This document shows positions 1 to 64,000 of a DNA stretch of 64,000 bases, piece after piece. How positions within the stretch are numbered: the stretch's first letter is position 1; every line of letters begins with the position of its first letter. Under the pieces are notes generated by a model that saw nothing but the letters and a program-made list of their open reading frames with translations, was not told the DNA's origin and did no database searches. The translations under genes were made by a program, and so were the position numbers. The stretch is from Paludisphaera borealis. GTDB lineage: Bacteria > Planctomycetota > Planctomycetia > Isosphaerales > Isosphaeraceae. The stretch covers positions 7,006,001 through 7,070,000 of the forward strand of contig NZ_CP019082.1 in assembly GCF_001956985.1 (NCBI RefSeq), written 5' to 3'.

Positions 1-1
1 A

Positions 2-421
2 GCCGCGCAGACCCGCGAGGAGACCGCGCAGGCGGTCCTCAAGGCCGGGAATTCCGGCGAGGTGGTCGCGGCGATGATTCCCAAGCTGTTCGGCAAGTCC
101 ACTCTCGCGCGACATCCCGACCGGGTCGAGCCCTTGAAGGCCGAGATGGAGAAGACCTCGGCGTCGGGCGTCGCCGGCGCGCTGCGCGGCATGGCGATCC
201 GTCCCGACCGTCGCGAGCAGCTCGCCGAGATCGCCGTGCCGACCCTCGTGATCGTCGGCGAGGACGACGTGATCGCCCCTCCCGCCGAGGCCCGCGCCAT
301 GGCCGAGGCGCTGCCGAACGGCCGGCTCGAAGTCGTCTCCGACGCCGGCCATCTCGCGCCCTACGAGAATCCCGATGCGGTCGACCAGGCGATCCTGGGG
401 TTCTTGCAGGGGCTGAATTGA
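2..421 (+). CDS. alpha/beta hydrolase, C-terminal part (5' end outside window)
   Basis: The frame is open from base 2, so the gene begins before the window; the first internal start (GTG at 62) is not its true start. The visible 139 residues carry the end of an alpha/beta-hydrolase fold: the acid residue lies in the strand-turn LVIVGEDDVIAPP and the catalytic histidine in DAGHLAPYENP, followed by the usual last helix. The nucleophile elbow is outside the window, so substrate and subclass cannot be given. The stop TGA is at 419-421, about 90 bases before rnd on the same strand. Confidence 0.85.
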   Translation, partial: AAQTREETAQAVLKAGNSGEVVAAMIPKLFGKSTLARHPDRVEPLKAEMEKTSASGVAGALRGMAIRPDRREQLAEIAVPTLVIVGEDDVIAPPAEARAMAEALPNGRLEVVSDAGHLAPYENPDAVDQAILGFLQGLN

Positions 422-512
422 ATTCCTATTCGAAGAACGGAATCGCGTGTCGCCGGCGCGTTTCGCAAGCGGACCACTTCGCCCGTCGGCTCGGGTTCCC
501 GCAGGGTGCATT

Positions 513-1721
513 ATGTCCGAGACGCGTCAAGAAAGCCTGATCGCCACGCCGGCCGGGCTCCAAGAGTTGATTGAACATATCCAGGCTGAAGGGCGATTCG
601 GGTTCGACACCGAGTTCGTTTCGGAAGACACGTTCGAGCCGGTCCTCTGCCTGATCCAGGTCGCCACCCGCTCGCGGCTCGCGGCCGTCGACCCCCAGGC
701 CGTCGGCGACCTCGGCGGCTTCTGGGCGTTGGTCCACGACCCCGCGATCGACGTGGTGATGCACGCCGCGGGCGAAGACATGCGGATCTGCCTGATGCGC
801 ACGGGCTCGGTGCCGAAGCGGATCTTCGACGTCCAGATCGCTGCGGGGCTCATCGGCTACAGCTATCCGCTCAGCCTGGTGAACCTCGTGAGCCAGGTGA
901 TGCGGGTTTCGCTCGCCGGCAGCGAGACCCGGACCGACTGGCGGCGCAGGCCGCTCACCCCCGCCCAGGTCCGCTACGCGCTCGACGACGTGCGGTATCT
1001 GCTGGAACTGGAAGATCGGCTGGCGGCCGAGCTGGCGCGGCTGGGCCGGACCGACTGGGCCGAGGCCGAATTCGCCGACTTCCTGACCTCGATCGAGGAC
1101 CGGGCCGACGAGGAGCGTTGGCGGCGGCTGCCGGGCTTGCACCAGCTCAACCGCCGAGGGCTGGAGGCGGCGCGGAAGTTGTCGGAATGGCGCGAGTCCG
1201 AGGCGCGGCGGCAGAACCGGCCGATGCGTCAGGTGATGCGCGACGACCTGCTGGTGGCCATCGCCAAGCGACAGCCGGCCAACCGTCGCGACCTGGAAGC
1301 GCTCCGCGATTTCAATCGGCCGAACCTGACGAGCCGGGCCAACGAGATCCTGGCGGCGATCGAGGAGGCCCGATCCACGCCCGACGACGCTCTGCCCGAA
1401 CTCGCCCCGCGTCACGACGACGCGCCCGGGGCGTCGACGGTCGCCAACTTGCTGGCGGCGGCCCTGGCCCAGTGCTGCCTCGAGAACAAGGTCGCCGGCT
1501 CGCTCGTGGCCCACACGGCCGACCTCAAGCACCTGATCCGCTGGCGGCAAGACGGGCGCCCCGACTCGAACCGGCCCGCGCTGATTGAAGGCTGGCGAGG
1601 CGGGTTGTGCGGCGAACTGCTGCTCGACGTCCTCGACGGCCGCCGCGCGCTGCGGGTGGTCGATCCGACGAGCGAGTTCCCCGTCGCCCTGGAACCGGTC
1701 CGAACCGAGGAGCCCTCCTGA
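513..1721 (+). CDS. rnd: ribonuclease D
   Basis: A 402-residue 3'-5' exoribonuclease of the DEDD superfamily, which trims the 3' ends of tRNA precursors and other structured RNAs. Exo I is FDTEF (D32, E34), Exo II is HAAGEDMRI (D89), and Exo III is YALDDVRYL (Y155, D159), the DEDDy arrangement. An HRDC-type helical domain follows at about residues 205-285 (LPGLHQLNRRGLEAARKL and LLVAIAKRQP). The ATG at 513 is chosen because homology begins soon after it; an in-frame extension to 447 adds Arg/Pro-rich residues without a domain. The next gene starts 3 bases after its stop, so the two are probably cotranscribed. Confidence 0.93.
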   Translation: MSETRQESLIATPAGLQELIEHIQAEGRFGFDTEFVSEDTFEPVLCLIQVATRSRLAAVDPQAVGDLGGFWALVHDPAIDVVMHAAGEDMRICLMRTGSVPKRIFDVQIAAGLIGYSYPLSLVNLVSQVMRVSLAGSETRTDWRRRPLTPAQVRYALDDVRYLLELEDRLAAELARLGRTDWAEAEFADFLTSIEDRADEERWRRLPGLHQLNRRGLEAARKLSEWRESEARRQNRPMRQVMRDDLLVAIAKRQPANRRDLEALRDFNRPNLTSRANEILAAIEEARSTPDDALPELAPRHDDAPGASTVANLLAAALAQCCLENKVAGSLVAHTADLKHLIRWRQDGRPDSNRPALIEGWRGGLCGELLLDVLDGRRALRVVDPTSEFPVALEPVRTEEPS

Positions 1722-1723
1722 CG

Positions 1724-2566
1724 ATGTCGCGCACCCTGAGTTGCTTCACCAACTGCTACGGCCCCGACGGCGTCTGGACGGCCGTGGGACGGATTCGCGA
1801 GGCCGGGATCGACCACCTCGAACTGGCCCTTCGCGGTCACGACTTCGGCGGCCTGGTGATCCCCGAATCGGTCGTCGTCACCGAGAAGGCCGACGACGCG
1901 ACGGCTCAATCGTTCGTCGATCACCTGACGCGGCACGGCGTCAAGGTCAGCGGCTGCAACGTCGGCGGCGCCGACATCCGGACCGAGGACGGCGTCGCAT
2001 TGACCGAGCGCCGCATCCGGTTCGCGGCGAGGTGGTTCGCGGTCCCGGTCTGCGTCTCCGGCGCGGGCAAGCCCGCTGACGCCGTCGAGCGGAAGACCGT
2101 CGTGAGCCATCTCCGCCGGCTGGGCGACACGTCCGCGAGCGTCGGCGTCGTGCTGGCTCTGGAGACCCACCAGGGGCCGACCCAGAACGCTGAGGCGATG
2201 CTCGCCCTGATGGCCGAAGTCGACCACCCGTACGTCCGGCTCAACTTCGACACCGGCAACATCGCCTATTACAACGACGGCTTCGACCCTTGCGACGAGC
2301 TGGAGAAGGTCAAGCAGTTCGTGCGCAACGTCCACGTGAAGGACAGCCGCGGCAAGCTCGAAGACTGGTACTTCCCGGCCGTCGGCGACGGCGGAGCCGT
2401 CGATTTCGCCCGCGTCCGCGCGATCCTCGACTCCGTCGGCTTTGAAGGGCCGTACACGATTGAGATCGAAGGCATCGCCGGCGAACCCGAACCGGGATTG
2501 GAAGGTCGCCAGGATCGCATCACCCGCAGCGCAGCCCATCTCCGGAGGTGCGGATACGGCGACTGA
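1724..2566 (+). CDS. sugar phosphate isomerase/epimerase-like TIM barrel protein
   Basis: A 280-residue protein of the xylose isomerase-like TIM-barrel (AP endonuclease 2) superfamily. Family-type strands are visible: GIDHLELALRG near residue 30, VVLALETHQGP near 145, VRLNFDTGNIAYYN near 175 and VRNVHVKDSRG near 205, giving the Glu, Asp/His and His metal-ligand pattern of these isomerases. It ends with YTIEIEGIAGEPE. The start ATG lies 2 bases beyond the rnd stop and is preceded by GAGGAG at 1707-1712, implying translational coupling to rnd. The substrate is unknown; planctomycetes hold many paralogues of this fold. Confidence 0.85.
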   Translation: MSRTLSCFTNCYGPDGVWTAVGRIREAGIDHLELALRGHDFGGLVIPESVVVTEKADDATAQSFVDHLTRHGVKVSGCNVGGADIRTEDGVALTERRIRFAARWFAVPVCVSGAGKPADAVERKTVVSHLRRLGDTSASVGVVLALETHQGPTQNAEAMLALMAEVDHPYVRLNFDTGNIAYYNDGFDPCDELEKVKQFVRNVHVKDSRGKLEDWYFPAVGDGGAVDFARVRAILDSVGFEGPYTIEIEGIAGEPEPGLEGRQDRITRSAAHLRRCGYGD

Positions 2567-2582
2567 GGCAGGACGGCTGCGA

Positions 2583-2681
2583 TGGCGGGAGCGTATGGGA
2601 ATCGAACCCACCAGGGGTCGCTTTCACGATCCCTCATCGGTTTTGAAGACCGAGGGCGGCACCAGCCGGCCACACGCTCCC
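2583..2681 (-). tRNA. selC: tRNA-Sec (selenocysteine), anticodon UCA
   Basis: The minus strand folds into a selenocysteine tRNA. It has an 8-bp acceptor stem (GGGAGCGT at 2681-2674 with ACGCTCCC at 2594-2587), a long D arm (GGCCGGCTGGTGCCGCC), anticodon loop CTTCAAA with anticodon TCA at 2646-2644, a long variable arm, T arm GGTTCGATTCC, discriminator G and an encoded CCA (2585-2583). The 8-bp acceptor, UCA anticodon and 99-nt length separate it from tRNA-Ser and suppressor tRNAs. It implies that the organism inserts selenocysteine at UGA; selA, selB and selD are not in this window. Its 5' half is repeated at 24188-24231. Confidence 0.95.
2638..2681 (+). other. attachment-site repeat, left copy, inside selC
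   Basis: These 44 bases (the 5' half of selC through the anticodon stem-loop) recur in the same orientation at 24188-24231 with a single difference (A at 2653, G at 24203). A long direct repeat of part of a tRNA gene flanking accessory DNA is the signature of site-specific integration. The integrase remnant at 3145-3288 lies just inside this copy, the usual position. Confidence 0.8.
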
Positions 2682-2827
2682 AAACTTAATCTCAGAAACA
2701 ACTTAAGGTTAAAGCGGATTTCCGGCGGCCCTGAAAGCCCACGAACGCCGGTTTGAACCTGAGTGCACTGGGATTCCGTCTCGGCGTACTCATGTTCCTT
2801 TTCTAACAACCGGCGGGGCGATCGGCT

Positions 2828-3208
2828 ATGGCCACGCAGGAGGACGGGCTCTGATTCGGCGAGGCCGGCGGCAAGCCCCGTCGTTACGGCAAGGTCGGAG
2901 TCGTCGCCTTCGACGACGCCCAGCGGGCCTTCATCGCCGACCTGGCGGCCCGCCCGGCGGCCGGCAATCCGGCGCTCAAACCGCCGCTCCAAGACGTCGC
3001 CACCATCGACCTCATGATCGACTTCTTGAAGAGGGTCCAGGAGCACCGTGGGCAGCGGGCTTACGACCACCGCCACCCGGACCTGACCCGCTATCCACGT
3101 CGGCCCCAAACGTCCGGCGGCGTCGGTGACGAAGAGGCACATGACTGCTTCAAGCCGGCGTGGACGTGTTCAGGGTCGCCACGATGTCGGGCAACAGCGT
3201 TGACGTGA
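2828..3208 (+). pseudogene. unidentified ORF with in-frame TGA next to selC
   Basis: An ATG at 2828 opens a frame interrupted by TGA at 2852 and then open to 3208. The downstream part (RYGKVGVVAFDDAQRAFIAD, then DLMIDFLKRVQEHRG) looks like real protein up to about 3090, after which composition suggests a frame change. It may be the N-terminal part of the integrase whose C-terminus follows in another frame, but no motif proves this. No family was recognised. Confidence 0.35.
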
Positions 3209-3288
3209 TCGAATCTACATGCGGCCACCTTCGGGCGGAAGACTTCCAGGCAGCGGTGAAGATGCTGGACGAGTTGCGGCGGGAATGA
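3145..3288 (+). pseudogene. tyrosine recombinase (integrase) C-terminal remnant
   Basis: Reading in the frame of 3145, the product begins LLQAGVDVFRVATMSGNS and continues VDVIESTCGHLRAEDF, ending at TGA 3286-3288. This matches box II of tyrosine recombinases: a hydrophobic AGVD segment, a (L/M)(S/G)GxS element, then (T)-Y-GHL. At the place of the catalytic tyrosine the codon is TGC (Cys), and the frame is closed upstream by TGA at 3142-3144, where homologues commonly have Trp. No box I Arg-His-x-x-Arg is readable upstream. It lies within 500 bp of the att site, as expected for the element's own integrase, but cannot be functional as read. Confidence 0.55.
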
Positions 3289-3654
3289 CGGCAGTGGGAT
3301 TCGCTGCTCAGAAAAGCCGCCATGGGCATCTTGACCAGGCCCCACAACTCATCGCCCTCGGGGGCGAACGCCTTGGCCGACGTCAAGAAACTCGATGGTG
3401 AGGGAGCCCGATATGGTCGGCCGGCTCCGGGCCGTCTACGTGGCGCCTCGGGGCTCTGCGCCCCGAGGTCGCCGACCCCGAGGTGATCAAGTCGGTCTGT
3501 GCCGCCCCTTACTCCTACCGCGAGAACAGCGTCATCATTAAATAGAATCCGTCTCACGGCTGGAAAGGTTGCTGATCGTGATCGCCTGCCTCTGCCCGAC
3601 GGTCATCGATCGAGTATTCTATACCGATAGGCCGATGGTCGAAGGCTCCGAACT
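3289..3654. other. gap with coding debris
   Basis: About 365 bases without an intact gene. A short open stretch on the plus strand ends with PEVADPEVIKSVCAAPYSY and stops at TAG 3543-3545, and looks like the C-terminus of a lost gene of unknown family. The same stretch contains a GC-rich inverted sequence around 3450-3480. No promoter or terminator could be assigned. Confidence 0.4.
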
Positions 3655-4260
3655 ATGACAAGATCCGATCCGATACCGCCAAGTCCACCATTGCTCGACG
3701 GGGAGAACCCCACCGTGACCTCCGACGAAGACGCCCGCCCGATCGATCCCCAGGTCCGCATCGGCCACGTCCACCTGAAGGTCGCCGATCTGGAGCGGTC
3801 GCTCCGGTTCTACTGCGGCGTCCTGGGTTTCCAGGTCACGCAAAGGTATGGAACGCAGGCGGCGTTCGTGTCCGCAGGCGGCTATCATCACCACATCGGG
3901 CTGAACACCTGGGAGAGCCTCGGCGGGTCGCCGCCGCCTGTCGGGGCCACGGGGCTCTACCATGTCGCCATCCTCTATCCCGACCGGAGGACGCTCGCCG
4001 ACGCCCTCCGGCGTCTCATCGCCGCAGCCGTCCCGCTCGACGGGGCCAGCGATCACGGCGTCAGCGAGGCGCTCTACCTGCGTGACCCGGACCATAACGG
4101 GGTGGAACTTTACTGGGATCGACCGCAAGAACTGTGGCCACGTACGGCAGCGGGAGAGTTGGCGATGTTCACACGTCGGCTCGACCTCGACGGTTTGCTG
4201 AACGAGGTCGAAGCGGAAGCGACCGCCCCTGAAGTCGAAGAGGGACCACGAGATTTGTAG
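3655..4260 (+). CDS. VOC family protein (glyoxalase/extradiol dioxygenase-like)
   Basis: A 201-residue protein with two beta-alpha-beta-beta-beta modules of the vicinal oxygen chelate fold. Putative metal ligands are the His of IGHVHLKVADLERS (about residue 40), the His of LYHVAILYPD (about 103) and the Glu of NGVELYWDRPQELW (about 148), preceded by RDPDHNG, which is typical of CatE-like dioxygenases. The YHHHIGLNTW segment is also characteristic of that group. The 30-residue lead before RIGHVHL is unconserved in appearance, so the start could be internal. First intact cargo gene of the island; substrate unknown. Confidence 0.85.
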   Translation: MTRSDPIPPSPPLLDGENPTVTSDEDARPIDPQVRIGHVHLKVADLERSLRFYCGVLGFQVTQRYGTQAAFVSAGGYHHHIGLNTWESLGGSPPPVGATGLYHVAILYPDRRTLADALRRLIAAAVPLDGASDHGVSEALYLRDPDHNGVELYWDRPQELWPRTAAGELAMFTRRLDLDGLLNEVEAEATAPEVEEGPRDL

Positions 4261-4313
4261 GCCGGTTCCCCGCCCAAGGCTGTTCCGCCACATTTACGAC
4301 TCGGTGAACCCTG

Positions 4314-4823
4314 TTGATCTTCCGCCTCTCCCACAAGCTGAACTCGAAGATCAAGGCCGGGCCGCTCCCCACCCGACCCCTCGCCGAGAATCCGTTGGCG
4401 GACTGGTCGTCGCATCTGTTCGTCGCCGACCGGACGCAGTACATCCTCCTGAGCAACACCAAGTCGCTCTACTCGACCGTGACGTACGGCAAGGGGATCA
4501 CGGACGACGCACGATTCATCGAGCGAGCCCTGAGCAGCCTGCGGGAATCCATGGAGGACGACGGTCAGGCGTTCGTCCACCGACGCTTCATCGCCCCGGC
4601 GAGCGGCACGATCCGGTTCGCCAGGGCGTTCGATCGTTCCGTCACGGGTTCGATGAACGAATTGATCGTCCAAGCGACGGCCCTGCTGGGCGAGGGCGAG
4701 CTTTCGCCGTTCGACGTCGGATTCCGGCTCAACGACGTCCTGCTCTCGGCGCTTGCTGGGAGCGGAAAGAAGTATGGCACGCCACGAGAGGCGTTCAAGA
4801 GCATGACCAGCGGTTTCGAGTGA
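4314..4823 (+). CDS. DUF6933-like protein
   Basis: A 169-residue protein beginning MIFRLSHKLNSKIK, then NPLADWSSHLFVADRTQYIL and LLSNTKSLYSTV. This is the pattern of a small family of unknown function (DUF6933, from memory) found in bacterial accessory DNA. No catalytic motif, membrane segment or signal peptide is visible. Same strand as the VOC gene and 53 bases after it. The 3' end converges on a minus-strand gene at 4863. Confidence 0.7.
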   Translation: MIFRLSHKLNSKIKAGPLPTRPLAENPLADWSSHLFVADRTQYILLSNTKSLYSTVTYGKGITDDARFIERALSSLRESMEDDGQAFVHRRFIAPASGTIRFARAFDRSVTGSMNELIVQATALLGEGELSPFDVGFRLNDVLLSALAGSGKKYGTPREAFKSMTSGFE

Positions 4824-4862
4824 TGACTGGTCCTGGATGCGGCCCCGTCCCGACGGCGGTCG

Positions 4863-5384
4863 TTACTCCTTCGAGCGAGGCGTCGGGCCTTTCTTCGCCC
4901 GCCCGAAGTAATCGGCCGTCCGCTCCTCGAACTGCTCGCCGGTGATCTTCGCCCCCCAGGTCGTCGGGATCTTGACGAGCTTCTTCACCTCATCGTAGGA
5001 GAGGCCGGCCTTCACGAGCCTCTTCATGGCCGGGAGGAAGGTCTTCCCGAAGAACACGCCCATCTTGTCGGCGACCTGACGGTCGAAGGACTCGGCGGTG
5101 ATCGTGGTCTTTTTCTTCTTCTCTGCGGCCTCCTTTCGAGCCTTATGGTCGTCTGTGGGGCTGCCGCCGGTGCGCCCGAGCTTGGCCTTGGCCCCCATGA
5201 CGGCGGCGACCATGCCCCGCTGCTTCGCCTCGTCCTCGTCGACGCCGTCGAGCAGCGCCTCGGCGTAGGCGTACGTGGCGAGGATGTCGAACTTGCCGAT
5301 CGACATGTCCTTCGGGGGCTGCTTCTTCGCCACGCTCACGAACTCCTTTGACGTCCGGATTGTGATATTTGCACATGTAGGCAT
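4863..5384 (-). CDS. hypothetical protein, basic, alpha-helical
   Basis: A 173-residue ORF, unrecognised. It is rich in Lys, Ala and Glu, with a strongly charged middle (RKEAAEKKKKTT) and a C-terminal half that reads as helices (FLPAMKRLVKAGLSYDEVKK). The first 26 residues may be non-native; MSIGKFDILATYAYAEALLD is a plausible alternative start at 5306. It sits 7 bases downstream of kptA on the same strand and could be cotranscribed with it. Confidence 0.55.
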   Translation of the reverse strand: MPTCANITIRTSKEFVSVAKKQPPKDMSIGKFDILATYAYAEALLDGVDEDEAKQRGMVAAVMGAKAKLGRTGGSPTDDHKARKEAAEKKKKTTITAESFDRQVADKMGVFFGKTFLPAMKRLVKAGLSYDEVKKLVKIPTTWGAKITGEQFEERTADYFGRAKKGPTPRSKE

Positions 5385-5391
5385 GCGATCC

Positions 5392-5934
5392 CTATGTCTT
5401 GGTCACGTATTCGGGCGGCACGGCGTCCGTCAGCCACACGCCGTTGGCCGACAGGAAGAACTCGTGGCCGTCCCGATGCATCCGCCCGGCATCGACCGTC
5501 AGGACCACCGGCCCGCCCCGCCTGGCACCGACCTTCCTGGCGGTCTCGAAGTCCTTCGAGAGGTGGACGTGATGCCGCTTCCCCTTGTTCAGGCCCACGG
5601 ACAGGATCGACGGCAGGAACCGATCGACCGTCCCGTGATAGAGCACCTCGGGGGGCTCTCGCTCCTCAAGTTGCAGGTCCACCTCGACGCTGTGCCCCTG
5701 GCTGGCCCGGATCACGTCGCCGGTCTCGTCGAACGAGTATCGCCTCTTGTCGTTCGTCTCGACGCACTCGACCAGTTCGTCATAGGTGATCGGGAATCCG
5801 TTTTCCCCGGCGGCCCTAAGGAGGTCGTCCACCGCCACCCATCCGCCGGGCTGGAGCGTCAGGCCGATTTCGCTGGGGGCGTGCCGCAGGTGCTTCGCCA
5901 GGTACTTGCTGACCTTCGTCGATCTCGGCGACAT
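5392..5934 (-). CDS. kptA: RNA 2'-phosphotransferase (Tpt1/KptA family)
   Basis: A 180-residue cytoplasmic enzyme of normal family length. KptA/Tpt1 transfers an internal 2'-phosphate from RNA to NAD+, giving ADP-ribose 1'',2''-cyclic phosphate. The N-terminal winged-helix lobe has KYLAKHLRHAP (R17, H18) and GWVAVDDLL. The NAD-binding lobe has RASQGHS (residues 76-82), YHGT (99-102) and HHVHLS (121-126), the Arg-His-Arg-type active-site set of the family. It appears intact, unlike many neighbours. Its bacterial substrate is generally unknown; carriage on an island suggests RNA repair or ADP-ribose metabolism, which is inference. Confidence 0.93.
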   Translation of the reverse strand: MSPRSTKVSKYLAKHLRHAPSEIGLTLQPGGWVAVDDLLRAAGENGFPITYDELVECVETNDKRRYSFDETGDVIRASQGHSVEVDLQLEEREPPEVLYHGTVDRFLPSILSVGLNKGKRHHVHLSKDFETARKVGARRGGPVVLTVDAGRMHRDGHEFFLSANGVWLTDAVPPEYVTKT

Positions 5935-6060
5935 GCTCCGGTCCTTTCCGCAAGAATCATACGCCCGAGTCTACGCCGGTTCCAAGCCGTGAACGATGGC
6001 ACGGGGGTCGACGGTGGGAATGCTTCGTCAGGCACGACTTCCGGGTGGACGGGCGAACCG

Positions 6061-6726
6061 TCACCTCGAATACCGGCCCATCAACTCTCCTTGGGCGAGG
6101 ACGTGGCCCTTGATCGAGCGGAGTACGTCCTGCCTCGTCGCCTTCGGTCCAAGGCCCAGTTCAGCGTCGAGGGCGAAGAGGTGGAAGACGTAGCGGTGCG
6201 TCCCGCTCGGTGGACAGGGGCCGCCGTATCCGGTCTTCTTGAAGTCGTTCTTGCCCTGAAGAGCGGTCTCCCCGCCCGCCGCCACCGTGACCCGCTCGTG
6301 GGCCGGCACACCCTCATTGAGTCCTCTGACGCTGGCGGGGACGTCGAAGATCACCCAATGCGTCCAGGTCCCCCTGGGGGCGTCGGGGTCCTCGACGACC
6401 AGGGCCAGGGACTTGGCGGCGTCCGGAACGCCGGACCACTCCAGCGGGGGCGAGACGTCCTTGCCGTCGCACGTGTACACCTTCGGGATGGCCCCGCCGT
6501 CGGCGAAGGCCGGGCTCTGGAGGAGGATGGTGTTCATCTTCGGGTCCTTGTGCAGGATCGACTCGGTGGGTGGAATGCGACCGCAGGACGTGAGGGCGGC
6601 GAGCAGGACCGGCAGGCCGAGCAGAGACCGAAATACGGCGGTGACGCTCTTCGGATGGCGCAGCCCTCGGCGCCCATCGACGGTGAGCTTGCCCGCCTCG
6701 TTGCCGACCGTACGGGGCCGACTCAT
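6061..6726 (-). CDS. YbhB/YbcL family PEBP-like lipoprotein
   Basis: A 221-residue protein of the phosphatidylethanolamine-binding (Raf kinase inhibitor-like) family. The fold signature is clear: PKVYTCDGKDVSPPLEWSGV, then LALVVEDPDAPRGTWTHWV, and PPSGTHRYVFHLFALDAEL. An N-terminal hydrophobic run ending LLAALTSCG forms a lipobox, so the product is probably a lipoprotein outside the inner membrane; the start could be one of several codons before it. Immediately downstream of osmC on the same strand (26-base gap), likely one transcript. Confidence 0.9.
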   Translation of the reverse strand: MSRPRTVGNEAGKLTVDGRRGLRHPKSVTAVFRSLLGLPVLLAALTSCGRIPPTESILHKDPKMNTILLQSPAFADGGAIPKVYTCDGKDVSPPLEWSGVPDAAKSLALVVEDPDAPRGTWTHWVIFDVPASVRGLNEGVPAHERVTVAAGGETALQGKNDFKKTGYGGPCPPSGTHRYVFHLFALDAELGLGPKATRQDVLRSIKGHVLAQGELMGRYSR

Positions 6727-6752
6727 AGCTCTTCCCCCAGGTGGCCGTCGAC

Positions 6753-7202
6753 TTATTGCGGCTCCACGACGATCTCGGTCTTCACCGAGTTGGCGATGAA
6801 GCAGGCGTGGTGGGCCTGGTCGTGGAGTTGCCGGAGTTCCTCGGGACCGGGCGTTTTCTCACCACTGAAACTCACCTGGGGCATGAGTGTCACTCGGGTG
6901 ATCGCCAGCCGCCCCCCAGCGTCCTTCTCCAGGACGCCGACCGCCTCGTCGTGGTAGGCGTCCACGACGTACTTCCTCCGGGCGGCGACCGCCAGGAAGG
7001 TGAGCATATGGCAACTCGATAGGCTGGCGACGAACGCCTCCTCGGGATCGACGCACGACTCACTGCCCAGGTAGGCGGGAGCGGCCGAGGCCCGGACGGT
7101 GACACCCGCATCGAACGACCAGTCGTGGTCCCGGTTGTACGTCTGGTAGGCGAAGTCCGGCGTCTCTCGTTTCCAATCGATCGTGGCCTTGTGTTCCGAC
7201 AT
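6753..7202 (-). CDS. OsmC family peroxiredoxin-like protein
   Basis: A 149-residue OsmC/Ohr-family protein. The two redox cysteines are in LSSCHMLTFLAVA (about residue 62) and HHACFIANSV (about 133), spaced as in the family, with ESCVDPEEAFVASL before the first. These proteins reduce organic hydroperoxides in the cytoplasm. The start ATG at 7202 begins MSEHKATIDWKRET, a family-like opening. It is divergent from the gene at 7373; the 170 bases between probably hold both promoters. Confidence 0.92.
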   Translation of the reverse strand: MSEHKATIDWKRETPDFAYQTYNRDHDWSFDAGVTVRASAAPAYLGSESCVDPEEAFVASLSSCHMLTFLAVAARRKYVVDAYHDEAVGVLEKDAGGRLAITRVTLMPQVSFSGEKTPGPEELRQLHDQAHHACFIANSVKTEIVVEPQ

Positions 7203-7372
7203 GGCTTTCGTCCTCCGTCGTCCCGGTAGAGCCTTTCGTCCTGCCCCGATTATCGCCGATCACGTCATCCGACGCCACGAGGGTTGACGACCGACGAATC
7301 GAAGCCGACCTTCGTTTCGTCGGTGAACCTGCTCTGAACGGCTCGTGTCTCCCGTCCCACAGGAGGCACGCA

Positions 7373-8182
7373 ATGGACACCACGGATCTGCTCATGAAGT
7401 TCGCCCGGATCGGGGCCAGGCTCAAGGTCGCCGACCGGCCCTCCCGTCGCTTCCGGGCCGCATCGGGCGTCATCACCCTGGACGTGCGGGCCGACCGCAA
7501 TGGCGAGTTCTTCGAAGTCGTCTCTCCCGGAGGCGCTGCTCCCGAGGTCGCCGTCCTGGACGTCCGGCCCGCCGACCGGCACCTGCTCCTGCTGGTCCGG
7601 GAGGGGGGCGAGAAGCACAAGTTCCTCTGCGGCCACGACGAGCGGCACTGGTTCGTCGCCGCCGTCCCCGAGAGCGCCCCGGTGGGGACCGTCCGGCAGG
7701 CCAAGGAGGCGCTCAAGCCCGCCGAGGTCCAGGTCGCCCAGTCCCACCTGGGGCTCCGGGCCGAGGCCCGCAACCGCCGCAAGAACGCCGCCTACCGCCG
7801 CCAGGGCGAGTGGTTCTTCCTGCCCGTGCCCGGCTTCGCCGTCGACGAGGGCCTGGTGCTCCGCAACGAGCCGCTGCGGCGGGGCAACGGCGGCAAGCCG
7901 CACTGGGTCGAGTTTTGTTATCGGACCGGAGGCGAGACGGTTTACGTCTGTTCTCGGCACCCTAACGGCGTCACGCCGTCCCAGCACGAGAAGATCATCG
8001 CCGGCAATCCCAAGGCAAAGGGCTGGGGCTGGCAGGTGATGCGCCGGAATCCCGGCGTATACGTCCGGGGCGGCGTCCGGCACGCCGACCACAAGACGAT
8101 CGTCCTGCACGGCTGGCACCGGGTCCTGATGAACACCGAGGACCAGTCCAGGGCCATGAGGAACGTAGCCTTCCTGGATTGA
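7373..8182 (+). CDS. conserved hypothetical protein of mobile DNA
   Basis: A 269-residue intact ORF without a recognised domain. Features: a beta-rich start (ADRPSRRFRAASGVITLDVR), a DERHWFVAAVPE segment, and a basic C-terminal half with KAEARNRRKNAAYRRQGEWF-like spacing, GGVRHADHKTIVLHGWHRV and NTEDQSRAMRNVAFLD. No signal peptide or membrane segment. Compositionally like its neighbours. The reverse strand is open over most of it but encodes only low-complexity sequence. Confidence 0.6.
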   Translation: MDTTDLLMKFARIGARLKVADRPSRRFRAASGVITLDVRADRNGEFFEVVSPGGAAPEVAVLDVRPADRHLLLLVREGGEKHKFLCGHDERHWFVAAVPESAPVGTVRQAKEALKPAEVQVAQSHLGLRAEARNRRKNAAYRRQGEWFFLPVPGFAVDEGLVLRNEPLRRGNGGKPHWVEFCYRTGGETVYVCSRHPNGVTPSQHEKIIAGNPKAKGWGWQVMRRNPGVYVRGGVRHADHKTIVLHGWHRVLMNTEDQSRAMRNVAFLD

Positions 8183-8327
8183 CGACCTGGCGAGCGGATC
8201 GGGAATCGGCCCGTGGAGGCGGCTCGCCTCGACTGCGGCGCTCTCGCCCCCTGGTGAAACGCCCGGTGATCGGGCACGATGTCCCGGACGAACCACGATC
8301 AGCCGCACAGAACCTGTTTCATCCCAC

Positions 8328-8648
8328 ATGGGCCAGATCAGCGACGAACTCATCAAGCGACTGGGCCGGGGCCGGAACCTGGCCGACGAGCATCGCCATG
8401 AGGCCGGCTCGATCCAGGCCGCTCTCGACGCTCTCAAGAACAGTGCGATCATCATTCGACTTTCTCCTGTGGTCGCCCTCGACCCACTGCACGTCGTCTA
8501 CGTGGCCCTCCAGAACGTCACGTCCGTCTTCGCCGGGCGGGTCAGCCGGTTCCCCGAGTTCAAACCCTATTACCAGTCGGCGGCCGAGGCCGAAAGTGAG
8601 CACATGCCGGGCGGCCAGGCGAGGAGTCGCCTTTCCCAGAGAAGGTGA
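8328..8648 (+). CDS. small hypothetical protein
   Basis: A 106-residue ORF starting MGQISDELIKRLGRGRNLAD, with a helical, moderately hydrophobic middle (SAIIIRLSPVVALDPLHVV). No family recognised. The last 25 residues overlap the convergent gene at 8570 and look out of character, so the true end may have been altered by a nearby rearrangement. Confidence 0.4.
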   Translation: MGQISDELIKRLGRGRNLADEHRHEAGSIQAALDALKNSAIIIRLSPVVALDPLHVVYVALQNVTSVFAGRVSRFPEFKPYYQSAAEAESEHMPGGQARSRLSQRR

Positions 8649-9241
8649 GCACGGTCCCCAACCTCGCCCAAGGTCACGAATACGCCGTCGGGCAAGTCGT
8701 CCATCTTTGCCTTGAAGGTCCGCTTCGAGCGGCCGGGGCCGACCCGCTCCGCATGAAGGCGTTCGTCGATCGAAGCCGCTGTGGGGCGTATCGTCCCGAG
8801 GTTGTTGGGATTCCCGGCAGCCCAGGCGTCAACGAAGGCGTTGTACGACTTCCGTCGGCACTCGAAGCAGGGTTGATGTCCGGCGGCCAGGCCTGTCGCC
8901 TCGTCGAGGAAGAAAAGCTCCGTGTAACGGTCCGGGGCCACGACGACCCGACGCCGCCCGTTGAACTCCAGGCGGCAGAGGAGCCACCGCTTGACCTGCC
9001 AGGGCTGATGGATCTGCCTACCGGCGTCGTGCAGCCGGCTCCGGTCGCCCATCATCGTGCCCCGCTCCGGGACAACGACGATCTCTCCGCGGATCGTCCC
9101 CGAGTCGTCCACCAGGCCCTTGGAGAGCACCTCGCCCAAGTCGCCGTAGGGGAAGCCCTCGCCGAACGTGCCGGCTTCGAGCGCCCGCAACAACTCGGTC
9201 CTTCGGTCGGGCCTCACCCTGGCCTCCAGGAGATAACGCAT
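8570..9241 (-). CDS. chimeric ORF: YciI/muconolactone-like N-terminus joined to a conserved accessory protein
   Basis: A 223-residue ORF that appears to join two unrelated proteins. Residues 1-51 (MRYLLEARVRPDRRTELLRA to KGLVDDSGTIR) resemble the start of a small dimeric alpha-beta barrel protein. From GEIVVVPERGTMMGDRSRLH onward the sequence matches, from memory, a conserved family with WQVKRWLLCRLEFNGR, YTELFFLDEATGLAAGHQP and CFECRRKSYNAF. The Cys-x-x-Cys of CFEC could bind metal. The join at about base 9088 is in frame. Either a deletion fused two genes or the fusion is a true new protein. Confidence 0.5.
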   Translation of the reverse strand: MRYLLEARVRPDRRTELLRALEAGTFGEGFPYGDLGEVLSKGLVDDSGTIRGEIVVVPERGTMMGDRSRLHDAGRQIHQPWQVKRWLLCRLEFNGRRRVVVAPDRYTELFFLDEATGLAAGHQPCFECRRKSYNAFVDAWAAGNPNNLGTIRPTAASIDERLHAERVGPGRSKRTFKAKMDDLPDGVFVTLGEVGDRAHLLWERRLLAWPPGMCSLSASAADW

Positions 9242-9300
9242 GCCGCCCCCCCCTCGTTCAAGAGCTTGGACTCCGAGTCATTATAGGGGAGCGACTCGAC

Positions 9301-9774
9301 TTATCGTCCGACCGACCCATGGCCCGCCCCCTCCCTCTCGATCCGTTCACGGATGAACGCCGAATAGGCGTCCTTCATCGGCAATTCGGAGTCATGGGAG
9401 ATCCGCCGACGCCGGGCGACCACTCGCTCCCCGGTCACGGGGTTCTCGCCGGGTCGCTCGAACTCCTCGGCTACCATGACCCAGCCCGCCTCACCCGGCC
9501 ACCAGAGCCCCGAGACTTCCTCGGCCTTGAGACGACGGCGTCATCGCAGGTTCGAGGTGCCCGGCGAACGGAGGACGACTCTCCCGGCGTACCGATACGG
9601 CGACGACACGAGCGTCGAGCCGCTCATCCTCCGCAAGATTTCTTTCAAGGCGTCCGGGAGCCCGACGTCGAACTTGGTCGGGAGTATCGACTCGACTTGA
9701 ACCTCTACTACGAGGATCGGCCCAATCGGTTCCCTCCACGCCGCCCGACGAGTAGGATGCCGTGAGGTATGCAC
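9301..9774 (-). pseudogene. unidentified gene with one in-frame TGA
   Basis: From a possible GTG at 9774 the frame reads PIGPILVVEVQVESILPTKF, then LPDALKEILRRMSGSTLV, meets TGA at 9543-9541, and continues without frame change as RRRLKAEEVSGLWWPGEAGW and VMVAEEFERPGENPVTGERV to TAA at 9303-9301. Both parts look like genuine coding sequence of one protein of about 157 residues. The family is unknown. The TGA follows CGA and may have arisen from TGG or CGA. Divergent from the gene at 9769, with which its 5' end overlaps, so the true start may be a little later. Confidence 0.5.
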
Positions 9775-10710
9775 GACCAAGCCGGGGGAAACACCATGCG
9801 ACCTTCGCCTAACTTCCTCGCCCTCATCCTCCTCTCGTCCCCGCTCCACGCCCACGCCCAGGACCGGGACGCCAAGGTCCGCAACGACCGCCAGGCGTTC
9901 GGGGCGTCGAGGGATTGGATCTATAATGACCTGGATGAGGGACTCTGGGCCGCCAAGGGATCGAACAAGCCGCTGCTGGTCGTCTTCCGCCGATCCGACT
10001 GGCAATCCATTACGGAGACGGGCTTGAACACCGACGACACGACCTGGACTTTCGCCCCCGGCCCGACCCCGAATACGGTCCGGGCCTCGGAGGGCAAGAT
10101 CCTCACCGCCCCGGGAGGCTGGATTCTCCTGCCGCCCGGGGACGCCGGACTGACCCGCCGGGTCAAGGCCGCCGGCGACCACTGGATCGTCCGGGAGAAG
10201 GTGGGCCGGAGGATGTTCTCACGGGGAGTCTGGGCGGCGTCGGCGACCATCGACCGGATTCGGGCCGAACTGGAGGCCGAGCGGTCCACCGAGGGCTACG
10301 CAAAGAAGCAGGAGGCCGCCGCCCGGCGTCGTGGAACGGCCCAGGCCGAGTACGTCGAGGACTTCCACGGTGCGGTGTTGGCGTTCCTGGCATTCCATTC
10401 GAGCCACGCCGAACTCGCCGGACGGCTGGCAAGAGCCGTCGCCGATCACGCCACGCCGGTCGGGAGCGGCACGGTCGCCAGGACGAAGCGAATCCCCGTC
10501 GAGCAGAGGGCCGAGGCCGCCGTCGTCGCCTGGATGCGTCATCAGACGACCGGCTACGACGGGATGACGATCCCGAAGGCCAAGGGCGAGCGGCGGGAGG
10601 TCCGCAGGATGCTGGCACGGCGATCGCAGGAGTTGTTGCAGCGGTATCGCCACGGGGAGCCGATCGGGGATGATTGTCCTCTGAGGCGGGCGTTGGCGGT
10701 CGAGGACTGA
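9769..10710 (+). CDS. chimeric ORF: thioredoxin-like secreted N-terminus joined to DUF2293
   Basis: A 313-residue ORF. Residues 1-32 form a signal peptide (FLALILLSSPLHAHAQ), and residues to about 75 (DWIYNDLDEGLWAAKGSNKP then LLVVFR) match the start of a secreted thioredoxin-like family in which a CxxC motif should follow; it does not. Instead the frame runs into DUF2293: WILLPPGDAGLTRRVKAAGD, then VREKVGRRMFSRGVW, VGSGTVARTKRIPVEQRAEA and AVVAWMRHQTTGYD, ending CPLRRALAVED. DUF2293 proteins are normally cytoplasmic, so the fused signal peptide is odd. A start inside the DUF2293 part is possible if expressed. Confidence 0.6.
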   Translation: MHDQAGGNTMRPSPNFLALILLSSPLHAHAQDRDAKVRNDRQAFGASRDWIYNDLDEGLWAAKGSNKPLLVVFRRSDWQSITETGLNTDDTTWTFAPGPTPNTVRASEGKILTAPGGWILLPPGDAGLTRRVKAAGDHWIVREKVGRRMFSRGVWAASATIDRIRAELEAERSTEGYAKKQEAAARRRGTAQAEYVEDFHGAVLAFLAFHSSHAELAGRLARAVADHATPVGSGTVARTKRIPVEQRAEAAVVAWMRHQTTGYDGMTIPKAKGERREVRRMLARRSQELLQRYRHGEPIGDDCPLRRALAVED

Positions 10711-10741
10711 GGCGGGATCATCGTGGGTGGGAGGGGCGGCG

Positions 10742-11108
10742 ATGGCGGGCGAGCATTTCTTGGATCGGATACTCCACGGGCCGGCCCCGCGGGTGAGGTC
10801 ACGGCCCGGTCCCTGTTCGGAGGGCACGGGCTCTACTGGGGGGGACGATCTTCGGCGTCCTGTTCCGGGGCCGGCTCTACCTGAAGGTGGACGAGCAGTC
10901 GAAGTACGACTACGAATCCAGGGGCATGGAGCCGTTCCGCCCGAACGAGCGGCGGGCGCTCAAGTCCTATTGCGAGGTGCCGCCGGACGTCCTCGCCGCC
11001 CCCGATGCCCTGTCGTCCTGGGGCGAGGAGGCTGTCCGGGCCATCCTGGTTCGCCGACGTGGGCCTCGGAGGAGGCGGGAACCCGTTAACCATGGGTCAG
11101 GAGGGTGA
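10742..11108 (+). pseudogene. TfoX N-terminal domain protein, frameshifted
   Basis: The product must be read in three frames. It starts MAGEHFLDRILHGPAP, shifts near 10790 to EVTARSLFGGHGLYWGG, then after a G7 run (10838-10844) to TIFGVLFRGRLYLKVDEQSK and SYCEVPPDVLAAPDALSSWG. This is a TfoX N-terminal domain (FGGxGLY, LYLKVDE, YxEVP). Adding one G to the G7 run restores the second junction. As written it is not translatable into one protein. The end overlaps the start of the next gene. Confidence 0.7.
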
Positions 11109-11641
11109 TGGCGATGGCAAGACCCAAGCGACCGACGGCGAGACGATCCAACCCGACCGACCGGAATGACGTGCGCCTCTACACGCTGGAGGTCTTCCTC
11201 CTCAGCGGCCCGATCGCCGAGAAGTTCGTCGAGAAGAATCCGGTCGTCTCCCGCACCATCCAGATCCGGGGCGACCAAACGCTTGAGGACTTGCACAACG
11301 CCATCTTCGACGCCTTCGGCCGCTTCGACCACCACATGTACGAGTTCCAATTCGGCGAGGGGCCGATGGACCCGAAGGCCCCCCGGTACTCCTTGCCGGA
11401 AGCCTTCGAGGCGGACATGAGCGAGGAGGACCCACCGGCCGGCAGGGTGGACCGGACCCGCATCGACTCGCTGGGTCTGGAGGTGGGCCGCAGCTTCGGC
11501 TACTGGTTCGACTTCGGCGACGACTGGTGGCACCAGATCGACGTCGAGGCGATTGAGGACGAGGTCCCCGTCGGCAAGTTCCCGAAGGTGACCAAGCGGG
11601 TCGGGAAGAGCCCGCCACAGTATCTGGAGGAAGACGATTAG
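11105..11641 (+). CDS. plasmid pRiA4b ORF-3 family protein
   Basis: A 178-residue protein of the pRiA4b ORF-3-like (PRiA4_ORF3) family, common on plasmids, IS1096-type elements and islands; molecular role unknown. Family marks are VYTLEVFLL-like strand (LYTLEVFLLSGPI), the segment TIQIRGDQTLEDLHNAIFDA, FGRFDHHMYEFQFGEG and the acidic-aromatic FGYWFDFGDDWWHQIDV. It appears intact and ends with TAG in EEDD. The start could be either of the ATGs at 11108 or 11114; no strong ribosome-binding site distinguishes them. Confidence 0.88.
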   Translation: MMAMARPKRPTARRSNPTDRNDVRLYTLEVFLLSGPIAEKFVEKNPVVSRTIQIRGDQTLEDLHNAIFDAFGRFDHHMYEFQFGEGPMDPKAPRYSLPEAFEADMSEEDPPAGRVDRTRIDSLGLEVGRSFGYWFDFGDDWWHQIDVEAIEDEVPVGKFPKVTKRVGKSPPQYLEEDD

Positions 11642-11678
11642 GGGGCGGATCGGGCAAACTTGCCGGGGGCAAGTCATC

Positions 11679-12362
11679 GTGGCCGAAGAGGAGAAACTCA
11701 AGCTCGGCAAGGGCGTGGCTTTCGTCAAGAGCCGCCTGAAGCGGCTTCCCCACTGCGACGAGACCTAGGAGGCCGACTTCCAGGCGTTGCCCAAGCCGAT
11801 CATGCGATCCGAGACGCACTACCTCGGGATGGTCGTCGCCAAGAATAACGGCATGCTCCTGGCCGACATGACGGTCCACGGGAGGCCATCGGTCAACGAC
11901 CTCGCCACGCTCCTGGCCCACGCCATGAAGCGACCGCTCGACGGGGACGCCCGTCGTCCCAGGCTCGTCCGGCTACGGGGCCACCGCCAATGGCGGGGCT
12001 TGTTCCCGGTGCTCAAGGAACTCGGCATCGACGTCTCGGTCGAGCGGAAACTCCCCGGCGTCGAGAGGGCCTACCGGGATCATCTCCGTCGATTGCGGGA
12101 CGACCAGAGGGCCGGCATGATCAAGCCGTCTGCCGCTCAGGCGAAGGTCGAGGCGATGTTCCCGGCCGTCGCCAGGTAGGTTGGCGGTTACGGATACATC
12201 GATATCGGCGACTAGGAGGGCTTCGGGTTCGTGGTCCGGGCGATCGGCTACGGCGGCCTCGACTTCGAGGACGACCGGCCCGACACGCTCGCCGAGGCGT
12301 TGGCCGCCCTGGAGGCGGGGCTGGCACGGTGGTTCGAGGAGCAAGGTGAAGGAGTCGACTGA
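11679..12362 (+). pseudogene. conserved hypothetical with three in-frame amber codons
   Basis: From GTG 11679 to TGA 12360-12362 one frame stays open over 228 codons except for TAG at 11766, 12177 and 12213. All segments look like one protein: KLGKGVAFVKSRLKRLPHCD, ADFQALPKPIMRSETHYLGM, LLAHAMKRPLDGDARRPRLV, FPVLKELGIDVSVERKLPGV, YGYIDIGD then EGFGFVVRAIGYGGLDF. The layout recalls DUF6930-type proteins, tentatively. The first amber follows GAC GAG ACC, where Trp would fit; the third lies in GD*EGFGF, where Gln or Trp would fit. No indel is needed. The neighbouring pRiA4b ORF-3 gene uses TAG as a real stop, so a decayed gene is the simplest reading. Confidence 0.55.
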
Positions 12363-12561
12363 GCGGTATATATAGCAGGGGCTCAACCTGCTGGATGAAC
12401 GTCCTTCCCCCGAACCTCAAAGCCGTTCAGCATGTCCGCTTCGCAGGCGGGCGGAACAAGGCCGTTCCCGCTCGTACTCCGTGTCCCAACGTCGTTCGTG
12501 AAAGTGAGGAGGTGTGCCATGCGCCCCGAGTTCTCCGAAGACGGCTGCTCCTTTCGAGGTG

Positions 12562-12740
12562 ATGTCCAAGCGCCGCCGGGGGTATCCTGAGCGAAGCCCA
12601 CGTCAAGCGGGGCCGCCGGGTCGTACACGGCGACAAGGAACTCCACGAGAAGCTCGGCCGCAACGACCCATGCCCCTGCGGCAGCGGGCGGTTGTTCAAG
12701 AAGTGCTGCCGTAATTCGGGTTTCTTTCGACGGCGTTGAA
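12562..12740 (+). pseudogene. SEC-C motif small protein, frameshifted
   Basis: MSKRRRG starts at ATG 12562, then in the +1 frame after a G5 run (12578-12582) [20 protein letters not shown] leads to [19 protein letters not shown]. The last part is a SEC-C zinc-binding motif (Cys-Pro-Cys-Gly-Ser-Gly, then Lys-Lys-Cys-Cys) as in the SecA tail. Removing one G gives a continuous protein of about 58 residues. The 200 bases before it (12363-12561) show no gene. Confidence 0.55.
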
Positions 12741-12833
12741 AGAGACCATTACGAGCGGTAGGCGCTTTGGCGAACCGGCATCCGACGGTGCCGGGTCGTC
12801 CCGCCGGGCCGAGCGTCTACCAGGACTACCGCC

Positions 12834-13751
12834 ATGCTACTCGTCCTCTGCCGTGACCCGCTGGAGCACTCCCGCCCCGACCGGGCGTTCGAGGCCGAGG
12901 TCGCCGCCATCGATCGGCTGGGCCTGCCTTACGTCCTCGTCGACCACGACGCCTTGGTTCGGGGCGGCGACTCCGCTCGGGCCGTGCGACGGGTGTCCGA
13001 ACAGCCCGAGACGGTCCTCGCCGTTTACCGGGGATGGATGGTGACGCCGCTTCAGTACCGGGTCCTCTATGACGCCCTGGCCGCCAAGGGCATCCGCCTG
13101 ATCAACAGCCCGGAGCAGTACAGCCACGCTCACCACCTGCCCGAGAATTACCCGGTGATCGAGGGGCGCACACCACGATCCGTATGGCTGGTGGGGGACT
13201 TGGGCATCGACCGCATCATGGAGGCCCTGGTCCCGTTCGGGGACGCCCCCGTGATCGTCAAAGACTTCGTGAAGAGCCGGAAGCACGAGTGGGCCGAGGC
13301 GTGCGACATCCCCTCGGCCTTGGATCGCAGCGCAGTCGAGCGGGTCGTCGGGCGATTCCTCGAACTCCAGGCCGAGTATTTCGCCGAGGGCTTGGACTTC
13401 CGGGAGTACGTCGACTTCGAGCCGATCGGCGTCCACCCGAAGAGCCGGATGCCGATCACGGAGGAGTACCGCATCTTCTGGCTCGATGGGGAGCCGCTCT
13501 TTTGATCGCCCTACTGGGATGGGGGCGGTTACGGGGGCGCCGAGCCGTCGATCGAAGAGTTCGCCGAAGTCGCCACCGCCGTGCGGAGCCGATTCTTCAC
13601 GTTGGACGTGGCCAGGCGGCGTGAGGGCGACTAGATGATCGTAGAGCTAGGGGACGGCCAGGTGTCGGGGTTGCCGAGGGCATCGGACGCCGATCGGTAC
13701 TACGAGGCATTGAGAGACCACTGGCCCGGCTTGACGAGGCCGCATCGATGA
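12834..13751 (+). pseudogene. ATP-grasp domain protein with two in-frame stops
   Basis: One frame covers 305 codons from ATG 12834 to TGA 13749-13751, broken by TGA at 13503 and TAG at 13632. The first 223 residues contain APVIVKDFVKSRKHEWAEAC (nucleotide-binding lysines) and GLDFREYVDFEPIGVHP. After the first stop, SPYWDGGGYGGAEPSIEEFA leads to DVARRREGD, then after the second stop MIVELGDGQVSGLP. The C-terminal motif is the metal-binding end of an ATP-grasp fold, so the 223-residue ORF alone lacks essential residues. Homologues, from memory, have Trp before MIVELGDGQ, suggesting TGG to TAG. Confidence 0.7.
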
Positions 13752-13905
13752 AGGCGACGTACGACTGCGGGGCTGTCATGGCGGCCTTGCCGCTTGGAGA
13801 CCTCCGAGGCCACAAAGAACGAGGGGCCGATGGACGCAGGGACAGCCAAGCTAGAACTCGGGCACGAACCACCCCGCCGTCGGCGTCACTATCGATCGGT
13901 GTTTT

Positions 13906-16071
13906 ATGATGGATCAACTCGCCGAGTCCGCCGCAGGGGTCGACGATAACGATCAGCCCGAACCGGGCGACGCCGACGGTTTCATCGAGCGGGGCGTCGC
14001 CCGTCTGGACGGGCGGGAACCGGGCCTGGCCGTCGAGGACTTCGACGCCGCCGTCCGCCTCGACCCGGCCGACTCGAAAGCTTACTTCAACCGAGGCAGG
14101 GCCCGGCTGGCCCTGGGCGATTACGCCCTGGCGATCCGGGACTTCGACGAGGCGCTTCGGCTGGCGCCCGAGAACGCCTACGCCCTCTCTTTTCGGGCGG
14201 CCGCCCGCCATCACCAGGGCGACGATTCCGGGGCCTTCGCCGATTACGATCGGGCCATCGCCCTCAGCCCGGGGGCGGCCTCGCTTTACTGCGGCCGAGG
14301 CGCCTTGCTGCACTCCCTGGAGGATTACCGGGCCGCCGTCGCCGACTATACCAGGGCCATCGCCCTCGAGCCGAACGCCGCCGAAGCCTATCGCAGCCGG
14401 GGCCTGGCCCGGTACGCCGATGACGACTGGACGGCGGCGATCGCCGACTTCTCCGAGGCGATCCGGCTCCGACCCGAAGACGCCCGCATCTACCTGCACC
14501 GGGCCTATGCCCGGCAGGCCGCCGAGGACGACGAGGGCACCCTCGCCGACTACGGCGAAGCCCTCCGGCTCGACCCGAAGCTCGCCGATGCATACCGGGG
14601 CCGTGCCGGAATTCTGGAGGCGCTGGGCCGGGACGAGGAAGCCGACGCCGACCACGAAAAGGCCGAGCGGCTTGATGACGAGAAACCTTCAGGAGAGGAC
14701 GCCATGACCGAGCGCACGGCCCAGATCGATGTCTTGATCCGGTCCCACTTCGAGCCGACGCCGTCTGGCGACCTGACGATCACCGAGCGAGTGTTCCCCC
14801 ACCGGGTCCGGGCCGACTTGCAGAGGGCCGTCGATCGGGCCTTCGGCGGCGAGACGACCGTCTCGTTCTTCTGCGGCGTCCGCAAGCGGTACAACCACGA
14901 GGGGATCGGCTTCAACGACCTGTTGATCAAGGACCGCAACGAGCCGGCTGTTCTGGTGCCTCCCATGTACGAGGAGGTCGACGTCGGCGGCGACGAGCCG
15001 GTCCGATGCCTGAAGAACGGCCTGTGGCTTCTCGAAGCCGACGGGGTGCGGTTCGCCGTCTTCCTGGAGCAGCACTCCCACTTCGGGCGCATGGAGCGGC
15101 TGCGGATCCAAGTGGCCACGACCAACGACCCGCCGGGCTTCCAGGTCGCCCAGGGCTTCTTCCGGAGACTGGAGGAAGCGGTCCAGTGCGCCGAGTCGTA
15201 CCGGGGCAAGATCCTCTCGCTGGAGGCCGACGAGCACTACACCGGCCGGTCGTCGGGCGTCCGGGTCCACAAGCTGGCCCACGTCGAGCGGGATCAAGTC
15301 ATCCTGCCGGCCCGGACGCTCGACCTTCTGGAGCGGAACGTGATCCGGTTCGTCGGCCTGCGGCCCCGACTCAACGGGCTCGGCCTTGCGACCAAGAAGG
15401 GGCTGCTGTTCTACGGGCCGCCGGGTACAGGCAAGACGCACACGATCCACTACCTGGCCGCCGCCCTGCCGGGGCACACCACGTTGCTGATCACCGCCGA
15501 GCAGGTCGGGCTGCTGGACGAGTACATGACGCTCGCCCGCCTGCTCCAGCCGAGCGTCGTGGTGATCGAGGACGTGGACCTGATCGCCAGGGACCGCACG
15601 ACGATGGACAGTCCGTGCGAGGAGGTCCTGCTCAACAAGCTCCTGAACGAGATGGACGGGCTGCGGCCCGACGCCGAGATCCTCTTCGTCTTGACGACCA
15701 ACCGGCCCGAGGCACTGGAGTCGGCCCTGGCGTCCAGGCCGGGGCGGGTGGACCAGGTGATCGAGTTCCCGCTGCCCGACGAAGCGGGCCGGGCGAAGCT
15801 GGTGCGGCTCTACGCCAGGGGCATGGAGGTGCCCGAGGACGTGCTCCGGGCGTCGGTGAAACGGACGGAGGGGGTGAGCGCCTCGTTCATCAAGGAGTTG
15901 ATGCGACGGTCCGCCCAATTCCACTTGGAACGGGATGGCTCGGGGTCGCTCGCCCTGGAGGACGTCGAGTCGGCCCTGGACGAACTCCTCTTCAGCGGCG
16001 GCACCCTGAACCGGAAGCTCCTGGGCGGGTTTCTCGGCGAGCCAGGAGCCTCTTGCAGTCCAGGAGCTTGA
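13906..16071 (+). CDS. TPR-repeat / AAA+ ATPase fusion
   Basis: A 721-residue cytoplasmic protein. Residues about 25-255 form seven tetratricopeptide repeats of 34 residues, each with an AxxxRGxAR and DFDxAIxLDPxxA pattern, a protein-interaction scaffold. A middle region (TERTAQIDVLIRSHFEPTPS) follows. The AAA+ core has Walker A GPPGTGKTH near residue 504, Walker B VVVIEDVDLIA near 551, sensor 1 TTNRPE near 598 and an arginine-finger region SRPGRVD near 610, plus a C-terminal lid. The AAA domain resembles FtsH/Vps4-type single-ring ATPases but there is no protease domain. Intact, the largest gene in the island; convergent with a PcfJ-like gene 2 bases away. Confidence 0.85.
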   Translation: MMDQLAESAAGVDDNDQPEPGDADGFIERGVARLDGREPGLAVEDFDAAVRLDPADSKAYFNRGRARLALGDYALAIRDFDEALRLAPENAYALSFRAAARHHQGDDSGAFADYDRAIALSPGAASLYCGRGALLHSLEDYRAAVADYTRAIALEPNAAEAYRSRGLARYADDDWTAAIADFSEAIRLRPEDARIYLHRAYARQAAEDDEGTLADYGEALRLDPKLADAYRGRAGILEALGRDEEADADHEKAERLDDEKPSGEDAMTERTAQIDVLIRSHFEPTPSGDLTITERVFPHRVRADLQRAVDRAFGGETTVSFFCGVRKRYNHEGIGFNDLLIKDRNEPAVLVPPMYEEVDVGGDEPVRCLKNGLWLLEADGVRFAVFLEQHSHFGRMERLRIQVATTNDPPGFQVAQGFFRRLEEAVQCAESYRGKILSLEADEHYTGRSSGVRVHKLAHVERDQVILPARTLDLLERNVIRFVGLRPRLNGLGLATKKGLLFYGPPGTGKTHTIHYLAAALPGHTTLLITAEQVGLLDEYMTLARLLQPSVVVIEDVDLIARDRTTMDSPCEEVLLNKLLNEMDGLRPDAEILFVLTTNRPEALESALASRPGRVDQVIEFPLPDEAGRAKLVRLYARGMEVPEDVLRASVKRTEGVSASFIKELMRRSAQFHLERDGSGSLALEDVESALDELLFSGGTLNRKLLGGFLGEPGASCSPGA

Positions 16072-16072
16072 G

Positions 16073-17299
16073 TCAGCATTCCACCGACAACCCCTGATTC
16101 TTGGCCCATAGCCCCAGGATTTCTCGATCCTTGGGGTTCGGCCCCCAGTTGCAGCATCGTCTGGCCTGCGTCACCTTCCTCGTCGTCGGGTCCACTTCGA
16201 TGGTCAGGACCCGCCGCCGGCCGTCGTGGTCCTCGACGGCCATCGACCAGATCGTGGACCGCCTCCTCGTGCAGAGGTTCGCATAGCCGGCGACGCAATG
16301 GCGCATCGCCCCGCCCTCGGCCCGCAGTGCCCGGCTGCTGAGCAGTTCCCGGATCGTCCAGACCCGGCCGTCCAGCCCGCCGGGTCTCGGTTCGAAGAGT
16401 CGGAACTCTCCGATCCCGCTCCGAGGCCAGCGAAGAACCGGCCTTCCTCGCACGCCCAGATCCCTCCGCCACTCGGCGACCTGTCGCCACAACGCTTTCG
16501 CCGTCCGCCCCTTCATCGAGAGGTCGGGCTGGGGCGGCCTCTCCACCCCCTCGCCGCCGACTTCGTCGAAGCACGTCCGGGGTACGAAGCGCTGGTCATA
16601 AAGGTACTCGATGATCGGATCGACCTGGGCGCTTTCGAGTTCCGGGTGGTTCACGAGGAACCGGACGACCGTGCCCCAGAAATCCTCCGACTCGAACGAA
16701 CGTCCCAGCCGGGTGGCGGCCACCGCTTCGGCGAGCCTCTCGGAACCGCCGAGTCCACGGACCTGCCCCCACCGAAGCGCCTTTTCGACCGAGACGTGGT
16801 CGGGAGCCTGGAGGAACATGTGGGCCATCCGTTTCGTATACGGCAGCGGCAGGTCGGCGCTGCGGATGTTCCCGCCCGAGCCGATGTGCGTGAACCAGCC
16901 TTGCCGGCGTCGAGCTTCGACGGTCGATCCATCGAACCAGACCGACGTGAGAAACGCCGGGACCGAATAGGCTGCCAGCAGGTGCCGGGCCAGCGTCGAG
17001 AACTGCGGCAGCAGGTTTTCTCCCGCAGGCTCCCATGAATCGATCGGTCTGAGCCATTGCGAGTGAAAGGACGCCAGCGACAGAAGACCCGAGAGGATCT
17101 TCTCGCAGCCCTTCGGGTCGTATCGCCTGCCGGCCATCGGAGGACGCAGCAGGTCCGAGCGGCGACGGACGTGCAGAACCAGTCGCTCGAAGGCGGCGCT
17201 GGCGTCAAGGTCCCAGCCGGCGACGACGCCGAGCGCACGGCGGACCGCCTGGTCGACGGCGGCCTTCGCCGTCGGCTTTCGAGGAGAGGTCGGGCGCAT
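16073..17299 (-). CDS. PcfJ domain protein
   Basis: A 408-residue protein of the PcfJ family, named from conjugative plasmid pCF10 and frequent on phages and integrative elements; its role is unknown. The conserved end is visible: LRAEGGAMRHCVAGYANLCT, then IWSMAVEDHDGRRRVLTIEV, TTRKVTQARRCCNWGPNP, and KDREILGLWAKNQGLSVEC. The N-terminal 200 residues are helical with several Trp-rich elements (FEDFWGTVVRFLVNHPELES-like). Its stop lies 2 bases from that of the TPR-AAA+ gene on the other strand. Confidence 0.8.
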   Translation of the reverse strand: MRPTSPRKPTAKAAVDQAVRRALGVVAGWDLDASAAFERLVLHVRRRSDLLRPPMAGRRYDPKGCEKILSGLLSLASFHSQWLRPIDSWEPAGENLLPQFSTLARHLLAAYSVPAFLTSVWFDGSTVEARRRQGWFTHIGSGGNIRSADLPLPYTKRMAHMFLQAPDHVSVEKALRWGQVRGLGGSERLAEAVAATRLGRSFESEDFWGTVVRFLVNHPELESAQVDPIIEYLYDQRFVPRTCFDEVGGEGVERPPQPDLSMKGRTAKALWRQVAEWRRDLGVRGRPVLRWPRSGIGEFRLFEPRPGGLDGRVWTIRELLSSRALRAEGGAMRHCVAGYANLCTRRRSTIWSMAVEDHDGRRRVLTIEVDPTTRKVTQARRCCNWGPNPKDREILGLWAKNQGLSVEC

Positions 17300-17644
17300 G
17301 GGATCGGTTCCCTGGAGACGTGGAGGCGCAACCGAGAAGGGACGACGGAGCGTCCCCTCACGACGGCGAGAGCCGTTCCAGGGCGACCCCGTCCCTTCAG
17401 GTGGCGAACCGAGAGGGAGAGACGAGTGTCTTCGAGGTCGTTGCGGTCGGACGAGTGCTCATTGCGGGTCCTCTCAGGGTGGGTTGTGACGGCCCCAATC
17501 GCATGGACAGGGTGATCGACGAGGAGGTTCGCCGGTGGACTTCGAGGCGACGAGAGCGATGGAGTCGGATTGCCCAATCCTTGTGAGCCTCGTTCTGGAC
17601 GGATGAAAGACCTGATCCCGACTCATCAAGGGGGGCTCGCCGGG
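17300..17644. other. gap without recognisable gene
   Basis: About 345 bases between two minus-strand genes. It should include the promoter of the PcfJ gene. Open frames are present on the plus strand (17298-17586) but their Arg/Gly-rich products show no family character. No terminator-like hairpin with a T run was seen. Confidence 0.4.
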
Positions 17645-18460
17645 TCATCCGATCCGCAACTCGGTCCTGACGCCCCTCAGGTCCATCTCGTACTCGATCC
17701 CGACGATCGGCGGGCGGCTGTAGAACCAACGGACGCCGTGCGCAGCCGCAGACCCGGCCCGTCCCAGGATCACGTCGGGTAGCAACCGACCGATGGGGTG
17801 AACGGTGTAGACGTCGATGGCGGTGACGGAGGGCCAGTCGCCACCAAGCCCACGCAGCCGGCGCTCCATGAGGTCCATGACGAACGCCCCCTTGGTGGCG
17901 ATGGCGTCCGGCGAGGCGTCGCCCCCACGGACGATCCCCTCGACGGCCAAGACGCCTTCGGGGAGTTCGCCGGCCCCGGCGACGACGAAGGTCGGCGGCA
18001 GCGACGGGTCGCAGGGCCTCGAATACGAGAACCCGTACAGCACCGGCTCGCCGGGCGGACCGCCCTCGGGTGCGACGTTGGTTCGGGCGACCGGGCTCAC
18101 GCCGTCGACGAACAGTCCCCACCCCTCCAGGATGCGGGCGTACCCGGCGTTGAACTCGGCGAAGCCCTCGAAGCTGAACGGGCACGGCGACCGGAGTTCG
18201 ACCCCGCAGAGGGCCGCCCGGGGCCGCCCTTCCGAGACAAGGCGCCGCTCGATCTCATCGAACCCCCGGAGGTAGGGGACGGGGCGGTGGAGCGTGACGT
18301 GGACGACCTCGAAGCCCGGAGCGGAGACCACGCCGCAGGAGTACGGGGCGATGCCCGGCAGGAAGCGGTAGTCGCCGAGGGGGTGATCGGTCAGCGGCAT
18401 TCGTCGGGCTCCTATCGAGGACGTCGTGTGATGGAGGCCGGATTCAACGGCCCGCCTCAA
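17645..18460 (-). CDS. conserved hypothetical protein (possible RidA-like halves)
   Basis: An ORF of up to 271 residues; MPLTDHPLGDYRFLPGIAPY at 18400 is the likelier start, giving 251. No family is certain. The C-terminal half (VTAIDVYTVHPIGRLLPDVI, GVRWFYSRPPIVGIEYEMDL, RGVRTELRIG) has the rhythm of RidA/YjgF proteins, and the N-terminal half (VVHVTLHRPVPYLRGFDEIE) may be a second copy of that fold. No membrane segment. Isolated between gaps, intact. Confidence 0.55.
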   Translation of the reverse strand: MRRAVESGLHHTTSSIGARRMPLTDHPLGDYRFLPGIAPYSCGVVSAPGFEVVHVTLHRPVPYLRGFDEIERRLVSEGRPRAALCGVELRSPCPFSFEGFAEFNAGYARILEGWGLFVDGVSPVARTNVAPEGGPPGEPVLYGFSYSRPCDPSLPPTFVVAGAGELPEGVLAVEGIVRGGDASPDAIATKGAFVMDLMERRLRGLGGDWPSVTAIDVYTVHPIGRLLPDVILGRAGSAAAHGVRWFYSRPPIVGIEYEMDLRGVRTELRIG

Positions 18461-18684
18461 GAATCAGCCTGCCTTCTCCCAGCCATTGATCAACCATCCA
18501 CCTCGCGACCCGGTGAATGAAGTTCGATCTCGCCCAAGGAAGTCGGCTCTCGGGGCCGCTGCTCGATCCCCCGCTCCCGTTCCAGTACGGCCTTGTAGTC
18601 CGCTCGCTTCTTCGGCGTCAACTCGCCACGACCCTTAATCCGGCTCGTCGCCGTAGAGCGCCAGCAGGGGCAGGGCGGTCAGGA
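18461..18684. other. gap with a gene fragment
   Basis: On the minus strand a frame reads GRGELTPKKRADYKAVLERE, then RGIEQRPREPTSLGEIEL, and stops at 18492-18490. It looks like the C-terminus of a lost small protein. No start is present before the DUF2809 gene. Confidence 0.35.
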
Positions 18685-19107
18685 TCAAGGGCATCGGCGT
18701 CGAGTCCCAGGTGCGGAGCCGTCGTGCAGGCCGGTCAGTTCGACCAGCATACCGATCCCGACGCCCACGGCGTAGCAGGCCAGGTCGCTCCAGAGGAAGC
18801 CGTGGCCCAAGACCAACCCGCCCAAAGTCGTCCGACGGATCGAGTCGATCCACGGGGCGTGGTACAATTGGCTCACCTCGATCATCACCGAGAACGACAT
18901 CGCCAATGCGGCGACCCGCCACGTTGAAGCCCTCGGCAGGAGCAGGCCGATGCCGAGAAAGGTGACGAGCGCCCAGAGCGTATCCCCGGCGTAAGCTGCC
19001 ACGAAGCCGGGCAACGAATGCCCAAAGCGGCGGGAGCCGATCCCCAAGATGGCTGTCAGGGCGATCAAGACAAGCCCGGTGATCGGGTTGCGTGGGGTCT
19101 GCGACAT
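18685..19107 (-). CDS. DUF2809 family membrane protein
   Basis: A 140-residue integral membrane protein with four predicted helices (PITGLVLIALTAILGIGSR, LWALVTFLGIGLLLP, VAALAMSFSVMIEVSQLY, LACYAVGVGIGMLVELTG). The motifs AYAGDTLWAL, IEVSQLYHAPWIDSIRRTTL and GGLVLGHGFLWSDLACYAVG are those of DUF2809, VanZ-like proteins of unknown function. Divergent from the SDR gene; about 75 bases separate the two starts. Confidence 0.85.
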   Translation of the reverse strand: MSQTPRNPITGLVLIALTAILGIGSRRFGHSLPGFVAAYAGDTLWALVTFLGIGLLLPRASTWRVAALAMSFSVMIEVSQLYHAPWIDSIRRTTLGGLVLGHGFLWSDLACYAVGVGIGMLVELTGLHDGSAPGTRRRCP

Positions 19108-19183
19108 CGGCCTTCAAGTCCCCGGCCCGTCTTCGTTATCGTGGTGGGCTCTCTTGACGACCACCAGGATAGAGGACGCCGAC

Positions 19184-19978
19184 ATGGATCTGCAACTCAG
19201 GGGCAAGCGGGCGCTTGTGACGGGCTCGACCGTCGGGATCGGTTTTGCTGCGGCGGCGGGGCTGTACCGGGAGGGGGCCTCCGTCGTCGTCAACGGCCGC
19301 AGCCGGCAGCGAGTCGAGGAGGCCGTCGAGAAGCTCCGTGGCACAAGCGGCGACGGCGAGGTCTCGGGCATCGCCGCCGACCTGTCTACCGCCGAGGGCG
19401 TGAACGATCTGATCCGCCAACTCCCCGAGGTGGACATCTTGGTCAACAACCTCGGCATCTTCGAGCCCAAGCCGTTCGAGGAGATCCCCGACGCCGACTG
19501 GATGCGATTCTTCGAGACCAACGTCCTGAGCGGCGTCCGGCTGACCCGCCACTACCTGCCCGGCATGAAGGCCCGCAACTGGGGTCGTGTGGTCTTCGTC
19601 TCCAGCGAGTCGGCGGTACAGATTCCCGCCGAGATGATCCACTACGGCATGACCAAGACGGCCCAGCTTGCCGTGGCCCGAGGGGTGGCCGAGACGGTCG
19701 CCGGGACCGGCATCACAGTCAACTCGGTGCTGCCCGGCCCGACCGAATCGGAGGGTGTGGCGACGTTTGTGGCCGACCTGGCGAGGCAGAGAGGCGTGGA
19801 CCGTTCGGTCGTCGAGGCCGAGTTCTTCCAGACCGCCCGGCCGAGTTCGCTGATCAAGCGGTTCGCCACGGTCGAGGAGGTGGCGAACATGATCGTTTAC
19901 GTGTGCAGCCCGCTGGCCTCGGCCACCAATGGGGCGGCCCTGAGGGTCGATGGCGGCGTCGTCCGGTCGATCGTCTGA
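19184..19978 (+). CDS. short-chain dehydrogenase/reductase (SDR)
   Basis: A 264-residue classical SDR oxidoreductase. The NAD(P)-binding motif is TGSTVGIG (residues 13-20), followed by VDILVNNLG and the catalytic Ser of VFVSSESAVQ, then Tyr-x-x-x-Lys in HYGMTK. The C-terminus ends GAALRVDGGVVRSIV. VVNGRSR after strand 2 suggests NADP(H) preference. ATG 19184 is chosen over an upstream in-frame start (19049) because the MDLQLRGKRALVTG opening is family-like. Intact island gene, substrate unknown. Confidence 0.9.
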   Translation: MDLQLRGKRALVTGSTVGIGFAAAAGLYREGASVVVNGRSRQRVEEAVEKLRGTSGDGEVSGIAADLSTAEGVNDLIRQLPEVDILVNNLGIFEPKPFEEIPDADWMRFFETNVLSGVRLTRHYLPGMKARNWGRVVFVSSESAVQIPAEMIHYGMTKTAQLAVARGVAETVAGTGITVNSVLPGPTESEGVATFVADLARQRGVDRSVVEAEFFQTARPSSLIKRFATVEEVANMIVYVCSPLASATNGAALRVDGGVVRSIV

Positions 19979-19999
19979 GCAAAGGGAATATCCTGGCAT

Positions 20000-20247
20000 C
20001 GCCAAGCCCAACGCCGTCCGTCTCCTCGAACGCCAACGAGGTCGAGCCCTTGACCGGCTAGATCCGAGGTGGCGTGACGGCGCTTACTTGCTAAAAATCG
20101 TGTCCGGACTACATGAACGAGACGGCCCAGACGTTCGCCGTGATCTCGATCTCGGCGGGGTTGCGGGGTCTTGAAATCCTCCTCGGCCCGGACGACTACT
20201 GCCGTGTCGTGAACGCCAAGATCGCCCCGATCGTCAAGGACAAGGAC
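20000..20247 (+). pseudogene. YbaK/EbsC aminoacyl-tRNA deacylase, deleted and interrupted copy
   Basis: The plus strand reads IAKPNAVRLLERQ, then directly EVEPLTG, a TAG at 20060, IRGGVTAL, another stop, then FAVISISAGLRGLEILLGPD and CRVVNAKIAPIV. This aligns throughout with the intact gene at 34840-35328 but lacks about 70 internal codons (the region after LLER to before EVEPLTG), and has TAG where the intact gene has TAC (Tyr). It is a dead paralogue carried by the island. Confidence 0.8.
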
Positions 20248-20255
20248 CCACCCCG

Positions 20256-20585
20256 ATGCCCGAAATCCTGCACATCACGCCCCGAGCCATGTGGGAACGG
20301 GCCGTCGCCGAGGGCGAGTACCGCAGCCACGACCTGGCGACCGAAGGATTCATCCACTGCTTGACTTCGGAGCAGTTGCCGTACGTCCACGGGAAGTTCT
20401 ATACGGGCCGGACCGAGCTGGTCGTCTTGCTTATCGACGGCGAGAAACTGAAGCCGGCCTTGAAGTGGGAGAATCCTCACGAGACGTGGAAGTTGTTCCC
20501 CCACGTCTACGGACCGATCAATCTGGACGCCGTGGTCGAGGTGGTGCCCCTCGAAGACGCCCGCGGGCGTGGGCTGACGGGATGA
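20256..20585 (+). CDS. DUF952 family protein
   Basis: A 109-residue protein of DUF952, glutathione S-transferase-unrelated small proteins with an ADP-ribosyltransferase-like fold according to family descriptions. Diagnostic segments: ILHITPRAMWERAVAEGEYR, EGFIHCLTSEQL, and LFPHVYGPINLDAVVEVVPL. Intact. Its start overlaps the tail of the YbaK pseudogene region. Confidence 0.88.
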   Translation: MPEILHITPRAMWERAVAEGEYRSHDLATEGFIHCLTSEQLPYVHGKFYTGRTELVVLLIDGEKLKPALKWENPHETWKLFPHVYGPINLDAVVEVVPLEDARGRGLTG

Positions 20586-20665
20586 ACCCTCATTCCTTGT
20601 TTGATGAGTGCACGTGCATATGCTTGTTGATTCATTTCGGGCCGGAGTTATTGTCAAAGCTAGAA

Positions 20666-22127
20666 GGGCCGGCAAAAAATCTGGCAAATGCTCATGAGGG
20701 CGCTACGATGTCTGCATGATCACCATCCGTGACCACCAGAGCGGCGACCTTTTCAATCTCTGGAACCATCTCGGTGAACTGCGCCGCCGATTGCTTGAGC
20801 GATCCTGGGCCGGCGTCTTCCCCGAGCACCTCCTGGGACACTTGCCCGTTCGGGAATTGATCGCGGGGTTCTCGCGGGAGCACGGACGCCCGCCCCACCA
20901 AGGACTTCCACCGGCCTTGCACGCCCAGGTCGACTCCGAGTTGGTCCGCAAGCACGTCGACCGCGAGGGGGATGGCCGCTTCGCCTCCACCAAGCCCAGC
21001 GAATCGAGGCGACGACTGCCCGAGGCCGCGGCCGACTTGCTGGTCCTGACGACCCGGTTCCGGCCGACGGCTGCCGAGTTGGAGAGCTTTCTGATCCTCG
21101 CACGCGTGCTGGCTGAGCGATGCGAAGTCGTGCGCGATCCCGAGGCCGGCTCGCGAGTCCGCGTCAAAGAACCCGACGAGATGACGTGCGACAACGTCCT
21201 GAACCCGGCCGACCCGGACGCGACCTACAACAAGCATCGCGGCGTCGGCTATCTGGTCCAGGTCGTGGAAACGTACTCCGACGTCGAAGGAGAGCCGACC
21301 GGAGAGACCAATCCCGATCCGCCGGACTTGATCACGCACGTGGCCGTCGGCCCGATGAACGTCCATGACGGTTCCTCGCTCGGCCCCGCCTTGGCCGACG
21401 CGGAAGCCCGCTCAATCAATCCCAAGGTTGTGTTGGCGGACTCGCATTACGGCTCGAACGAGAATCTTGAGAAGGCGAACCTTCAGGGCGTCGAGGTCGT
21501 CTCCCCCTCGATGCCGCCCAAGGGGAGCGAGCAAGAGAAACTGACGCTGGAACATTTCGAACTCGACGAGGACGGCCGAGTCGTCCGCAGTCCGCTGAGG
21601 CACGCCCCGACGATGACCAGCATCGGCGGGGACAAGATCCAGGTCCTATTCGACGTCACGACCTGCGCGGCGTGTCCCCTTCACCCGTCCTGTTGCGCCT
21701 CGGCGGTGGACCTAAAGAACCCCGCTATCGATACACGCACGACCGCGTTCGTCAGCGAGCGCGGCGACTCGGAGACAAGTCCGACGAATTCCGAGAGGGC
21801 TATCGCTGGCCCTCGGGGATCGAAGGGACGATGTCCCGGTTCAAGCACCAGATGAGGATGGCGTCTCTGCGCATCCGCGGCCGGCGTGCGGTGGGTTACG
21901 TGACCTTCCTTCGCGCCCTCGGTCTGAACATCCATCGGGTCGGGGCCTATAAGGCGGCTTGTTGAGGAAGGTGAGGCTTTTCTCGCTCGTTAAAGAGCCG
22001 TACCAAGCCCTCGGCAACGACCTTGGGGCGCTCAACGCCGTTGAGCCGAAACACAACGCAACTCTCACGTTCAGGCGGGCGCGCCGATAGATCACCCACT
22101 GCGTTCGTTCGTCCCTTTTGCCGGCCC
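20666..22127 (+). mobile_element. IS1182-like insertion sequence, defective
   Basis: The broken transposase at 20716-21965 is bracketed by inverted repeats: GGGCCGGCAAAA at 20666-20677 and its complement at 22116-22127, with weaker similarity just outside (AAAG next to each). Target-site duplication was not resolved. The element is larger at the right (160 bases after the transposase end). Inside the island, near its right end. Confidence 0.6.
20716..21965 (+). pseudogene. IS1182-type DDE transposase, internally deleted and frameshifted
   Basis: The protein begins MITIRDHQSGDLFNLWNHLG and RRLLERSWAGVFPEHLLGHL, as in transposases of the IS1182/DUF772 kind, but after about residue 65 a block of some 150 residues containing the first catalytic Asp is missing. 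It resumes at ALHAQVDSELVRKHVDREGD and DATYNKHRGVGYLVQVVETY (second Asp region KVVLADSHYGS). Near 21715 the frame must change by -1 to give RYRYTHDRVRQRARRL, then GIEGTMSRFKHQMRMASLRI. Two independent defects make it inactive. Confidence 0.8.
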
Positions 22128-22156
22128 GTCAACTTTCGGTTATCGCTCCGCAGTCA

Positions 22157-22462
22157 TTAACGCTTTGGAGGACCGGCCACGGATGAGTGGACCGAGCAGG
22201 ATTGGGCGGCCTTGGAGCGTTTGGCGGAGGCGGGCCGCTTGGCGTTCGGGTCGCAAGGCGGCCGAGGCGGCCTCTCCGAAACGCTGGGGGCGATCCGGGG
22301 ACGAGGTTTGAGGCCGTTGAGGCGAGCGATCTCGTCTTCGAGCTGCTCAGTCCGCTCCTCGAGTAGCAGAGTGTATTCCCGCTGCAGCGGGATCACCTCG
22401 AGCAACCGCTGGATCAGCGGCGTGCGTTCGGGCTTGGGGACGTCGGGCGGCGGAATCCACAT
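22157..22462 (-). pseudogene. IS66-like transposase N-terminal fragment
   Basis: MWIPPPDVPKPERTPLIQRL and LEEEIARLNGLKPRP-type sequence (here RTEQLEDEIARLNGLKPRPR) are the N-terminal coiled-coil of IS66-family transposases common in planctomycetes. After AKRPASAKRSK the family sequence stops and the frame runs on with unrelated residues; the rest of the gene is gone, adjacent to the right end of the IS1182-like element, which may have truncated it. Confidence 0.65.
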
Positions 22463-22627
22463 GAGGGGATTCCATCAGCAACTTTCCGACCCTTTCGCCC
22501 ATGGTTATTGAGAAGTTACGCTGTGATGCCGTAAAGGCTCTGGAGGGCAACGGTTGCGGAATGCCCTATGACTCTTGTGCCCGCGTGGCGACAAAAACCC
22601 TCGGCGAAGGACAATTGTCAGCCTGGC

Positions 22628-22655
22628 TTGACAATACGCCGATTCTCTTTATCAT
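22628..22655 (+). promoter_or_regulatory. sigma-70-like promoter
   Basis: TTGACA at 22628-22633 and TATCAT at 22650-22655 with a 16-base spacer match the housekeeping consensus in 11 of 12 positions. It lies about 93 bases before the ATG of the ribbon-helix-helix protein at 22748. Confidence 0.5.
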
Positions 22656-22747
22656 TGTCCATGGATGTCAGACGCGGTCAAGAATTGCGAGTCATTCGAC
22701 TCGCACTTGCCACGGCTCTCTTTCGCGAATTAAACGGGGTGACGCCG

Positions 22748-22927
22748 ATGCCCGAGACCGTGGTTCATTTCCAAATCCGTATGCCGCCTCCCATGCACGA
22801 AACCCTGGCGAGCCGCGCGCGGGCCGAGAAAAGCTCGCTCAACGCCTTGATCGTGTCGCTGCTGTCCCAAGCCGTCGCGAAACAAGAGTCGACAGCGCCG
22901 GCACCCTCGACCGGGGCTGCCTCGTAG
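22748..22927 (+). CDS. small ribbon-helix-helix (Arc/HicB-type) protein
   Basis: A 59-residue ORF starting MPETVVHFQIRMPPPMHETL. A beta strand (VVHFQIRMP) followed by two helices (HETLASRARAEKSSLNALIV, SLLSQAVAKQ) is the Arc/MetJ ribbon-helix-helix DNA-binding arrangement, similar to the C-terminal part of HicB antitoxins. No toxin gene is adjacent. The start is the ATG after a good promoter; longer in-frame starts upstream give unlikely sequence. Confidence 0.65.
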   Translation: MPETVVHFQIRMPPPMHETLASRARAEKSSLNALIVSLLSQAVAKQESTAPAPSTGAAS

Positions 22928-23050
22928 GCTCTCCTATCCGAGCGCTCTTGGTGGCTCGCGGTCTGGCGACGCATCGCTGACGCGACACGCCTCAGGAACT
23001 TCGATCATCCCCGGATCTCCTCGTGTCCCCTTGGTAGCGGACGGCGTCCC

Positions 23051-23779
23051 ATGAACCTATCCGTCCGCGACACGGCCGGCCTCCTGAAGGTCTCCGAGAA
23101 GACGATCTATCGCTGGATCAAGCAGCAGACCATCCCGGCCTACCGGGTCCAGGAACAGTACCGCTTCAACCGGGCGGAGATTCTGGAATGGGCGACGTCT
23201 CGTCGCCTGAACGTCTCCAGTGAGATTTTCGCGGAGCCGGAGGCGGAAGGGCAACCCGTGCCGTCGCTCCTCGATGCGCTGGAAGCCGGCGGGGTTTTCT
23301 ATCGGGTCTCCGGCGACGACAAGGAAGACGCGCTGCGCGAGGCCGTGGAGCTGCTGCGATTGCCGGACGAGGTGGATCGGGAGTTTCTCCTCCGAGTGCT
23401 TCTCGCTCGGGAGGCCATTGCGCCCACGGCGTGCGGCGACGGCGTCGCGATCCCGCACGTAAGAAACCCCATCGTCCTCCACGTCGAGCGTCCGATGGTC
23501 ACGCTCTGCTTTCTCGAGCGGCCGATCGAGTACGGGGCTCTCGACGGGAAACCGGTGGGCACGCTCTTCATGGTCATCAGCCCGACCACGCGGGCCCACC
23601 TGCACCTGATGGCCAAGCTCTCCTTCGTGCTCCGCGACCAGGGCGTACGCCACGCGGTCGAGCGGCAAGAGTCCCGGCTGGAGATCCTCCGCCAGATCGG
23701 CCGTGCGGAACAGGAGCTCGCGCCGTCGGACGTACGGGCCCCTTCAGTGGCCGCGGCCGGCTCGTCGGGATCGGGGTGA
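23051..23779 (+). CDS. MerR/excisionase-type HTH fused to PTS EIIA (Ntr-like) domain
   Basis: A 242-residue protein. Residues 1-55 form an excisionase-family helix-turn-helix (LSVRDTAGLLKVSEKTIYRW, then QEQYRFNRAEILEWA). Residues about 75-220 form a PTS EIIA type-2 domain like PtsN: EREFLLRVLLAREAIAPTA-type sequence leads to GDGVAIPHVRNPIVLHVERP, in which His of IPHVR is the phosphoacceptor position, followed by IEYGALDGKPVGTLFMVISP and HLHLMAKLSFVLRD. Such fusions occur in planctomycetes and delta-proteobacteria and probably act as phosphorylation-responsive regulators. Intact, last gene before the right att repeat. Confidence 0.85.
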   Translation: MNLSVRDTAGLLKVSEKTIYRWIKQQTIPAYRVQEQYRFNRAEILEWATSRRLNVSSEIFAEPEAEGQPVPSLLDALEAGGVFYRVSGDDKEDALREAVELLRLPDEVDREFLLRVLLAREAIAPTACGDGVAIPHVRNPIVLHVERPMVTLCFLERPIEYGALDGKPVGTLFMVISPTTRAHLHLMAKLSFVLRDQGVRHAVERQESRLEILRQIGRAEQELAPSDVRAPSVAAAGSSGSG

Positions 23780-24187
23780 GAGGCGGAGGGATGGGTCGGG
23801 GATTGGCGGTCGTTGAACGGGTCGGGCCGCCTCCAGGCCGTGATCTCAGGAACCAAATTCGTCGGCGGGAAAGGGCGGGCTGAGCCGATCTCGATTCGTC
23901 GCTTCCCTCAAGCTCTAACCTGTCTCAGGAATCGAAGCGGAGGTTCTCAGGAAGTTCCGATCGACTCCGATGTTAGGACGAATCGATAAGTACAAGCGCT
24001 GGATTGAAATTGAGACGGCTCTCAAGTTGAAACAGATTATCCGTAGGCCCCAGAAGTCCTGGAAAACAGATGGATCATCCCACAAACTGCGAATTGAAGC
24101 AAAGTTAGGACGATCCAAGGAAGCCGAGTAACGGAATATTTCCGCCATTAATCCGACATGAGTCGGGATGAAAAATCAGAGGTGCGC
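23780..24187. other. AT-richer gap next to right att repeat
   Basis: About 400 bases whose A+T content is visibly higher than that of the flanks, especially 23930-24180. A minus-strand ORF (24148-23915) has no family resemblance or codon bias and is not called. Lower GC beside an attachment site fits foreign DNA. Confidence 0.5.
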
Positions 24188-24231
24188 CGGTTTTGAAGAC
24201 CGGGGGCGGCACCAGCCGGCCACACGCTCCC
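24188..24231 (-). pseudogene. selC fragment: 5' half through anticodon stem-loop (right att repeat)
   Basis: The minus strand from 24231 reads GGGAGCGTGTGGCCGGC, the D arm, then CCGGTCTTCAAAACCGG, a complete anticodon stem-loop with UCA, and then diverges. It lacks the variable arm, T arm and 3' acceptor strand, so it cannot be a tRNA. It differs from the intact gene in one base, changing a stem pair from U-A to C-G with both sides matched. Confidence 0.85.
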
Positions 24232-24256
24232 GTGCTCGGCGAGGGCGGTCTTCGCA

Positions 24257-25426
24257 TCAGGGCGAAGCCCGGTCGATCGGGGCGAGCCGGACCGAGCGGG
24301 CGCCGGCGTCCTCGATCGCCTGGACGAACCGTCGGACCCGCTCGAAGGCGATCGCGCCGGGCGCCTTGACGACGACTGTGGCGTCGAGATCGGCCTTGAG
24401 CAGTTCGGCCAGATCCGAAAGCGGATGCGTCGCGGGATCGGCGTCGATGAGAAAGTTCTCGCCGCTCTCGTCGAGGGTCAGCGCGCGGGCCTCGGGCTTG
24501 CCTGGGGCGATCTTGAGGCCGAGCGTCGCCAGGCTCGCGGTCGCCCCCTCGCGGACTGCCACGAAGCTGAACGTCTGATTGATCATCGTGACCGAGCCGG
24601 CGATCACGTTCTTGCCCTCGCCCCAGAGCCAGCCGCTGTAGTCCTGCCGGGTTCGCGGAAAGGTGACGGTGAATTCGACGCCGTGATCGCCGGTCGTCTT
24701 GCCGGTCACCGGATGAGGCGCGCCGCCGGAGTCGGACCGATAGTTCCCGGTCACGACGCCTTCGGGATCGACCTTCAGTTCGAGAAGGCCTGACCAGACC
24801 CCGTTGGCGGCCAGGCGATACGAGCCGTTGTAGTCGGCCGGTCGCACCACGCGGCCTTCCGACGGCCGGTCGGCGCTGGCTTTCGGAGCGGGCGGAAGCG
24901 ACTCGACCACGAACAGCTCCGCCTTGCCGACCGGGATCAACCGACCGTCGTCCGAGCCCGAAGCGACGAACCGGACGTCCGCCCCCATGTCGACCGGTAC
25001 GACCTGGCCGGCGTCGAGATCGTAGCCGAAGCCGTCGAACAGCCAGGCGTCCTTGCCGCGGGCCAACGGCGCGGCGCGGTTGGCGGGATCGCGGGTCTCG
25101 AACCGATCGACGACGAGCGTCGGCGTCAGCTTGTTGGGATCGCCGGGGGCCTTCCGAAAACCGGGGGACGCAATCAACCGAGCGACGTTCCCCTGATCGG
25201 TCACGACGATCAGGAGCGACGAACGCGCGTCGCGGAGCACGGCGGGGAGCGCGGCCAGCTCGCGGAAATTCAACCCCGCTTGCTTGCGGGCGTGTTTCTG
25301 AATCACGGGCCGGCTCAGGTCGGCGTCACCGAGGCGGTCGAACTCGTCGGCGGGCGCGGGGGGCGGCGGGAGGGTCACGAAACACGCGCAGACGAGAAAA
25401 GCGATCCGACGTCGAGGCCCCGGCAT
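24257..25426 (-). CDS. secreted hypothetical protein with avidin-like stretch
   Basis: A 389-residue protein with a signal peptide (RRRIAFLVCACFVTLPPPPAPA, cleavage about residue 26). Residues about 205-300 read DYNGSYRLAANGVWSGLLEL, VTGNYRSDSGG, VEFTVTFPRTRQDYSGWLWG and MINQTFSFVAVREG, a strand pattern that recalls avidin/streptavidin barrels, though this is a visual similarity. The last 70 residues (LIDADPATHPLSDLAELLKA, DATVVVKAPG, VRRFVQAIEDAGARSVRLAP) resemble the periplasmic domain of ExbD. No operon partner; first gene right of the island. Confidence 0.55.
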   Translation of the reverse strand: MPGPRRRIAFLVCACFVTLPPPPAPADEFDRLGDADLSRPVIQKHARKQAGLNFRELAALPAVLRDARSSLLIVVTDQGNVARLIASPGFRKAPGDPNKLTPTLVVDRFETRDPANRAAPLARGKDAWLFDGFGYDLDAGQVVPVDMGADVRFVASGSDDGRLIPVGKAELFVVESLPPAPKASADRPSEGRVVRPADYNGSYRLAANGVWSGLLELKVDPEGVVTGNYRSDSGGAPHPVTGKTTGDHGVEFTVTFPRTRQDYSGWLWGEGKNVIAGSVTMINQTFSFVAVREGATASLATLGLKIAPGKPEARALTLDESGENFLIDADPATHPLSDLAELLKADLDATVVVKAPGAIAFERVRRFVQAIEDAGARSVRLAPIDRASP

Positions 25427-25684
25427 AAGGTTCTCCGCGTTCGAGAGGATTCGGCCAGTCGTCCGGACTTATCATAAGGTGAGGATGTTGCGGAAGAAAG
25501 GAGCGGGCGCGGTGAACGGGGCCGACGTGGGAATTTGGCGAGTGAGGGGAATCAAGTTCGCTGGTGGATTGGCCGATGCTACGGGATACGGCTTCGGATG
25601 TTCACCAGGATTCAAAGAAACCGGCGCGGTCAGCGAATACCCATTGAGCTGTCACGCCGGGATCGATTCTCGAGGGTAAACACG

Positions 25685-26449
25685 ATGGGCTTGGACCTGG
25701 CACTGAGCGCGGTCATCTTGTTCGCGGCGATTCGCGGCTGGCTGCGCGGTTTCGTGAGCCAGGCGATTCGGCTTTCCGGTTTCGTGGGCTGCTTCTACCT
25801 GGCCGACCCGGTCCGCGACCAGGCGAGGCCGTACGTGCTGACCCGGCTCCCGAAGGTCGATCCCGCCTTGATGGACCGGATTCTCTGGTGGGCCTCGGCG
25901 GTCGTGGCGTACGTCGTGGTCGTCGGGGTGGCGACGCTGGCGATCAAGATGATGCGCCGGCCCGACGTCTCGGGAAAACCGGAGGCCCGTCGCGACGACC
26001 AGTTCGCCGGCTTCCTGTTCGGGGCCGCCAAAGGGGCGCTTGTCGCCGTGTTCCTGACGGCCGCCGTGCAGAAATACGGGATCGAGGCCGCCAAGAAGAT
26101 GCAATTGGAATGGGCCGGCAAGCAGGTCGAAAATTCGAAGGCCCTCGTCTGGAACCAGAAGTACCAGCCGGTCCCCAAGATCTGGGAATCCCCCCCGGTG
26201 CGCCGGTTCGTCGAGCACATCCAGCGCAACGGTCTGAGCCCGGTTCCCGTCGACGCGACGGCCGCGCCGGACGAGGTCGCCGAGTTGCGCCCCGACGACG
26301 GCTCGCGACGCCCGCCGCGACTCGATCTCTCGCCGCTCGGCCAGGCCGATTCGAACGCCGAGCTTGACCTCGATCGCGAGGTCGCCGAGGACCTCGAACG
26401 GATCAAGGCCGAGCGCGACGCGCGGCGCGAGGCCGAGGACTGGCGTTGA
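25685..26449 (+). CDS. CvpA family membrane protein
   Basis: A 254-residue protein. Four membrane segments in the first 130 residues (LDLALSAVILFAAIRGWLRG, AIRLSGFVGCFYLADP, ILWWASAVVAYVVVVGVATL, FLFGAAKGALVAVFLTAAVQ) follow the CvpA topology, with the family start MGLDLxLSAVILxAAxRGWxRG. The cytoplasmic tail of about 115 residues is charged and ends ERIKAERDARREAEDWR. ATG 25685 is preferred because the in-frame extension to 25535 is not family-like. CvpA proteins are linked to colicin V export and envelope homeostasis; the role here is unknown. Confidence 0.8.
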   Translation: MGLDLALSAVILFAAIRGWLRGFVSQAIRLSGFVGCFYLADPVRDQARPYVLTRLPKVDPALMDRILWWASAVVAYVVVVGVATLAIKMMRRPDVSGKPEARRDDQFAGFLFGAAKGALVAVFLTAAVQKYGIEAAKKMQLEWAGKQVENSKALVWNQKYQPVPKIWESPPVRRFVEHIQRNGLSPVPVDATAAPDEVAELRPDDGSRRPPRLDLSPLGQADSNAELDLDREVAEDLERIKAERDARREAEDWR

Positions 26450-26557
26450 CCCGACCCGAAGGCTTTGTAAACTCGGCCGGCGTCGAGACTTCTCGACGTC
26501 GGCGAGATCGAGCGGCGGGTCGGATCGGCCGCGTTTCCCAACGCGAATCAGGATGGG

Positions 26558-28668
26558 TTGAGCCTCATGGAGGATCGAGGCGACAGCGCTGTTCGTCCAG
26601 CTTTCAGTCCCTCGCCGTGGATGGTCGGCGGCCTGATTCTGGGTGCGTACTGGACGATCAAGGGCTATCACAGCCTGGACGGCGACCAGGCCCACCGGCT
26701 GCCGTTGCTGCTCCACCAGCTTGACCCACGGGTCTTCGACGCCGACCCGTTCGTCCGGTCGTTCGACGCCTTCAACCCCCATCGCGGCTCGCTCTGGCTG
26801 CTCGGGGGCGCCTCGCGGCTCGTCGGCCTCTCTGCGGCCCTGACGATCCTCTTCATCCTGACCTTCGCGGCCAGCATCCGGGGGATCGGCCGGCTGACGC
26901 GCGCGGCCTGGCCCGAACACGGGAGCCGCGCGGGGCTCGTCGCCGTCGGCCTGTTTCTGATCGCCAAGGCAGGCAACATCGGCACGAATCACCTGTTTGA
27001 ATCGATGCTTCTGGATCGCTTGATGGGTCTTGCGCTCGCGTGGCTGGCCGCCGCCGCGGTCGTCGAAGACCCTCGGCGCGGCTGGCGGTTCTCGGTCTTC
27101 GCTCTGGGCCTGGCGGCCGTGGTCCATCCCTCGCTGGGCTTGCAGCTCGCGTTGATTTTCGCGGGGACCTGGCTCGTGTGGGCGCTTGCGGGGGGCGGAA
27201 CCTCCGTGCCCTGGCGGTTGGCGATCTCGGCGGCGGCGGCGACCGGCCTGGCGATCGCCCCAGGGCTGGCCCTCAACCTCGCGCCGTTCGGTTCGCTGCG
27301 CGAGGGGCTCTCGCCCGAGAAGTTCTGGCTGCTGACCGTCGAGCTTCAGAGCCCGCAGCACATGCTCCCGCATCTTTGGCGGATGCCGCAATGGCTGGCG
27401 GCGGGGGCGTATCTGGCGCTGGCGATTCTGGCCTTCTCCCCCAAGGGGAGAAGGTGGCCGGAACGGCCGGATGAGGGGGGGGCTTGGGGATTCCTCCCAT
27501 GCCGCTGCACTCGAATACCCCTCATCCACCCCTGCGGGGCACCTTCTCCCCCAAGGGGAGAAGGGAGTTCGGACCGTCCGACTCCTCGCCTCGCTTGCGT
27601 CTTGTCCTGATGCTCGGGGTCGTGCTGGTCTGGCTCGCGTGTTCCTGGGTGGCGGTCGAGGGCTTGCAGCACGTCGGGACGACGGTGTTCCAGCCGTTTC
27701 GGATGGCGACCTTCGCGCGGGGGCTGGCCCTCATCTGTGCGGTCGGGCGCGTTCTCACGCTCTGGGATCGCGGAGGCTGGATGTCGCAATTGCGCGCCGC
27801 CTTGATTCCGCTCGGGCTGACGGGAGACTGGCTGCTCGTGGTCGTCGTCGGCGTCGAGACCGCGACGACCCTCGTCGAATCGATCGGCCGGCGATGGCGA
27901 ATCGAAGCGTTCGCCTCCCTCGTGTTCGTCTGGGCGCTCGCTTACGGCTGCCTGTTCCTATCGCGGCACGACACCGAGCGCGGCGACCGTCCGCTGCTGG
28001 CCCTGATCGCCGTCAGCCTGGTTGTGACGTGTCTCTGCAACAGAATGCCTCGGATGCAATGGTCCTGGACGCCCCGGCGCTGGCGGTGGGCGATGACGTT
28101 GGCCTGGGCGACGCCATTGGCGGCCCTGGCTGCGGGGATGATTCCGAACGATCACCCGATGGCGACGAGCCCGGCGGTTCGGGGGCTCGTCGCGCGCTGC
28201 CGGTTCGCGGCGGTGCCGATCGACGAGGTCGAGGTGCTCGCGAGCTGGTGCCGCGAGAACACGCCGCCCGACGCGCGGTTCATCGGGCCGCCGGGGCCGA
28301 AGGGCTTTCGGCTCTGGTCGCGGCGGAGCCTGGCGTTCAACCGCGCGGGGAGCCCGTACCACGCCGAGGGGATCGACGATTGGTTCCGGCGGTTCGCCGA
28401 CCATGTCGACTTTCACGGGACGCCCGCCGAGTTCGTCCGCGCCTATCTCGACGGCCGCCACCGCCTCGAATCGCGGTACGATGCGATGACCGACGCCCAG
28501 CGCGCCGCGCTGGCCGTCCGCCAGGGGGCCGACCACGTCGTCGCGCTCCGGCCGACTTCGGGCGACGAGACTTCCGCCGGCCCGCTCGAATTGCTGCACG
28601 CTGAGGGGAAGTACGCGGTCTACCGGCTTCGCCCGGAATCGGCGGTCGTCGCCCATCGCCAGCGGTAG
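26558..28668 (+). pseudogene. polytopic membrane protein split by a 134-bp palindromic element
   Basis: Two ORFs in different frames form one protein. The first (from 26558) has several hydrophobic helices (WMVGGLILGAYWTI, LTILFILTFAASIRGIG, LALIFAGTWLVWALAGG) up to AAGAYLALAIL at 27431, then enters a repeat and stops at 27610. The second resumes after the repeat with LRLVLMLGVVLVWLACSWVA, further helices and a soluble C-terminus (ASWCRENTPPDARFIGPPGP). Removing bases 27432-27565 (134) restores one frame of 658 residues. Function unknown. Both halves are otherwise undamaged, so insertion was probably recent. Confidence 0.7.
27432..27565. repeat. 134-bp inverted-repeat (MITE-like) element
   Basis: CCTTCTCCCCCAAGGGGAGA (27432-27451) recurs at 27542-27561 as part of two inverted arms. 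The left arm ends GGATGAGGGGGG and the right arm begins CCCCTCATCC, so the whole can fold into a long hairpin; each arm also contains its own short palindrome. No coding capacity. Its length (134, not a multiple of 3) explains the frame change in the host gene. Confidence 0.75.
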
Positions 28669-29285
28669 CGGAGCCGGTGGGTGAACGAGTCGGGGGCGAG
28701 TCGGGCGAGCGCCTGCGCCCGGGTGCTCTGCCGGCCCGCTTCCGCCAACGCCAGGATCGCACCGGCGTCCGACTGCAACGTCAGAACGCCTTCGCCGAGT
28801 TGTCGCCCGGTCCAGACGATCGATTGTGAATCCGCGTCGCGCAGCTCGCTGGAACCGAGGCGGACGAGGTACGTCGCGGCCAGGCTCGAAACCTCGGCCC
28901 GGCAGCGGTCGGCGACGTCGAAGTCGATGATCACCGCGTCCTCCCGGTCGGGATCGGTCGAGACCGTCACGGCGGCGGAGAAGTGGTGATGGAACAGACG
29001 GCCGGTCAAAAGCAGGCAGACGCCGCGGCCTTCGTCGCCGGCGAACGTGTGGCGGTGGAGGTCTTGATAGACCGGGCTCACGACTCGCGCCGGGTCGTCC
29101 TGGCGGGGGTCGCTCTCCTCGGAAGAGACAAGCTCGTCCAGGGCGGCGTCGGAGGAATCGCGGCGGCCGAACGACACGTGATGAATCCAGCGGTCGCCGA
29201 GTCGCAAGAAGGTCACTTGCGTTTCGGGACCCCGGATCACCACGCGGTCGTCGGACTCGTCGCATTGCCAATCGATGGAGTGCAT
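28620..29285 (-). CDS. hypothetical protein
   Basis: A 221-residue ORF, beginning MHSIDWQCDESDDRVVIRGP. Beta-rich with RWIHHVSFGRR, RGVCLLLTGRLFHHHFSAAV and VIIDFDVADRCRAEVSSLAA; the last 40 residues are basic. No family assigned; probably a lineage-specific planctomycete protein. Its 3' end overlaps the end of the membrane-protein gene by 49 bases, convergently, and it starts 10 bases after the prfB stop, so it may be cotranscribed with prfB. Confidence 0.6.
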   Translation of the reverse strand: MHSIDWQCDESDDRVVIRGPETQVTFLRLGDRWIHHVSFGRRDSSDAALDELVSSEESDPRQDDPARVVSPVYQDLHRHTFAGDEGRGVCLLLTGRLFHHHFSAAVTVSTDPDREDAVIIDFDVADRCRAEVSSLAATYLVRLGSSELRDADSQSIVWTGRQLGEGVLTLQSDAGAILALAEAGRQSTRAQALARLAPDSFTHRLRYRWRWATTADSGRSR

Positions 29286-29295
29286 GGCCGTCCCG

Positions 29296-30406
29296 CTACG
29301 CGCTTCCCTTGGACAGCTTCATCCGGAGGTAGGCCTCGATGAACCCGTCGAGGTTGCCGTCGAGGACCGAGCGCGGGTTGCCGACTTCGTAGCCGGTCCG
29401 CGTGTCCTTGACGAGCTGGTAAGGCTGGAGGACGTAGGAGCGGATCTGGTTGCCGAAGCTGATCTCGCCCTTCTCGTCGTACTTCTTGGCGTACTCGGCG
29501 TCGCGCTTCTCTTCCTCACGGCGGATCAGCTTGGCCTTGAGCAGGGCCATCGCGTTGGCGCTGTTCTTGTGCTGCGAGCGTTCGCTCCGCGACTCGGCCG
29601 CGATACCGGTCGGCAGGTGCGTGAACCGCACGCCCGACTCGGTCTTGTTCTGGTGCTGGCCGCCGGGACCGCCGCAACGGAACACGTCGCGTTTGAGGTC
29701 TTCGTCCTTGAGGACGATGTCGATGGTCTCGTCGATCTCGGGGAGGACGTCGACCGACGAGAACGAGGTCTGCCGCCGCGCGGCGGAGTCGTACGGGCTG
29801 ATCCGCACCAGCCGGTGGACGCCGGATTCGGCCCGAAGGCTGCCGTAGGCGTACTCCCCCTTGATGTGGATCGTCGCCTGGGCGATGCCCGCGGCGCCGC
29901 CGTCCTCGCGGTCGGTGATCTGGGTCGTGAAGCCCCGGTTCTCGGCCCACATCATGTACATGCGCATGAGCATTTCGGCCCAGTCGCAGGCCTCGGTGCC
30001 GCCGGCGCCGGCGTGAATCGTCACGAACGCGTTGCAGTGGTCGTTGGGGCCGCTGAGCATCGACTGAAGCTCGAAAGTCGCCAGATCCTTCTCGGCCTTT
30101 TCCGAGGCCGGCCGGATCTCTTCGTCGAACTCGTCGGTCTCGATTTCATCGGCCAGGTCGATCGAGGCCGAGAGATCCTCAGCCTGCTTGACCAGCGCTT
30201 CGAACGGCTTGAGGACGCCGTTGAGCGTCTTCATCTCGGCGATGACCGCCTTGGCCTTCTCTTGATCGTTCCAGAACGATGCGCCTTCCATGTCGCTCTG
30301 GAGGCTGTCGCGGCGAGCTACTTTTTCGCCGAAGTCAAAGAGAGTCTCGTAAATGGAGTATACGATCGATCACATTCTTGGCCGATCGCTTCAACTCAGC
30401 ATCCAC
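29296..30406 (-). CDS. prfB: peptide chain release factor 2 with programmed +1 frameshift
   Basis: RF2 releases nascent protein at UGA and UAA. The bulk ORF contains the GGQ loop in CGGPGGQHQNKTESGVRFTH and the codon-recognition region RISPYDSAARRQTSFSS. Its N-terminus is encoded upstream: from GTG at 30406 (GAGGAG at 30421-30416 as ribosome-binding site) the product starts VDAELKRSAKNVIDRILHLR, then DSL and an in-frame UGA (30337-30335). The slip CTT TGA C to CTT GAC gives DFGEKVARRDSLQSDMEG in the +1 frame. This is the classic autoregulatory site: when RF2 is scarce, the ribosome shifts. Total 369 residues, normal for RF2. The tripeptide anticodon reads SPY, not SPF. Confidence 0.93.
30335..30340 (-). 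promoter_or_regulatory. prfB: prfB +1 frameshift site CTTTGA(C)
   Basis: The minus strand has CTT (30340-30338) TGA (30337-30335) C, identical to the core of the Escherichia coli prfB recoding site. The zero frame before it and the +1 frame after it both match RF2 N-terminal sequence. Confidence 0.9.
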
Positions 30407-30769
30407 AGCGCAGCACTCCTCACCCAAGAGATCTCGACGTTGGCGAAAACCCGTCTGGCCAGGCCGGGGGACGACCCGCTAGATTCGATCCTTCATTAAA
30501 ACCGATCGACCGGCCGGCAACCAGTCCAGTCGCCCGCCTGGGTCTCGCTCTCGATCCAGGAGGATCGCGTCGGATCGACTGTCCGAGCTGCTTGCGAGCC
30601 GCTCGTGTGTGCCACGAGGTCCGATTTCAGAACCCGTGCGAGGGAGCCCCGGCCTGTTCCCCCGGGTTCGGAAACCGAACCCGGGCCACCCACTCCGGAC
30701 TTCGGAACTCCAGAATCGAGAGCGAGGAGACACGCTGTTACAACACTCGGCGCATACTCGGCCCCGACC
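30407..30769. other. divergent intergenic region prfB / gluQ
   Basis: About 360 bases. Holds the promoter regions of both genes. Minus-strand ORFs exist (30496-30909) but run into gluQ and have no protein character. Two near-copies of CCCGGGTTCGGAAACCGAACCCGGG-like palindromic sequence around 30659-30682 may form a hairpin; no T run follows. Confidence 0.45.
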
Positions 30770-31723
30770 ATGAAACCTTCGCAATCACCTCCCGCCGTGG
30801 GCCGCCTGGCTCCTTCGCCGACCGGCGGGCTGCATCTCGGCCACGCCCGGACGTTCCTGATCGCCTGGCTCGCCGCCCGGAGCGGGGGGGGGCGGGTGAT
30901 CCTCCGCATCGAGGACCTCGATGCCGCCCGCGTCCGCGACGAGGCCCGCGACGCCGCCCTGGTCGATCTGCGATGGCTCGGGCTCGACTGGGACGAGGGG
31001 CCCTACGTTCAGTCCGACCGCCGGGCGGTTTACGACGACGCGCTGGATCGCCTGAAGGCCGCCGAGCGGATCTACCCCTGCACCTGCACCCGGGCCGACA
31101 TCGAGCGCGCCGCCAGCGCCCCGCATCCCGAGGATGAAGGCCCGACGTATCCCGGCGCCTGCGCCCATCGCCTGGCCGCCGACGCCCGGGCGTTCGGCGA
31201 CCGCCCGTTCGCCTGGCGGTTCCGGGTCGAGCCCGGCCCGGTCGCGTGGGACGATCAGTTCCTCGGCCGTCGCGAACTCGACCCGACGCGCCTCGGCGGC
31301 GACTTCGTCATCGCCCGGAACACGCTCGGCCCGTCGTACCAGCTCGCCGTCGTGGTCGACGACGCCCTCATGGGCGTGTCCCAGGTCGTTCGGGGCGCGG
31401 ACCTCGTACCGAGCACCCCCCGGCAGATCCTCCTGTACCGGGCGCTCGGCTGGACGCCCCCGCGCTTCGGGCACGTCCCCCTCGTCGTCGGTCCCGACGG
31501 CCGCCGACTGGCCAAGCGCGACGGCTCGATCAAGCTCTCCACCCTGCGCGAACAGGGCGTCGACCCTCAACGACTGATCGGAGCCCTCGCCCGGTCGTGC
31601 GGCTGGACTTCGACTCTTACTCCCTCTTACCCGGCCGATTGGATCAATCGCTATGATCCGGATTCCCTCCCCGGCGATCCCTGGTTCATGAATCCCGCCG
31701 AATGGCTTGTCGATCCCTCGTAG
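30770..31723 (+). CDS. gluQ: glutamyl-Q tRNA(Asp) synthetase
   Basis: A 317-residue truncated class I glutamyl-tRNA synthetase homologue (YadB) that puts glutamate on queuosine-34 of tRNA-Asp. It has the HIGH element as HLGH in GRLAPSPTGGLHLGHARTFL, KMSKS replaced by KRDGS in RRLAKRDGSIKL, and a zinc site formed by CTCTR and the YPGAC region. The anticodon-binding domain of true GltX is missing. ATG 30770 begins MKPSQSPPAVGRLAPSPTGG. Monocistronic in appearance. Confidence 0.92.
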   Translation: MKPSQSPPAVGRLAPSPTGGLHLGHARTFLIAWLAARSGGGRVILRIEDLDAARVRDEARDAALVDLRWLGLDWDEGPYVQSDRRAVYDDALDRLKAAERIYPCTCTRADIERAASAPHPEDEGPTYPGACAHRLAADARAFGDRPFAWRFRVEPGPVAWDDQFLGRRELDPTRLGGDFVIARNTLGPSYQLAVVVDDALMGVSQVVRGADLVPSTPRQILLYRALGWTPPRFGHVPLVVGPDGRRLAKRDGSIKLSTLREQGVDPQRLIGALARSCGWTSTLTPSYPADWINRYDPDSLPGDPWFMNPAEWLVDPS

Positions 31724-31938
31724 TAAATTAAGGGAGACGCGAGCCCCCGCGCGCGCCCATGCTCTTTCTCAATCCGATATTGGCTGGCGCAATGTGCATA
31801 CGAGTCGCAGACAAACCGTCGCGAGCATCCCTTCTCCCCCGCGCCTGACGGCCCGACACTTTCTTACAAACCATCATGATGACGTCGGGCCACCCGGCCT
31901 CATGAAAATGGGGTATCGCGTCGGCCGGGTCCGAATAC

Positions 31939-32009
31939 AAGCCCGAAGCGCCGGCGAGTGCATTCCCGGTCGACCGTTCATACCATGCACTCGCCGGCGC
32001 TTCGGGCTT
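31939..32009. repeat. 24-bp stem hairpin repeat, copy 1
   Basis: Arms AAGCCCGAAGCGCCGGCGAG-TGCA (31939-31962) and its exact complement (31986-32009) enclose a 23-base loop. The arm core CCCGAAGCGCC-GCGAGTG recurs in the hairpin at 32233-32302. Confidence 0.85.
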
Positions 32010-32117
32010 CCATTTCGCTCCTCTATCGTCCCACGGGGTGTTTTCAGAGCAATCGGTCATGCCGCCGAGACGGCACCCATCCTGATGAAAATGGGAGCCT
32101 GCGGTCGATCGGGGCTG

Positions 32118-32203
32118 GTAGGGGCGTCCCTTGTGGGCGCCCGGTTCGTTTCACGCCGACCGCTCGCGCTCGGCGATCGGGCACCCACAAGGGGCGCCCC
32201 TAC
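32118..32203. repeat. 26-bp stem hairpin repeat of a second family
   Basis: Arms at 32118-32143 (GTAGGGGCGTCCCTTGTGGG and CGCCCG) and 32178-32203 are complementary at 24 of 26 positions; the 34-base loop contains CCGACCGCTCGCGCTCGG, itself palindromic. Confidence 0.8.
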
Positions 32204-32232
32204 GGCAAACCACGGACCGGGATTTTCATGGC

Positions 32233-32302
32233 AGCCCGAAGCGCCAGCGAGTGAGTTTCCGATCGGTCATTCGAATCGATTCACTCGCTGGCGCTTCGGG
32301 CT
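32233..32302. repeat. 22-bp stem hairpin repeat, copy 2
   Basis: Arms AGCCCGAAGCGCCAGCGAGT-GA (32233-32254) and perfect complement 32281-32302, 26-base loop. It is related to copy 1; the CCGG/CCAG difference is present in both arms, that is, compensated. Confidence 0.85.
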
Positions 32303-32698
32303 TGTATTTCGAGGGTTCGGAGCAAGTGTCAGGTCGTCAGTCTCCGCGCCAGGAAACGCGCGATCGAAGCCAATCCGCCGACGCTCGGCGCAGCCTTCGA
32401 ACGGTTCGTCCCGTCCTCGGTTTCGATCGAAAAAACGGTCGATCGAAGCCAATCCAGGGCGACCTCAATCCACGTTTTCCGCGCGGACAAAGCCAATTTT
32501 GGAGTCCGTGCCAAAAGTACTTGACAATAAAGACTTACGACGCGATTTGGGTTCGGTCGGGCGGCGCGAACGAACCCAAATCGGCGGCGGGGCGCGTAGG
32601 GCCGAACGCAGCGGACGGGAGGAGCTTGGTGGAGCTGTTTCGGACTCCTTCTCCCGTCACCCGTCCACGCGTTTTCCGCGCGAAGGAAGCCAATTGAG

Positions 32699-34729
32699 TC
32701 AGGGCGAAGGGGGCGGTAGGTCGAGGGCCGGGTTGCCTTCGAAGAAGCCGTCGGGGCGGAGCATGAAGCCGACCGAGGCGACGGGCATGACCGGCCAGTC
32801 TTCCAAACGCGGGACGTGGGTCTGGCCGAAGGTGTACCAGAGGACGAGGTCTCGATCGGCGATGTCGCGGTTGGCCTGAGTCCATTTCGGCAAGCCTTCG
32901 GGGGTCGGGTTCTGGTTGGGGTACTCGCCGGCCGGGAACCGCTCGTCGGCCTGGAACGGGGTCGCCCAGAGGTTGCTGGTCAAGAAGCCCGCGCGGCGGA
33001 TCAACGGGGAGGCCGGCTGGGCGAACGGCAGGGTGGTCTCGCCAGGACAGAGTCGATACGCCACGGGGCGGCCCAGACTGTTCTTCCGCGTCGGATTGAC
33101 GATCCGCCAGAACCGCGCCGAGGCTGCGTTCGTGCTGCGTCGGGCTTCCAGTTCCTTCAGGAGAGGAGTGGTCTCCGCGAAGAAGCCTCCGCCGTAAGGG
33201 TTGTCGGGCCCGGCGGGTTCGCTCCGGGTGTTGACCTCTTCCAGGCTGTTGGCCTCGCCGTCCACCGCGAAGTCGAGCCGGACGTTGAAGAAATGCTGGT
33301 GATACGGCGCGGTCAGGCGAGGGGCGATCTCGACGCCGTGGCGCGCGGTTTCGCCGGGTTTGAGGGCCGTGGTGTTCACGATGCCCGTCAGCTTGACCTC
33401 GTGCTGGATCGATCCGTCCTGATAGAAATACCAGTAGAACCCGTAGTCGTAGTTCCCCACGGTGGCGACCATCGAGACGGCCAGCCGGCGCGAGCGGCGG
33501 ACGTCCGATTCGCCGGTCCGCCAGTCGGTGTGTTTCCAGAGGAGGCCTGCGTCTTCCTCATGGATGCAGACCGCGTTCTTGATCGTGACGAGCCGGCCGT
33601 GGCTGTCGGCCATATGGGCGTCGAGGTAGCGAATCGTTCCCAGGCAGTCGCAGCCGAGGGCCAGCGAGTTAGCCAGCATGCCCAGGCCGTACTCGCCCAG
33701 ATCGAAAACGTTCTTGTGGTAGGACGACGCCTTGGGATCGGCGTAGGGGACGATCATCTCGGCGATCGAAGCCCGGTACAGAACGGGCCGGCCGTCGTAA
33801 CGAACCTGATGAAGGATCAGCCCCTCGCGAGGGTTGAAGCCGATCCGGAGATCCCACTTCTGCCAGGCGACCTCATGCCCCTGGAGCGCGAAGCTCGGCC
33901 CGTCCGGCTGCTCGATTTCCAGGGCCTTGACGTCGGCGCGATTCTGCTTGTTGTAGCGATGCGACCAGTTGCCCGGCTTGAGAGGAAGCGGCGTGTCGCC
34001 ATAGTCTTCGATCCGGACGACCTCCTTGCGGTTGAGGTCGATGACTACCGCCAGGTTCTCGATTGGGCGGGCGTAGCCGTTGTCGAACGGCTCGGAGCGG
34101 ACCCAGCACAGGGCGCGAACCAGCCGCTTGCCGCGATCTTCCGGAGGCTCGTTGCCGTAATGCCCCGCCGACCAGCCGTCGACCATGACCAGGGAAAGGT
34201 CCTCGATCCCCCGCTTCTTCATCGCCTCGCGGAACAGCGACGACTTGCGGGCCGTCTCCTCGACTTCGACCAGCTCGTCGATCATGATCGCCGGCTGGAC
34301 CCCTTCGGCCAAGGTTTTATGACTCGCCACCGTCCCCTTGTCGAGATCGACGGTCGCCTCGGACGCCCGGCCCGTCGCGCTGTCGAGCAGCACCACGAAC
34401 GCCTCGCGGGCGCCGGCGGGGGGCGATTGGCGGACGGCTTCCTTGGGAGGTTCCTTGAGCCCGATCGACACGAACCGGACCCTGTCGGAAAGCCGCAGCG
34501 CGTTGCGGAGCATCGCAACCGTCCGCTCGATCTCGGCCGGTCCGAGCGGGTCGAGCGGATGGCGCGCAAGATCCTTCGGCGTCGCGGGTCGCGACGGGCG
34601 GGCGGGGGTCGCATCCGGCGCGGGGATCGCCTGGGCGACGAGTGGAGACGGAATGGACAGGAGGATCGCCGCTGCGGGCGGGACGACAAGCCGGGTGAAG
34701 CTCTGCAACAACGAGAGGTTTGCCGCCAT
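32699..34729 (-). CDS. copper amine oxidase (primary-amine oxidase), secreted
   Basis: A 676-residue quinoprotein that oxidises primary amines to aldehydes, NH3 and H2O2. Signal peptide at residues 1-33 (AAAILLSIPSPLVAQA). The Tyr that becomes topaquinone is Y427 in TVGNYDYGFYW (Asn-Tyr-Asp). The catalytic base is the Asp of NVFDLGEYGLG; copper ligands are the His-x-His of YHQHFFNVRLD and the later His of FGQTHVPRLEDWPVMP. Length is normal. A divergent ribosome-binding region lies upstream. It could supply amines as nitrogen source alongside the nearby amino-acid catabolic genes. Confidence 0.93.
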   Translation of the reverse strand: MAANLSLLQSFTRLVVPPAAAILLSIPSPLVAQAIPAPDATPARPSRPATPKDLARHPLDPLGPAEIERTVAMLRNALRLSDRVRFVSIGLKEPPKEAVRQSPPAGAREAFVVLLDSATGRASEATVDLDKGTVASHKTLAEGVQPAIMIDELVEVEETARKSSLFREAMKKRGIEDLSLVMVDGWSAGHYGNEPPEDRGKRLVRALCWVRSEPFDNGYARPIENLAVVIDLNRKEVVRIEDYGDTPLPLKPGNWSHRYNKQNRADVKALEIEQPDGPSFALQGHEVAWQKWDLRIGFNPREGLILHQVRYDGRPVLYRASIAEMIVPYADPKASSYHKNVFDLGEYGLGMLANSLALGCDCLGTIRYLDAHMADSHGRLVTIKNAVCIHEEDAGLLWKHTDWRTGESDVRRSRRLAVSMVATVGNYDYGFYWYFYQDGSIQHEVKLTGIVNTTALKPGETARHGVEIAPRLTAPYHQHFFNVRLDFAVDGEANSLEEVNTRSEPAGPDNPYGGGFFAETTPLLKELEARRSTNAASARFWRIVNPTRKNSLGRPVAYRLCPGETTLPFAQPASPLIRRAGFLTSNLWATPFQADERFPAGEYPNQNPTPEGLPKWTQANRDIADRDLVLWYTFGQTHVPRLEDWPVMPVASVGFMLRPDGFFEGNPALDLPPPSP

Positions 34730-34839
34730 GAGAATGCTCCAGAGATGCCAGGGCGGGCGGATCGTTGAGAGGGTGTTGTGATGTTACCTGCGTCAGTCGC
34801 GAAGATCAAACGAACCGGAAGTTTGAGGAGGAGAACGTC

Positions 34840-35328
34840 GTGGCGATCGCCAAGACCAATGCGGTCCGGCTGCTCGAACGGCTGGAGGTGACGTTCGAGC
34901 TGAGAGAGTACGAGGTCGATCCCGATCATCTCGACGCGGAGACGGTCGCGGCGAAGATCGGCCTGCCCCCGGAACAGGTGTTCAAGACGCTCGTCGCGAG
35001 GGGCGACAAGCAGGGCGTCTGCCTGGCGGTCGTCCCGGCCGACTGCGAGCTGGACCTGAAAGCGCTGGCGAAGGCGACGGGCGATAAGAAGATCGAGACC
35101 GTGGCCCTGAAGGAGGTCGAACCGTTGACCGGCTACATTCGCGGAGGGGTGACGGCTTTAGCCTGCAAGAAGGCCTATCCGGTCTACCTGGAGGAAACGG
35201 CCGAGCTGTTCGACGTGATCTCGGTCTCGGCCGGGGTCCGCGGGGTTCAGGTCTTGCTCGCGCCGGGGGATTACATCCGGGTCGTCGATGCGAAGGTCGC
35301 CGCGATCGCCAAGGTGAAGTCGGGCTGA
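34840..35328 (+). CDS. YbaK/EbsC family Cys-tRNA(Pro)/aminoacyl-tRNA deacylase
   Basis: A 162-residue cytoplasmic editing enzyme that hydrolyses misacylated tRNA. Start GTG 34840 follows GAGGAGGAG at 34825-34833. The family sequence is TNAVRLLERLEVTFELREYE, AAKIGLPPEQVFKTLVARGD (catalytic lysine of FKTLV), EVEPLTGYIRGGVTALACKK and ELFDVISVSAGVRGVQVLLA. Intact; a deleted paralogue lies in the island at 20000-20247. Confidence 0.92.
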   Translation: MAIAKTNAVRLLERLEVTFELREYEVDPDHLDAETVAAKIGLPPEQVFKTLVARGDKQGVCLAVVPADCELDLKALAKATGDKKIETVALKEVEPLTGYIRGGVTALACKKAYPVYLEETAELFDVISVSAGVRGVQVLLAPGDYIRVVDAKVAAIAKVKSG

Positions 35329-35421
35329 GGCCGGTTCAGCGAACCTCGGTCGGTCGATCGGGGTCTTCCAGTTTCCAACCCCGGGCGCAGCCCGATTGCC
35401 CAATCCATGAGAGGATAAATG

Positions 35422-36201
35422 ATGGACGCAAAACGTCAAAATCAGTTGATCGTCGAGCAGTTTTCGGTTCAGGCGGCGCCGTTCGCGAAGCTCGCGGCTC
35501 ACTCGACGGAGGACTCGCTGCGGCTGGCGCGCGAGGCGGTCGAACTCGACGAGTCCGATACGGTCCTCGACGTCGCCTGTGGACCTGGGATCGTCGCCTG
35601 CGACTTCGCCCGCCACGCCAGGCGGGTCGCGGGGATCGACCTGACCCCCGCCATGATCGAACAGGCCCAGACGCTCCAGGCGGCGAAGGGACTCTCGAAC
35701 CTCGAATGGCGCGTCGGCGACGTCGTGGAACTGCCGTTCGATTCGTCGTCGTTCTCGGTCGTCTTCACGCGCTATTCGTTCCATCATATGCTCGAACCCG
35801 ACCGCGTCCTCGCCGAGATGGCGCGCGTGGCCAAGCCCGGAGGACGCGTCGCGGTGGTCGACGTCTATTCGAGCGGGCCCGAACAGGCCGCCGCCTATGA
35901 TCACGCCGAGAAGCTCCGCGACCCCTCCCACGTCCGGGCCCTGGGCCTCGGCGAGCTGGCCGGGCTGTTCGAGAAGGCCGGGCTCGAAGACGTGAAGGTC
36001 AGTTTTTATGGAGTGGACGTGGATCTGGACGAACTGCTCGGGTCGTCGGCTCCCGAGCCGGGGGCGGCCGACGAGGTCCGGCGGATCTTCCGTGAGGACG
36101 TCGGCGTCGATCGGCTGGGGGTGAACGCCCGATGGGCCGACGGTTCGCTCCAGTTCACGTTCCCGATCGCCGTCCTCGTAGGACGAAAGGCCGAGGCTTA
36201 A
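35422..36201 (+). CDS. class I SAM-dependent methyltransferase
   Basis: A 259-residue methyltransferase. SAM-binding motif I is VLDVACGPGIVACDFA (about residues 48-63), followed by GIDLTPAMIEQAQ (acidic residue binding ribose), VGDVVELPFDSSSFSVVFTR and FHHMLEPDRVLAEMARVAKPGG. The N-terminus (IVEQFSVQAAPFAKLAAHST) is that of UbiE-like small-molecule methyltransferases. Substrate not predictable. The start may be either of the two adjacent ATGs (35419/35422). Its 3' end overlaps the end of the convergent dehydrogenase gene by 4 bases. Confidence 0.85.
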   Translation: MDAKRQNQLIVEQFSVQAAPFAKLAAHSTEDSLRLAREAVELDESDTVLDVACGPGIVACDFARHARRVAGIDLTPAMIEQAQTLQAAKGLSNLEWRVGDVVELPFDSSSFSVVFTRYSFHHMLEPDRVLAEMARVAKPGGRVAVVDVYSSGPEQAAAYDHAEKLRDPSHVRALGLGELAGLFEKAGLEDVKVSFYGVDVDLDELLGSSAPEPGAADEVRRIFREDVGVDRLGVNARWADGSLQFTFPIAVLVGRKAEA

Positions 36202-37442
36202 AACCGGCCGACGCGGTAGGGCGCGACGTCGAGGAAAGGGGCCTGCTCGCCCAGGATCTCGGCGACCAGCCTCCCCGTGGCGGGCGCCATCGAGAGCCCG
36301 AGCATGTTGTGGCCGGCGGCGACGACGACGTTGTTCAGGGCGGGGGTGCGGTCGATGATCGGCAGGCCGTCCCAGGTCATCGGCCGCCAGCCGAACCAGG
36401 TCCGCTCGACCGGTTCGGCTGTAGGCTCGCGGAGGAACGGGGCGGCGCCGTCGCGGAGGAGCTGGAGCCGGCTCGGGTGGATCGACTCGTCGTAGCCGGC
36501 GAACTCCATCATCGACCCGAGCCGGTAGCCGGTGTGGAACGGCGTGACGGCGACGCGGGTCTCGGGGAAGATCATCGGCACGTTCGGGCAGATCGACGGC
36601 CGGGGCATCGTCAGGCTGTAACCCTTGCCGGGCTGGATCGGGATCTTGCAGCCCAGGTGGTCGTTGAGCTGGGGCGTCCAGGCGCCGGCGGCGATCACGA
36701 ACGCATCAGCGGATAATTCGCCCTGATCGGTGTCGACGGCCGAGGCCCGACCGGCGAGGCGTCGAAAACCCTTGAAACCGCAATGCTCGCGGAAGGTCAC
36801 GCCCGATGCTTCGAGCCGTTCCCGCCACGATCGCATCAGCTTGTCCGGCCGCAGGTGAGCGTCTTCATGGTAATACCAGCCTCCCGCCAACCCCGGCTTC
36901 AGCGCCGGTTCCAGTTCGAGCACGGCGTCGCCGTCGTACCGCTTCGCGGCGCAGTGGAACGAGTCGGCGAGGAGGCGGTCGGTCGGGGCGTAGGCGTCGA
37001 GTTCGGCCTTCGACTTGTAGACGAAAAAGAGCCCGCGCGATTCCCACTCGCAGTCGAGATTCTCGGTCGCCACCAGCTCGTGGTAGAGGGCCAGCGAGGC
37101 GTCCAACAACGGCTGGATGCCGCGAGCCGAGGCCAGCATGTCGCGCTCGTTGCAGCGGAGGGCGAAGTGGATCAGCCAGGACCAGAGCGCCGGGTCGGGC
37201 CGGAGCTTGATCTTCAAGGGGGAGTACTTCTGGAGGAGCGACGCGAGCCCCTTGGCGACCATGCCGGGCTCGGCCAGCGGGAGGACGTGGCTCGGGCAGA
37301 CGAACCCGCAATTGGCCGCCGAGCTGCCGCCGCCGATCGTCCCACGGTCGATCACCGTGACCCGCCAGCCCGCCTTCGACAGGAAGTAGGCGCACGAGGT
37401 CCCGACGACCCCGCCGCCGATCACTAGCACGCTCTTGCTCAT
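36198..37442 (-). CDS. FAD-dependent D-amino-acid (D-hydroxyproline) dehydrogenase
   Basis: A 414-residue DadA-type oxidoreductase. The N-terminal dinucleotide-binding fold is [21 protein letters not shown], with the ribose-binding acid in VTVIDRG; FAD-binding continues at [13 protein letters not shown] and the C-terminal [20 protein letters not shown]. In this operon the likely substrate is cis-4-hydroxy-D-proline, giving 1-pyrroline-4-hydroxy-2-carboxylate; membrane quinone would be acceptor. Its ATG overlaps the epimerase stop by 4 bases (ATGA), implying coupled translation. The specific substrate is inferred from context. Confidence 0.88.
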
Positions 37443-38392
37443 ATCCGGATGCCTGAACCGAAGGGGTCGTTGGGATGAATCAGCAGGGTCGCCTCGGCGT
37501 TGACGTAGGCCGTGCCGCGAATTCGCGGCCGGATCGCGCCGTCGACGATCCGCGCCGAGCCCTCGAACACGCTGCCGATGATGCTCTCCTGCCGCCAGAC
37601 CCGGCCTTCAGCCAGCTTGCCGTCGGCCACAAGACAGGCGAGCTTGGCGCTCGTGCCGGTGCCGCACGGGGAACGGTCGTACGCCTTGCCCGGGCAGAGG
37701 ACGAAATTGCGGCTGTCGGCCCCGGCGACGGTCGGCGGACCGAACAACTCGACGTGGTCGAGTTCATGACCGTCCGGGGTGCGAACGCCCTGGGCGTCGA
37801 GCGCCCGGCGGATGCGCCAGGCGACGTCGGTCAGTCGCTCGACGTTCGCCACGTCGAGGGTCTCGCCGTGATCCTCGACGAGGAAGAACCAGTTGCCTCC
37901 CCAGGCGACGTCGCCCACGTAGCGCCGGAGGCCGGGGACGTCGACCGCAACTCCCTTGGCCGCGCGATGGCTCGGCACGTTCTCGAAGGCGACGGAGCCG
38001 TCGGCGTCGAGGGTCAAGGTCACGTCGCCGACCGGCGTCTCGATCCGGTGCGTTCCCGGTTCGATCCGGCCCAGGTGGGCGAGCGTCGCCCCGAGGCCGA
38101 TCGTGCCGTGGCCGCACATGCCGAGGTAGCCGACGTTGTTGAAGAAGATCACCCCGGCCGCCGCCTCGGGGCTCGTCGGCTCGCAGAGCAGGGCGCCCAC
38201 CATGACGTCGGAACCGCGCGGTTCGTTGACGACCGCCGAGCGGAAGTCGTCGAACCGGTCGCGGAACACGGCCAGCCGCTCGGCCATCGACCCGCGCCCG
38301 AGGCCGGGGCCTCCCGAGACGACGACGCGGGTCGGCTCCCCCCCGGTGTGAGAGTCGACCACCTGGATACGACGCATTTCCGAGCGAGACAT
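37439..38392 (-). CDS. 4-hydroxyproline 2-epimerase (proline racemase family)
   Basis: A 317-residue proline racemase-fold enzyme that converts trans-4-hydroxy-L-proline into cis-4-hydroxy-D-proline. It has both active-site cysteines of epimerases, C93 in MCGHGTIG and C243 in [10 protein letters not shown]; dehydratases of the family have Ser or Thr instead. Start [20 protein letters not shown]. Central in the operon deaminase-epimerase-dehydrogenase; 24 bases after the deaminase gene and overlapping the dehydrogenase. Confidence 0.9.
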
Positions 38393-38416
38393 GGTGATAT
38401 AACCTTCCTTGACGAA

Positions 38417-39325
38417 TCAGGCGGTTTTGCCCGGCTTGGGACGATCGGCGATCCCCTTGCGAATAACGGCGAGGACGCGCTCGCGCTCGTCGCCGACCAG
38501 CGTCAGCCGGGGAGCCCGCACGGACTCCGTCCCCAGTCCGCACTCCTGCACGGCCAGCTTGATGTACTGGACGAGCTTGACGTGGGTGTCCAGGTGCAGC
38601 AGCGGCATGTACCAGCGATAGACCGCGACGGCTTCCTCCCAGCGGCCCGAGGCGGCGAGGTCCCAGAGCAGCCGGTTCTCGGCCGGGAAGGCGTTGACGA
38701 GCCCCGAAATCCAGCCCGTGGCGCCCAGCATCAGGCTTTCGAGAACCAGATCGTCGACCCCGCAGAACAGGGTGTACCGACTGCCGCAGACGTTCTTCAG
38801 GTCGGTGATCCGGCGCACGTCTTCCGACGACTCCTTGATCGCGACCAGCTTGGGTTCGTCGGCGAGGTCGGCCATCATCTCGGGTTTGAGGTCGACGCCG
38901 TACGTCACCGGGTTGTTGTAGACCATGATCGGCAGGTCGGAGGCCTTGGCGACGGTCCGGAAATGGGTGACGGCCTCGCGCGGGTCGGCCTTGTAGACCA
39001 TCGCGGGCAGGACCATCAAACCGTCGACGCCGGCCTTCTGTGCGTCGGCCGCGAACCGGCTGGCGAGCTTCGTGGTGTACTCGGCGACGCCCGACAGCAC
39101 CGGAACCCGGCCGCCGACGTGCTCGACCGTGGCCTTGAGGACTTCCAGCTTCTCGGCGTATTCGAGCGAGCAGTTCTCGCCGACGGTGCCGAGCATGATC
39201 ATCCCATGAACGCCCGCCTCGATCATGCGGTCGAGGTGCCGCATCGTCGCCTTGATGTCGAGGGACTGGTCGGCTTGAAACTGCGTCGTCGCCGCGGGAA
39301 AGACGCCCCGCCATGCGCTTGTCAT
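38417..39325 (-). CDS. dihydrodipicolinate synthase family, likely 1-pyrroline-4-hydroxy-2-carboxylate deaminase
   Basis: A 302-residue class I aldolase-fold protein. The Schiff-base lysine is K164 in KLVAIKESSEDVRRI, and the Tyr of IMVYNNPVTYG is the family proton shuttle. GTVGENCSLEYAEKLEVLKA replaces the DapA GTTGE loop. Next to hydroxyproline epimerase and dehydrogenase genes, it most likely deaminates Pyr4H2C to alpha-ketoglutarate semialdehyde; a general DapA role is unlikely. First gene of the operon, divergent from the S9 peptidase with 105 bases between the starts. Confidence 0.85.
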   Translation of the reverse strand: MTSAWRGVFPAATTQFQADQSLDIKATMRHLDRMIEAGVHGMIMLGTVGENCSLEYAEKLEVLKATVEHVGGRVPVLSGVAEYTTKLASRFAADAQKAGVDGLMVLPAMVYKADPREAVTHFRTVAKASDLPIMVYNNPVTYGVDLKPEMMADLADEPKLVAIKESSEDVRRITDLKNVCGSRYTLFCGVDDLVLESLMLGATGWISGLVNAFPAENRLLWDLAASGRWEEAVAVYRWYMPLLHLDTHVKLVQYIKLAVQECGLGTESVRAPRLTLVGDERERVLAVIRKGIADRPKPGKTA

Positions 39326-39430
39326 CGCCTAGACTCCTTGCTAAACCAGAATCCTCGCCCTGATCGCGTCCGCGTGGTCTGACGCCATCGTAGCCGATCT
39401 CGGCGGCGGCTTCGACTGGCGAGCCACCCA
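39326..39430. promoter_or_regulatory. shared divergent promoter region
   Basis: Only 105 bases separate the starts of the hydroxyproline operon (minus) and the S9 peptidase gene (plus). Promoters of both must lie here or within the coding ends. No clear operator palindrome could be named by eye. Confidence 0.4.
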
Positions 39431-41728
39431 ATGAAGATCATCCGGAGAACCGTCTTGTTCACCCGAAATCCTGGAATTCGATGCGTTCCGCGTCGTTTGA
39501 CGGTCGTCGGCCTGTTCATCCTCTGCGTCGCGTCGACCGCTCGCGGCCAGGGATCGAAGGCCGACTACGAGCGCGCCGAGGGGCTGCAAGCGGCGACCCG
39601 CGCCAAGGTCTTCAAGACGTCGGTACGGCCGCACTGGCTGCCAGGCGGGGAACGGTTCTGGTACCGCAACGACCTGCCGGAACAGGCCAGGGAGTTCATC
39701 CTCGTCGATGCGGCGAAGGCCGAGAGGCGGCCGGCTTTCGACCACGCGCGGCTGGCTGAAGCGCTCGGCAAGGCGGTCGGCAAGCCCCAGAAGGCCGAGC
39801 GACTGCCCGTCGAGCGGATCGTCGTCGCCGACGGCGGGGCGATCCATTTCGAGGCCGAGGGCAAAGCCTGGCGTTTCGACCCCACGACGGGCGAACTCAA
39901 AGACGCGCCGCTACCCGTGGTCGAGGAACCCAAGGAGCCCTCCAGCCGGCGGGGCCGACGCGAGGCTTCTCAGGAATCGCCCCGCGCCGACGACTCACCC
40001 GACGGCAAGTTCGCGGTCGTCGTCCGCGACCGCAACGTCGTCCTCCGGGAGAAGGCGACGGGCGAATCGACCCCTCTCAGCTTCGACGGCTCGGAGGTCG
40101 ACGCCTACCAGCCGCGCGTTTTCTGGTCGCCCGATTCCAAACGGTTCGTCGCGCTGCGGACCGCCCGAGGCGATCGCCGGGTCGTCCAGATGATCGAGTC
40201 GTCGCCCCGGGGCCAGCTCCAGCCCAAGCTGCACGAGCAGGATTACTTGAAGCCGGGCGACAAGGTGGCGGTCACGCGTCCGCGTCTGTTCGACGTCGAG
40301 GGATGCAAGGAGATCCCGATCAAGGACGACCTGGCGCCCAACCCCTGGAGCATCGACGAATTCCGATGGTCGCCCGATTCCAGCCGGTTCACGTTTCTCT
40401 ACAACCAGCGCGGGCACCAGGTCCTCCGGATCGTCACCGTCGATGCGAAGACCGGCGAGGTGAAGCCGATCGTGGACGAGCAGAGCAAGACGTTCATCGA
40501 CTACTCGTCGAAAACTTACGCGTTGCATCTCGACAAGACGCATGAGTTGATCTGGATGTCGGAGCGCGACGGCTGGAACCACCTGCACCTGATCGACGCG
40601 GGCTCCGGGAAGGTCAAGAACCAGATCACCCGGGGGCCCTGGCTGGTGCTCGGCGTCGAGCGCGTCGACGAGGAGCTTCGCCAGGTCTGGTTCCGCGCGG
40701 GGGGGATTCACGCCGATCAGGACCCGTACCACGTCCATTACGCGCGGGTGAATTTCGATGGATCAGGCCTGGTCGCTCTGACCGCCGGCGACGGGACCCA
40801 TCAGATCGACTACTCGCCCGATCGAAAATACCTTGTCGACACCTACTCGCGCGTCGACCTGCCCCCCGTGATCGAGGTCCGCAAGGTCGAGGACGGCAGC
40901 CTGGTTTGCGAGCTTGAGCGCGCCGACGCGTCGGCCCTGAAGGCGACCGGTTGGAAGCCGCCCGAGCGATTCGTCGCCAAGGGGAGGGACGGCGCGACCG
41001 ACGTCTACGGCGTGATCTTCCGGCCCTCCACGTATCGCAAGAACCAGAAATACCCGGTGATCGAGAGCATCTACGCGGGGCCTCAGGGGGCCTTCGTCCC
41101 CAAGCGGTTCACGTCCTTCCACCCGCACCAGGCGCTCGCCGAGCTGGGCTTCATCGTGGTCCAGATCGACGGCATGGGGACCAACTGGCGGTCGAAGGCG
41201 TTCCACGACGTCTGCTGGAAGAACCTGGCCGACGCGGGGTTCCCGGACCGCATCCTCTGGATGAAGGCCGCCGCCGAGAAGGACAAGGCGATGGACCTGT
41301 CGCGCGTCGGGATCTACGGCGGTTCGGCGGGCGGCCAGAACGCGCTCGGAGGCTTGCTGACGCACCCCGAGTTCTACAAGGCCGGCGCGGCGGACTGTGG
41401 CTGCCACGACAATCGTATGGACAAGATCTGGTGGAACGAACAATGGATGGGATGGCCGATCGGCCCCCATTACGCCGAGCAGTCGAACGTGACGATGGCG
41501 AGCAAGCTCCAGGGCAAGCTGCTGCTGACCGTGGGCGAACTCGACCGCAACGTCGATCCGGCCTCGACGATGCAGGTGGTCGACGCGCTCATCAAGGCTG
41601 ACAAAGATTTCGATCTGATCGTCTTCCCCGGCGCTGACCACGGGGCCGGCGGCAGCCCCTACGGCGAGCGTCGCCGCCGGGATTTCTTCGTCCGGCACCT
41701 GCTCGGCGTCGAGCCGCGCAGCCAGTAG
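39431..41728 (+). CDS. S9 family (dipeptidyl-peptidase IV-like) prolyl peptidase, exported
   Basis: A 765-residue serine peptidase. An N-terminal signal segment ([20 protein letters not shown]) precedes a DPPIV beta-propeller ([34 protein letters not shown]) and the catalytic alpha/beta-hydrolase domain with S632 in [10 protein letters not shown]705 in GELDRNVDP and H737 in PGADHGAGG. Members cut after proline in peptides. Divergent from the hydroxyproline operon, suggesting joint use of proline- and hydroxyproline-rich peptides such as collagen or plant glycoprotein fragments; that link is inference. Confidence 0.9.
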
Positions 41729-41740
41729 CGGCGGTCTCGC

Positions 41741-42409
41741 TCACCGACCCCCAGCGACGGCCCTCCAGGCGATGTTCAAGACCGCGATATAAGCGTTGCT
41801 CCAACTGTCTTCCCTGAAGAACTGGACCGGACGGCCCGGGTCGCCGATGAAGGGACGAAGGACCCATCCCATCTGGACGCCCACGAAGACGTAGACCACG
41901 AGCCAGGCCCGGAGCATCACCCGATGCGCCGGGTCGCGGATGATAAGCTCGCGGTACTCCCGGCGCAGGAGGCTCTGAGCGCTCACGCTGGCGGTCCCGA
42001 ACATCAGGGCGTTGAAGAGGATCGCCGGCTGATAACTGATCCCCGATATGTACGCGAACGCCGTGATCGGCGCCAGCGAGGCGAGGACGACCGTCAGCCC
42101 GGCCTGGGTCGAGACCAGCGCCCGCGCCACCCGGGGGAAATCGGCCCGCAGGCCGAGCAGCGTGTTGAGCACGAAGAACGTGGGCAGGCTGAGCAGGAAG
42201 GCCGACGTCAGCAGTAACGGCACCTTGAGCCCCGAGTAAAGCATCTGCCACGGCCGATCGGCGTCCAGGCCGCCGTAAGCCCCCATCACCGCCCCGTAGA
42301 ACGTCCCGAAGACCACGACGACCGCCAGCCGCGACCGCCACGAAAGCTCATCCCGCGCGAAGCCGCCGCGGAGGACGAGGTCAGCTTGGTGAAACAAAGT
42401 GGGTCGCAT
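41741..42409 (-). CDS. polytopic membrane protein, paralogue A
   Basis: A 222-residue protein with about five hydrophobic segments (RLAVVVVFGTFYGAVMGAYG, PLLLTSAFLLSLPTFFVLNT, AGLTVVLASLAPITAFAYI, AILFNALMFGTASVSAQ, WLVVYVFVGVQMGWVLRPFI). It ends with MGWVLRPFIGDPGRPVQFFR, a segment shared with the next gene (MGWVLRPFIGNPNVPFTWFR). Unknown function; a planctomycete family in my recollection. The pair is a tandem duplication, 30 bases apart. Confidence 0.75.
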   Translation of the reverse strand: MRPTLFHQADLVLRGGFARDELSWRSRLAVVVVFGTFYGAVMGAYGGLDADRPWQMLYSGLKVPLLLTSAFLLSLPTFFVLNTLLGLRADFPRVARALVSTQAGLTVVLASLAPITAFAYISGISYQPAILFNALMFGTASVSAQSLLRREYRELIIRDPAHRVMLRAWLVVYVFVGVQMGWVLRPFIGDPGRPVQFFREDSWSNAYIAVLNIAWRAVAGGR

Positions 42410-42439
42410 CGTTCGGGGCGCCTCGCCAGGCGGATCGGC

Positions 42440-43258
42440 TCAGGACAGAAGGCTGCCCAGGGTATGAAGCACGGCTTCGAAGAAGTTGGACTGCCGCCCT
42501 CGAAACCAGGTGAAAGGTACGTTCGGATTTCCGATGAACGGCCGCAAGACCCAGCCCATCTGCGCCCCGACGAGGCCGAACACGACCAGCCAGAGGCGGA
42601 AGATCGTCTTGACGTGGCGGCCGAGGAACTGGTCGGACAGCGGCCGGATCGCGCTCGGCGTCTCCGCGCCTGGCGCGTCCGGCTCGGCCTCGATCAAGGT
42701 CTGGGCGATGCTCAGACGCTGCAACGTCTGGAGCAGGAACATCTGAGCGAGGCCCCCCGCGATCGCGAAGACCACGACATTGAATAAAACCATGAACGGG
42801 TAACTCGTCGTGCTGACCGAGAAGAACGCCACGATCGGCCCCATCGAGCAGAGCACCGCGACATTCACCCCCAGCGTCGCCACCAGCAATCGGACCACCG
42901 CCGAAAAGGTCAACCGCGAGCCGACCAGGGCGTTGAACACATAGAGAGACGGCAATGTCACGATCAGGGTCAGGTAGAAGAGGAGCGGGACCTTGACCAT
43001 CGTCGCCACCACCTGCCCGAGCGCAGGGCCGTTCCGAGAGAAAACGGTGAACGTCGCCATGCAGAGGCCGTGGATCATGCACAAGACCACGATCACCCGA
43101 GACAGCCGTCCCGGCGCGACCTCCACCCGGCCCTCGCGCAACGAGGACAACCGCGTCAGGTCGCCCCTCAAGATCGAGTCCAGATCGCGCACGCCCTGAA
43201 GCCGCCTCGACCGCTTGACGCCTATACTTTCGTCGGTCCCCATGACTGTCCTCCCCAA
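42440..43258 (-). CDS. polytopic membrane protein, paralogue B
   Basis: A 272-residue membrane protein with the same layout as paralogue A: a soluble start (GVRDLDSILRGDLTRLSSLR), helices VIVVLCMIHGLCMATFTVF, VPLLFYLTLIVTLPSLYVFN, NVAVLCSMGPIVAFFSVST and FNVVVFAIAGGLAQMFLLQ, and the shared end. A longer loop (AEPDAPGAETPSAIRPLSD) precedes the last helix. It is upstream of A in the presumed operon. Function unknown. Confidence 0.75.
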   Translation of the reverse strand: MGRTVMGTDESIGVKRSRRLQGVRDLDSILRGDLTRLSSLREGRVEVAPGRLSRVIVVLCMIHGLCMATFTVFSRNGPALGQVVATMVKVPLLFYLTLIVTLPSLYVFNALVGSRLTFSAVVRLLVATLGVNVAVLCSMGPIVAFFSVSTTSYPFMVLFNVVVFAIAGGLAQMFLLQTLQRLSIAQTLIEAEPDAPGAETPSAIRPLSDQFLGRHVKTIFRLWLVVFGLVGAQMGWVLRPFIGNPNVPFTWFRGRQSNFFEAVLHTLGSLLS

Positions 43259-43360
43259 GGATCAATGCATCAGGACTATGACTTTGCCATGTAGAGTTCC
43301 GGGCGTCAACAGCCGAGTCTTTGGATTATTCCGATGAGCGGAAAGTGCTTGCGCGTGGAA

Positions 43361-46300
43361 TCAAGGTTCGTCCGCAGTCGAGGTCTCGACGATGACCTCG
43401 GCGGCGCTCATGACGGGGCCGCCGTCGACGGCGGCGAGGCCGCGAAGTCGGACGAAGCGCGCGCGAGGGCCGGCGAGCGGGACGGGCTTGCTGGTGGGGT
43501 CGTCGGGCCACGCGCCCCGGGCGACGGGCGGGGTCCAGTTCAGGCGGTCGGACGAGACCGACACCTCGAAGTCGCGGACACGGCCCGTCGAGGCGTCTTG
43601 GCGGGGAACGTACAGGATAGCGTTGATGCGTCGCGGCTCGCCCAGGTCGACGATCAGCTCGTGGGGGTAGCCGGGCGTCGCACCCTGGAATTCGGTCTGC
43701 CAGATGGTCGAGAGATCGCCGTCCGAGGCTCGTGCGGGCTCGAAGCCGGGGGCGTTGCCGTCGGCCGAGAGGCTGATGGAGGCGTCGGGTCCGCCCGTCG
43801 GCTGGGCGGCTTTCCGAATCCAGGCGAGGATCGCTCGATAGGCGGGATGCTCGGCGTTCTCCCAGCGCGGTCCGCCGACGTGCGTCAACCCGGTCGGGCT
43901 GACCGGATCTTCGCCTCCCTGTCCCTGGGGGCTCCTCGGCTTGCGAAGCAGCAGGCTCGATTCGGGGTCGCCGAGGTTCACGACCTTGAGGGCCGAGCTG
44001 TAGTTGATCGCGACGTCCTCGTCGGTCGGCGGCTTGAGCGGGTCCCGCTCAGCGATCCGCAAGATCGTGTGGTTCGCATGGCACTCGACGCACGAGCGGC
44101 CGTCGGCGCCGGGCTGGTAGAACAGCGGTTCCACGGTGCGCCGAAAGGCCTCGAACCGCAGCAGCCGGGGCCGCGAAGGCTCGACGTCGGCGGTCAGCTC
44201 GGCTGGATCGAGGCCCGAGGCTCGCAGCAGAGCGTCCGCCTTGGCGGCCAGCGTCGAGTCACCCGCAAGCGCCTTGACTCGTCGAGCCAGCGCGGGGTGA
44301 CGGCTCACGAGGCGATGATTCCTGACGACGTCGAGCGCGTCGGCCCGTACCTTTGCGTCGGGATCGACGAGCAGGCGGGCGAGGTGCTCGCGCGCGTCGG
44401 GCCGTTCCCAGAACGACGATTTCTGGGAGGTCGCCGCCAGCCCCAGGCGGCGGATCTTCGGCGCATCATCAGCCAGTATGTTCATGAACAACCGAGTGGC
44501 GTTGCGTCCCTCGCCGAGCTTCGGCAGACTCTTTAAGCCGGCGACCGCCTGTTCGCGGACCGCCTCGGACGGGTCGGTCAGCGCCTTCTGGAAGAGGTCG
44601 ACGACCGCGGCGGGGGGATCATCGCGATCGACGAGCGCGGGACGGCCGAGCAGGACATGAAGGGCCCGCGCTCGCTGGGGTTGGTCGAAGCGCTCCCAGC
44701 CGCCGGCGACGACGTTCACGGCGTCTTGATCGGATACGTCGGCCCGATCAAGGAGCGGCAGGAGGTCGGCGGCGGCGTCCGGGCGCGCGAGCAAGGCAGG
44801 CACAGCCTGGGCGATCTCGGGACGTTCGGCCAGGCGGCTGTTGCGGCCGACCGCGGCGAGCAGGGCGGGGCGGGCCTCGTCGGATTCCGCGATCAGCCGG
44901 CTCATGAGCTTCGTGCGAGCCGGATCGGTCTCGGCTCCGGCGAAGCTCATCGTGTCGTGGATCAGCCCGAGGGCGGCCCGCCTCAGTTCGGCGTCGGGAT
45001 CGCGAGCGGCTTCGAGCACGGCGAGCTGGATCGCGGCGTTCTCGGTTCGCGACGGCAGCTTGAAGAAGCTCGCGAGCTGCAACGCTCGCCGACTATCGTC
45101 GGCCGGCAGTGGACCGCCGAGCAGCGAGGCGAACGTCGATTCGAGGACGTTCAACGGGACCTCATACAAGAATCCGAATTCGCGATCGTTGCCGACGTCG
45201 ATCTGGTTCTCGGGCTGTCGCGCGTAGGTGCGACCCTTGAAGAACGACCCGTCGAACGCCCGGAGGACGCCGTCCTTCTGGGCGACGCTCCCGTGTTCGA
45301 GAGTAGCGAGGACCGGCCCCAGCAGCACGTCGCGCTCGACGGCCTTGCGGGCTTCGAGGACGCGCGGGCGGATCGCCTCGGGAAGCTCGGCGAGGTTCTT
45401 CTGGAGGCTGACGCCGCCTCCGAGGTTCTCATCGAGCAGGATGTAAAGCCCCTCGCTCAGGTTCTTCCGGAGCACGGCGACGTCTTCGACCGCCATGCGC
45501 GCGAGGTAGGCGGCGACGATCCGTTTTTGAAGCGCGACGTCGGCCGTCCGGTAGAACCACTGCCGCAGCGAGCGAAGGGCCTGGAGCCGGGTCAGCAGGT
45601 CGGCGTCGTCCGTCAGATGGATGAGCCGGTCGGCGAGGTCGATCCGCGCGTCCATGCCGTGGAACTGGTACGCGAAGATCCGCGCCGCGCCTCGGCGGAC
45701 GCGGGCGTCGGGGGCGTCGAGCGCGGCCTTGATCACGTCGAGGCCGACGCCTCGGTTGCCGAGCCGCCGGAGCGCCTCGGCCGACGCCCGCCAGACGATC
45801 TTGGACGGGTCGGCCAGCCGTCTCGCCAGCGGCGCGGCGGTCTCGGGACGCCCGAGCCGTCCCAGGCAGGAAGCGGCCGAGGCGCGGACCAGCGGCGACG
45901 GATGATCGAGCAACGCGACGATCGCGGTCGAATACCGGGCTTTGTCGGCCTCGGGGACGTCCCAGAGGTTTTCGAGAGCGTCGAGGGTGTGGACGAGCGA
46001 ATCCGTGCGAGGAAGCCGGGCCGGCTGCTCGTCGCGGTTGCCCCACGAGGTCTTCGGGGCGCCCGACCGAGGGAAAGCGCGGGCCAGGGCCATCACGGCG
46101 TAGCGGGTCTCGCGCATCGGCGTGCGGAAGTTTTCATGCGTCGACGTCTGGAACCAACCGCCGAAATCCTGCTGCTGCGCGAGCAGGTAGCGGAGCCCGC
46201 GCGCGAGCGCCGGATGGTCTGTCGGCAGGCCGATTTCGAGGAACGTGTAAACGAGTTGGCCCGTCGTGTAGACCGAGCTTGGGCCGGGCTTGGCGTCCGA

Positions 46301-47899
46301 CTCGTGCCATCCGCCGTCCAGGTTCTGGAGCGCGAGCAGGGCGCCAGTCTCGCGCTTGATCTTGTTCGCATGCTTTTGCTCGTCGATCAAAGACCAGGCG
46401 TACAACCGGTGGATGCGATCCTGAAGCGTCTCGATCCGCCGGTCGGCGTTGCGGTCGCCGAGGATCGCGCCGATGTTGGCGGCGGCCCTGGCGTAGTCGG
46501 CGTTCTCGGTGCGGCGGGCGATTTCGGAGAGGACTCGCCAGTCGCGCCATGCGAAGTCGAACTTGCTATCGAGCGGCACCACGCCGTTCATCTCGTCGGC
46601 CGGTAGGTCGCGGCGATTCTCCCAGGCGGCCTTGAGGAACGGCCCGAACCGCTCGACCATCGCGGTCGGCTCGCCGGAGACCTCGCGCTCGAAGTCGGCG
46701 AGGATGCCCCCTTGCTTGCCCTGGGATTGAAGGGGGATGGCGATGAACCGCTGCCAGTTGAGGCCGTCGTCGCCGTACAGCGGCGTGATCGAGTTGGCGA
46801 TCCGATCCATGACGTACTGGAAGCCGTCCTTGGCCACGATCGGATAGCCCGCCCTGTGGGCCGTGAGGTTGGCTTCGGTCGGGAAGCTCGACGCGTGGCA
46901 GGCCGTGCACCGCGTGGCGGTGTCGTGGAGGCCGTCGGCCCGGACGAAGATGTTGCCTTCACGCGGAACCTGCGCGAACCAGGCGTCGCCGACGTTCATG
47001 ATGTAGTGCATCCCGGCCTCGACCGCCTTCTCTGGGGCGTCGTAGGGGGGCTTCGGCATAACCCGGGTGCGGAGGATGTAGTCGGGGTGGTTGGCGTTGA
47101 CCTGGAGGTAGTAGACTCCCTTCGTGAACGTCCGGCTGAGGTGCTTCGAGTACCGCTCGCGCTCGCGGTCGTGGACGATCTCCATCGGGTCCTTGCCGGC
47201 GAGGTACGGCTCGGGCCGGCCGGTCCTGGCGTCGACCGTGAAGACACGGAGGTTGGCCGACACGTCGCGGTCGCGGAGGTCGAGCTGGAAGTAGACGAGG
47301 ATCGGGCCGGCGTCGGCGACCTCGAACCGGAACCAGTCGAGGCCCGATTTCCCTTCCGCCGCGTTGTCGAGATAGTCGACGTCGTCGGCCGTGCCGTAAA
47401 CGTCGCGGGCGAGGATCAGCCGGTTCGCGGTTCGCCAGTCGTCGTTGGGCTCGGCCTCGAGCGCGGGCTCGTCGGCCGGCGGGACGGACTCTTCGCGCCA
47501 TTCGACCCGGACCGAAATCGGCGCGTCGCGGCCCGGTGAATCGGCCCGCGTCAGCGTCAACGTCGCGGGACCGGCCTCGGCCGGACGATAGGGAACGTAA
47601 AGGTCGGGATCGCCCGCGTGGATGTCCTTCCGGAAGTGGTCGGCGCCCGGCCCCTTGAACTCGATCGTCACGCGGTCGCCGACGGCGGGGGGGGAGGATT
47701 CAAGCGTGACCAAAAGTGTGCAACGGCGACCGGCCGGGAGATCGCCGAGAGGGAGCGAGCGGGCCTCGCGCGGATTGAGCGCGACGGGGGACGCGCCCGG
47801 CCCTTCGGGCTCGACGGCCGCGACCGTCGTCGCCAGACCGAGGACGAAGCAGACGACGACCAAATCGCCGACGGATCGAAATCGAAACCGATGGGCCAT
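43361..47899 (-). CDS. secreted multi-domain protein: cytochrome c, squalene-cyclase-like, HEAT repeats, discoidin domain
   Basis: A 1512-residue exported protein (signal peptide LVVVCFVLGLATTVAAVEPE). Order: a beta region with EPNDDWRTANRLILARDVYG typical of bacterial pre-peptidase domains; a CxxCH haem site RCTACHASSF near residue 333; alpha-toroid repeats like squalene cyclases (NLDGGWHESD, QQDFGGWFQTSTH); HEAT repeats (ASAASCLGRLGRPETAAPLA) over about residues 640-1250; a second CxxCH (SCVECHANHTI) near 1280; a C-terminal F5/8 type C domain (ASDGDLSTIWQTEFQ to AEVIVETSTA). Similar planctomycete proteins are thought to be extracytoplasmic; no enzyme activity can be named. Confidence 0.85.
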   Translation of the reverse strand: MAHRFRFRSVGDLVVVCFVLGLATTVAAVEPEGPGASPVALNPREARSLPLGDLPAGRRCTLLVTLESSPPAVGDRVTIEFKGPGADHFRKDIHAGDPDLYVPYRPAEAGPATLTLTRADSPGRDAPISVRVEWREESVPPADEPALEAEPNDDWRTANRLILARDVYGTADDVDYLDNAAEGKSGLDWFRFEVADAGPILVYFQLDLRDRDVSANLRVFTVDARTGRPEPYLAGKDPMEIVHDRERERYSKHLSRTFTKGVYYLQVNANHPDYILRTRVMPKPPYDAPEKAVEAGMHYIMNVGDAWFAQVPREGNIFVRADGLHDTATRCTACHASSFPTEANLTAHRAGYPIVAKDGFQYVMDRIANSITPLYGDDGLNWQRFIAIPLQSQGKQGGILADFEREVSGEPTAMVERFGPFLKAAWENRRDLPADEMNGVVPLDSKFDFAWRDWRVLSEIARRTENADYARAAANIGAILGDRNADRRIETLQDRIHRLYAWSLIDEQKHANKIKRETGALLALQNLDGGWHESDAKPGPSSVYTTGQLVYTFLEIGLPTDHPALARGLRYLLAQQQDFGGWFQTSTHENFRTPMRETRYAVMALARAFPRSGAPKTSWGNRDEQPARLPRTDSLVHTLDALENLWDVPEADKARYSTAIVALLDHPSPLVRASAASCLGRLGRPETAAPLARRLADPSKIVWRASAEALRRLGNRGVGLDVIKAALDAPDARVRRGAARIFAYQFHGMDARIDLADRLIHLTDDADLLTRLQALRSLRQWFYRTADVALQKRIVAAYLARMAVEDVAVLRKNLSEGLYILLDENLGGGVSLQKNLAELPEAIRPRVLEARKAVERDVLLGPVLATLEHGSVAQKDGVLRAFDGSFFKGRTYARQPENQIDVGNDREFGFLYEVPLNVLESTFASLLGGPLPADDSRRALQLASFFKLPSRTENAAIQLAVLEAARDPDAELRRAALGLIHDTMSFAGAETDPARTKLMSRLIAESDEARPALLAAVGRNSRLAERPEIAQAVPALLARPDAAADLLPLLDRADVSDQDAVNVVAGGWERFDQPQRARALHVLLGRPALVDRDDPPAAVVDLFQKALTDPSEAVREQAVAGLKSLPKLGEGRNATRLFMNILADDAPKIRRLGLAATSQKSSFWERPDAREHLARLLVDPDAKVRADALDVVRNHRLVSRHPALARRVKALAGDSTLAAKADALLRASGLDPAELTADVEPSRPRLLRFEAFRRTVEPLFYQPGADGRSCVECHANHTILRIAERDPLKPPTDEDVAINYSSALKVVNLGDPESSLLLRKPRSPQGQGGEDPVSPTGLTHVGGPRWENAEHPAYRAILAWIRKAAQPTGGPDASISLSADGNAPGFEPARASDGDLSTIWQTEFQGATPGYPHELIVDLGEPRRINAILYVPRQDASTGRVRDFEVSVSSDRLNWTPPVARGAWPDDPTSKPVPLAGPRARFVRLRGLAAVDGGPVMSAAEVIVETSTADEP

Positions 47900-47950
47900 G
47901 CGAATCGACCTCCTCGCCTCGCCGTCGACGTCCCACCATTGATTGTAGTG

Positions 47951-49465
<1,515 letters not shown>

Positions 49466-49672
49466 TCGTTGAGCCTGCCTTTGCTTGCGTCGTCCAAGGC
49501 TCGGCGATCGGCGGACCGCCCGGCGAGAGGCGAGAGCAGAACAGATTACGCTATTCGTCCACCCGAGTTAAGGTCGGGCTTGGCGCCGGTGGTTGGCGGA
49601 TCAACACAAGGGGGTGTTAGAATCAAGGCTCGACTTCCCTCTCCGGCGCGTAGCGAAGGAGTGACACCTCCC

Positions 49673-49975
49673 ATGATTCGCAGCGTTCGCATCCTCGTCG
49701 CGGGTCTCGTGGTCGCCCTGTCGTTCTCGTCGGGCTGCGCGGCGCCCAAGCCGACCGAGTCCGCAGCCGAGGAGAAACTGGCCCTCGACGCCGTCCCCGC
49801 CGGCGTGATGGAGGCGGCCAAAAAGCAGCAGCCGGGCGTTGAGTTTCAGTGGGCGACGAAGGGGTGGCAGGACGGCGTCCTGATCTACAAGGTTCAGGGC
49901 GAGTCGGGCGAAGGCATGATCCACGAGGTCCAGGTCACGGCCGCCGGCGAAGTGGTGGCGCCGCCGGCCAAGTGA
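49673..49975 (+). CDS. small PepSY-like lipoprotein
   Basis: A 100-residue protein with a signal sequence and lipobox (LVVALSFSSGC, Cys about 22). The mature part (VPAGVMEAAKKQQPGVEFQW, LIYKVQGESGEGMIHEVQVT, AAGEVV) has the strand-helix rhythm of PepSY-type domains. ATG 49673 is preferred to an upstream in-frame start because it gives the signal peptide. Role unknown. Confidence 0.7.
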   Translation: MIRSVRILVAGLVVALSFSSGCAAPKPTESAAEEKLALDAVPAGVMEAAKKQQPGVEFQWATKGWQDGVLIYKVQGESGEGMIHEVQVTAAGEVVAPPAK

Positions 49976-49997
49976 TGCGGGTCGGCGCGGTCGAAGT

Positions 49998-51104
49998 TCA
50001 AGCGGCCGGCGCAGGCTCGTCGTCGTCGAACTCGCCTTCGATCATCTCGTGCTCAAGGTCGTGAGCCGAGGCGGTGAGCCCGCGGACCTCCTTGAGGTTC
50101 GCCAGGTAGACGCAGGCGCCGATCAGGCCGCAACTGTACATCAAGACGCGGAAGCCCATCATCGCCAGCGCGCCGCTCGGATGCCCCACCAACCCGAAGA
50201 GCTGGTCGCCGACCCCCTCGCTGAGGCCGAGCGCCCCGAAGGGGAGCGGCACGGCCATCGTGAACAGGGTGAGCGGCCCCATCAAGAAGTGCTCGCCGAG
50301 CGTCGTGATCATCTCGGGAAAGAGCATCTTGCCCATCAGGTAGAAGGCGAAGACGTTCAGGGCGTGGCCCGCGACCGACAGGGCGAGGCCGAGGAATACC
50401 ACGTCGAGCCTCGTCCGATAGGTCGTCGACATCGTTTTCAGCTCCGAGACGATCATCGCCAGCCGCCCGTGGCCTGGCTGCTTCGACGCGGGCAGGAACC
50501 GGGTGAAGACCTGGCCGAATATCGCCGCCAGCAGCAGGACGCCCGCCGCTGCGGCCAGCCAGACGGCGAGGATCAGTCGATGGACTCCCGGCGCGGGGGT
50601 GCCTGTCGACGTCGTCATGTTCCAGGCGAAGGCGCCGGCGATCGACGCCAGCACGAACAGACCGAGCAAGCCCAGGATGCGGTCGATCACCATCGACGCG
50701 ACCGCCTGCGTCTTGCGGATGCGCATCCGGACCAGATACGCCGCCTTGATGAGGTCGCCGCCGACGGCGCCCGGGATGACGAGATTGAACACGTAGCCGA
50801 TGAAGCCCAGCAGCAAGGTCGACCGGAGCGTGAACCGGGGCTCGATGACCCGCACGAGCGCGTACCAGCGGAGGTAGGTGAGAATCAGGCTCGTCTGGAA
50901 GATCAGGACCCCCGCCAGCAGCAGCCGAAGGTCGAGTTTGCGCGACACGACTTCGAGGATCTTATCGCGGTTCTGGTTGAGGACCCACCCCAGCAGGCCG
51001 AACGCCAGCAGGATCAGGCCCACGTTGACGACGAGGCCGACATGCGAGTGCTTGGGCTTCGGCGGCTCCGCGGCGGATTCGAGGGTTTCGACGGTGCTCA
51101 ACAC
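49998..51104 (-). CDS. lysylphosphatidylglycerol synthase TM-region/UPF0104 (YbhN-like) flippase protein
   Basis: A 368-residue protein with 8 or more helices: GLVVNVGLILLAFGLLGWVL, FQTSLILTYLRWYALV, LLLGFIGYVFNLVIPGAVGG, IDRILGLLGLFVLASIAG and others. The motif GDLIKAAYLVRMRIRKTQAV, then VIDRILGLLGL, is that of the UPF0104/MprF transmembrane domain. No catalytic transferase domain follows. Starts 33 bases after hisB and may belong to its transcript. Function in lipid handling is inferred from the family. Confidence 0.85.
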   Translation of the reverse strand: MLSTVETLESAAEPPKPKHSHVGLVVNVGLILLAFGLLGWVLNQNRDKILEVVSRKLDLRLLLAGVLIFQTSLILTYLRWYALVRVIEPRFTLRSTLLLGFIGYVFNLVIPGAVGGDLIKAAYLVRMRIRKTQAVASMVIDRILGLLGLFVLASIAGAFAWNMTTSTGTPAPGVHRLILAVWLAAAAGVLLLAAIFGQVFTRFLPASKQPGHGRLAMIVSELKTMSTTYRTRLDVVFLGLALSVAGHALNVFAFYLMGKMLFPEMITTLGEHFLMGPLTLFTMAVPLPFGALGLSEGVGDQLFGLVGHPSGALAMMGFRVLMYSCGLIGACVYLANLKEVRGLTASAHDLEHEMIEGEFDDDEPAPAA

Positions 51105-51137
51105 AGCCTCCGGTGCTTGGTCGGTTCGATTCCGTTC

Positions 51138-51734
51138 TCAGAGCGAGCCCTTGGTCGACGGGACTTCGTTGGTTCGGGGGTCGCGCTCGGCCGCGTCGCG
51201 GATCGCCCGGGCCGCCCCTTTGAAGATCGCCTCGGCGATGTGGTGGGTGTTGCGGCCGTAGTGGAGCAGGACGTGCAGGTTCATCCGCCCCTGGGTGGCG
51301 ACGGCGTGCCAGAAGTCGGCGACCAGCTCGCTGTCGAACGTGCCGATCTTGGGCGTGGGCATCGGCGCGTTCCAGACCCAGAACGGACGTCCGCCCAGGT
51401 CGACCGCCGTGGTGACCAGGGTCTCGTCCATCGGCAGGACGCAGTGGCCGTAGCGGCGGACCCCCGCGCGATCGCCGAGCGCCTTGTCGATCGCCTGGCC
51501 GAGGCAGATTCCGATATCCTCGGTCGAGTGGTGGTCGTCGATGTGGAGGTCGCCCTTGCAGTCGACCGACAGGTCGACGAGCGCATGGCGGGCGAACGCT
51601 TCGAGCATGTGGTCGAGGAAGCCGATCCCGGAGGCGACTTCAGCCTTGCCCCGGCCGTCGAGATTCAAGGTCAGGCGGATGTCGGTCTCGCGGGTCTTGC
51701 GGGCGACCTCGGCGATGCGCGGCTGTTCGCTCAC
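51138..51734 (-). CDS. hisB: imidazoleglycerol-phosphate dehydratase
   Basis: A 198-residue IGPD, sixth step of histidine biosynthesis. Metal-binding histidine motifs are GIGFLDHMLEAFARHA, IDDHHSTEDIGICLGQA and VLLHYGRNTHHIAEAIFKGA. Monofunctional: there is no phosphatase domain. Typical length. Follows hisC, 70 bases away. Confidence 0.96.
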   Translation of the reverse strand: MSEQPRIAEVARKTRETDIRLTLNLDGRGKAEVASGIGFLDHMLEAFARHALVDLSVDCKGDLHIDDHHSTEDIGICLGQAIDKALGDRAGVRRYGHCVLPMDETLVTTAVDLGGRPFWVWNAPMPTPKIGTFDSELVADFWHAVATQGRMNLHVLLHYGRNTHHIAEAIFKGAARAIRDAAERDPRTNEVPSTKGSL

Positions 51735-51804
51735 GGAATCGTTCCTGGCGTGGGAGTGAAGTATCGACGACCCGGGAGATTGTAACCCAGCGGGCCGGGC
51801 TTGC

Positions 51805-52893
51805 TCAGGGCAGACCGCGAAGAACTTCGAGCAGGCGGTCGATCTCGGCGTCGGTCCCGACGCTGATCCGAAGGCCTGGGGGGCAGCCCTCGTATCGCAT
51901 CAGCCGGACGAACACGTTCCGTTCCTTGAGCTGCTGGAAGGTCTCGACGGCCGGTCGACCGCCGGTGGCCCAGACGAAGTTGCCCTGGCTGTCGGTCGCG
52001 TCCCAGCCAAGCGTCCGCAAGGCCGTCGCGAGCCGTTCGCGGGTCGCCAGGATCTTGGAACGGGTCTCGGCCAGATAGGCTTGATCTTCGAGGGCCGCCT
52101 TGCCGGCCGCGAGGCTGAGGGCGTCGCAGTTGTACGAGTCCTTCACCTTGTTGAGCTGGGCGACGATCCCGGCGTCGGCCACGAGGTAGCCCAGGCGGAC
52201 GCCGGCCAGGCTGTATCCCTTGCTGAATGACCGCGTCACGATGACGTTGGGGTGCGTCTTGAGGAGCGACAGGCAGTTCTCGCGGGCGAAATCGCCGTAC
52301 GCCTCGTCGACGACCAGCGGGCAGTCGAGCGATTCGGCCAGCTCGGCGACCTCGACGGGCGTGAGCGCGGTTCCGGACGGGCTGTTGGGATTGGCCAGGT
52401 AGACGAGCTTGAGGCCGGGCTGATGGAAATCGTCGACCTTCAGCCGCCAGTCGTCCGAGAACGGCACGACGTGCGAGCGGCCGTCCTGCAAGTCGACGAG
52501 CGTGGAATAGAGGAGATAGCTGGGGGTGGGGTAGGCGGCGACGTCGCCCCGGCCCACGAAGGCGCGGGTGATGATGGTGAGGACGTCGTCGGAGCCGTTG
52601 CCCGCGAGGATCATGTCGGGCTCGACCCCGTGCAGCGCCGCGGCCGTCGCGCGAAACTCCCGGGCGATCGGGTCGGGGTAGAGCCGCAGGCGGTCGGTGA
52701 CGGTCTCGACCAGCGCGGCCTTGACTCGGGGCGAGGGAGGGTAGGGGTTCTCGTTAGTGTTGAGCTTGACGAACGTCCCTCCCTGGGGCTGCTCGCCGGG
52801 GACGTAACCTTCCATCCGGGCGATGTGAGGCAAGACCCATCGGTCGACGTCGGGGGTACGATCCACCTTTCCGGGCTCGTTCGCGGTCTTCAC
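51805..52893 (-). CDS. hisC: histidinol-phosphate aminotransferase
   Basis: A 362-residue PLP enzyme, class II aminotransferase fold. NTNENPYPPSPRVKAALVET is the family opening, VDEAYGDFA binds the cofactor, and TRSFSKGYSLAGVRLGYLVA holds the PLP lysine. GTG 52893 is the start: it overlaps the GNAT stop by 4 bases (GTGA), and longer in-frame starts enter GNAT coding. Confidence 0.95.
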   Translation of the reverse strand: MKTANEPGKVDRTPDVDRWVLPHIARMEGYVPGEQPQGGTFVKLNTNENPYPPSPRVKAALVETVTDRLRLYPDPIAREFRATAAALHGVEPDMILAGNGSDDVLTIITRAFVGRGDVAAYPTPSYLLYSTLVDLQDGRSHVVPFSDDWRLKVDDFHQPGLKLVYLANPNSPSGTALTPVEVAELAESLDCPLVVDEAYGDFARENCLSLLKTHPNVIVTRSFSKGYSLAGVRLGYLVADAGIVAQLNKVKDSYNCDALSLAAGKAALEDQAYLAETRSKILATRERLATALRTLGWDATDSQGNFVWATGGRPAVETFQQLKERNVFVRLMRYEGCPPGLRISVGTDAEIDRLLEVLRGLP

Positions 52894-53444
52894 GACTTGT
52901 GCTTTCCTTGGGCGAGGCCGGCGAGCGACTCGTCGGCGATCCGGAACGTGGTCCATTCTTCGAGCGGGCCGGCGCCCATCGACCGGTAGAAGCCGATCGC
53001 CGGCTCGTTCCAGTCGAGAACCGCCCATTCCAGCCGGCCGAAACCGCGGTCGCGGGTGATCTGGGCCAGCGTTTGCAAGAGCGCCCTGCCGATCCCCTTG
53101 TTGCGGTGTTCGGGCTGGACGAACAGGTCTTCGAGGTACAACCCCGGCTGGCCCCGGAACGTGGAGAAGGTCGGAAAGTACAAGGCCAGGCCGACCGGCT
53201 CGCCGTCGACCTCGGCGATCAACACTTCGGCGTAGGGACGCGGGCCGAAGAGGTGCCTGCGGAAGTCGTCGGCGGTGGCCTTGGCGACGTGGTCCAGCTT
53301 TTCATAGATGGCCAGCTCGCGGATCAGGTTCGCGATCGCCTCCGAGTCGGTCTCGACCGCCGGCCGGATCGTGAATGGCGAGCTGGATCGTGCTTCGACC
53401 TTGTGGGTCGAGGCGAATCGGACGGACGGGTCTTGGTCGCTCAA
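52890..53444 (-). CDS. GNAT family N-acetyltransferase
   Basis: A 184-residue acetyltransferase resembling spermidine/diamine acetyltransferase-like GNATs. The fold reads TIRPAVETDSEAIANLIREL, VGLALYFPTFSTFRGQPGLY, LEDLFVQPEHRNKGIGRALL (acetyl-CoA loop) and LEWAVLDWNEPAIGFYRSMG. A TTG start at 53444 overlaps the hisD stop (TTGA) and gives a natural coupled gene. Position between hisD and hisC, overlapping both, suggests the operon is tight; its substrate may not be linked to histidine. Confidence 0.85.
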   Translation of the reverse strand: MSDQDPSVRFASTHKVEARSSSPFTIRPAVETDSEAIANLIRELAIYEKLDHVAKATADDFRRHLFGPRPYAEVLIAEVDGEPVGLALYFPTFSTFRGQPGLYLEDLFVQPEHRNKGIGRALLQTLAQITRDRGFGRLEWAVLDWNEPAIGFYRSMGAGPLEEWTTFRIADESLAGLAQGKHKS

Positions 53445-54805
53445 CGGTTCGGCTCCTGGAGGCGGACGTCGATGCTGTAGCGGTGCGCGGAGAGCCCTTC
53501 CACATCGGCCAGGCGGCGGATCTCCGGGGCGAGCCCGGCCAGGCCCCGCCGGTCGACCGAGATCAGGCTCGACCGCCGCAGGAAGTCGTTGGCCGAAAGC
53601 CCGGACGCCCACCGCGCCGTGCCGCTGGTGGGGAGCACGTGCGACGGGCCGGCGGCGTAATCGCCCACGGCGACCGGCGTATAATGCCCGAGGAACACCG
53701 CGCCGGCGTTCGTGAGCCGGGGCAGTAGGCGCTCGGGATCGGCGGTCGAGACGTGCAGGTGCTCAGGGGCGAACTGATTGGAAAGCTCGACCGCCTGCGA
53801 CTCGTCCCGGCACCGGATCAGGGCGCCGAACCGTTCGAGGCTGTCGCGCGCCAGGTCGCCCCGGCTCAGGTGCCCGAGCTGGGTTTCGAGGGCCGAGGCG
53901 ACGTCGTCGACCAGGCTCGGCTCCCAGGTCAGCATGATGCTCGCGCCGGGGGAGTGCTCGGCCTGGCTGATGAGGTCGGAGGCGATGAATCGAGGGTCGG
54001 CCGAGGCGTCGGCGATGAGCACGACCTCGCTCGGCCCGGCGATGCTGTCGATGTCGACCTCGCCGTAGACGTGTTTCTTGGCCAGGGCGACGAACAGGTT
54101 GCCCGGCCCCACGATCTTGTCGACCGCCGGGATGCCTTCGACCCCGTAGGCCAGCGCCGCCACGGCCTGGGCGCCGCCGACGCGGTAAACCTCGGTCACG
54201 CCCAACTCGTGGCAGGCGGCCAGCAGTTCGACGTTGTAGCCGCCGAACCGCGTGGGGGGGACGACGACGGCGATCTCCGAGACCCCCGCCGCCTGGGCCG
54301 GGACGACGGTCATCAGGAGGGTCGAAGGGTACGCCGCGGCGCCACCGGGGATGCAGACGCCGACGCGGCGGAGCGGCAAGTACCGCAAGCCGAGCATCAC
54401 GCCCGGCTGGGGCTCGATCCGGACGTCGCGGCTGAGGATCGCACGCTGATACGTCAGCACGTTCTCGCGGACGCGGGCGATCGTCTTCAGATATTCAGGA
54501 TCGGCGTTGCGGTGGGCCGCTTCCAGCTCGGCCGCCGGCACGCGGACCTGGTCGGGCGTGAGTTCGACCTTGTCGAGCTTCCGGGTGTAATCGAGGACGG
54601 CGGCGAGCCCTCGGGACGCGACCTCGCCGCAGATCCGCTCGACGACCTGCTCGGGCGAGAGCGGCTCGCCGAAGACGGCGACCGTGCGGGCCTTGCCTTC
54701 GGGGCTTACCACGTTGCCCTTGGGGCTTAGCTCGTTGCGGAGGACCGAGATCGCCTCGCGGGCGTCTTCGCGGGTGCAGTCGATGCGGCGGATCTTCAAC
54801 GTCAA
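53441..54805 (-). CDS. hisD: histidinol dehydrogenase
   Basis: A 454-residue zinc enzyme for the last two steps of histidine synthesis. Conserved segments are RVGVCIPGGAAAYPSTLLMT, VGGAQAVAALAYGVEGIPAV, DKIVGPGNLFVALAKKHVYG, IDSIAGPSEVVLIAD and QAEHSPGASIM (catalytic His/Glu later in NQFAPEHLHVST). First gene of hisD-GNAT-hisC-hisB; an upstream gap of about 100 bases holds the promoter. Confidence 0.96.
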   Translation of the reverse strand: MTLKIRRIDCTREDAREAISVLRNELSPKGNVVSPEGKARTVAVFGEPLSPEQVVERICGEVASRGLAAVLDYTRKLDKVELTPDQVRVPAAELEAAHRNADPEYLKTIARVRENVLTYQRAILSRDVRIEPQPGVMLGLRYLPLRRVGVCIPGGAAAYPSTLLMTVVPAQAAGVSEIAVVVPPTRFGGYNVELLAACHELGVTEVYRVGGAQAVAALAYGVEGIPAVDKIVGPGNLFVALAKKHVYGEVDIDSIAGPSEVVLIADASADPRFIASDLISQAEHSPGASIMLTWEPSLVDDVASALETQLGHLSRGDLARDSLERFGALIRCRDESQAVELSNQFAPEHLHVSTADPERLLPRLTNAGAVFLGHYTPVAVGDYAAGPSHVLPTSGTARWASGLSANDFLRRSSLISVDRRGLAGLAPEIRRLADVEGLSAHRYSIDVRLQEPNR

Positions 54806-54903
54806 GGTAATCGCTCGCGTTCTCGAAGTCGGGCGGAAAGAGTTCGCTCCCCTCTCTTTCTATTATCGCCCTCAGCGCCGATCGTGCAACGGCGGCTCGC
54901 CGA

Positions 54904-55779
54904 TCACGAGGCGTCGGAGCGGGACGTCGCCTGCGCCCACAGGCCGAGGAGGCCCAGAAGGGCCAGGTCGTCGAACAGCAACGGGGCGAACGCCGGCGCG
55001 CCGTAGAGGAACGATTCCCAGACCGACGCCGTCGGTTTGGCGAGGTTTCCACGCACGTGGAGGTAGAAGCCGAGCAGCCCGACTGCGAGTTGAACGACCA
55101 TGACGCCCAGGGCCGTGAACCGAAGCGGACGATTGCCGGGGACGACCACGACGGCGGTCAAAAAGCCGAACGCGAGAGCCGACGAGACGACCCCGATCCA
55201 CTCCGTCGGATAGAAGAAGCCGTTCTGCGCGTGGTCGGCGAGGCTCAGGACGAAGTTGCCCGCCCAGCCGCCGGCCGCCAGCACGACCACCCAGCCCGCC
55301 CACTCGGGACCGCGCGCGTCGACCATCCGGCTGAGAAGCACCAGGAAGCCCAGGCCCGTGTAAGCCAGAGGCGCGGCGAACGGCGCCGTGTAGACGAGGT
55401 TGCGGAGCGTCTGCTCCTCGAAGAAGACGCTGTCGAGGTGGAAGAACAGGCCCGCGAGCCCGACGAGGATCGACCCACAGCCGACGAGCACGCCGATCGT
55501 CCAGGCTGTCCGCGCTCGCCACCGGGGCGTTTTCGAGGGCCAGAGCCCACGCGGGGCCGGCAGCGGTCCGCCGATTAGCATGGCAAGCGCCAGGAGCGGA
55601 GCGGCGGCCAGCGAGAACGCGACCGGGACGTACTCGGCCTTATGCGCAAAGGCGTTGATCGCGTGGGCGACGGCGACGTCGACCGCGAGGAACCCGATGT
55701 TGCCGATCGCGAACAGCTCGACCCAAAAGAGAGGGCCGGTCAGCCACCCCCACTTTTCCTTATTCAGCCGAAGCGGCAT
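54904..55779 (-). CDS. polytopic membrane protein next to octaheme cytochrome
   Basis: A 291-residue integral membrane protein with about seven or eight helices (PLFWVELFAIGNIGFLAVDV, VAFSLAAAPLLALAMLIGG, AWTIGVLVGCGSILVGLAGL, FAAPLAYTGLGFLVLLSRM, GWVVVLAAGGWAGNFVLSLA, LAFGFLTAVVVVPGNR, GVMVVQLAVGLLGFYLHV). Histidines in helices (DVAVAHAINAFAHKAEY) could bind haem or quinone, but no CxxCH is present. It overlaps the cytochrome gene by 20 bases, so it is probably its membrane anchor or quinone-linked partner. Family not recognised. Confidence 0.7.
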   Translation of the reverse strand: MPLRLNKEKWGWLTGPLFWVELFAIGNIGFLAVDVAVAHAINAFAHKAEYVPVAFSLAAAPLLALAMLIGGPLPAPRGLWPSKTPRWRARTAWTIGVLVGCGSILVGLAGLFFHLDSVFFEEQTLRNLVYTAPFAAPLAYTGLGFLVLLSRMVDARGPEWAGWVVVLAAGGWAGNFVLSLADHAQNGFFYPTEWIGVVSSALAFGFLTAVVVVPGNRPLRFTALGVMVVQLAVGLLGFYLHVRGNLAKPTASVWESFLYGAPAFAPLLFDDLALLGLLGLWAQATSRSDAS

Positions 55780-57064
55780 CGCCCTGGCCTCCCGGCTTCC
55801 GAGGTTCTTCAGCGGCTTTCGGAGCGTCGGCCTTGGCGGCGGCCTTGGCCCGAAGCTCCTCGGCCCCCTTCTTCAACTCGGTCAGCTTCGAGACGATCTC
55901 GTAGTAGCCGTGCCACTGGACGAAATCGGCTCCTCCCATGTAGGCGCCGTGCTTCGCGGTCCGGCCGCCGTAGTGCCAGAGGTCGAAGTAGAGGTATTCG
56001 ATCGGCTCGTCGAACGGCTCGGGAGTCAGCAGGCCGTCCTTGTGGAGGCCGTCGACGATCGTCTTGGCCTCCTTGACCAGCGTGTTCGTGGATTTCACGA
56101 CCCCCTCGGCCTCGCTGTAAAACTGGAGGATGCGCGGGCTGGTATGGCATTTCAGGCAGATCGCCTGCATGTTCTTCTTTCCTTCTTCGTACTTGGGACG
56201 TCGATCGGAGACGGTGGCGAAGAGGAAGTAAGAAAGCCGCTGAGTGACGTCGTGGGTGAATTTCTCGCCTTCGAGCCCGCTCATGTGGCAGGTCGCGCAG
56301 GTCGGCACGGGCATGTCGCTGGTCGACAGCTTCTCCGGGCGAGCCTTCAGGTTCATGGTCGCCCGCTGGGCGTTGAAGAGGACGCCGTGCTTCGATTCGT
56401 GATAGATTTCAAGCTGCGAGTGGTCCGGTCCCATGTGGCACTGGCCGCAGGTCTCCGGCAGCCGCGCCAGCTCGACCGAGGCGACGTGCCGCGCGTGGCA
56501 GGCGGTGCATGAGCCGATGGAGCCGTCGGCGTTCGGTTTGCCGACGTCGTGGCACGCGCGGCATCCCTTGTTGACCGCCGCGACGCCTTCGATCTTCGTC
56601 AAGTCGTGCGCGGGACGGTCGACGGCCCCTTTGTGGATCGCTTCACTGAAGGCGATCTGCTCGGCGGTGAAATCGCCGGGGCCGGCGACCGACGCCCATG
56701 CCGGGGCCGCGTGGCGACTCTTCAGGTACTCGTCGTACTGCTGGGGATGGCAACCCTGGCAATTGGCGGAACTGAGCTTCTTGGTGATCGTGAAGCCCTT
56801 GTGGTCGAGCGGTTCCTGCCCCTTGGTCGGCTGGTGGCAGTCGAGGCAGTTGACGCCCTTCTCATTGTGCCGGCTCATTTCGTATTCATGAATCACCGCC
56901 GAGGTCTCGTGAAGGTGGCACTCGGCGCACTTGCCGTTCGCCTTCACCAGATCGGCGGTCGGCCGCTTGACCTCGACGTGCGGCCGCTTCGACTGGATCA
57001 TGAACGCCGATACGATCATGGCCGTGCTGATCAAGACGGCGATGAACAGGCCGCGGAACGACAT
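55760..57064 (-). CDS. octaheme c-type cytochrome, hydroxylamine oxidoreductase (HAO)-like
   Basis: A 434-residue exported cytochrome anchored by an N-terminal helix (GLFIAVLISTAMIVSAFMI). Eight CxxCH sites: CAECH, CLDCH, CQGCH, CRACH, CTACH, CGQCH, CATCH and CLKCH. The last 100 residues (IEYLYFDLWHYGGRTAKHGA, YMGGADFVQWHGYYEIVSKL) follow the HAO family end. ATG 57064, with GGAGAGG before it, gives MSFRGLFIAVL and is preferred to a 24-residue upstream extension. Family members oxidise hydroxylamine/hydrazine or reduce nitrite; direction here is unknown. Heme maturation genes are not in the window. Confidence 0.88.
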   Translation of the reverse strand: MSFRGLFIAVLISTAMIVSAFMIQSKRPHVEVKRPTADLVKANGKCAECHLHETSAVIHEYEMSRHNEKGVNCLDCHQPTKGQEPLDHKGFTITKKLSSANCQGCHPQQYDEYLKSRHAAPAWASVAGPGDFTAEQIAFSEAIHKGAVDRPAHDLTKIEGVAAVNKGCRACHDVGKPNADGSIGSCTACHARHVASVELARLPETCGQCHMGPDHSQLEIYHESKHGVLFNAQRATMNLKARPEKLSTSDMPVPTCATCHMSGLEGEKFTHDVTQRLSYFLFATVSDRRPKYEEGKKNMQAICLKCHTSPRILQFYSEAEGVVKSTNTLVKEAKTIVDGLHKDGLLTPEPFDEPIEYLYFDLWHYGGRTAKHGAYMGGADFVQWHGYYEIVSKLTELKKGAEELRAKAAAKADAPKAAEEPRKPGGQGDAASAE

Positions 57065-57197
57065 TGAGCCTCTCCAAGCAGAATGATTGAGATGAGTCGG
57101 CGCGTTCAAGGTAACGCGAAGCGAAGGCGGGGCCAAGCCCCCGGTACGGTTGGAAGCGCCTCGATTGAGGTTGCTCGGGCCGTTGTGGGTCGCTCCA

Positions 57198-57226
57198 TGA
57201 AAAAAGCCCCACGCGAACGTGGGGCT
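57198..57226 (-). terminator. Rho-independent terminator
   Basis: On the minus strand AGCCCCACG-TTCG-CGTGGGGCT (57226-57205) forms a 9-bp stem with a TTCG tetraloop, followed by TTTTT(T). It lies 34 bases past the stop of the PEP-CTERM gene, which it should terminate. Confidence 0.9.
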
Positions 57227-57259
57227 CTTCGAGGTCTCTGAAGTCGGTGGACGGGATCG

Positions 57260-58240
57260 TCAGGCGATCCGGCGTTTGCGGAGGCCGTAACCAAGACCGC
57301 AGGCCGCCGAAACCCCTAGCATGACCAGGCTTGTCGGCTCGGGGACCGCGCTGGTGTTGGGGTCGTAGCCTTGATACAGGTATTGATGAACCTCGCCCCC
57401 CTGGGTGAGCGACTTGGCGAAGATCGCCCCCTGGAACGACTGGGTGTCCGTCGTGATGGCCGCGAACGGCGCCAGGACCGATCCGTTGAACGACTTGTTG
57501 TTGAACGTGATGCTCGATGCGTTCTCATAGAAGTTCCAGATCACATGGGTGCGGGCCCAGGTGTCGGCGAATAAGCCGACGAAGTTCCCTGTGTTCCCCC
57601 ACGCGAGGGCGGACGTTCCCGATACGTTGATTACGATCGACGACACCGACGACTCGCCGAGGCCGTTCGCGAATCCCAGGCCGATTTGCTGGATATTGCC
57701 GTTGTTGAACAGGCTCGATCCCGCGATGTCGAAGACCGCGACGTGATTGACGGCATCGACGGCCCCGACGGTGAAATTGACCCCTTGCGGCTGGGCGCCC
57801 GGGAACGAAACGGTGTTGTTGGCGGTCATCGCGTGGAACGCGCTCGAATCGCTCTGTAAAACGGCGGCGTCGGCCGCCCCGATGCCCTGGACCGCCGCGA
57901 CGTTCGTGCTGTAGCTGCCGTTCGGATGGCTCATCGATCCGGTGAGGGTCCCGCCGATGAGGGCGTTGCCGTTCTGAATCGTCAGGGCGCCCGTGGCGTT
58001 GCCGCCGACGATCAGGTTGTTCACGTTGTCCACGGTCGGCGTATGGATGGCGACCCGATACTGGCTCGACGCGGTCAAGTTGCCGCCGACCCGCACGGCG
58101 CCTTCGGTTTCGGTGTTGGCGGATACGGCGAGTCCCCCGGTCGTGACGATGTTCCAGGAGTTCAGCAGGCTCCCGGCCGACGCTGAGCAGGTCAGAAAGG
58201 CGGGGGTGATCAGGGCCAGAAGAATACGCGGAGCTTTCAT
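57260..58240 (-). CDS. choice-of-anchor A family PEP-CTERM protein
   Basis: A 326-residue secreted protein. Signal peptide MKAPRILLALITPAFLTCSA; mature part LLNSWNIVTTGGLAVSANTE, AVRVGGNLTASSQYR, LIVGGNATGALTIQNGNALI is the choice-of-anchor A domain (parallel beta-helix-like). C-terminus VPEPTSLVMLGVSAACGLGY then LRKRR is a PEP-CTERM signal for exosortase-mediated surface sorting. ATG 58240 gives a standard signal peptide; an upstream in-frame start adds 21 residues without function. The exosortase is not in the window. Confidence 0.9.
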   Translation of the reverse strand: MKAPRILLALITPAFLTCSASAGSLLNSWNIVTTGGLAVSANTETEGAVRVGGNLTASSQYRVAIHTPTVDNVNNLIVGGNATGALTIQNGNALIGGTLTGSMSHPNGSYSTNVAAVQGIGAADAAVLQSDSSAFHAMTANNTVSFPGAQPQGVNFTVGAVDAVNHVAVFDIAGSSLFNNGNIQQIGLGFANGLGESSVSSIVINVSGTSALAWGNTGNFVGLFADTWARTHVIWNFYENASSITFNNKSFNGSVLAPFAAITTDTQSFQGAIFAKSLTQGGEVHQYLYQGYDPNTSAVPEPTSLVMLGVSAACGLGYGLRKRRIA

Positions 58241-58763
58241 AGTCTCTCCAAAAGTCATCCAAAAACGGAAGGCGCGAAGTGCTCGCGCCCCAAGGCTCAA
58301 CAAGGGCGAGAACGAACCTTCGCGGCTTACCTGACAAGACGCGAAAATCAGGTGTCGCGCAGACGCCGCGCGACCGCGGTCTCATGTCATTGGGGTGCGA
58401 TCCGGTGGGAAGCCTTGGATTGCAGGGCCGAAGCGATGCGACGTTGCGACGTTCATGAAGGATTCAGGGCTGCATGCACGTTGGAATGATAGGCCGACTT
58501 AAGCTTGTTTCAAGCTGGTTGGCTTGCAATCGATAGAAGCGTTGAATTGCTCCACCGTTCGCGTTGCCTTTTGGCATCGAGCGTCGACGCCCGGCAACAG
58601 GGCCGTGGTGGAAAGCGGCATGCGGACGGCTCGGAAGGGCTGGTTGAAGCCGGGCCTCGGCGGGGATACTCTGATTGCTGCGTCTCGCATCGTCGTGGGG
58701 AAGGCCTCGCCAGGTTCCTCGGCCGTGGTCTTCCCGTCCCCTTCATCGAGGTGGGTCCGCGTC
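58241..58763. other. divergent intergenic region
   Basis: About 520 bases between the PEP-CTERM and TPM-protein starts, holding the regulatory regions of both. The part 58384-58510 is visibly less GC-rich. Frames that cross it (58505 onwards) are not supported as coding. Confidence 0.5.
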
Positions 58764-61741
58764 ATGACCGCGATTGCTCGGGTGATCCGATCGGTGGTGC
58801 TCGCAACGGCGACGGCGACGATGCTCGCGGCCTGGGAGCCGGCGACCGCCCAGGAGGCGACTCCGTTGCCTGTGTACACCGGTGCTCGGCTTTATGTGAA
58901 GGACGTGCCCGACCACTACGAGTCGGTCGCGCGGACGATCAAGGATCTCGAACGACAGTCGCCGCAGTCGTATTTCGTCGTCGTGGTCAAGTCGTCCGGC
59001 GCCGGCCAGCACGCGACCCGCGACTACCTCGACCGGCTTTACGACTCATGGCGGCGCGACGCGAAGGCCAAGAACCTGAAGCTGGACCCCGAGCGTTCGG
59101 TCGTCGTCGTGGCGGCTCTCGACAACCGTCAGGTCGCCGTGCATCCGGGCTCGCTGCTCCGCGATCGGTTCGGCCTCAAGGGAACGACGATCGACGGCGA
59201 GATCGTCCAGCGCGCCTTCATTCCACTCGCCCGCGAAAACGATTACCCGGGGGCGCTCTCCGCGCTGCTGACCTCGACCAACAATTTTCTGGCCGCGCAC
59301 GGCGATTCCGAGACCAAGGCCGTCGCTTCCCAGGGGGGGGCGAGTCGCCGAAGCCGCCGGCGACGCAAGTCGCAAAGACCGCGAGCCCGACGTCGATCCC
59401 GGTCCCGCCGGTGCCCGGGCCGACGAATCGCAATGCGGCGGCGTCGACGACGGTCGCGCCGGTCGCTCCCCCGCCGCCGTCGACGACCGGCCGTGATCTG
59501 GCGTGGTCGTTGATCGGTTCGTTCGTGGCGATCGGCCTGATGATTATGGGCCTCGTCTGGCTGGCGCGGCGGCGGGCGCGTGGCAGCTTCCATTCCAAGC
59601 TGAAGGATTACCGCGCGAAGGCCGTCGACATGATGGACCGGCTCGACGCGCTCAAGGCCCGCCTCAAAACGCTGACGATCGAGGACGCCGACTTCAAGGA
59701 ACCGATGACCGGGCAAACCCTCGGTCACTTTCAGAAGGTGCAGGACGACCTCGGCAAACTCTGGGATCGTTGGCTCGAAGTGATGGACGTCGTCGACAAG
59801 GCGCAGCGGAGAGGCGCCCGAGGGAGCAAGGAACTCGCCGAGGCCGATCAACTCGTCTCCGATTCCAAGGTCTTCGACGAGGTCGAGGCCGGCGCGAAGG
59901 CCTGCAACGCCGCGATGGACCAGCTCAACAACGCACACGAAGAAGCGCGGTCGGCCGCCGCGACGGTCGTCGAGGGCCGATCGCAGGCGCTCGCCAAGGT
60001 GGCGGAGGTGCGGAAGGCGGACCTGCCGACGGCCCCTTACCAGCCAGAGATCGACCGACTCGCCGCCCTGGAAAACCAGGCCGGGCAGATCCTCACGCCC
60101 GACCCCCTGGGCGCGAAGGCGGTCCTCGGCGAGGCCCTGGCCGCCGCGACGAAGCTCCGGGAACGCGCCGCGAACGTCCTGGGGCGACTTGACGACGGCA
60201 AGCAGGTTCACGCCGCGCTTGATAAGCTTCGGGCCGACGTGGCCGACCAGCGCCGCCAGGGCCTGAAACTGGTCGAGGAAGGGGGTGCCCCGGATCATCT
60301 GATCGCCCGGTCCGATCAGGCGATCGCTGAACTCCAGAAGGCTCTTGAGGCCGGCGATCCCGACGCGGCCGCCGACCGGCTCGAAGCCGGTCGCAAGCTT
60401 GCGACGGAGGCGCAAGGGACGCTCGACGCCGTGATCCAGGCGAAGGGGCTGTGCGCGCGGGAGCAGCCCGAACGCGAGCGCGAGACGCGGCGGCTGCGCG
60501 AGGCTCTGGCCCAGTACGACGCCTTCGAGCAGGAACTGAAGCGCGACTTCGCCCCCGCCTCGTGGCAGGTGGTCGCCGGAAACTTGGCGCAGGCCCGGGC
60601 GCTTCTGGAGACCTTCGACCGCAAGGCCCAGGAAGCCGCCCAGGCCGCTGACGGTTCGACTCAGAAGTACCTTCTGGGCGCGCGGCTGATCGGTCAGCTC
60701 GCCCAGGAGCAGAACGCCGTCTTCCGGTTGATGAACGCCGTCGGCGAGCGGCTCAGCGGCTTGAAAGCCCTTCGCGACGAGTCGCGGAAGCTCGCCGCCG
60801 ATCTCGACGACCGCGACCGCCAGGCCGATGCGTTCTTCTCGCAGTACGACCACGTGGTCGGCCCGCAGGCTCGGGCCAGCCTCGAATCGGCCGGCGAGGC
60901 CAGGCGGCAGGTCGCTCGGAAGTCGGCTGGGAGTCAACCCGACTGGCCGACGATCCGCCAGCTTCTGGGGAAGGCGGTCGAGGAGTATTCGATCGCCCAG
61001 TCGCAGGCCGAGGCCGACCTCAAAATCTACGAGCTGTTGACCTCCGAGTACGACGAGGCCCGCAAGAACGCGACGCGGGTCCAGGCGTTTCTGGCTGGTC
61101 ACAGCGAGGACCGCGTGGCGGCCAACCAGCGCTATCGGAACGCCGAGGAGGTCTTGAACCGGGTCGGCGACGAGAGCACCCGCGTCGGCAATGAATGGCC
61201 CAGGCTGCTCGACCAGGTCCGGGGCGCGCGGGCCGACCTCGACCACTCGGAGCAACTCGCCCGCGAAGACATCCGCCTGGCCCGGCAGGCCGAGGCCGAG
61301 ATCTCCGACGCCGCTCGGACGATCCGCCAGGCCCGGACCTACTTCTCGATGGGAGTCACCCTGAGCACCGCCGGCGCGGAGTCGCTCCTGAATCAGGCCC
61401 AGCGGCTCTACCATTCCCAGAACTACGAGCAAGCGATCCGGACGGCGGGGGCCGCCGTCCAGCAGGTCCGGCAGGCGCATAATCAGGCGGTCCAGCAAGC
61501 CTATCTTCGGCAGATGCAGATCCAGGCCGACCAGCAGCGCAGCGTCGCGGGATTCAACACGTTTGGCATGGGCGCTGCAACAGGAGCCGCGGCGGCGATG
61601 CTCGGTCGGGCGGCTTCGGAATCGGGAGGCGCCTCCAGCTTCGCCACGGGCGGTCAAGACGCGCCAGCGGCGCCCAGCGCCGGGGGCTCGGATTCGTCGT
61701 CGTCCTCGTGGTCGAGCGAAACGAGCGAGTCGAGCTGGTGA
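58764..61741 (+). pseudogene. TPM-domain coiled-coil membrane protein, single frameshift in a G8 run
   Basis: ATG 58764 begins a signal segment (IRSVVLATATATMLAAWEPA) and a TPM (TLP18.3/Psb32/MOLO-1) domain (RTIKDLERQSPQSYFVVVVK, LKLDPERSVVVVAALDNRQV, DREIVQRAFIPLAREND-like). At GGGGGGGG (59333-59340) the frame changes; from 59339 it continues GESPKPPATQVAKTASPTSI, a membrane helix (WSLIGSFVAIGLMIMGLVWL) and about 680 residues of charged helix/coiled coil, ending in Ser/Gly (SSSSSWSSETSESSW). One additional G gives a 992-residue product. Either sequence error, a slippage-regulated gene or a recent mutation. First gene of a cluster with PspA and an AAA+ ATPase. Confidence 0.75.
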
Positions 61742-61862
61742 ACCGAGGCCGTCGGAATTCGGTTTTCAACGGCCTGTGCGGGACTCGTGGAAAACCCGAT
61801 AAACATCGACTAGGATACCTTCAACCGCAGCGGACGAATCAGGCCACAAAACGGGTGACATC

Positions 61863-62624
61863 ATGATTCTCGGAAAACTCTGGAACGCGGTCGCCGCGCA
61901 GTTCAACAAGCTCGCCAACGCGATTCGCGGCTACGACCCGATCGCCGAGATGCAGCTTGAGTACGATCGTTCCGTCGAGCAGCTCAAGGAGGGCCGCGAA
62001 GGCCTGGCCCAGTACCGCGCCCTGGTGGAGCGGGTCCAGCGGCAGGTGGACAATCAGACGAAGGTCGTCGCCACGCTCGAAGCCAAGGTCAAGGCGTTCC
62101 TGAACGCCGGCGACCGCGACGGGGCGGCCAAGTTCGCCCTGGACCTTCGCCGCGCCAAGGAAGACATGGCCGAGAACGAGAAGCAGCTCGCCATCCACGA
62201 GCAGGCCTATCAGAACAACCTGCTGAAGATCAAGCACGCCGTCGAGAAGCTCGAAGCGGTCAAGCACAAGATCAACAAGTACGACGCCGACCTGAAGATG
62301 AGCCGGGCCGAGGCCGAGTTATCGCAGATCGCGACCCAGTTCAACTTCAACGTCACGACCGATTTCGGCCAGGCCGAGCAGATCATTCAGGACCAGATCG
62401 ACAAGAACCGGGGCCGGGTCCGCGTGGCCGCCGATCTGTCGGGCGAAGGGGTCGAGGACATCAAGCGCGAGATCTCGATCGAGAAGACGCTCGCCGAGGA
62501 CGCGCTCAAGGATTTCGAAAAGGAGCAAGGTCTGGCCACTCCCGAGACCGTCGGCGCAAGGCCCGCACCCAAGCAACTCGGCCCCTCGACCAAGCAGCTC
62601 GAACCGCTGCCCGAGATTCCTTGA
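61863..62624 (+). CDS. PspA/IM30 family (ESCRT-III-like) protein
   Basis: A 253-residue helical protein. It begins MILGKLWNAVAAQFNKLANA, an amphipathic helix 0 that inserts in membranes, then IAEMQLEYDRSVEQLKEGRE and the long hairpin of alpha-1/alpha-2 (RVQRQVDNQTKVVATLEAKV, RRAKEDMAENEKQLAIHEQA), and later helices (KYDADLKMSRAEAELSQIAT). The C-terminal 35 residues are Pro/Gln-rich (KQLGPSTKQLEPLPEIP), not a PspF-binding tail. PspA polymers shape and protect membranes. Lies 120 bases after the TPM gene, 73 before the AAA+ gene. Confidence 0.85.
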   Translation: MILGKLWNAVAAQFNKLANAIRGYDPIAEMQLEYDRSVEQLKEGREGLAQYRALVERVQRQVDNQTKVVATLEAKVKAFLNAGDRDGAAKFALDLRRAKEDMAENEKQLAIHEQAYQNNLLKIKHAVEKLEAVKHKINKYDADLKMSRAEAELSQIATQFNFNVTTDFGQAEQIIQDQIDKNRGRVRVAADLSGEGVEDIKREISIEKTLAEDALKDFEKEQGLATPETVGARPAPKQLGPSTKQLEPLPEIP

Positions 62625-62697
62625 TCGAGATCGATCGTGAGTTCGGCGTCGTTTCGCGTTCGGGAATCCCTTGGGCCCCGGCCAGGAGCAGGCTTTC

Positions 62698-64000
62698 GTG
62701 AGCACCGACCAAAGGACCTTGCTCAGCGGGGAGGCGGCGGCATCGGTCCCCGCCTGGTTCCCCAGCTGGGCGCGCGAGTTCGCCGAGCAGTTCTACGCCG
62801 GGACGAGTTGCCTGTTCGTCTTCCACGGCAACGTCCATGATCTGGTCCGCCAGTCAAACAAGGAGCCGGTCGTCTATGGCCGCCTCGACGAGTTTTTGGC
62901 GATCCAGCTCTTCGCCGACTGGGACCTCGTGATCCGCTACGACCTGAGCAACGGCCCGGACGTGTGCGCGGGCAGCGACCGTGACCGCCGCGACAAGATG
63001 ATCGCCTTGCTCTCCAATCGGATCGGCGAGTTCAAGACTTGGCCGCGCGATCCCGACGCCTTCCTGTCGCTCCTCGATCATCTCATCCAGCGCAACCTGA
63101 TGGAGGAAGACCCCGCCAAGCAACTGAGGATCGCCGTCGTCTTCGATCACGCCCAGTACCTGACCCCCTCAAGCGACCTGGCCCAGCTCACCGGCCCATT
63201 GGGCGCGCGGCTGGTTCGGCTGCTGTCGTGGGCCCAGGACCCGAAGATCAAGAGCTTCAGCATCGCGTTTTGCCTGCTTTCCGACCAGCTCAGCGAGGTC
63301 AACGAGCGGCTCGTGGGGAGTCCGCACGTCGCGACCTTGAACGTGCCCATGCCTACCGGCGACGACCGACGCGGGTTCGCGGACTGGTTCGACGGCCGCG
63401 ACGGCAAGCTCGGAAACCTGACCAACTTCACGCCCGAGCAGCTCGCCGAGCTGACCAGCGGTCTGAATCTGGTGAGCCTCGAACGACTGCTGGCCCTGGC
63501 CGAGCGGTCGCACATCAAGCTCGATTCCGCGAGCCTCAAGAAGCTCAAGAAGGGGCTCATCGAACGTCAGGCGCGGGGGCTGGTCGAGTTCGTCGAGCCG
63601 GTGCAGACGCTCGACGACTTCGTCGGCAACGACGGCGTCAAGCAGCGGCTCGTCGACGACGCGGCCCTGCTCGAAAAGGGCCGGCTCGACGCTTCGCCGA
63701 TGGGCTACCTGATCTGCGGCCCGGTCGGCACCGGCAAGACCTACCTGGCCGAGTGCTTCGCCGGATCGGTCGGCGTCCCGTGCGTCAAGCTCCGCAACTT
63801 CCGCTCGAAGTACGTGGGCGAGACCGAGGGCAACCTCGAACAGCTTCTCACCGTCCTCCGCGCGATGGGGCCGGTGGTGATCGTGATCGACGAGGCCGAC
63901 GCGGCCCTCGGCACGCGCGAGGGAGGCGGCGATTCGGGTACGTCGAGCCGCGTCTTCTCGATGATCGCCAGCCAGATGGGCGACACCCGGTATCGTGGCA
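62698..64000 (+). CDS. double-domain AAA+ ATPase (3' end outside window)
   Basis: The frame is open from GTG 62698 to the window end, 434 codons. The N-terminal part (residues about 15-300) starts FAEQFYAGTSCLFVFHGNVH and includes RIAVVFDHAQYLTP (Walker B-like) and SFSIAFCLLSDQLSEVNERL, an AAA-like domain whose Walker A is degenerate (FHGNVHDLV). The second domain has LDDFVGNDGVKQRLVDDAAL, Walker A CGPVGTGKTYLAECFA near residue 342 and Walker B VVIVIDEADAALG near 400. The catalytic domain resembles Vps4/FtsH-like single AAA modules. Beside PspA it could disassemble PspA polymers as Vps4 does ESCRT-III; that is inference. Confidence 0.85.
   Translation, partial: MSTDQRTLLSGEAAASVPAWFPSWAREFAEQFYAGTSCLFVFHGNVHDLVRQSNKEPVVYGRLDEFLAIQLFADWDLVIRYDLSNGPDVCAGSDRDRRDKMIALLSNRIGEFKTWPRDPDAFLSLLDHLIQRNLMEEDPAKQLRIAVVFDHAQYLTPSSDLAQLTGPLGARLVRLLSWAQDPKIKSFSIAFCLLSDQLSEVNERLVGSPHVATLNVPMPTGDDRRGFADWFDGRDGKLGNLTNFTPEQLAELTSGLNLVSLERLLALAERSHIKLDSASLKKLKKGLIERQARGLVEFVEPVQTLDDFVGNDGVKQRLVDDAALLEKGRLDASPMGYLICGPVGTGKTYLAECFAGSVGVPCVKLRNFRSKYVGETEGNLEQLLTVLRAMGPVVIVIDEADAALGTREGGGDSGTSSRVFSMIASQMGDTRYRG

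Follow-up and report, generated by a model that had tools for sequence, protein, structure and literature searches.

The selenocysteine tRNA gene (selC) of Paludisphaera borealis very probably holds a 21.55-kb insert that furnished the gene with a new 5' half, following recombination by a tyrosine integrase in the anticodon loop. Islands at tRNA genes usually leave the tRNA under its host promoter, and the selC islands of enterobacteria use the 3' end of the gene. Replacement of the 5' half is a rarer mode of insertion than bringing the 3' end of a tRNA. Here the element supplied the 5' half of selC, so that the gene is now preceded by DNA of the element, and the native 5' half keeps its old upstream sequence; the element thus occupies the front of a gene that is needed for all selenoproteins. 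The locus lies in a window of 64,000 nucleotides, which is the whole stretch analysed. An initial annotation had described an island at selC; what is new beyond it is that the 5' half, rather than the usual 3' end, is rebuilt, and that this recurs in planctomycetes.

ARAGORN and Rfam agree on an intact tRNA-Sec gene (78.8 bits), and the other tRNA-Sec-model matches that were checked in this genome, four of 17, proved to be tRNA-Ser and tRNA-Leu. The repeat finder returned a direct 44-nt pair, identical at 43 of 44 positions and 21,550 nt apart from start to start, with one copy inside selC (Table 1). Among the 19 of 45 repeat families listed besides this pair, the other direct repeats at the locus were of 18-38 nt (65-91%). 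An intact tRNA gene and a direct-oriented fragment of it therefore stand at opposite ends of the insert, as in tRNA-gene islands, and the fragment is the 5' part, lies upstream of the tRNA and ends at nt 1, as in 5'-fragment islands. These results bear out the earlier description of selC and a direct 5'-half copy with one mismatch bounding about 21.5 kb. The mismatch is at nt 29, and nt 45, just beyond the block, is A in selC and G beside the fragment; a simple crossover in the loop would thus imply a mispaired ancestor or later changes. Base composition was dropped as a sign of foreign origin, since the insert (65.7% G+C) shows no contrast with its right (66.9%) and left (69.0%) sides.

Table 1. 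Features of the selC island and its flanks (positions in the window)
Feature	Position	Strand	Basis or remark
Left flank gene D, RNase D-like by eye	447-1721	+	ORF list
Left flank gene A, xylose-isomerase-like TIM barrel	1724-2566	+	Pfam PF01261
selC, intact tRNA-Sec	2583-2681	-	Native 3' half + element-supplied 5' half
Repeat copy 1, tRNA nt 1-44, integrase-proximal junction	2638-2681	-	Repeat finder, comparison with relatives
Anticodon loop, nt 34-40, putative crossover segment	2642-2648	-	Shared-block ends in 11 cases
Element-borne spacer, selC 5' end to integrase start, now upstream of selC	2682-2827		Position, intact relatives
Integrase remnant, N-terminal part, in-frame stop near 2852	2828-3178	+	tblastn with related integrases, E 9e-7 to 1e-3
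Integrase remnant, C-terminal part, other frame	3148-3285	+	Catalytic Tyr reads Cys
Glyoxalase-family protein	3655-4260	+	PF00903, 2e-16
DUF6933	4314-4823	+	PF22016, 8e-31
RNA 2'-phosphotransferase (Tpt1/KptA)	5392-5934	-	PF01885, 2e-50
PEBP-family protein	6061-6726	-	PF01161, 4e-45
OsmC-like protein	6753-7202	-	PF02566, 4e-15
Match to PADLOC candidate defence model PDC-S40	8570-9241	-	E 2e-59; no Pfam match
DUF2293 protein	9769-10710	+	PF10056, 1e-21
Plasmid pRiA4b ORF-3-like protein	11105-11641	+	PF07929, 2e-21
ATP-grasp (R2K_3)	12834-13505	+	PF14243, 1e-16
TPR + AAA ATPase	13906-16071	+	PF00004 1e-21, TPR models; PADLOC IetA model 4e-17
PcfJ-like protein	16073-17299	-	PF14284, 1e-10
DUF2809 protein	18685-19107	-	PF10990, 1e-31
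Short-chain dehydrogenase	19049-19978	+	PF00106, 9e-42
DUF952 protein	20256-20585	+	PF06108, 4e-29
DDE transposase matches, two frames (IS remnant)	20716-21965	+	PF01609 6e-5, PF13751 2e-7
HTH_17 + PTS EIIA_2 domain protein	23051-23779	+	PF12728 7e-15, PF00359 1e-22
Repeat copy 2, displaced native 5' half of selC	24188-24231	-	Repeat finder; selC of relatives
Right flank gene B	24257-25426	-	No Pfam match; homologues in relatives
Right flank gene C, CvpA-like	25685-26449	+	PF02674, 7e-17

Three genomes from a second genus of the family (G021, G040 and G043) have empty sites, with gene A, selC and gene B contiguous and no cargo. Gene A also adjoins selC in G009, G018 and G024, and a homologue of gene B (35-41%) lies directly 5' of selC in G021, G040, G043 and G006. 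When the flanks of the window were joined at the repeat, they aligned with G043 in a single 947-bp stretch across the whole of selC, and with G040 and G021 in separate pieces; repeat copy 2 matches the selC 5' half of G040 and G043 at 95% over 43 nt. The contiguous empty site that had been predicted for relatives thus exists in that other genus, but no clean one occurs in the five genomes searched of the window's own genus, where selC, gene B and the island are all absent from this place, the order D-A is retained in 5/5 and gene C directly follows gene A. A tblastx comparison of the G003 region with the window gave noise only. Together with the repeats and the integrase remnant, the empty sites of the three relatives support insertion of the island in selC.

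The integrase remnant that had been proposed at the selC end is detectable only through comparison with relatives, and that comparison confirmed it. Its C-terminal part matches the integrase of G202 at 50% identity over 46 aa (tblastn, E 3e-10) and those of G294 and G333 at 46% (E 2e-8 to 3e-8). Roughly 190 aa of the middle are absent, and the two peptides read from the remnant gave no Pfam match; an intact relative, that of G005, has a match to PF00589. Lacking both the middle and the Tyr, the remnant falls outside the definition of a tyrosine recombinase by catalytic domain and active-site residues. As read from its sequence, the segment 2828-3285 is a dead tyrosine integrase, and with its integrase decayed the island is probably fixed.

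At E<=1e-45 the integrase family is present in 12 of 397 genomes of the class, and in seven of those 12 the 5' end of selC faces the start of an intact integrase gene, 99 to 143 nt away. On the integrase tree these seven group with one further integrase, located at an intact tRNA-Ser(TGA), in a clade with 99/99 support; the target label is not significantly clustered on that tree (113/500 shuffles as low). Since the remnant of the window matches best the integrase of G202, at a tRNA-Pro 3' end, ahead of the selC integrases, its membership of the selC clade is not settled. Relatives also lie at tRNA 3' ends (G202, G137) or beside a displaced 3' piece of tRNA-Ser (G005, L102). The tRNA-Ser of G005 was at one stage taken for a 5'-facing target and then rejected, being a displaced 3' piece of the tRNA-Ser at C1:28063, which makes this an ordinary 3' kind of element with its integrase at the far end. 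A relative in G001 was likewise rejected as lying at a tRNA, as it adjoins a 90-bp exact repeat that by eye is apparently protein-coding, and a weak match in G001:C2 was dropped as not of the closest type.

A pattern search for copies of the selC 5' half covered the same 397 genomes. The looser pattern gave any match in 139 genomes and two matches in 15 of them; read backwards as a control, the pattern matched nothing in any genome. On inspection, 11 of the 15 hold a displaced 5' half, namely the window and 10 further genomes (G028, G211, G217, G268, G300, G277, G130, G294, G285 and G009). The others were excluded: G196 and G250 have two full-length selC genes each, G091 has one selC and a decayed full-length copy, and G303 is a contig overlap. 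Both ends are on one contig in six cases (window, G028, G211, G217, G268 and G300), 3.8 to 28.3 kb apart, with the fragment lying upstream of selC and sharing its strand; they are on different contigs in G130, G277, G285, G294 and G009, and the islands of the first four of these were accordingly not seen whole. Four of the seven selC genomes with an intact integrase (G277, G130, G294, G285) have a second 5'-half copy, in which nt 1 up to nt 42/43 are identical and 0-3 nt are shared upstream; the genome-wide pattern found none in the other three (G073, G124, G333), and none was present in the selC-contig stretches searched in all seven. All 11 displaced halves accompany an integrase or integrase remnant 5' of selC; the 5' fragment free of cargo that the initial annotation had named as evidence against its reading was thus found in no case. 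As displaced halves also occur beside integrases that match the window's family weakly (G028, G211, G268, G300, G009), what recurs may be the target site and not a particular integrase.

The shared block starts no more than 5 nt from tRNA nt 1 in each of the 11 cases. Its other end falls at nt 40-46, at the anticodon loop or slightly beyond it, which points to a crossover at that loop. We infer the exact crossover and the direction of events from these ends. A mobile element that encoded a tyrosine integrase would have entered selC through a crossover in the anticodon loop; beside the integrase end, the attachment site of the element would have carried a copy of the tRNA 5' half. The native 3' half would then have joined the 5' half of the element, giving an intact selC downstream of element DNA, and the native 5' half would have been stranded 21.5 kb away, by its old upstream gene, with decay of the integrase after insertion.

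An ordinary island, in which the element contributed a 3' half and chance or a secondary event accounts for the 5' half at 24188, would be the commonest arrangement among tRNA islands (3760/3919 in the Islander counts consulted; PMC4383910), and it draws some credit from the relatives of the integrase at 3' ends or 3' pieces of tRNA genes and from G073, which holds a selC 3'-copy island with a 67-bp exact 3' copy 15 kb away. However, the displaced copy is nt 1-44 and lies by the native upstream gene B, the intact selC lies by the native downstream gene A, and the same arrangement occurs in 10 other genomes, although with ends on different contigs in five (G130, G277, G285, G294, G009), so that this explanation is very improbable. 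Equally improbable is a segmental duplication or pseudogene that arose without site-specific recombination: second full-length or decayed selC-like genes do exist (G091, G196, G250), possibly from mixed assemblies, but all 11 copies have one end close to nt 1 and the other close to the anticodon loop, an integrase lies beside selC, and relatives have empty sites.

Compatible with replacement of the 5' half by an element, and possible though rather doubtful, is assembly of the 21.5 kb by more than one insertion at selC. The cargo is mixed and includes IS remnants, and the DNA upstream of the displaced half and that upstream of the intact selC look alike by eye in G009, G300 and G211, as would be seen in tandem arrays. 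The genome of the window, however, has only two matches to the selC 5' half and one match to the C-terminal part of the integrase remnant.

Islands of this kind have precedents among bacterial 5'-fragment islands, which make up 159 of the 3919 islands in Islander (PMC4383910), and among archaeal pTN3-like elements. The former resemble the present island in having a tyrosine integrase, a tRNA gene as target and, upstream of the restored gene, a displaced 5' fragment; the present cases lie at selC in planctomycetes and recur there, and one integrase family is mostly located at this gene. For the pTN3-like integrases of Thermococcus, attP and attB are described as sharing 41 bp in the 5' half of tRNA-Leu (PMC5495485, PMC8371274); a 5'-half att site and a rebuilt tRNA parted from its original promoter are common to both; compared by description, pTN3 differs in being archaeal and in that the integrase gene itself is split on insertion. 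As a target, selC is common to enterobacterial selC islands (PMC6174562) and Pf-tRNA-Sec prophages (PMC7549136); the latter differ in having a 27-bp selC piece with the sequence of the selC 3' end. A literature search of titles and abstract openings found no selC island in a planctomycete, and one planctomycete study (PMC4807772) reports genomic islands, degenerate tRNA clusters and Sec-insertion genes, with no island-selC link in the part consulted.

Upstream of selC, two GGTA motifs stand 12-13 nt apart, 67-103 nt from the gene, in 7/7 loci with an intact family integrase (locus L010 being that of G073 and moved to this group) and in 0/28 other selC loci; the pair is not recognisable in the window, and the window spacer has no sigma-70 match. 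A TTGAC-17/18-TAnnnT arrangement ends 26-27 nt before selC in G124, G294 and G073, and in weaker form in G217; shuffles were as good in 47/200, 14/200, 0/200 and 101/200 cases, respectively. Promoter-like matches also precede displaced halves, the best in G294 (10/12; shuffles 0/200). In planctomycetes selC might be a lasting target at which mobile elements exchange the 5' half and the sequence before it time and again; selC transcription, and hence selenoprotein synthesis, would then be island-dependent, with excision or re-insertion switching between host and element control; this is a tentative proposal, and rather less likely to hold than to fail. The 11 cases, out of the 139 genomes in which a selC 5' half could be recognised, form a set on which to ask whether mobile elements control a tRNA, and equally why selC is struck in this 5'-half manner, and intact integrases with defined sites are now available as testable candidates.

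The cargo between the repeats is accessory and partly decayed, as previously proposed, with mixed gene content and IS remnants by Pfam. Matches were obtained for 18 of the 26 island frames submitted, at E<=0.001 in two batches and <=0.1 in a third.

The island of the window is inserted in the selenocysteine tRNA gene (selC) and belongs to a class of elements that restore the 5' half of this gene, a pattern that is recurrent among planctomycetes. Literature searches found no description of 5'-restoring selC islands in planctomycetes, and the available portions of a paper on planctomycete genomic islands (PMC4807772) describe no selC island. The island is bounded by a direct repeat of 44 nt, 43 of them identical, with a spacing of 21,550 nt, and since selC runs leftwards, the shared piece is its 5' half (tRNA nt 1-44), which includes the anticodon loop (nt 34-40). 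The flanking genes A and B are both native, and the insert therefore lies within selC. The initial annotation had read an island inserted in selC and bounded by the gene and a copy of its 5' half; the insertion is real and that reading holds, based on the repeat pair, the native flanks and the empty sites.

Features of the selC island and its flanks in the window
Feature	Position	Strand	Remarks
Left flank gene A, TIM barrel	1724-2566		End 16 nt from selC
Intact tRNA-Sec gene (selC)	2583-2681	minus	
Repeat copy in selC	2638-2681		
Integrase remnant, N-terminal part	2828-3178		Match to one tyrosine integrase family
Integrase remnant, C-terminal part	3148-3285		Second frame, same tyrosine integrase family
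Cargo gene	8570-9241		PADLOC candidate defence model PDC-S40, 2e-59; no Pfam match
Cargo AAA protein	13906-16071		IetA models, 4e-17
Repeat copy at displaced 5' half	24188-24231		
Right flank gene B	24257-25426	minus	Stop 25 nt past displaced half

Comparison with genomes lacking the island, as proposed by the initial annotation, found A, selC and B contiguous and uninterrupted in three genomes from a single other genus in the family (G021, G040 and G043), with the start of the CvpA-like gene C coming next in G021. When the window's flanks were joined at the repeat, they gave a single 947-bp alignment to G043 that runs through selC, while the alignments to G040 and G021 break into separate pieces for A and for selC. 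Gene A also adjoins selC in G009, G018 and G024, as does gene B in G006. Within the window's own genus, gene D (RNase D-like by eye), A and C stand side by side in each of the five other genomes (G001-G005), selC is at that place in none of them, and a search of the five genomes found B nowhere. Among these five, a strong match to tRNA-Sec occurs only in G003. Weaker ones occur in G001, G002, G004, G005 and the window's genome, and the six examined, two from G005 and four from the window's genome, proved to be tRNA-Ser and tRNA-Leu. The G003 selC lies in a compact cluster, selB-selA-selC-selD by eye (L038:7535-12457, G003:C68), whose selB is also identified by profile; selA- and selB-like genes of the window's genome are at another place, apart from selC.

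The intact selC retains the native 3' half, next to A, and its 5' half must be element-derived; the native 5' half is left behind next to B, so the rebuilt selC is without its former upstream sequence. Replacement of the 5' half is the rarer polarity among tRNA-gene islands, with 3760 islands having a 3' fragment and 159 a 5' fragment in Islander (PMC4383910). For the archaeal element pTN3, PMC5495485 and PMC8371274 describe 41 bp shared by attP and attB and a tRNA-Leu cut off from its original promoter. The sole mismatch of the repeat goes with a change at the nucleotide that pairs with it, nt 29 and nt 45 forming a T-A pair in the window's selC (2653 and 2637) and a C-G pair at the fragment (24203 and 24187). 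A crossover in the loop would imply C with A before insertion, or T with G after it, and the difference is most simply explained by a change at a later time.

The window's integrase is a remnant with an in-frame stop near its start, approximately 190 middle residues missing and Cys at the position of the catalytic Tyr, and the island is probably dead in this genome. The C-terminal part best matches the integrase of G202 (50 % over 46 aa), ahead of the selC-type integrases of G294 and G333 (46 %). A profile built from six intact relatives matched 12 of 397 genomes of the class at E<=1e-45. In seven of these (G073, G124, G130, G277, G285, G294 and G333), the 5' end of tRNA-Sec faces the integrase start across a gap of 99-143 nt (146 nt in the window). 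The integrase start of G253 is likewise faced by the 5' end of an intact tRNA-Ser(TGA), that of G005 lies by a displaced 3' piece of tRNA-Ser(GCT), those of G202 and G137 lie by the 3' end of tRNA-Pro, and that of G001 has no tRNA beside it. Two further relatives came from other collections: the L102 integrase adjoins, by reading, a 3' piece of tRNA-Ser(TGA), and the sequence neighbouring that of the viral contig L145 is tRNA-Leu-like by eye (31 bits versus tRNA-Sec), with no tRNA called there by ARAGORN. The selC-group integrases and that of G253 form a clade (support 99/99); the selC label changes twice on the tree and is not significantly clustered (113/500 shuffles as low). In these loci tRNA-Ser(TGA) and tRNA-Sec have very similar anticodon arms, a likeness that may explain a shift of target. 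The G005 element (G005:C1:28063-59658; L132:13063 to L071:11658) is of the ordinary 3' type, occupying 31.5 kb in tRNA-Ser(GCT), and its integrase adjoins the displaced piece, not the intact tRNA gene. In G001, a 90-bp exact direct repeat flanks the integrase relative (C1:509895 and 526266; L099:3895-3984, L100:266-355), at a site that is protein-coding by eye, not tRNA.

A pattern search of the seven integrase-bearing genomes recovered a second copy of the selC 5' half in four (G277, G130, G294, G285), while G073, G124 and G333 yielded none; this stricter pattern matched the window's fragment and not its intact selC. In those four genomes, where each pair is split over two contigs, the copies are identical from nt 1 to nt 42/43 and share 0-3 nt upstream. 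A looser pattern matched 139 of the 397 genomes, 15 of them twice in the per-genome table, and 11 were kept after inspection (the window, G009, G028, G130, G211, G217, G268, G277, G285, G294 and G300). The others proved to be a contig overlap (G303), two full-length selC genes each (G196 and G250) and one selC with a decayed full-length copy without an ARAGORN call (G091). Both ends lie on one contig in six of the 11; in each the fragment has the orientation of selC and lies upstream of it, and the spans are 3.8 kb (G217), 12.7 kb (G300), 16.2 kb (G028), 21.5 kb (window), 24.6 kb (G268) and 28.3 kb (G211). In all 11, the start of the shared block is no more than 5 nt from nt 1, its end falls at nt 40-46, and an integrase or remnant lies 5' of selC. 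The integrases or remnants of G028, G211, G268, G300 and G009 match the window-type family only weakly, and several integrase lineages therefore use the selC site. The integrase frame of G268, like that of G009, points toward selC, not away. The selC 5' halves vary between genera, yet the half brought by the element shows no difference from the displaced half in nine of the 11 (one mismatch in the window, two in G217); either transfer of the elements occurs chiefly between close relatives or the copies were later homogenised. By eye, the displaced half in G009, G300 and G211 may come from an adjacent island in a tandem array.

Upstream of selC, a pair of GGTA motifs 12-13 nt apart is present in 7/7 loci with an intact window-family integrase and in 0/28 other selC loci, these being the best-scoring tRNA-Sec loci (29, minus that of G073, which was moved to the integrase group) and including G028 and G009, with islands of other integrases. 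These motifs may serve as arm-type sites for the integrase. From its position, selC would probably be transcribed from the element. A TTGAC-17/18-TAnnnT match lies 26-27 nt before selC in G124, G294 and G073, and a weaker one in G217, with 47, 14, 0 and 101 of 200 shuffles, respectively, being as good; the window has no promoter match worth the name upstream of selC. Promoter-like matches also precede displaced halves, the best being that of G294 (10/12 positions, 0/200 shuffles). In G073, an exact 67-bp copy of the 3' part of selC lies 15 kb downstream (C15:14518-29655; L097:14518, L098:9589) and a different, 523-aa integrase-like ORF runs antisense across selC; this is a second island, on the opposite side of the same selC.
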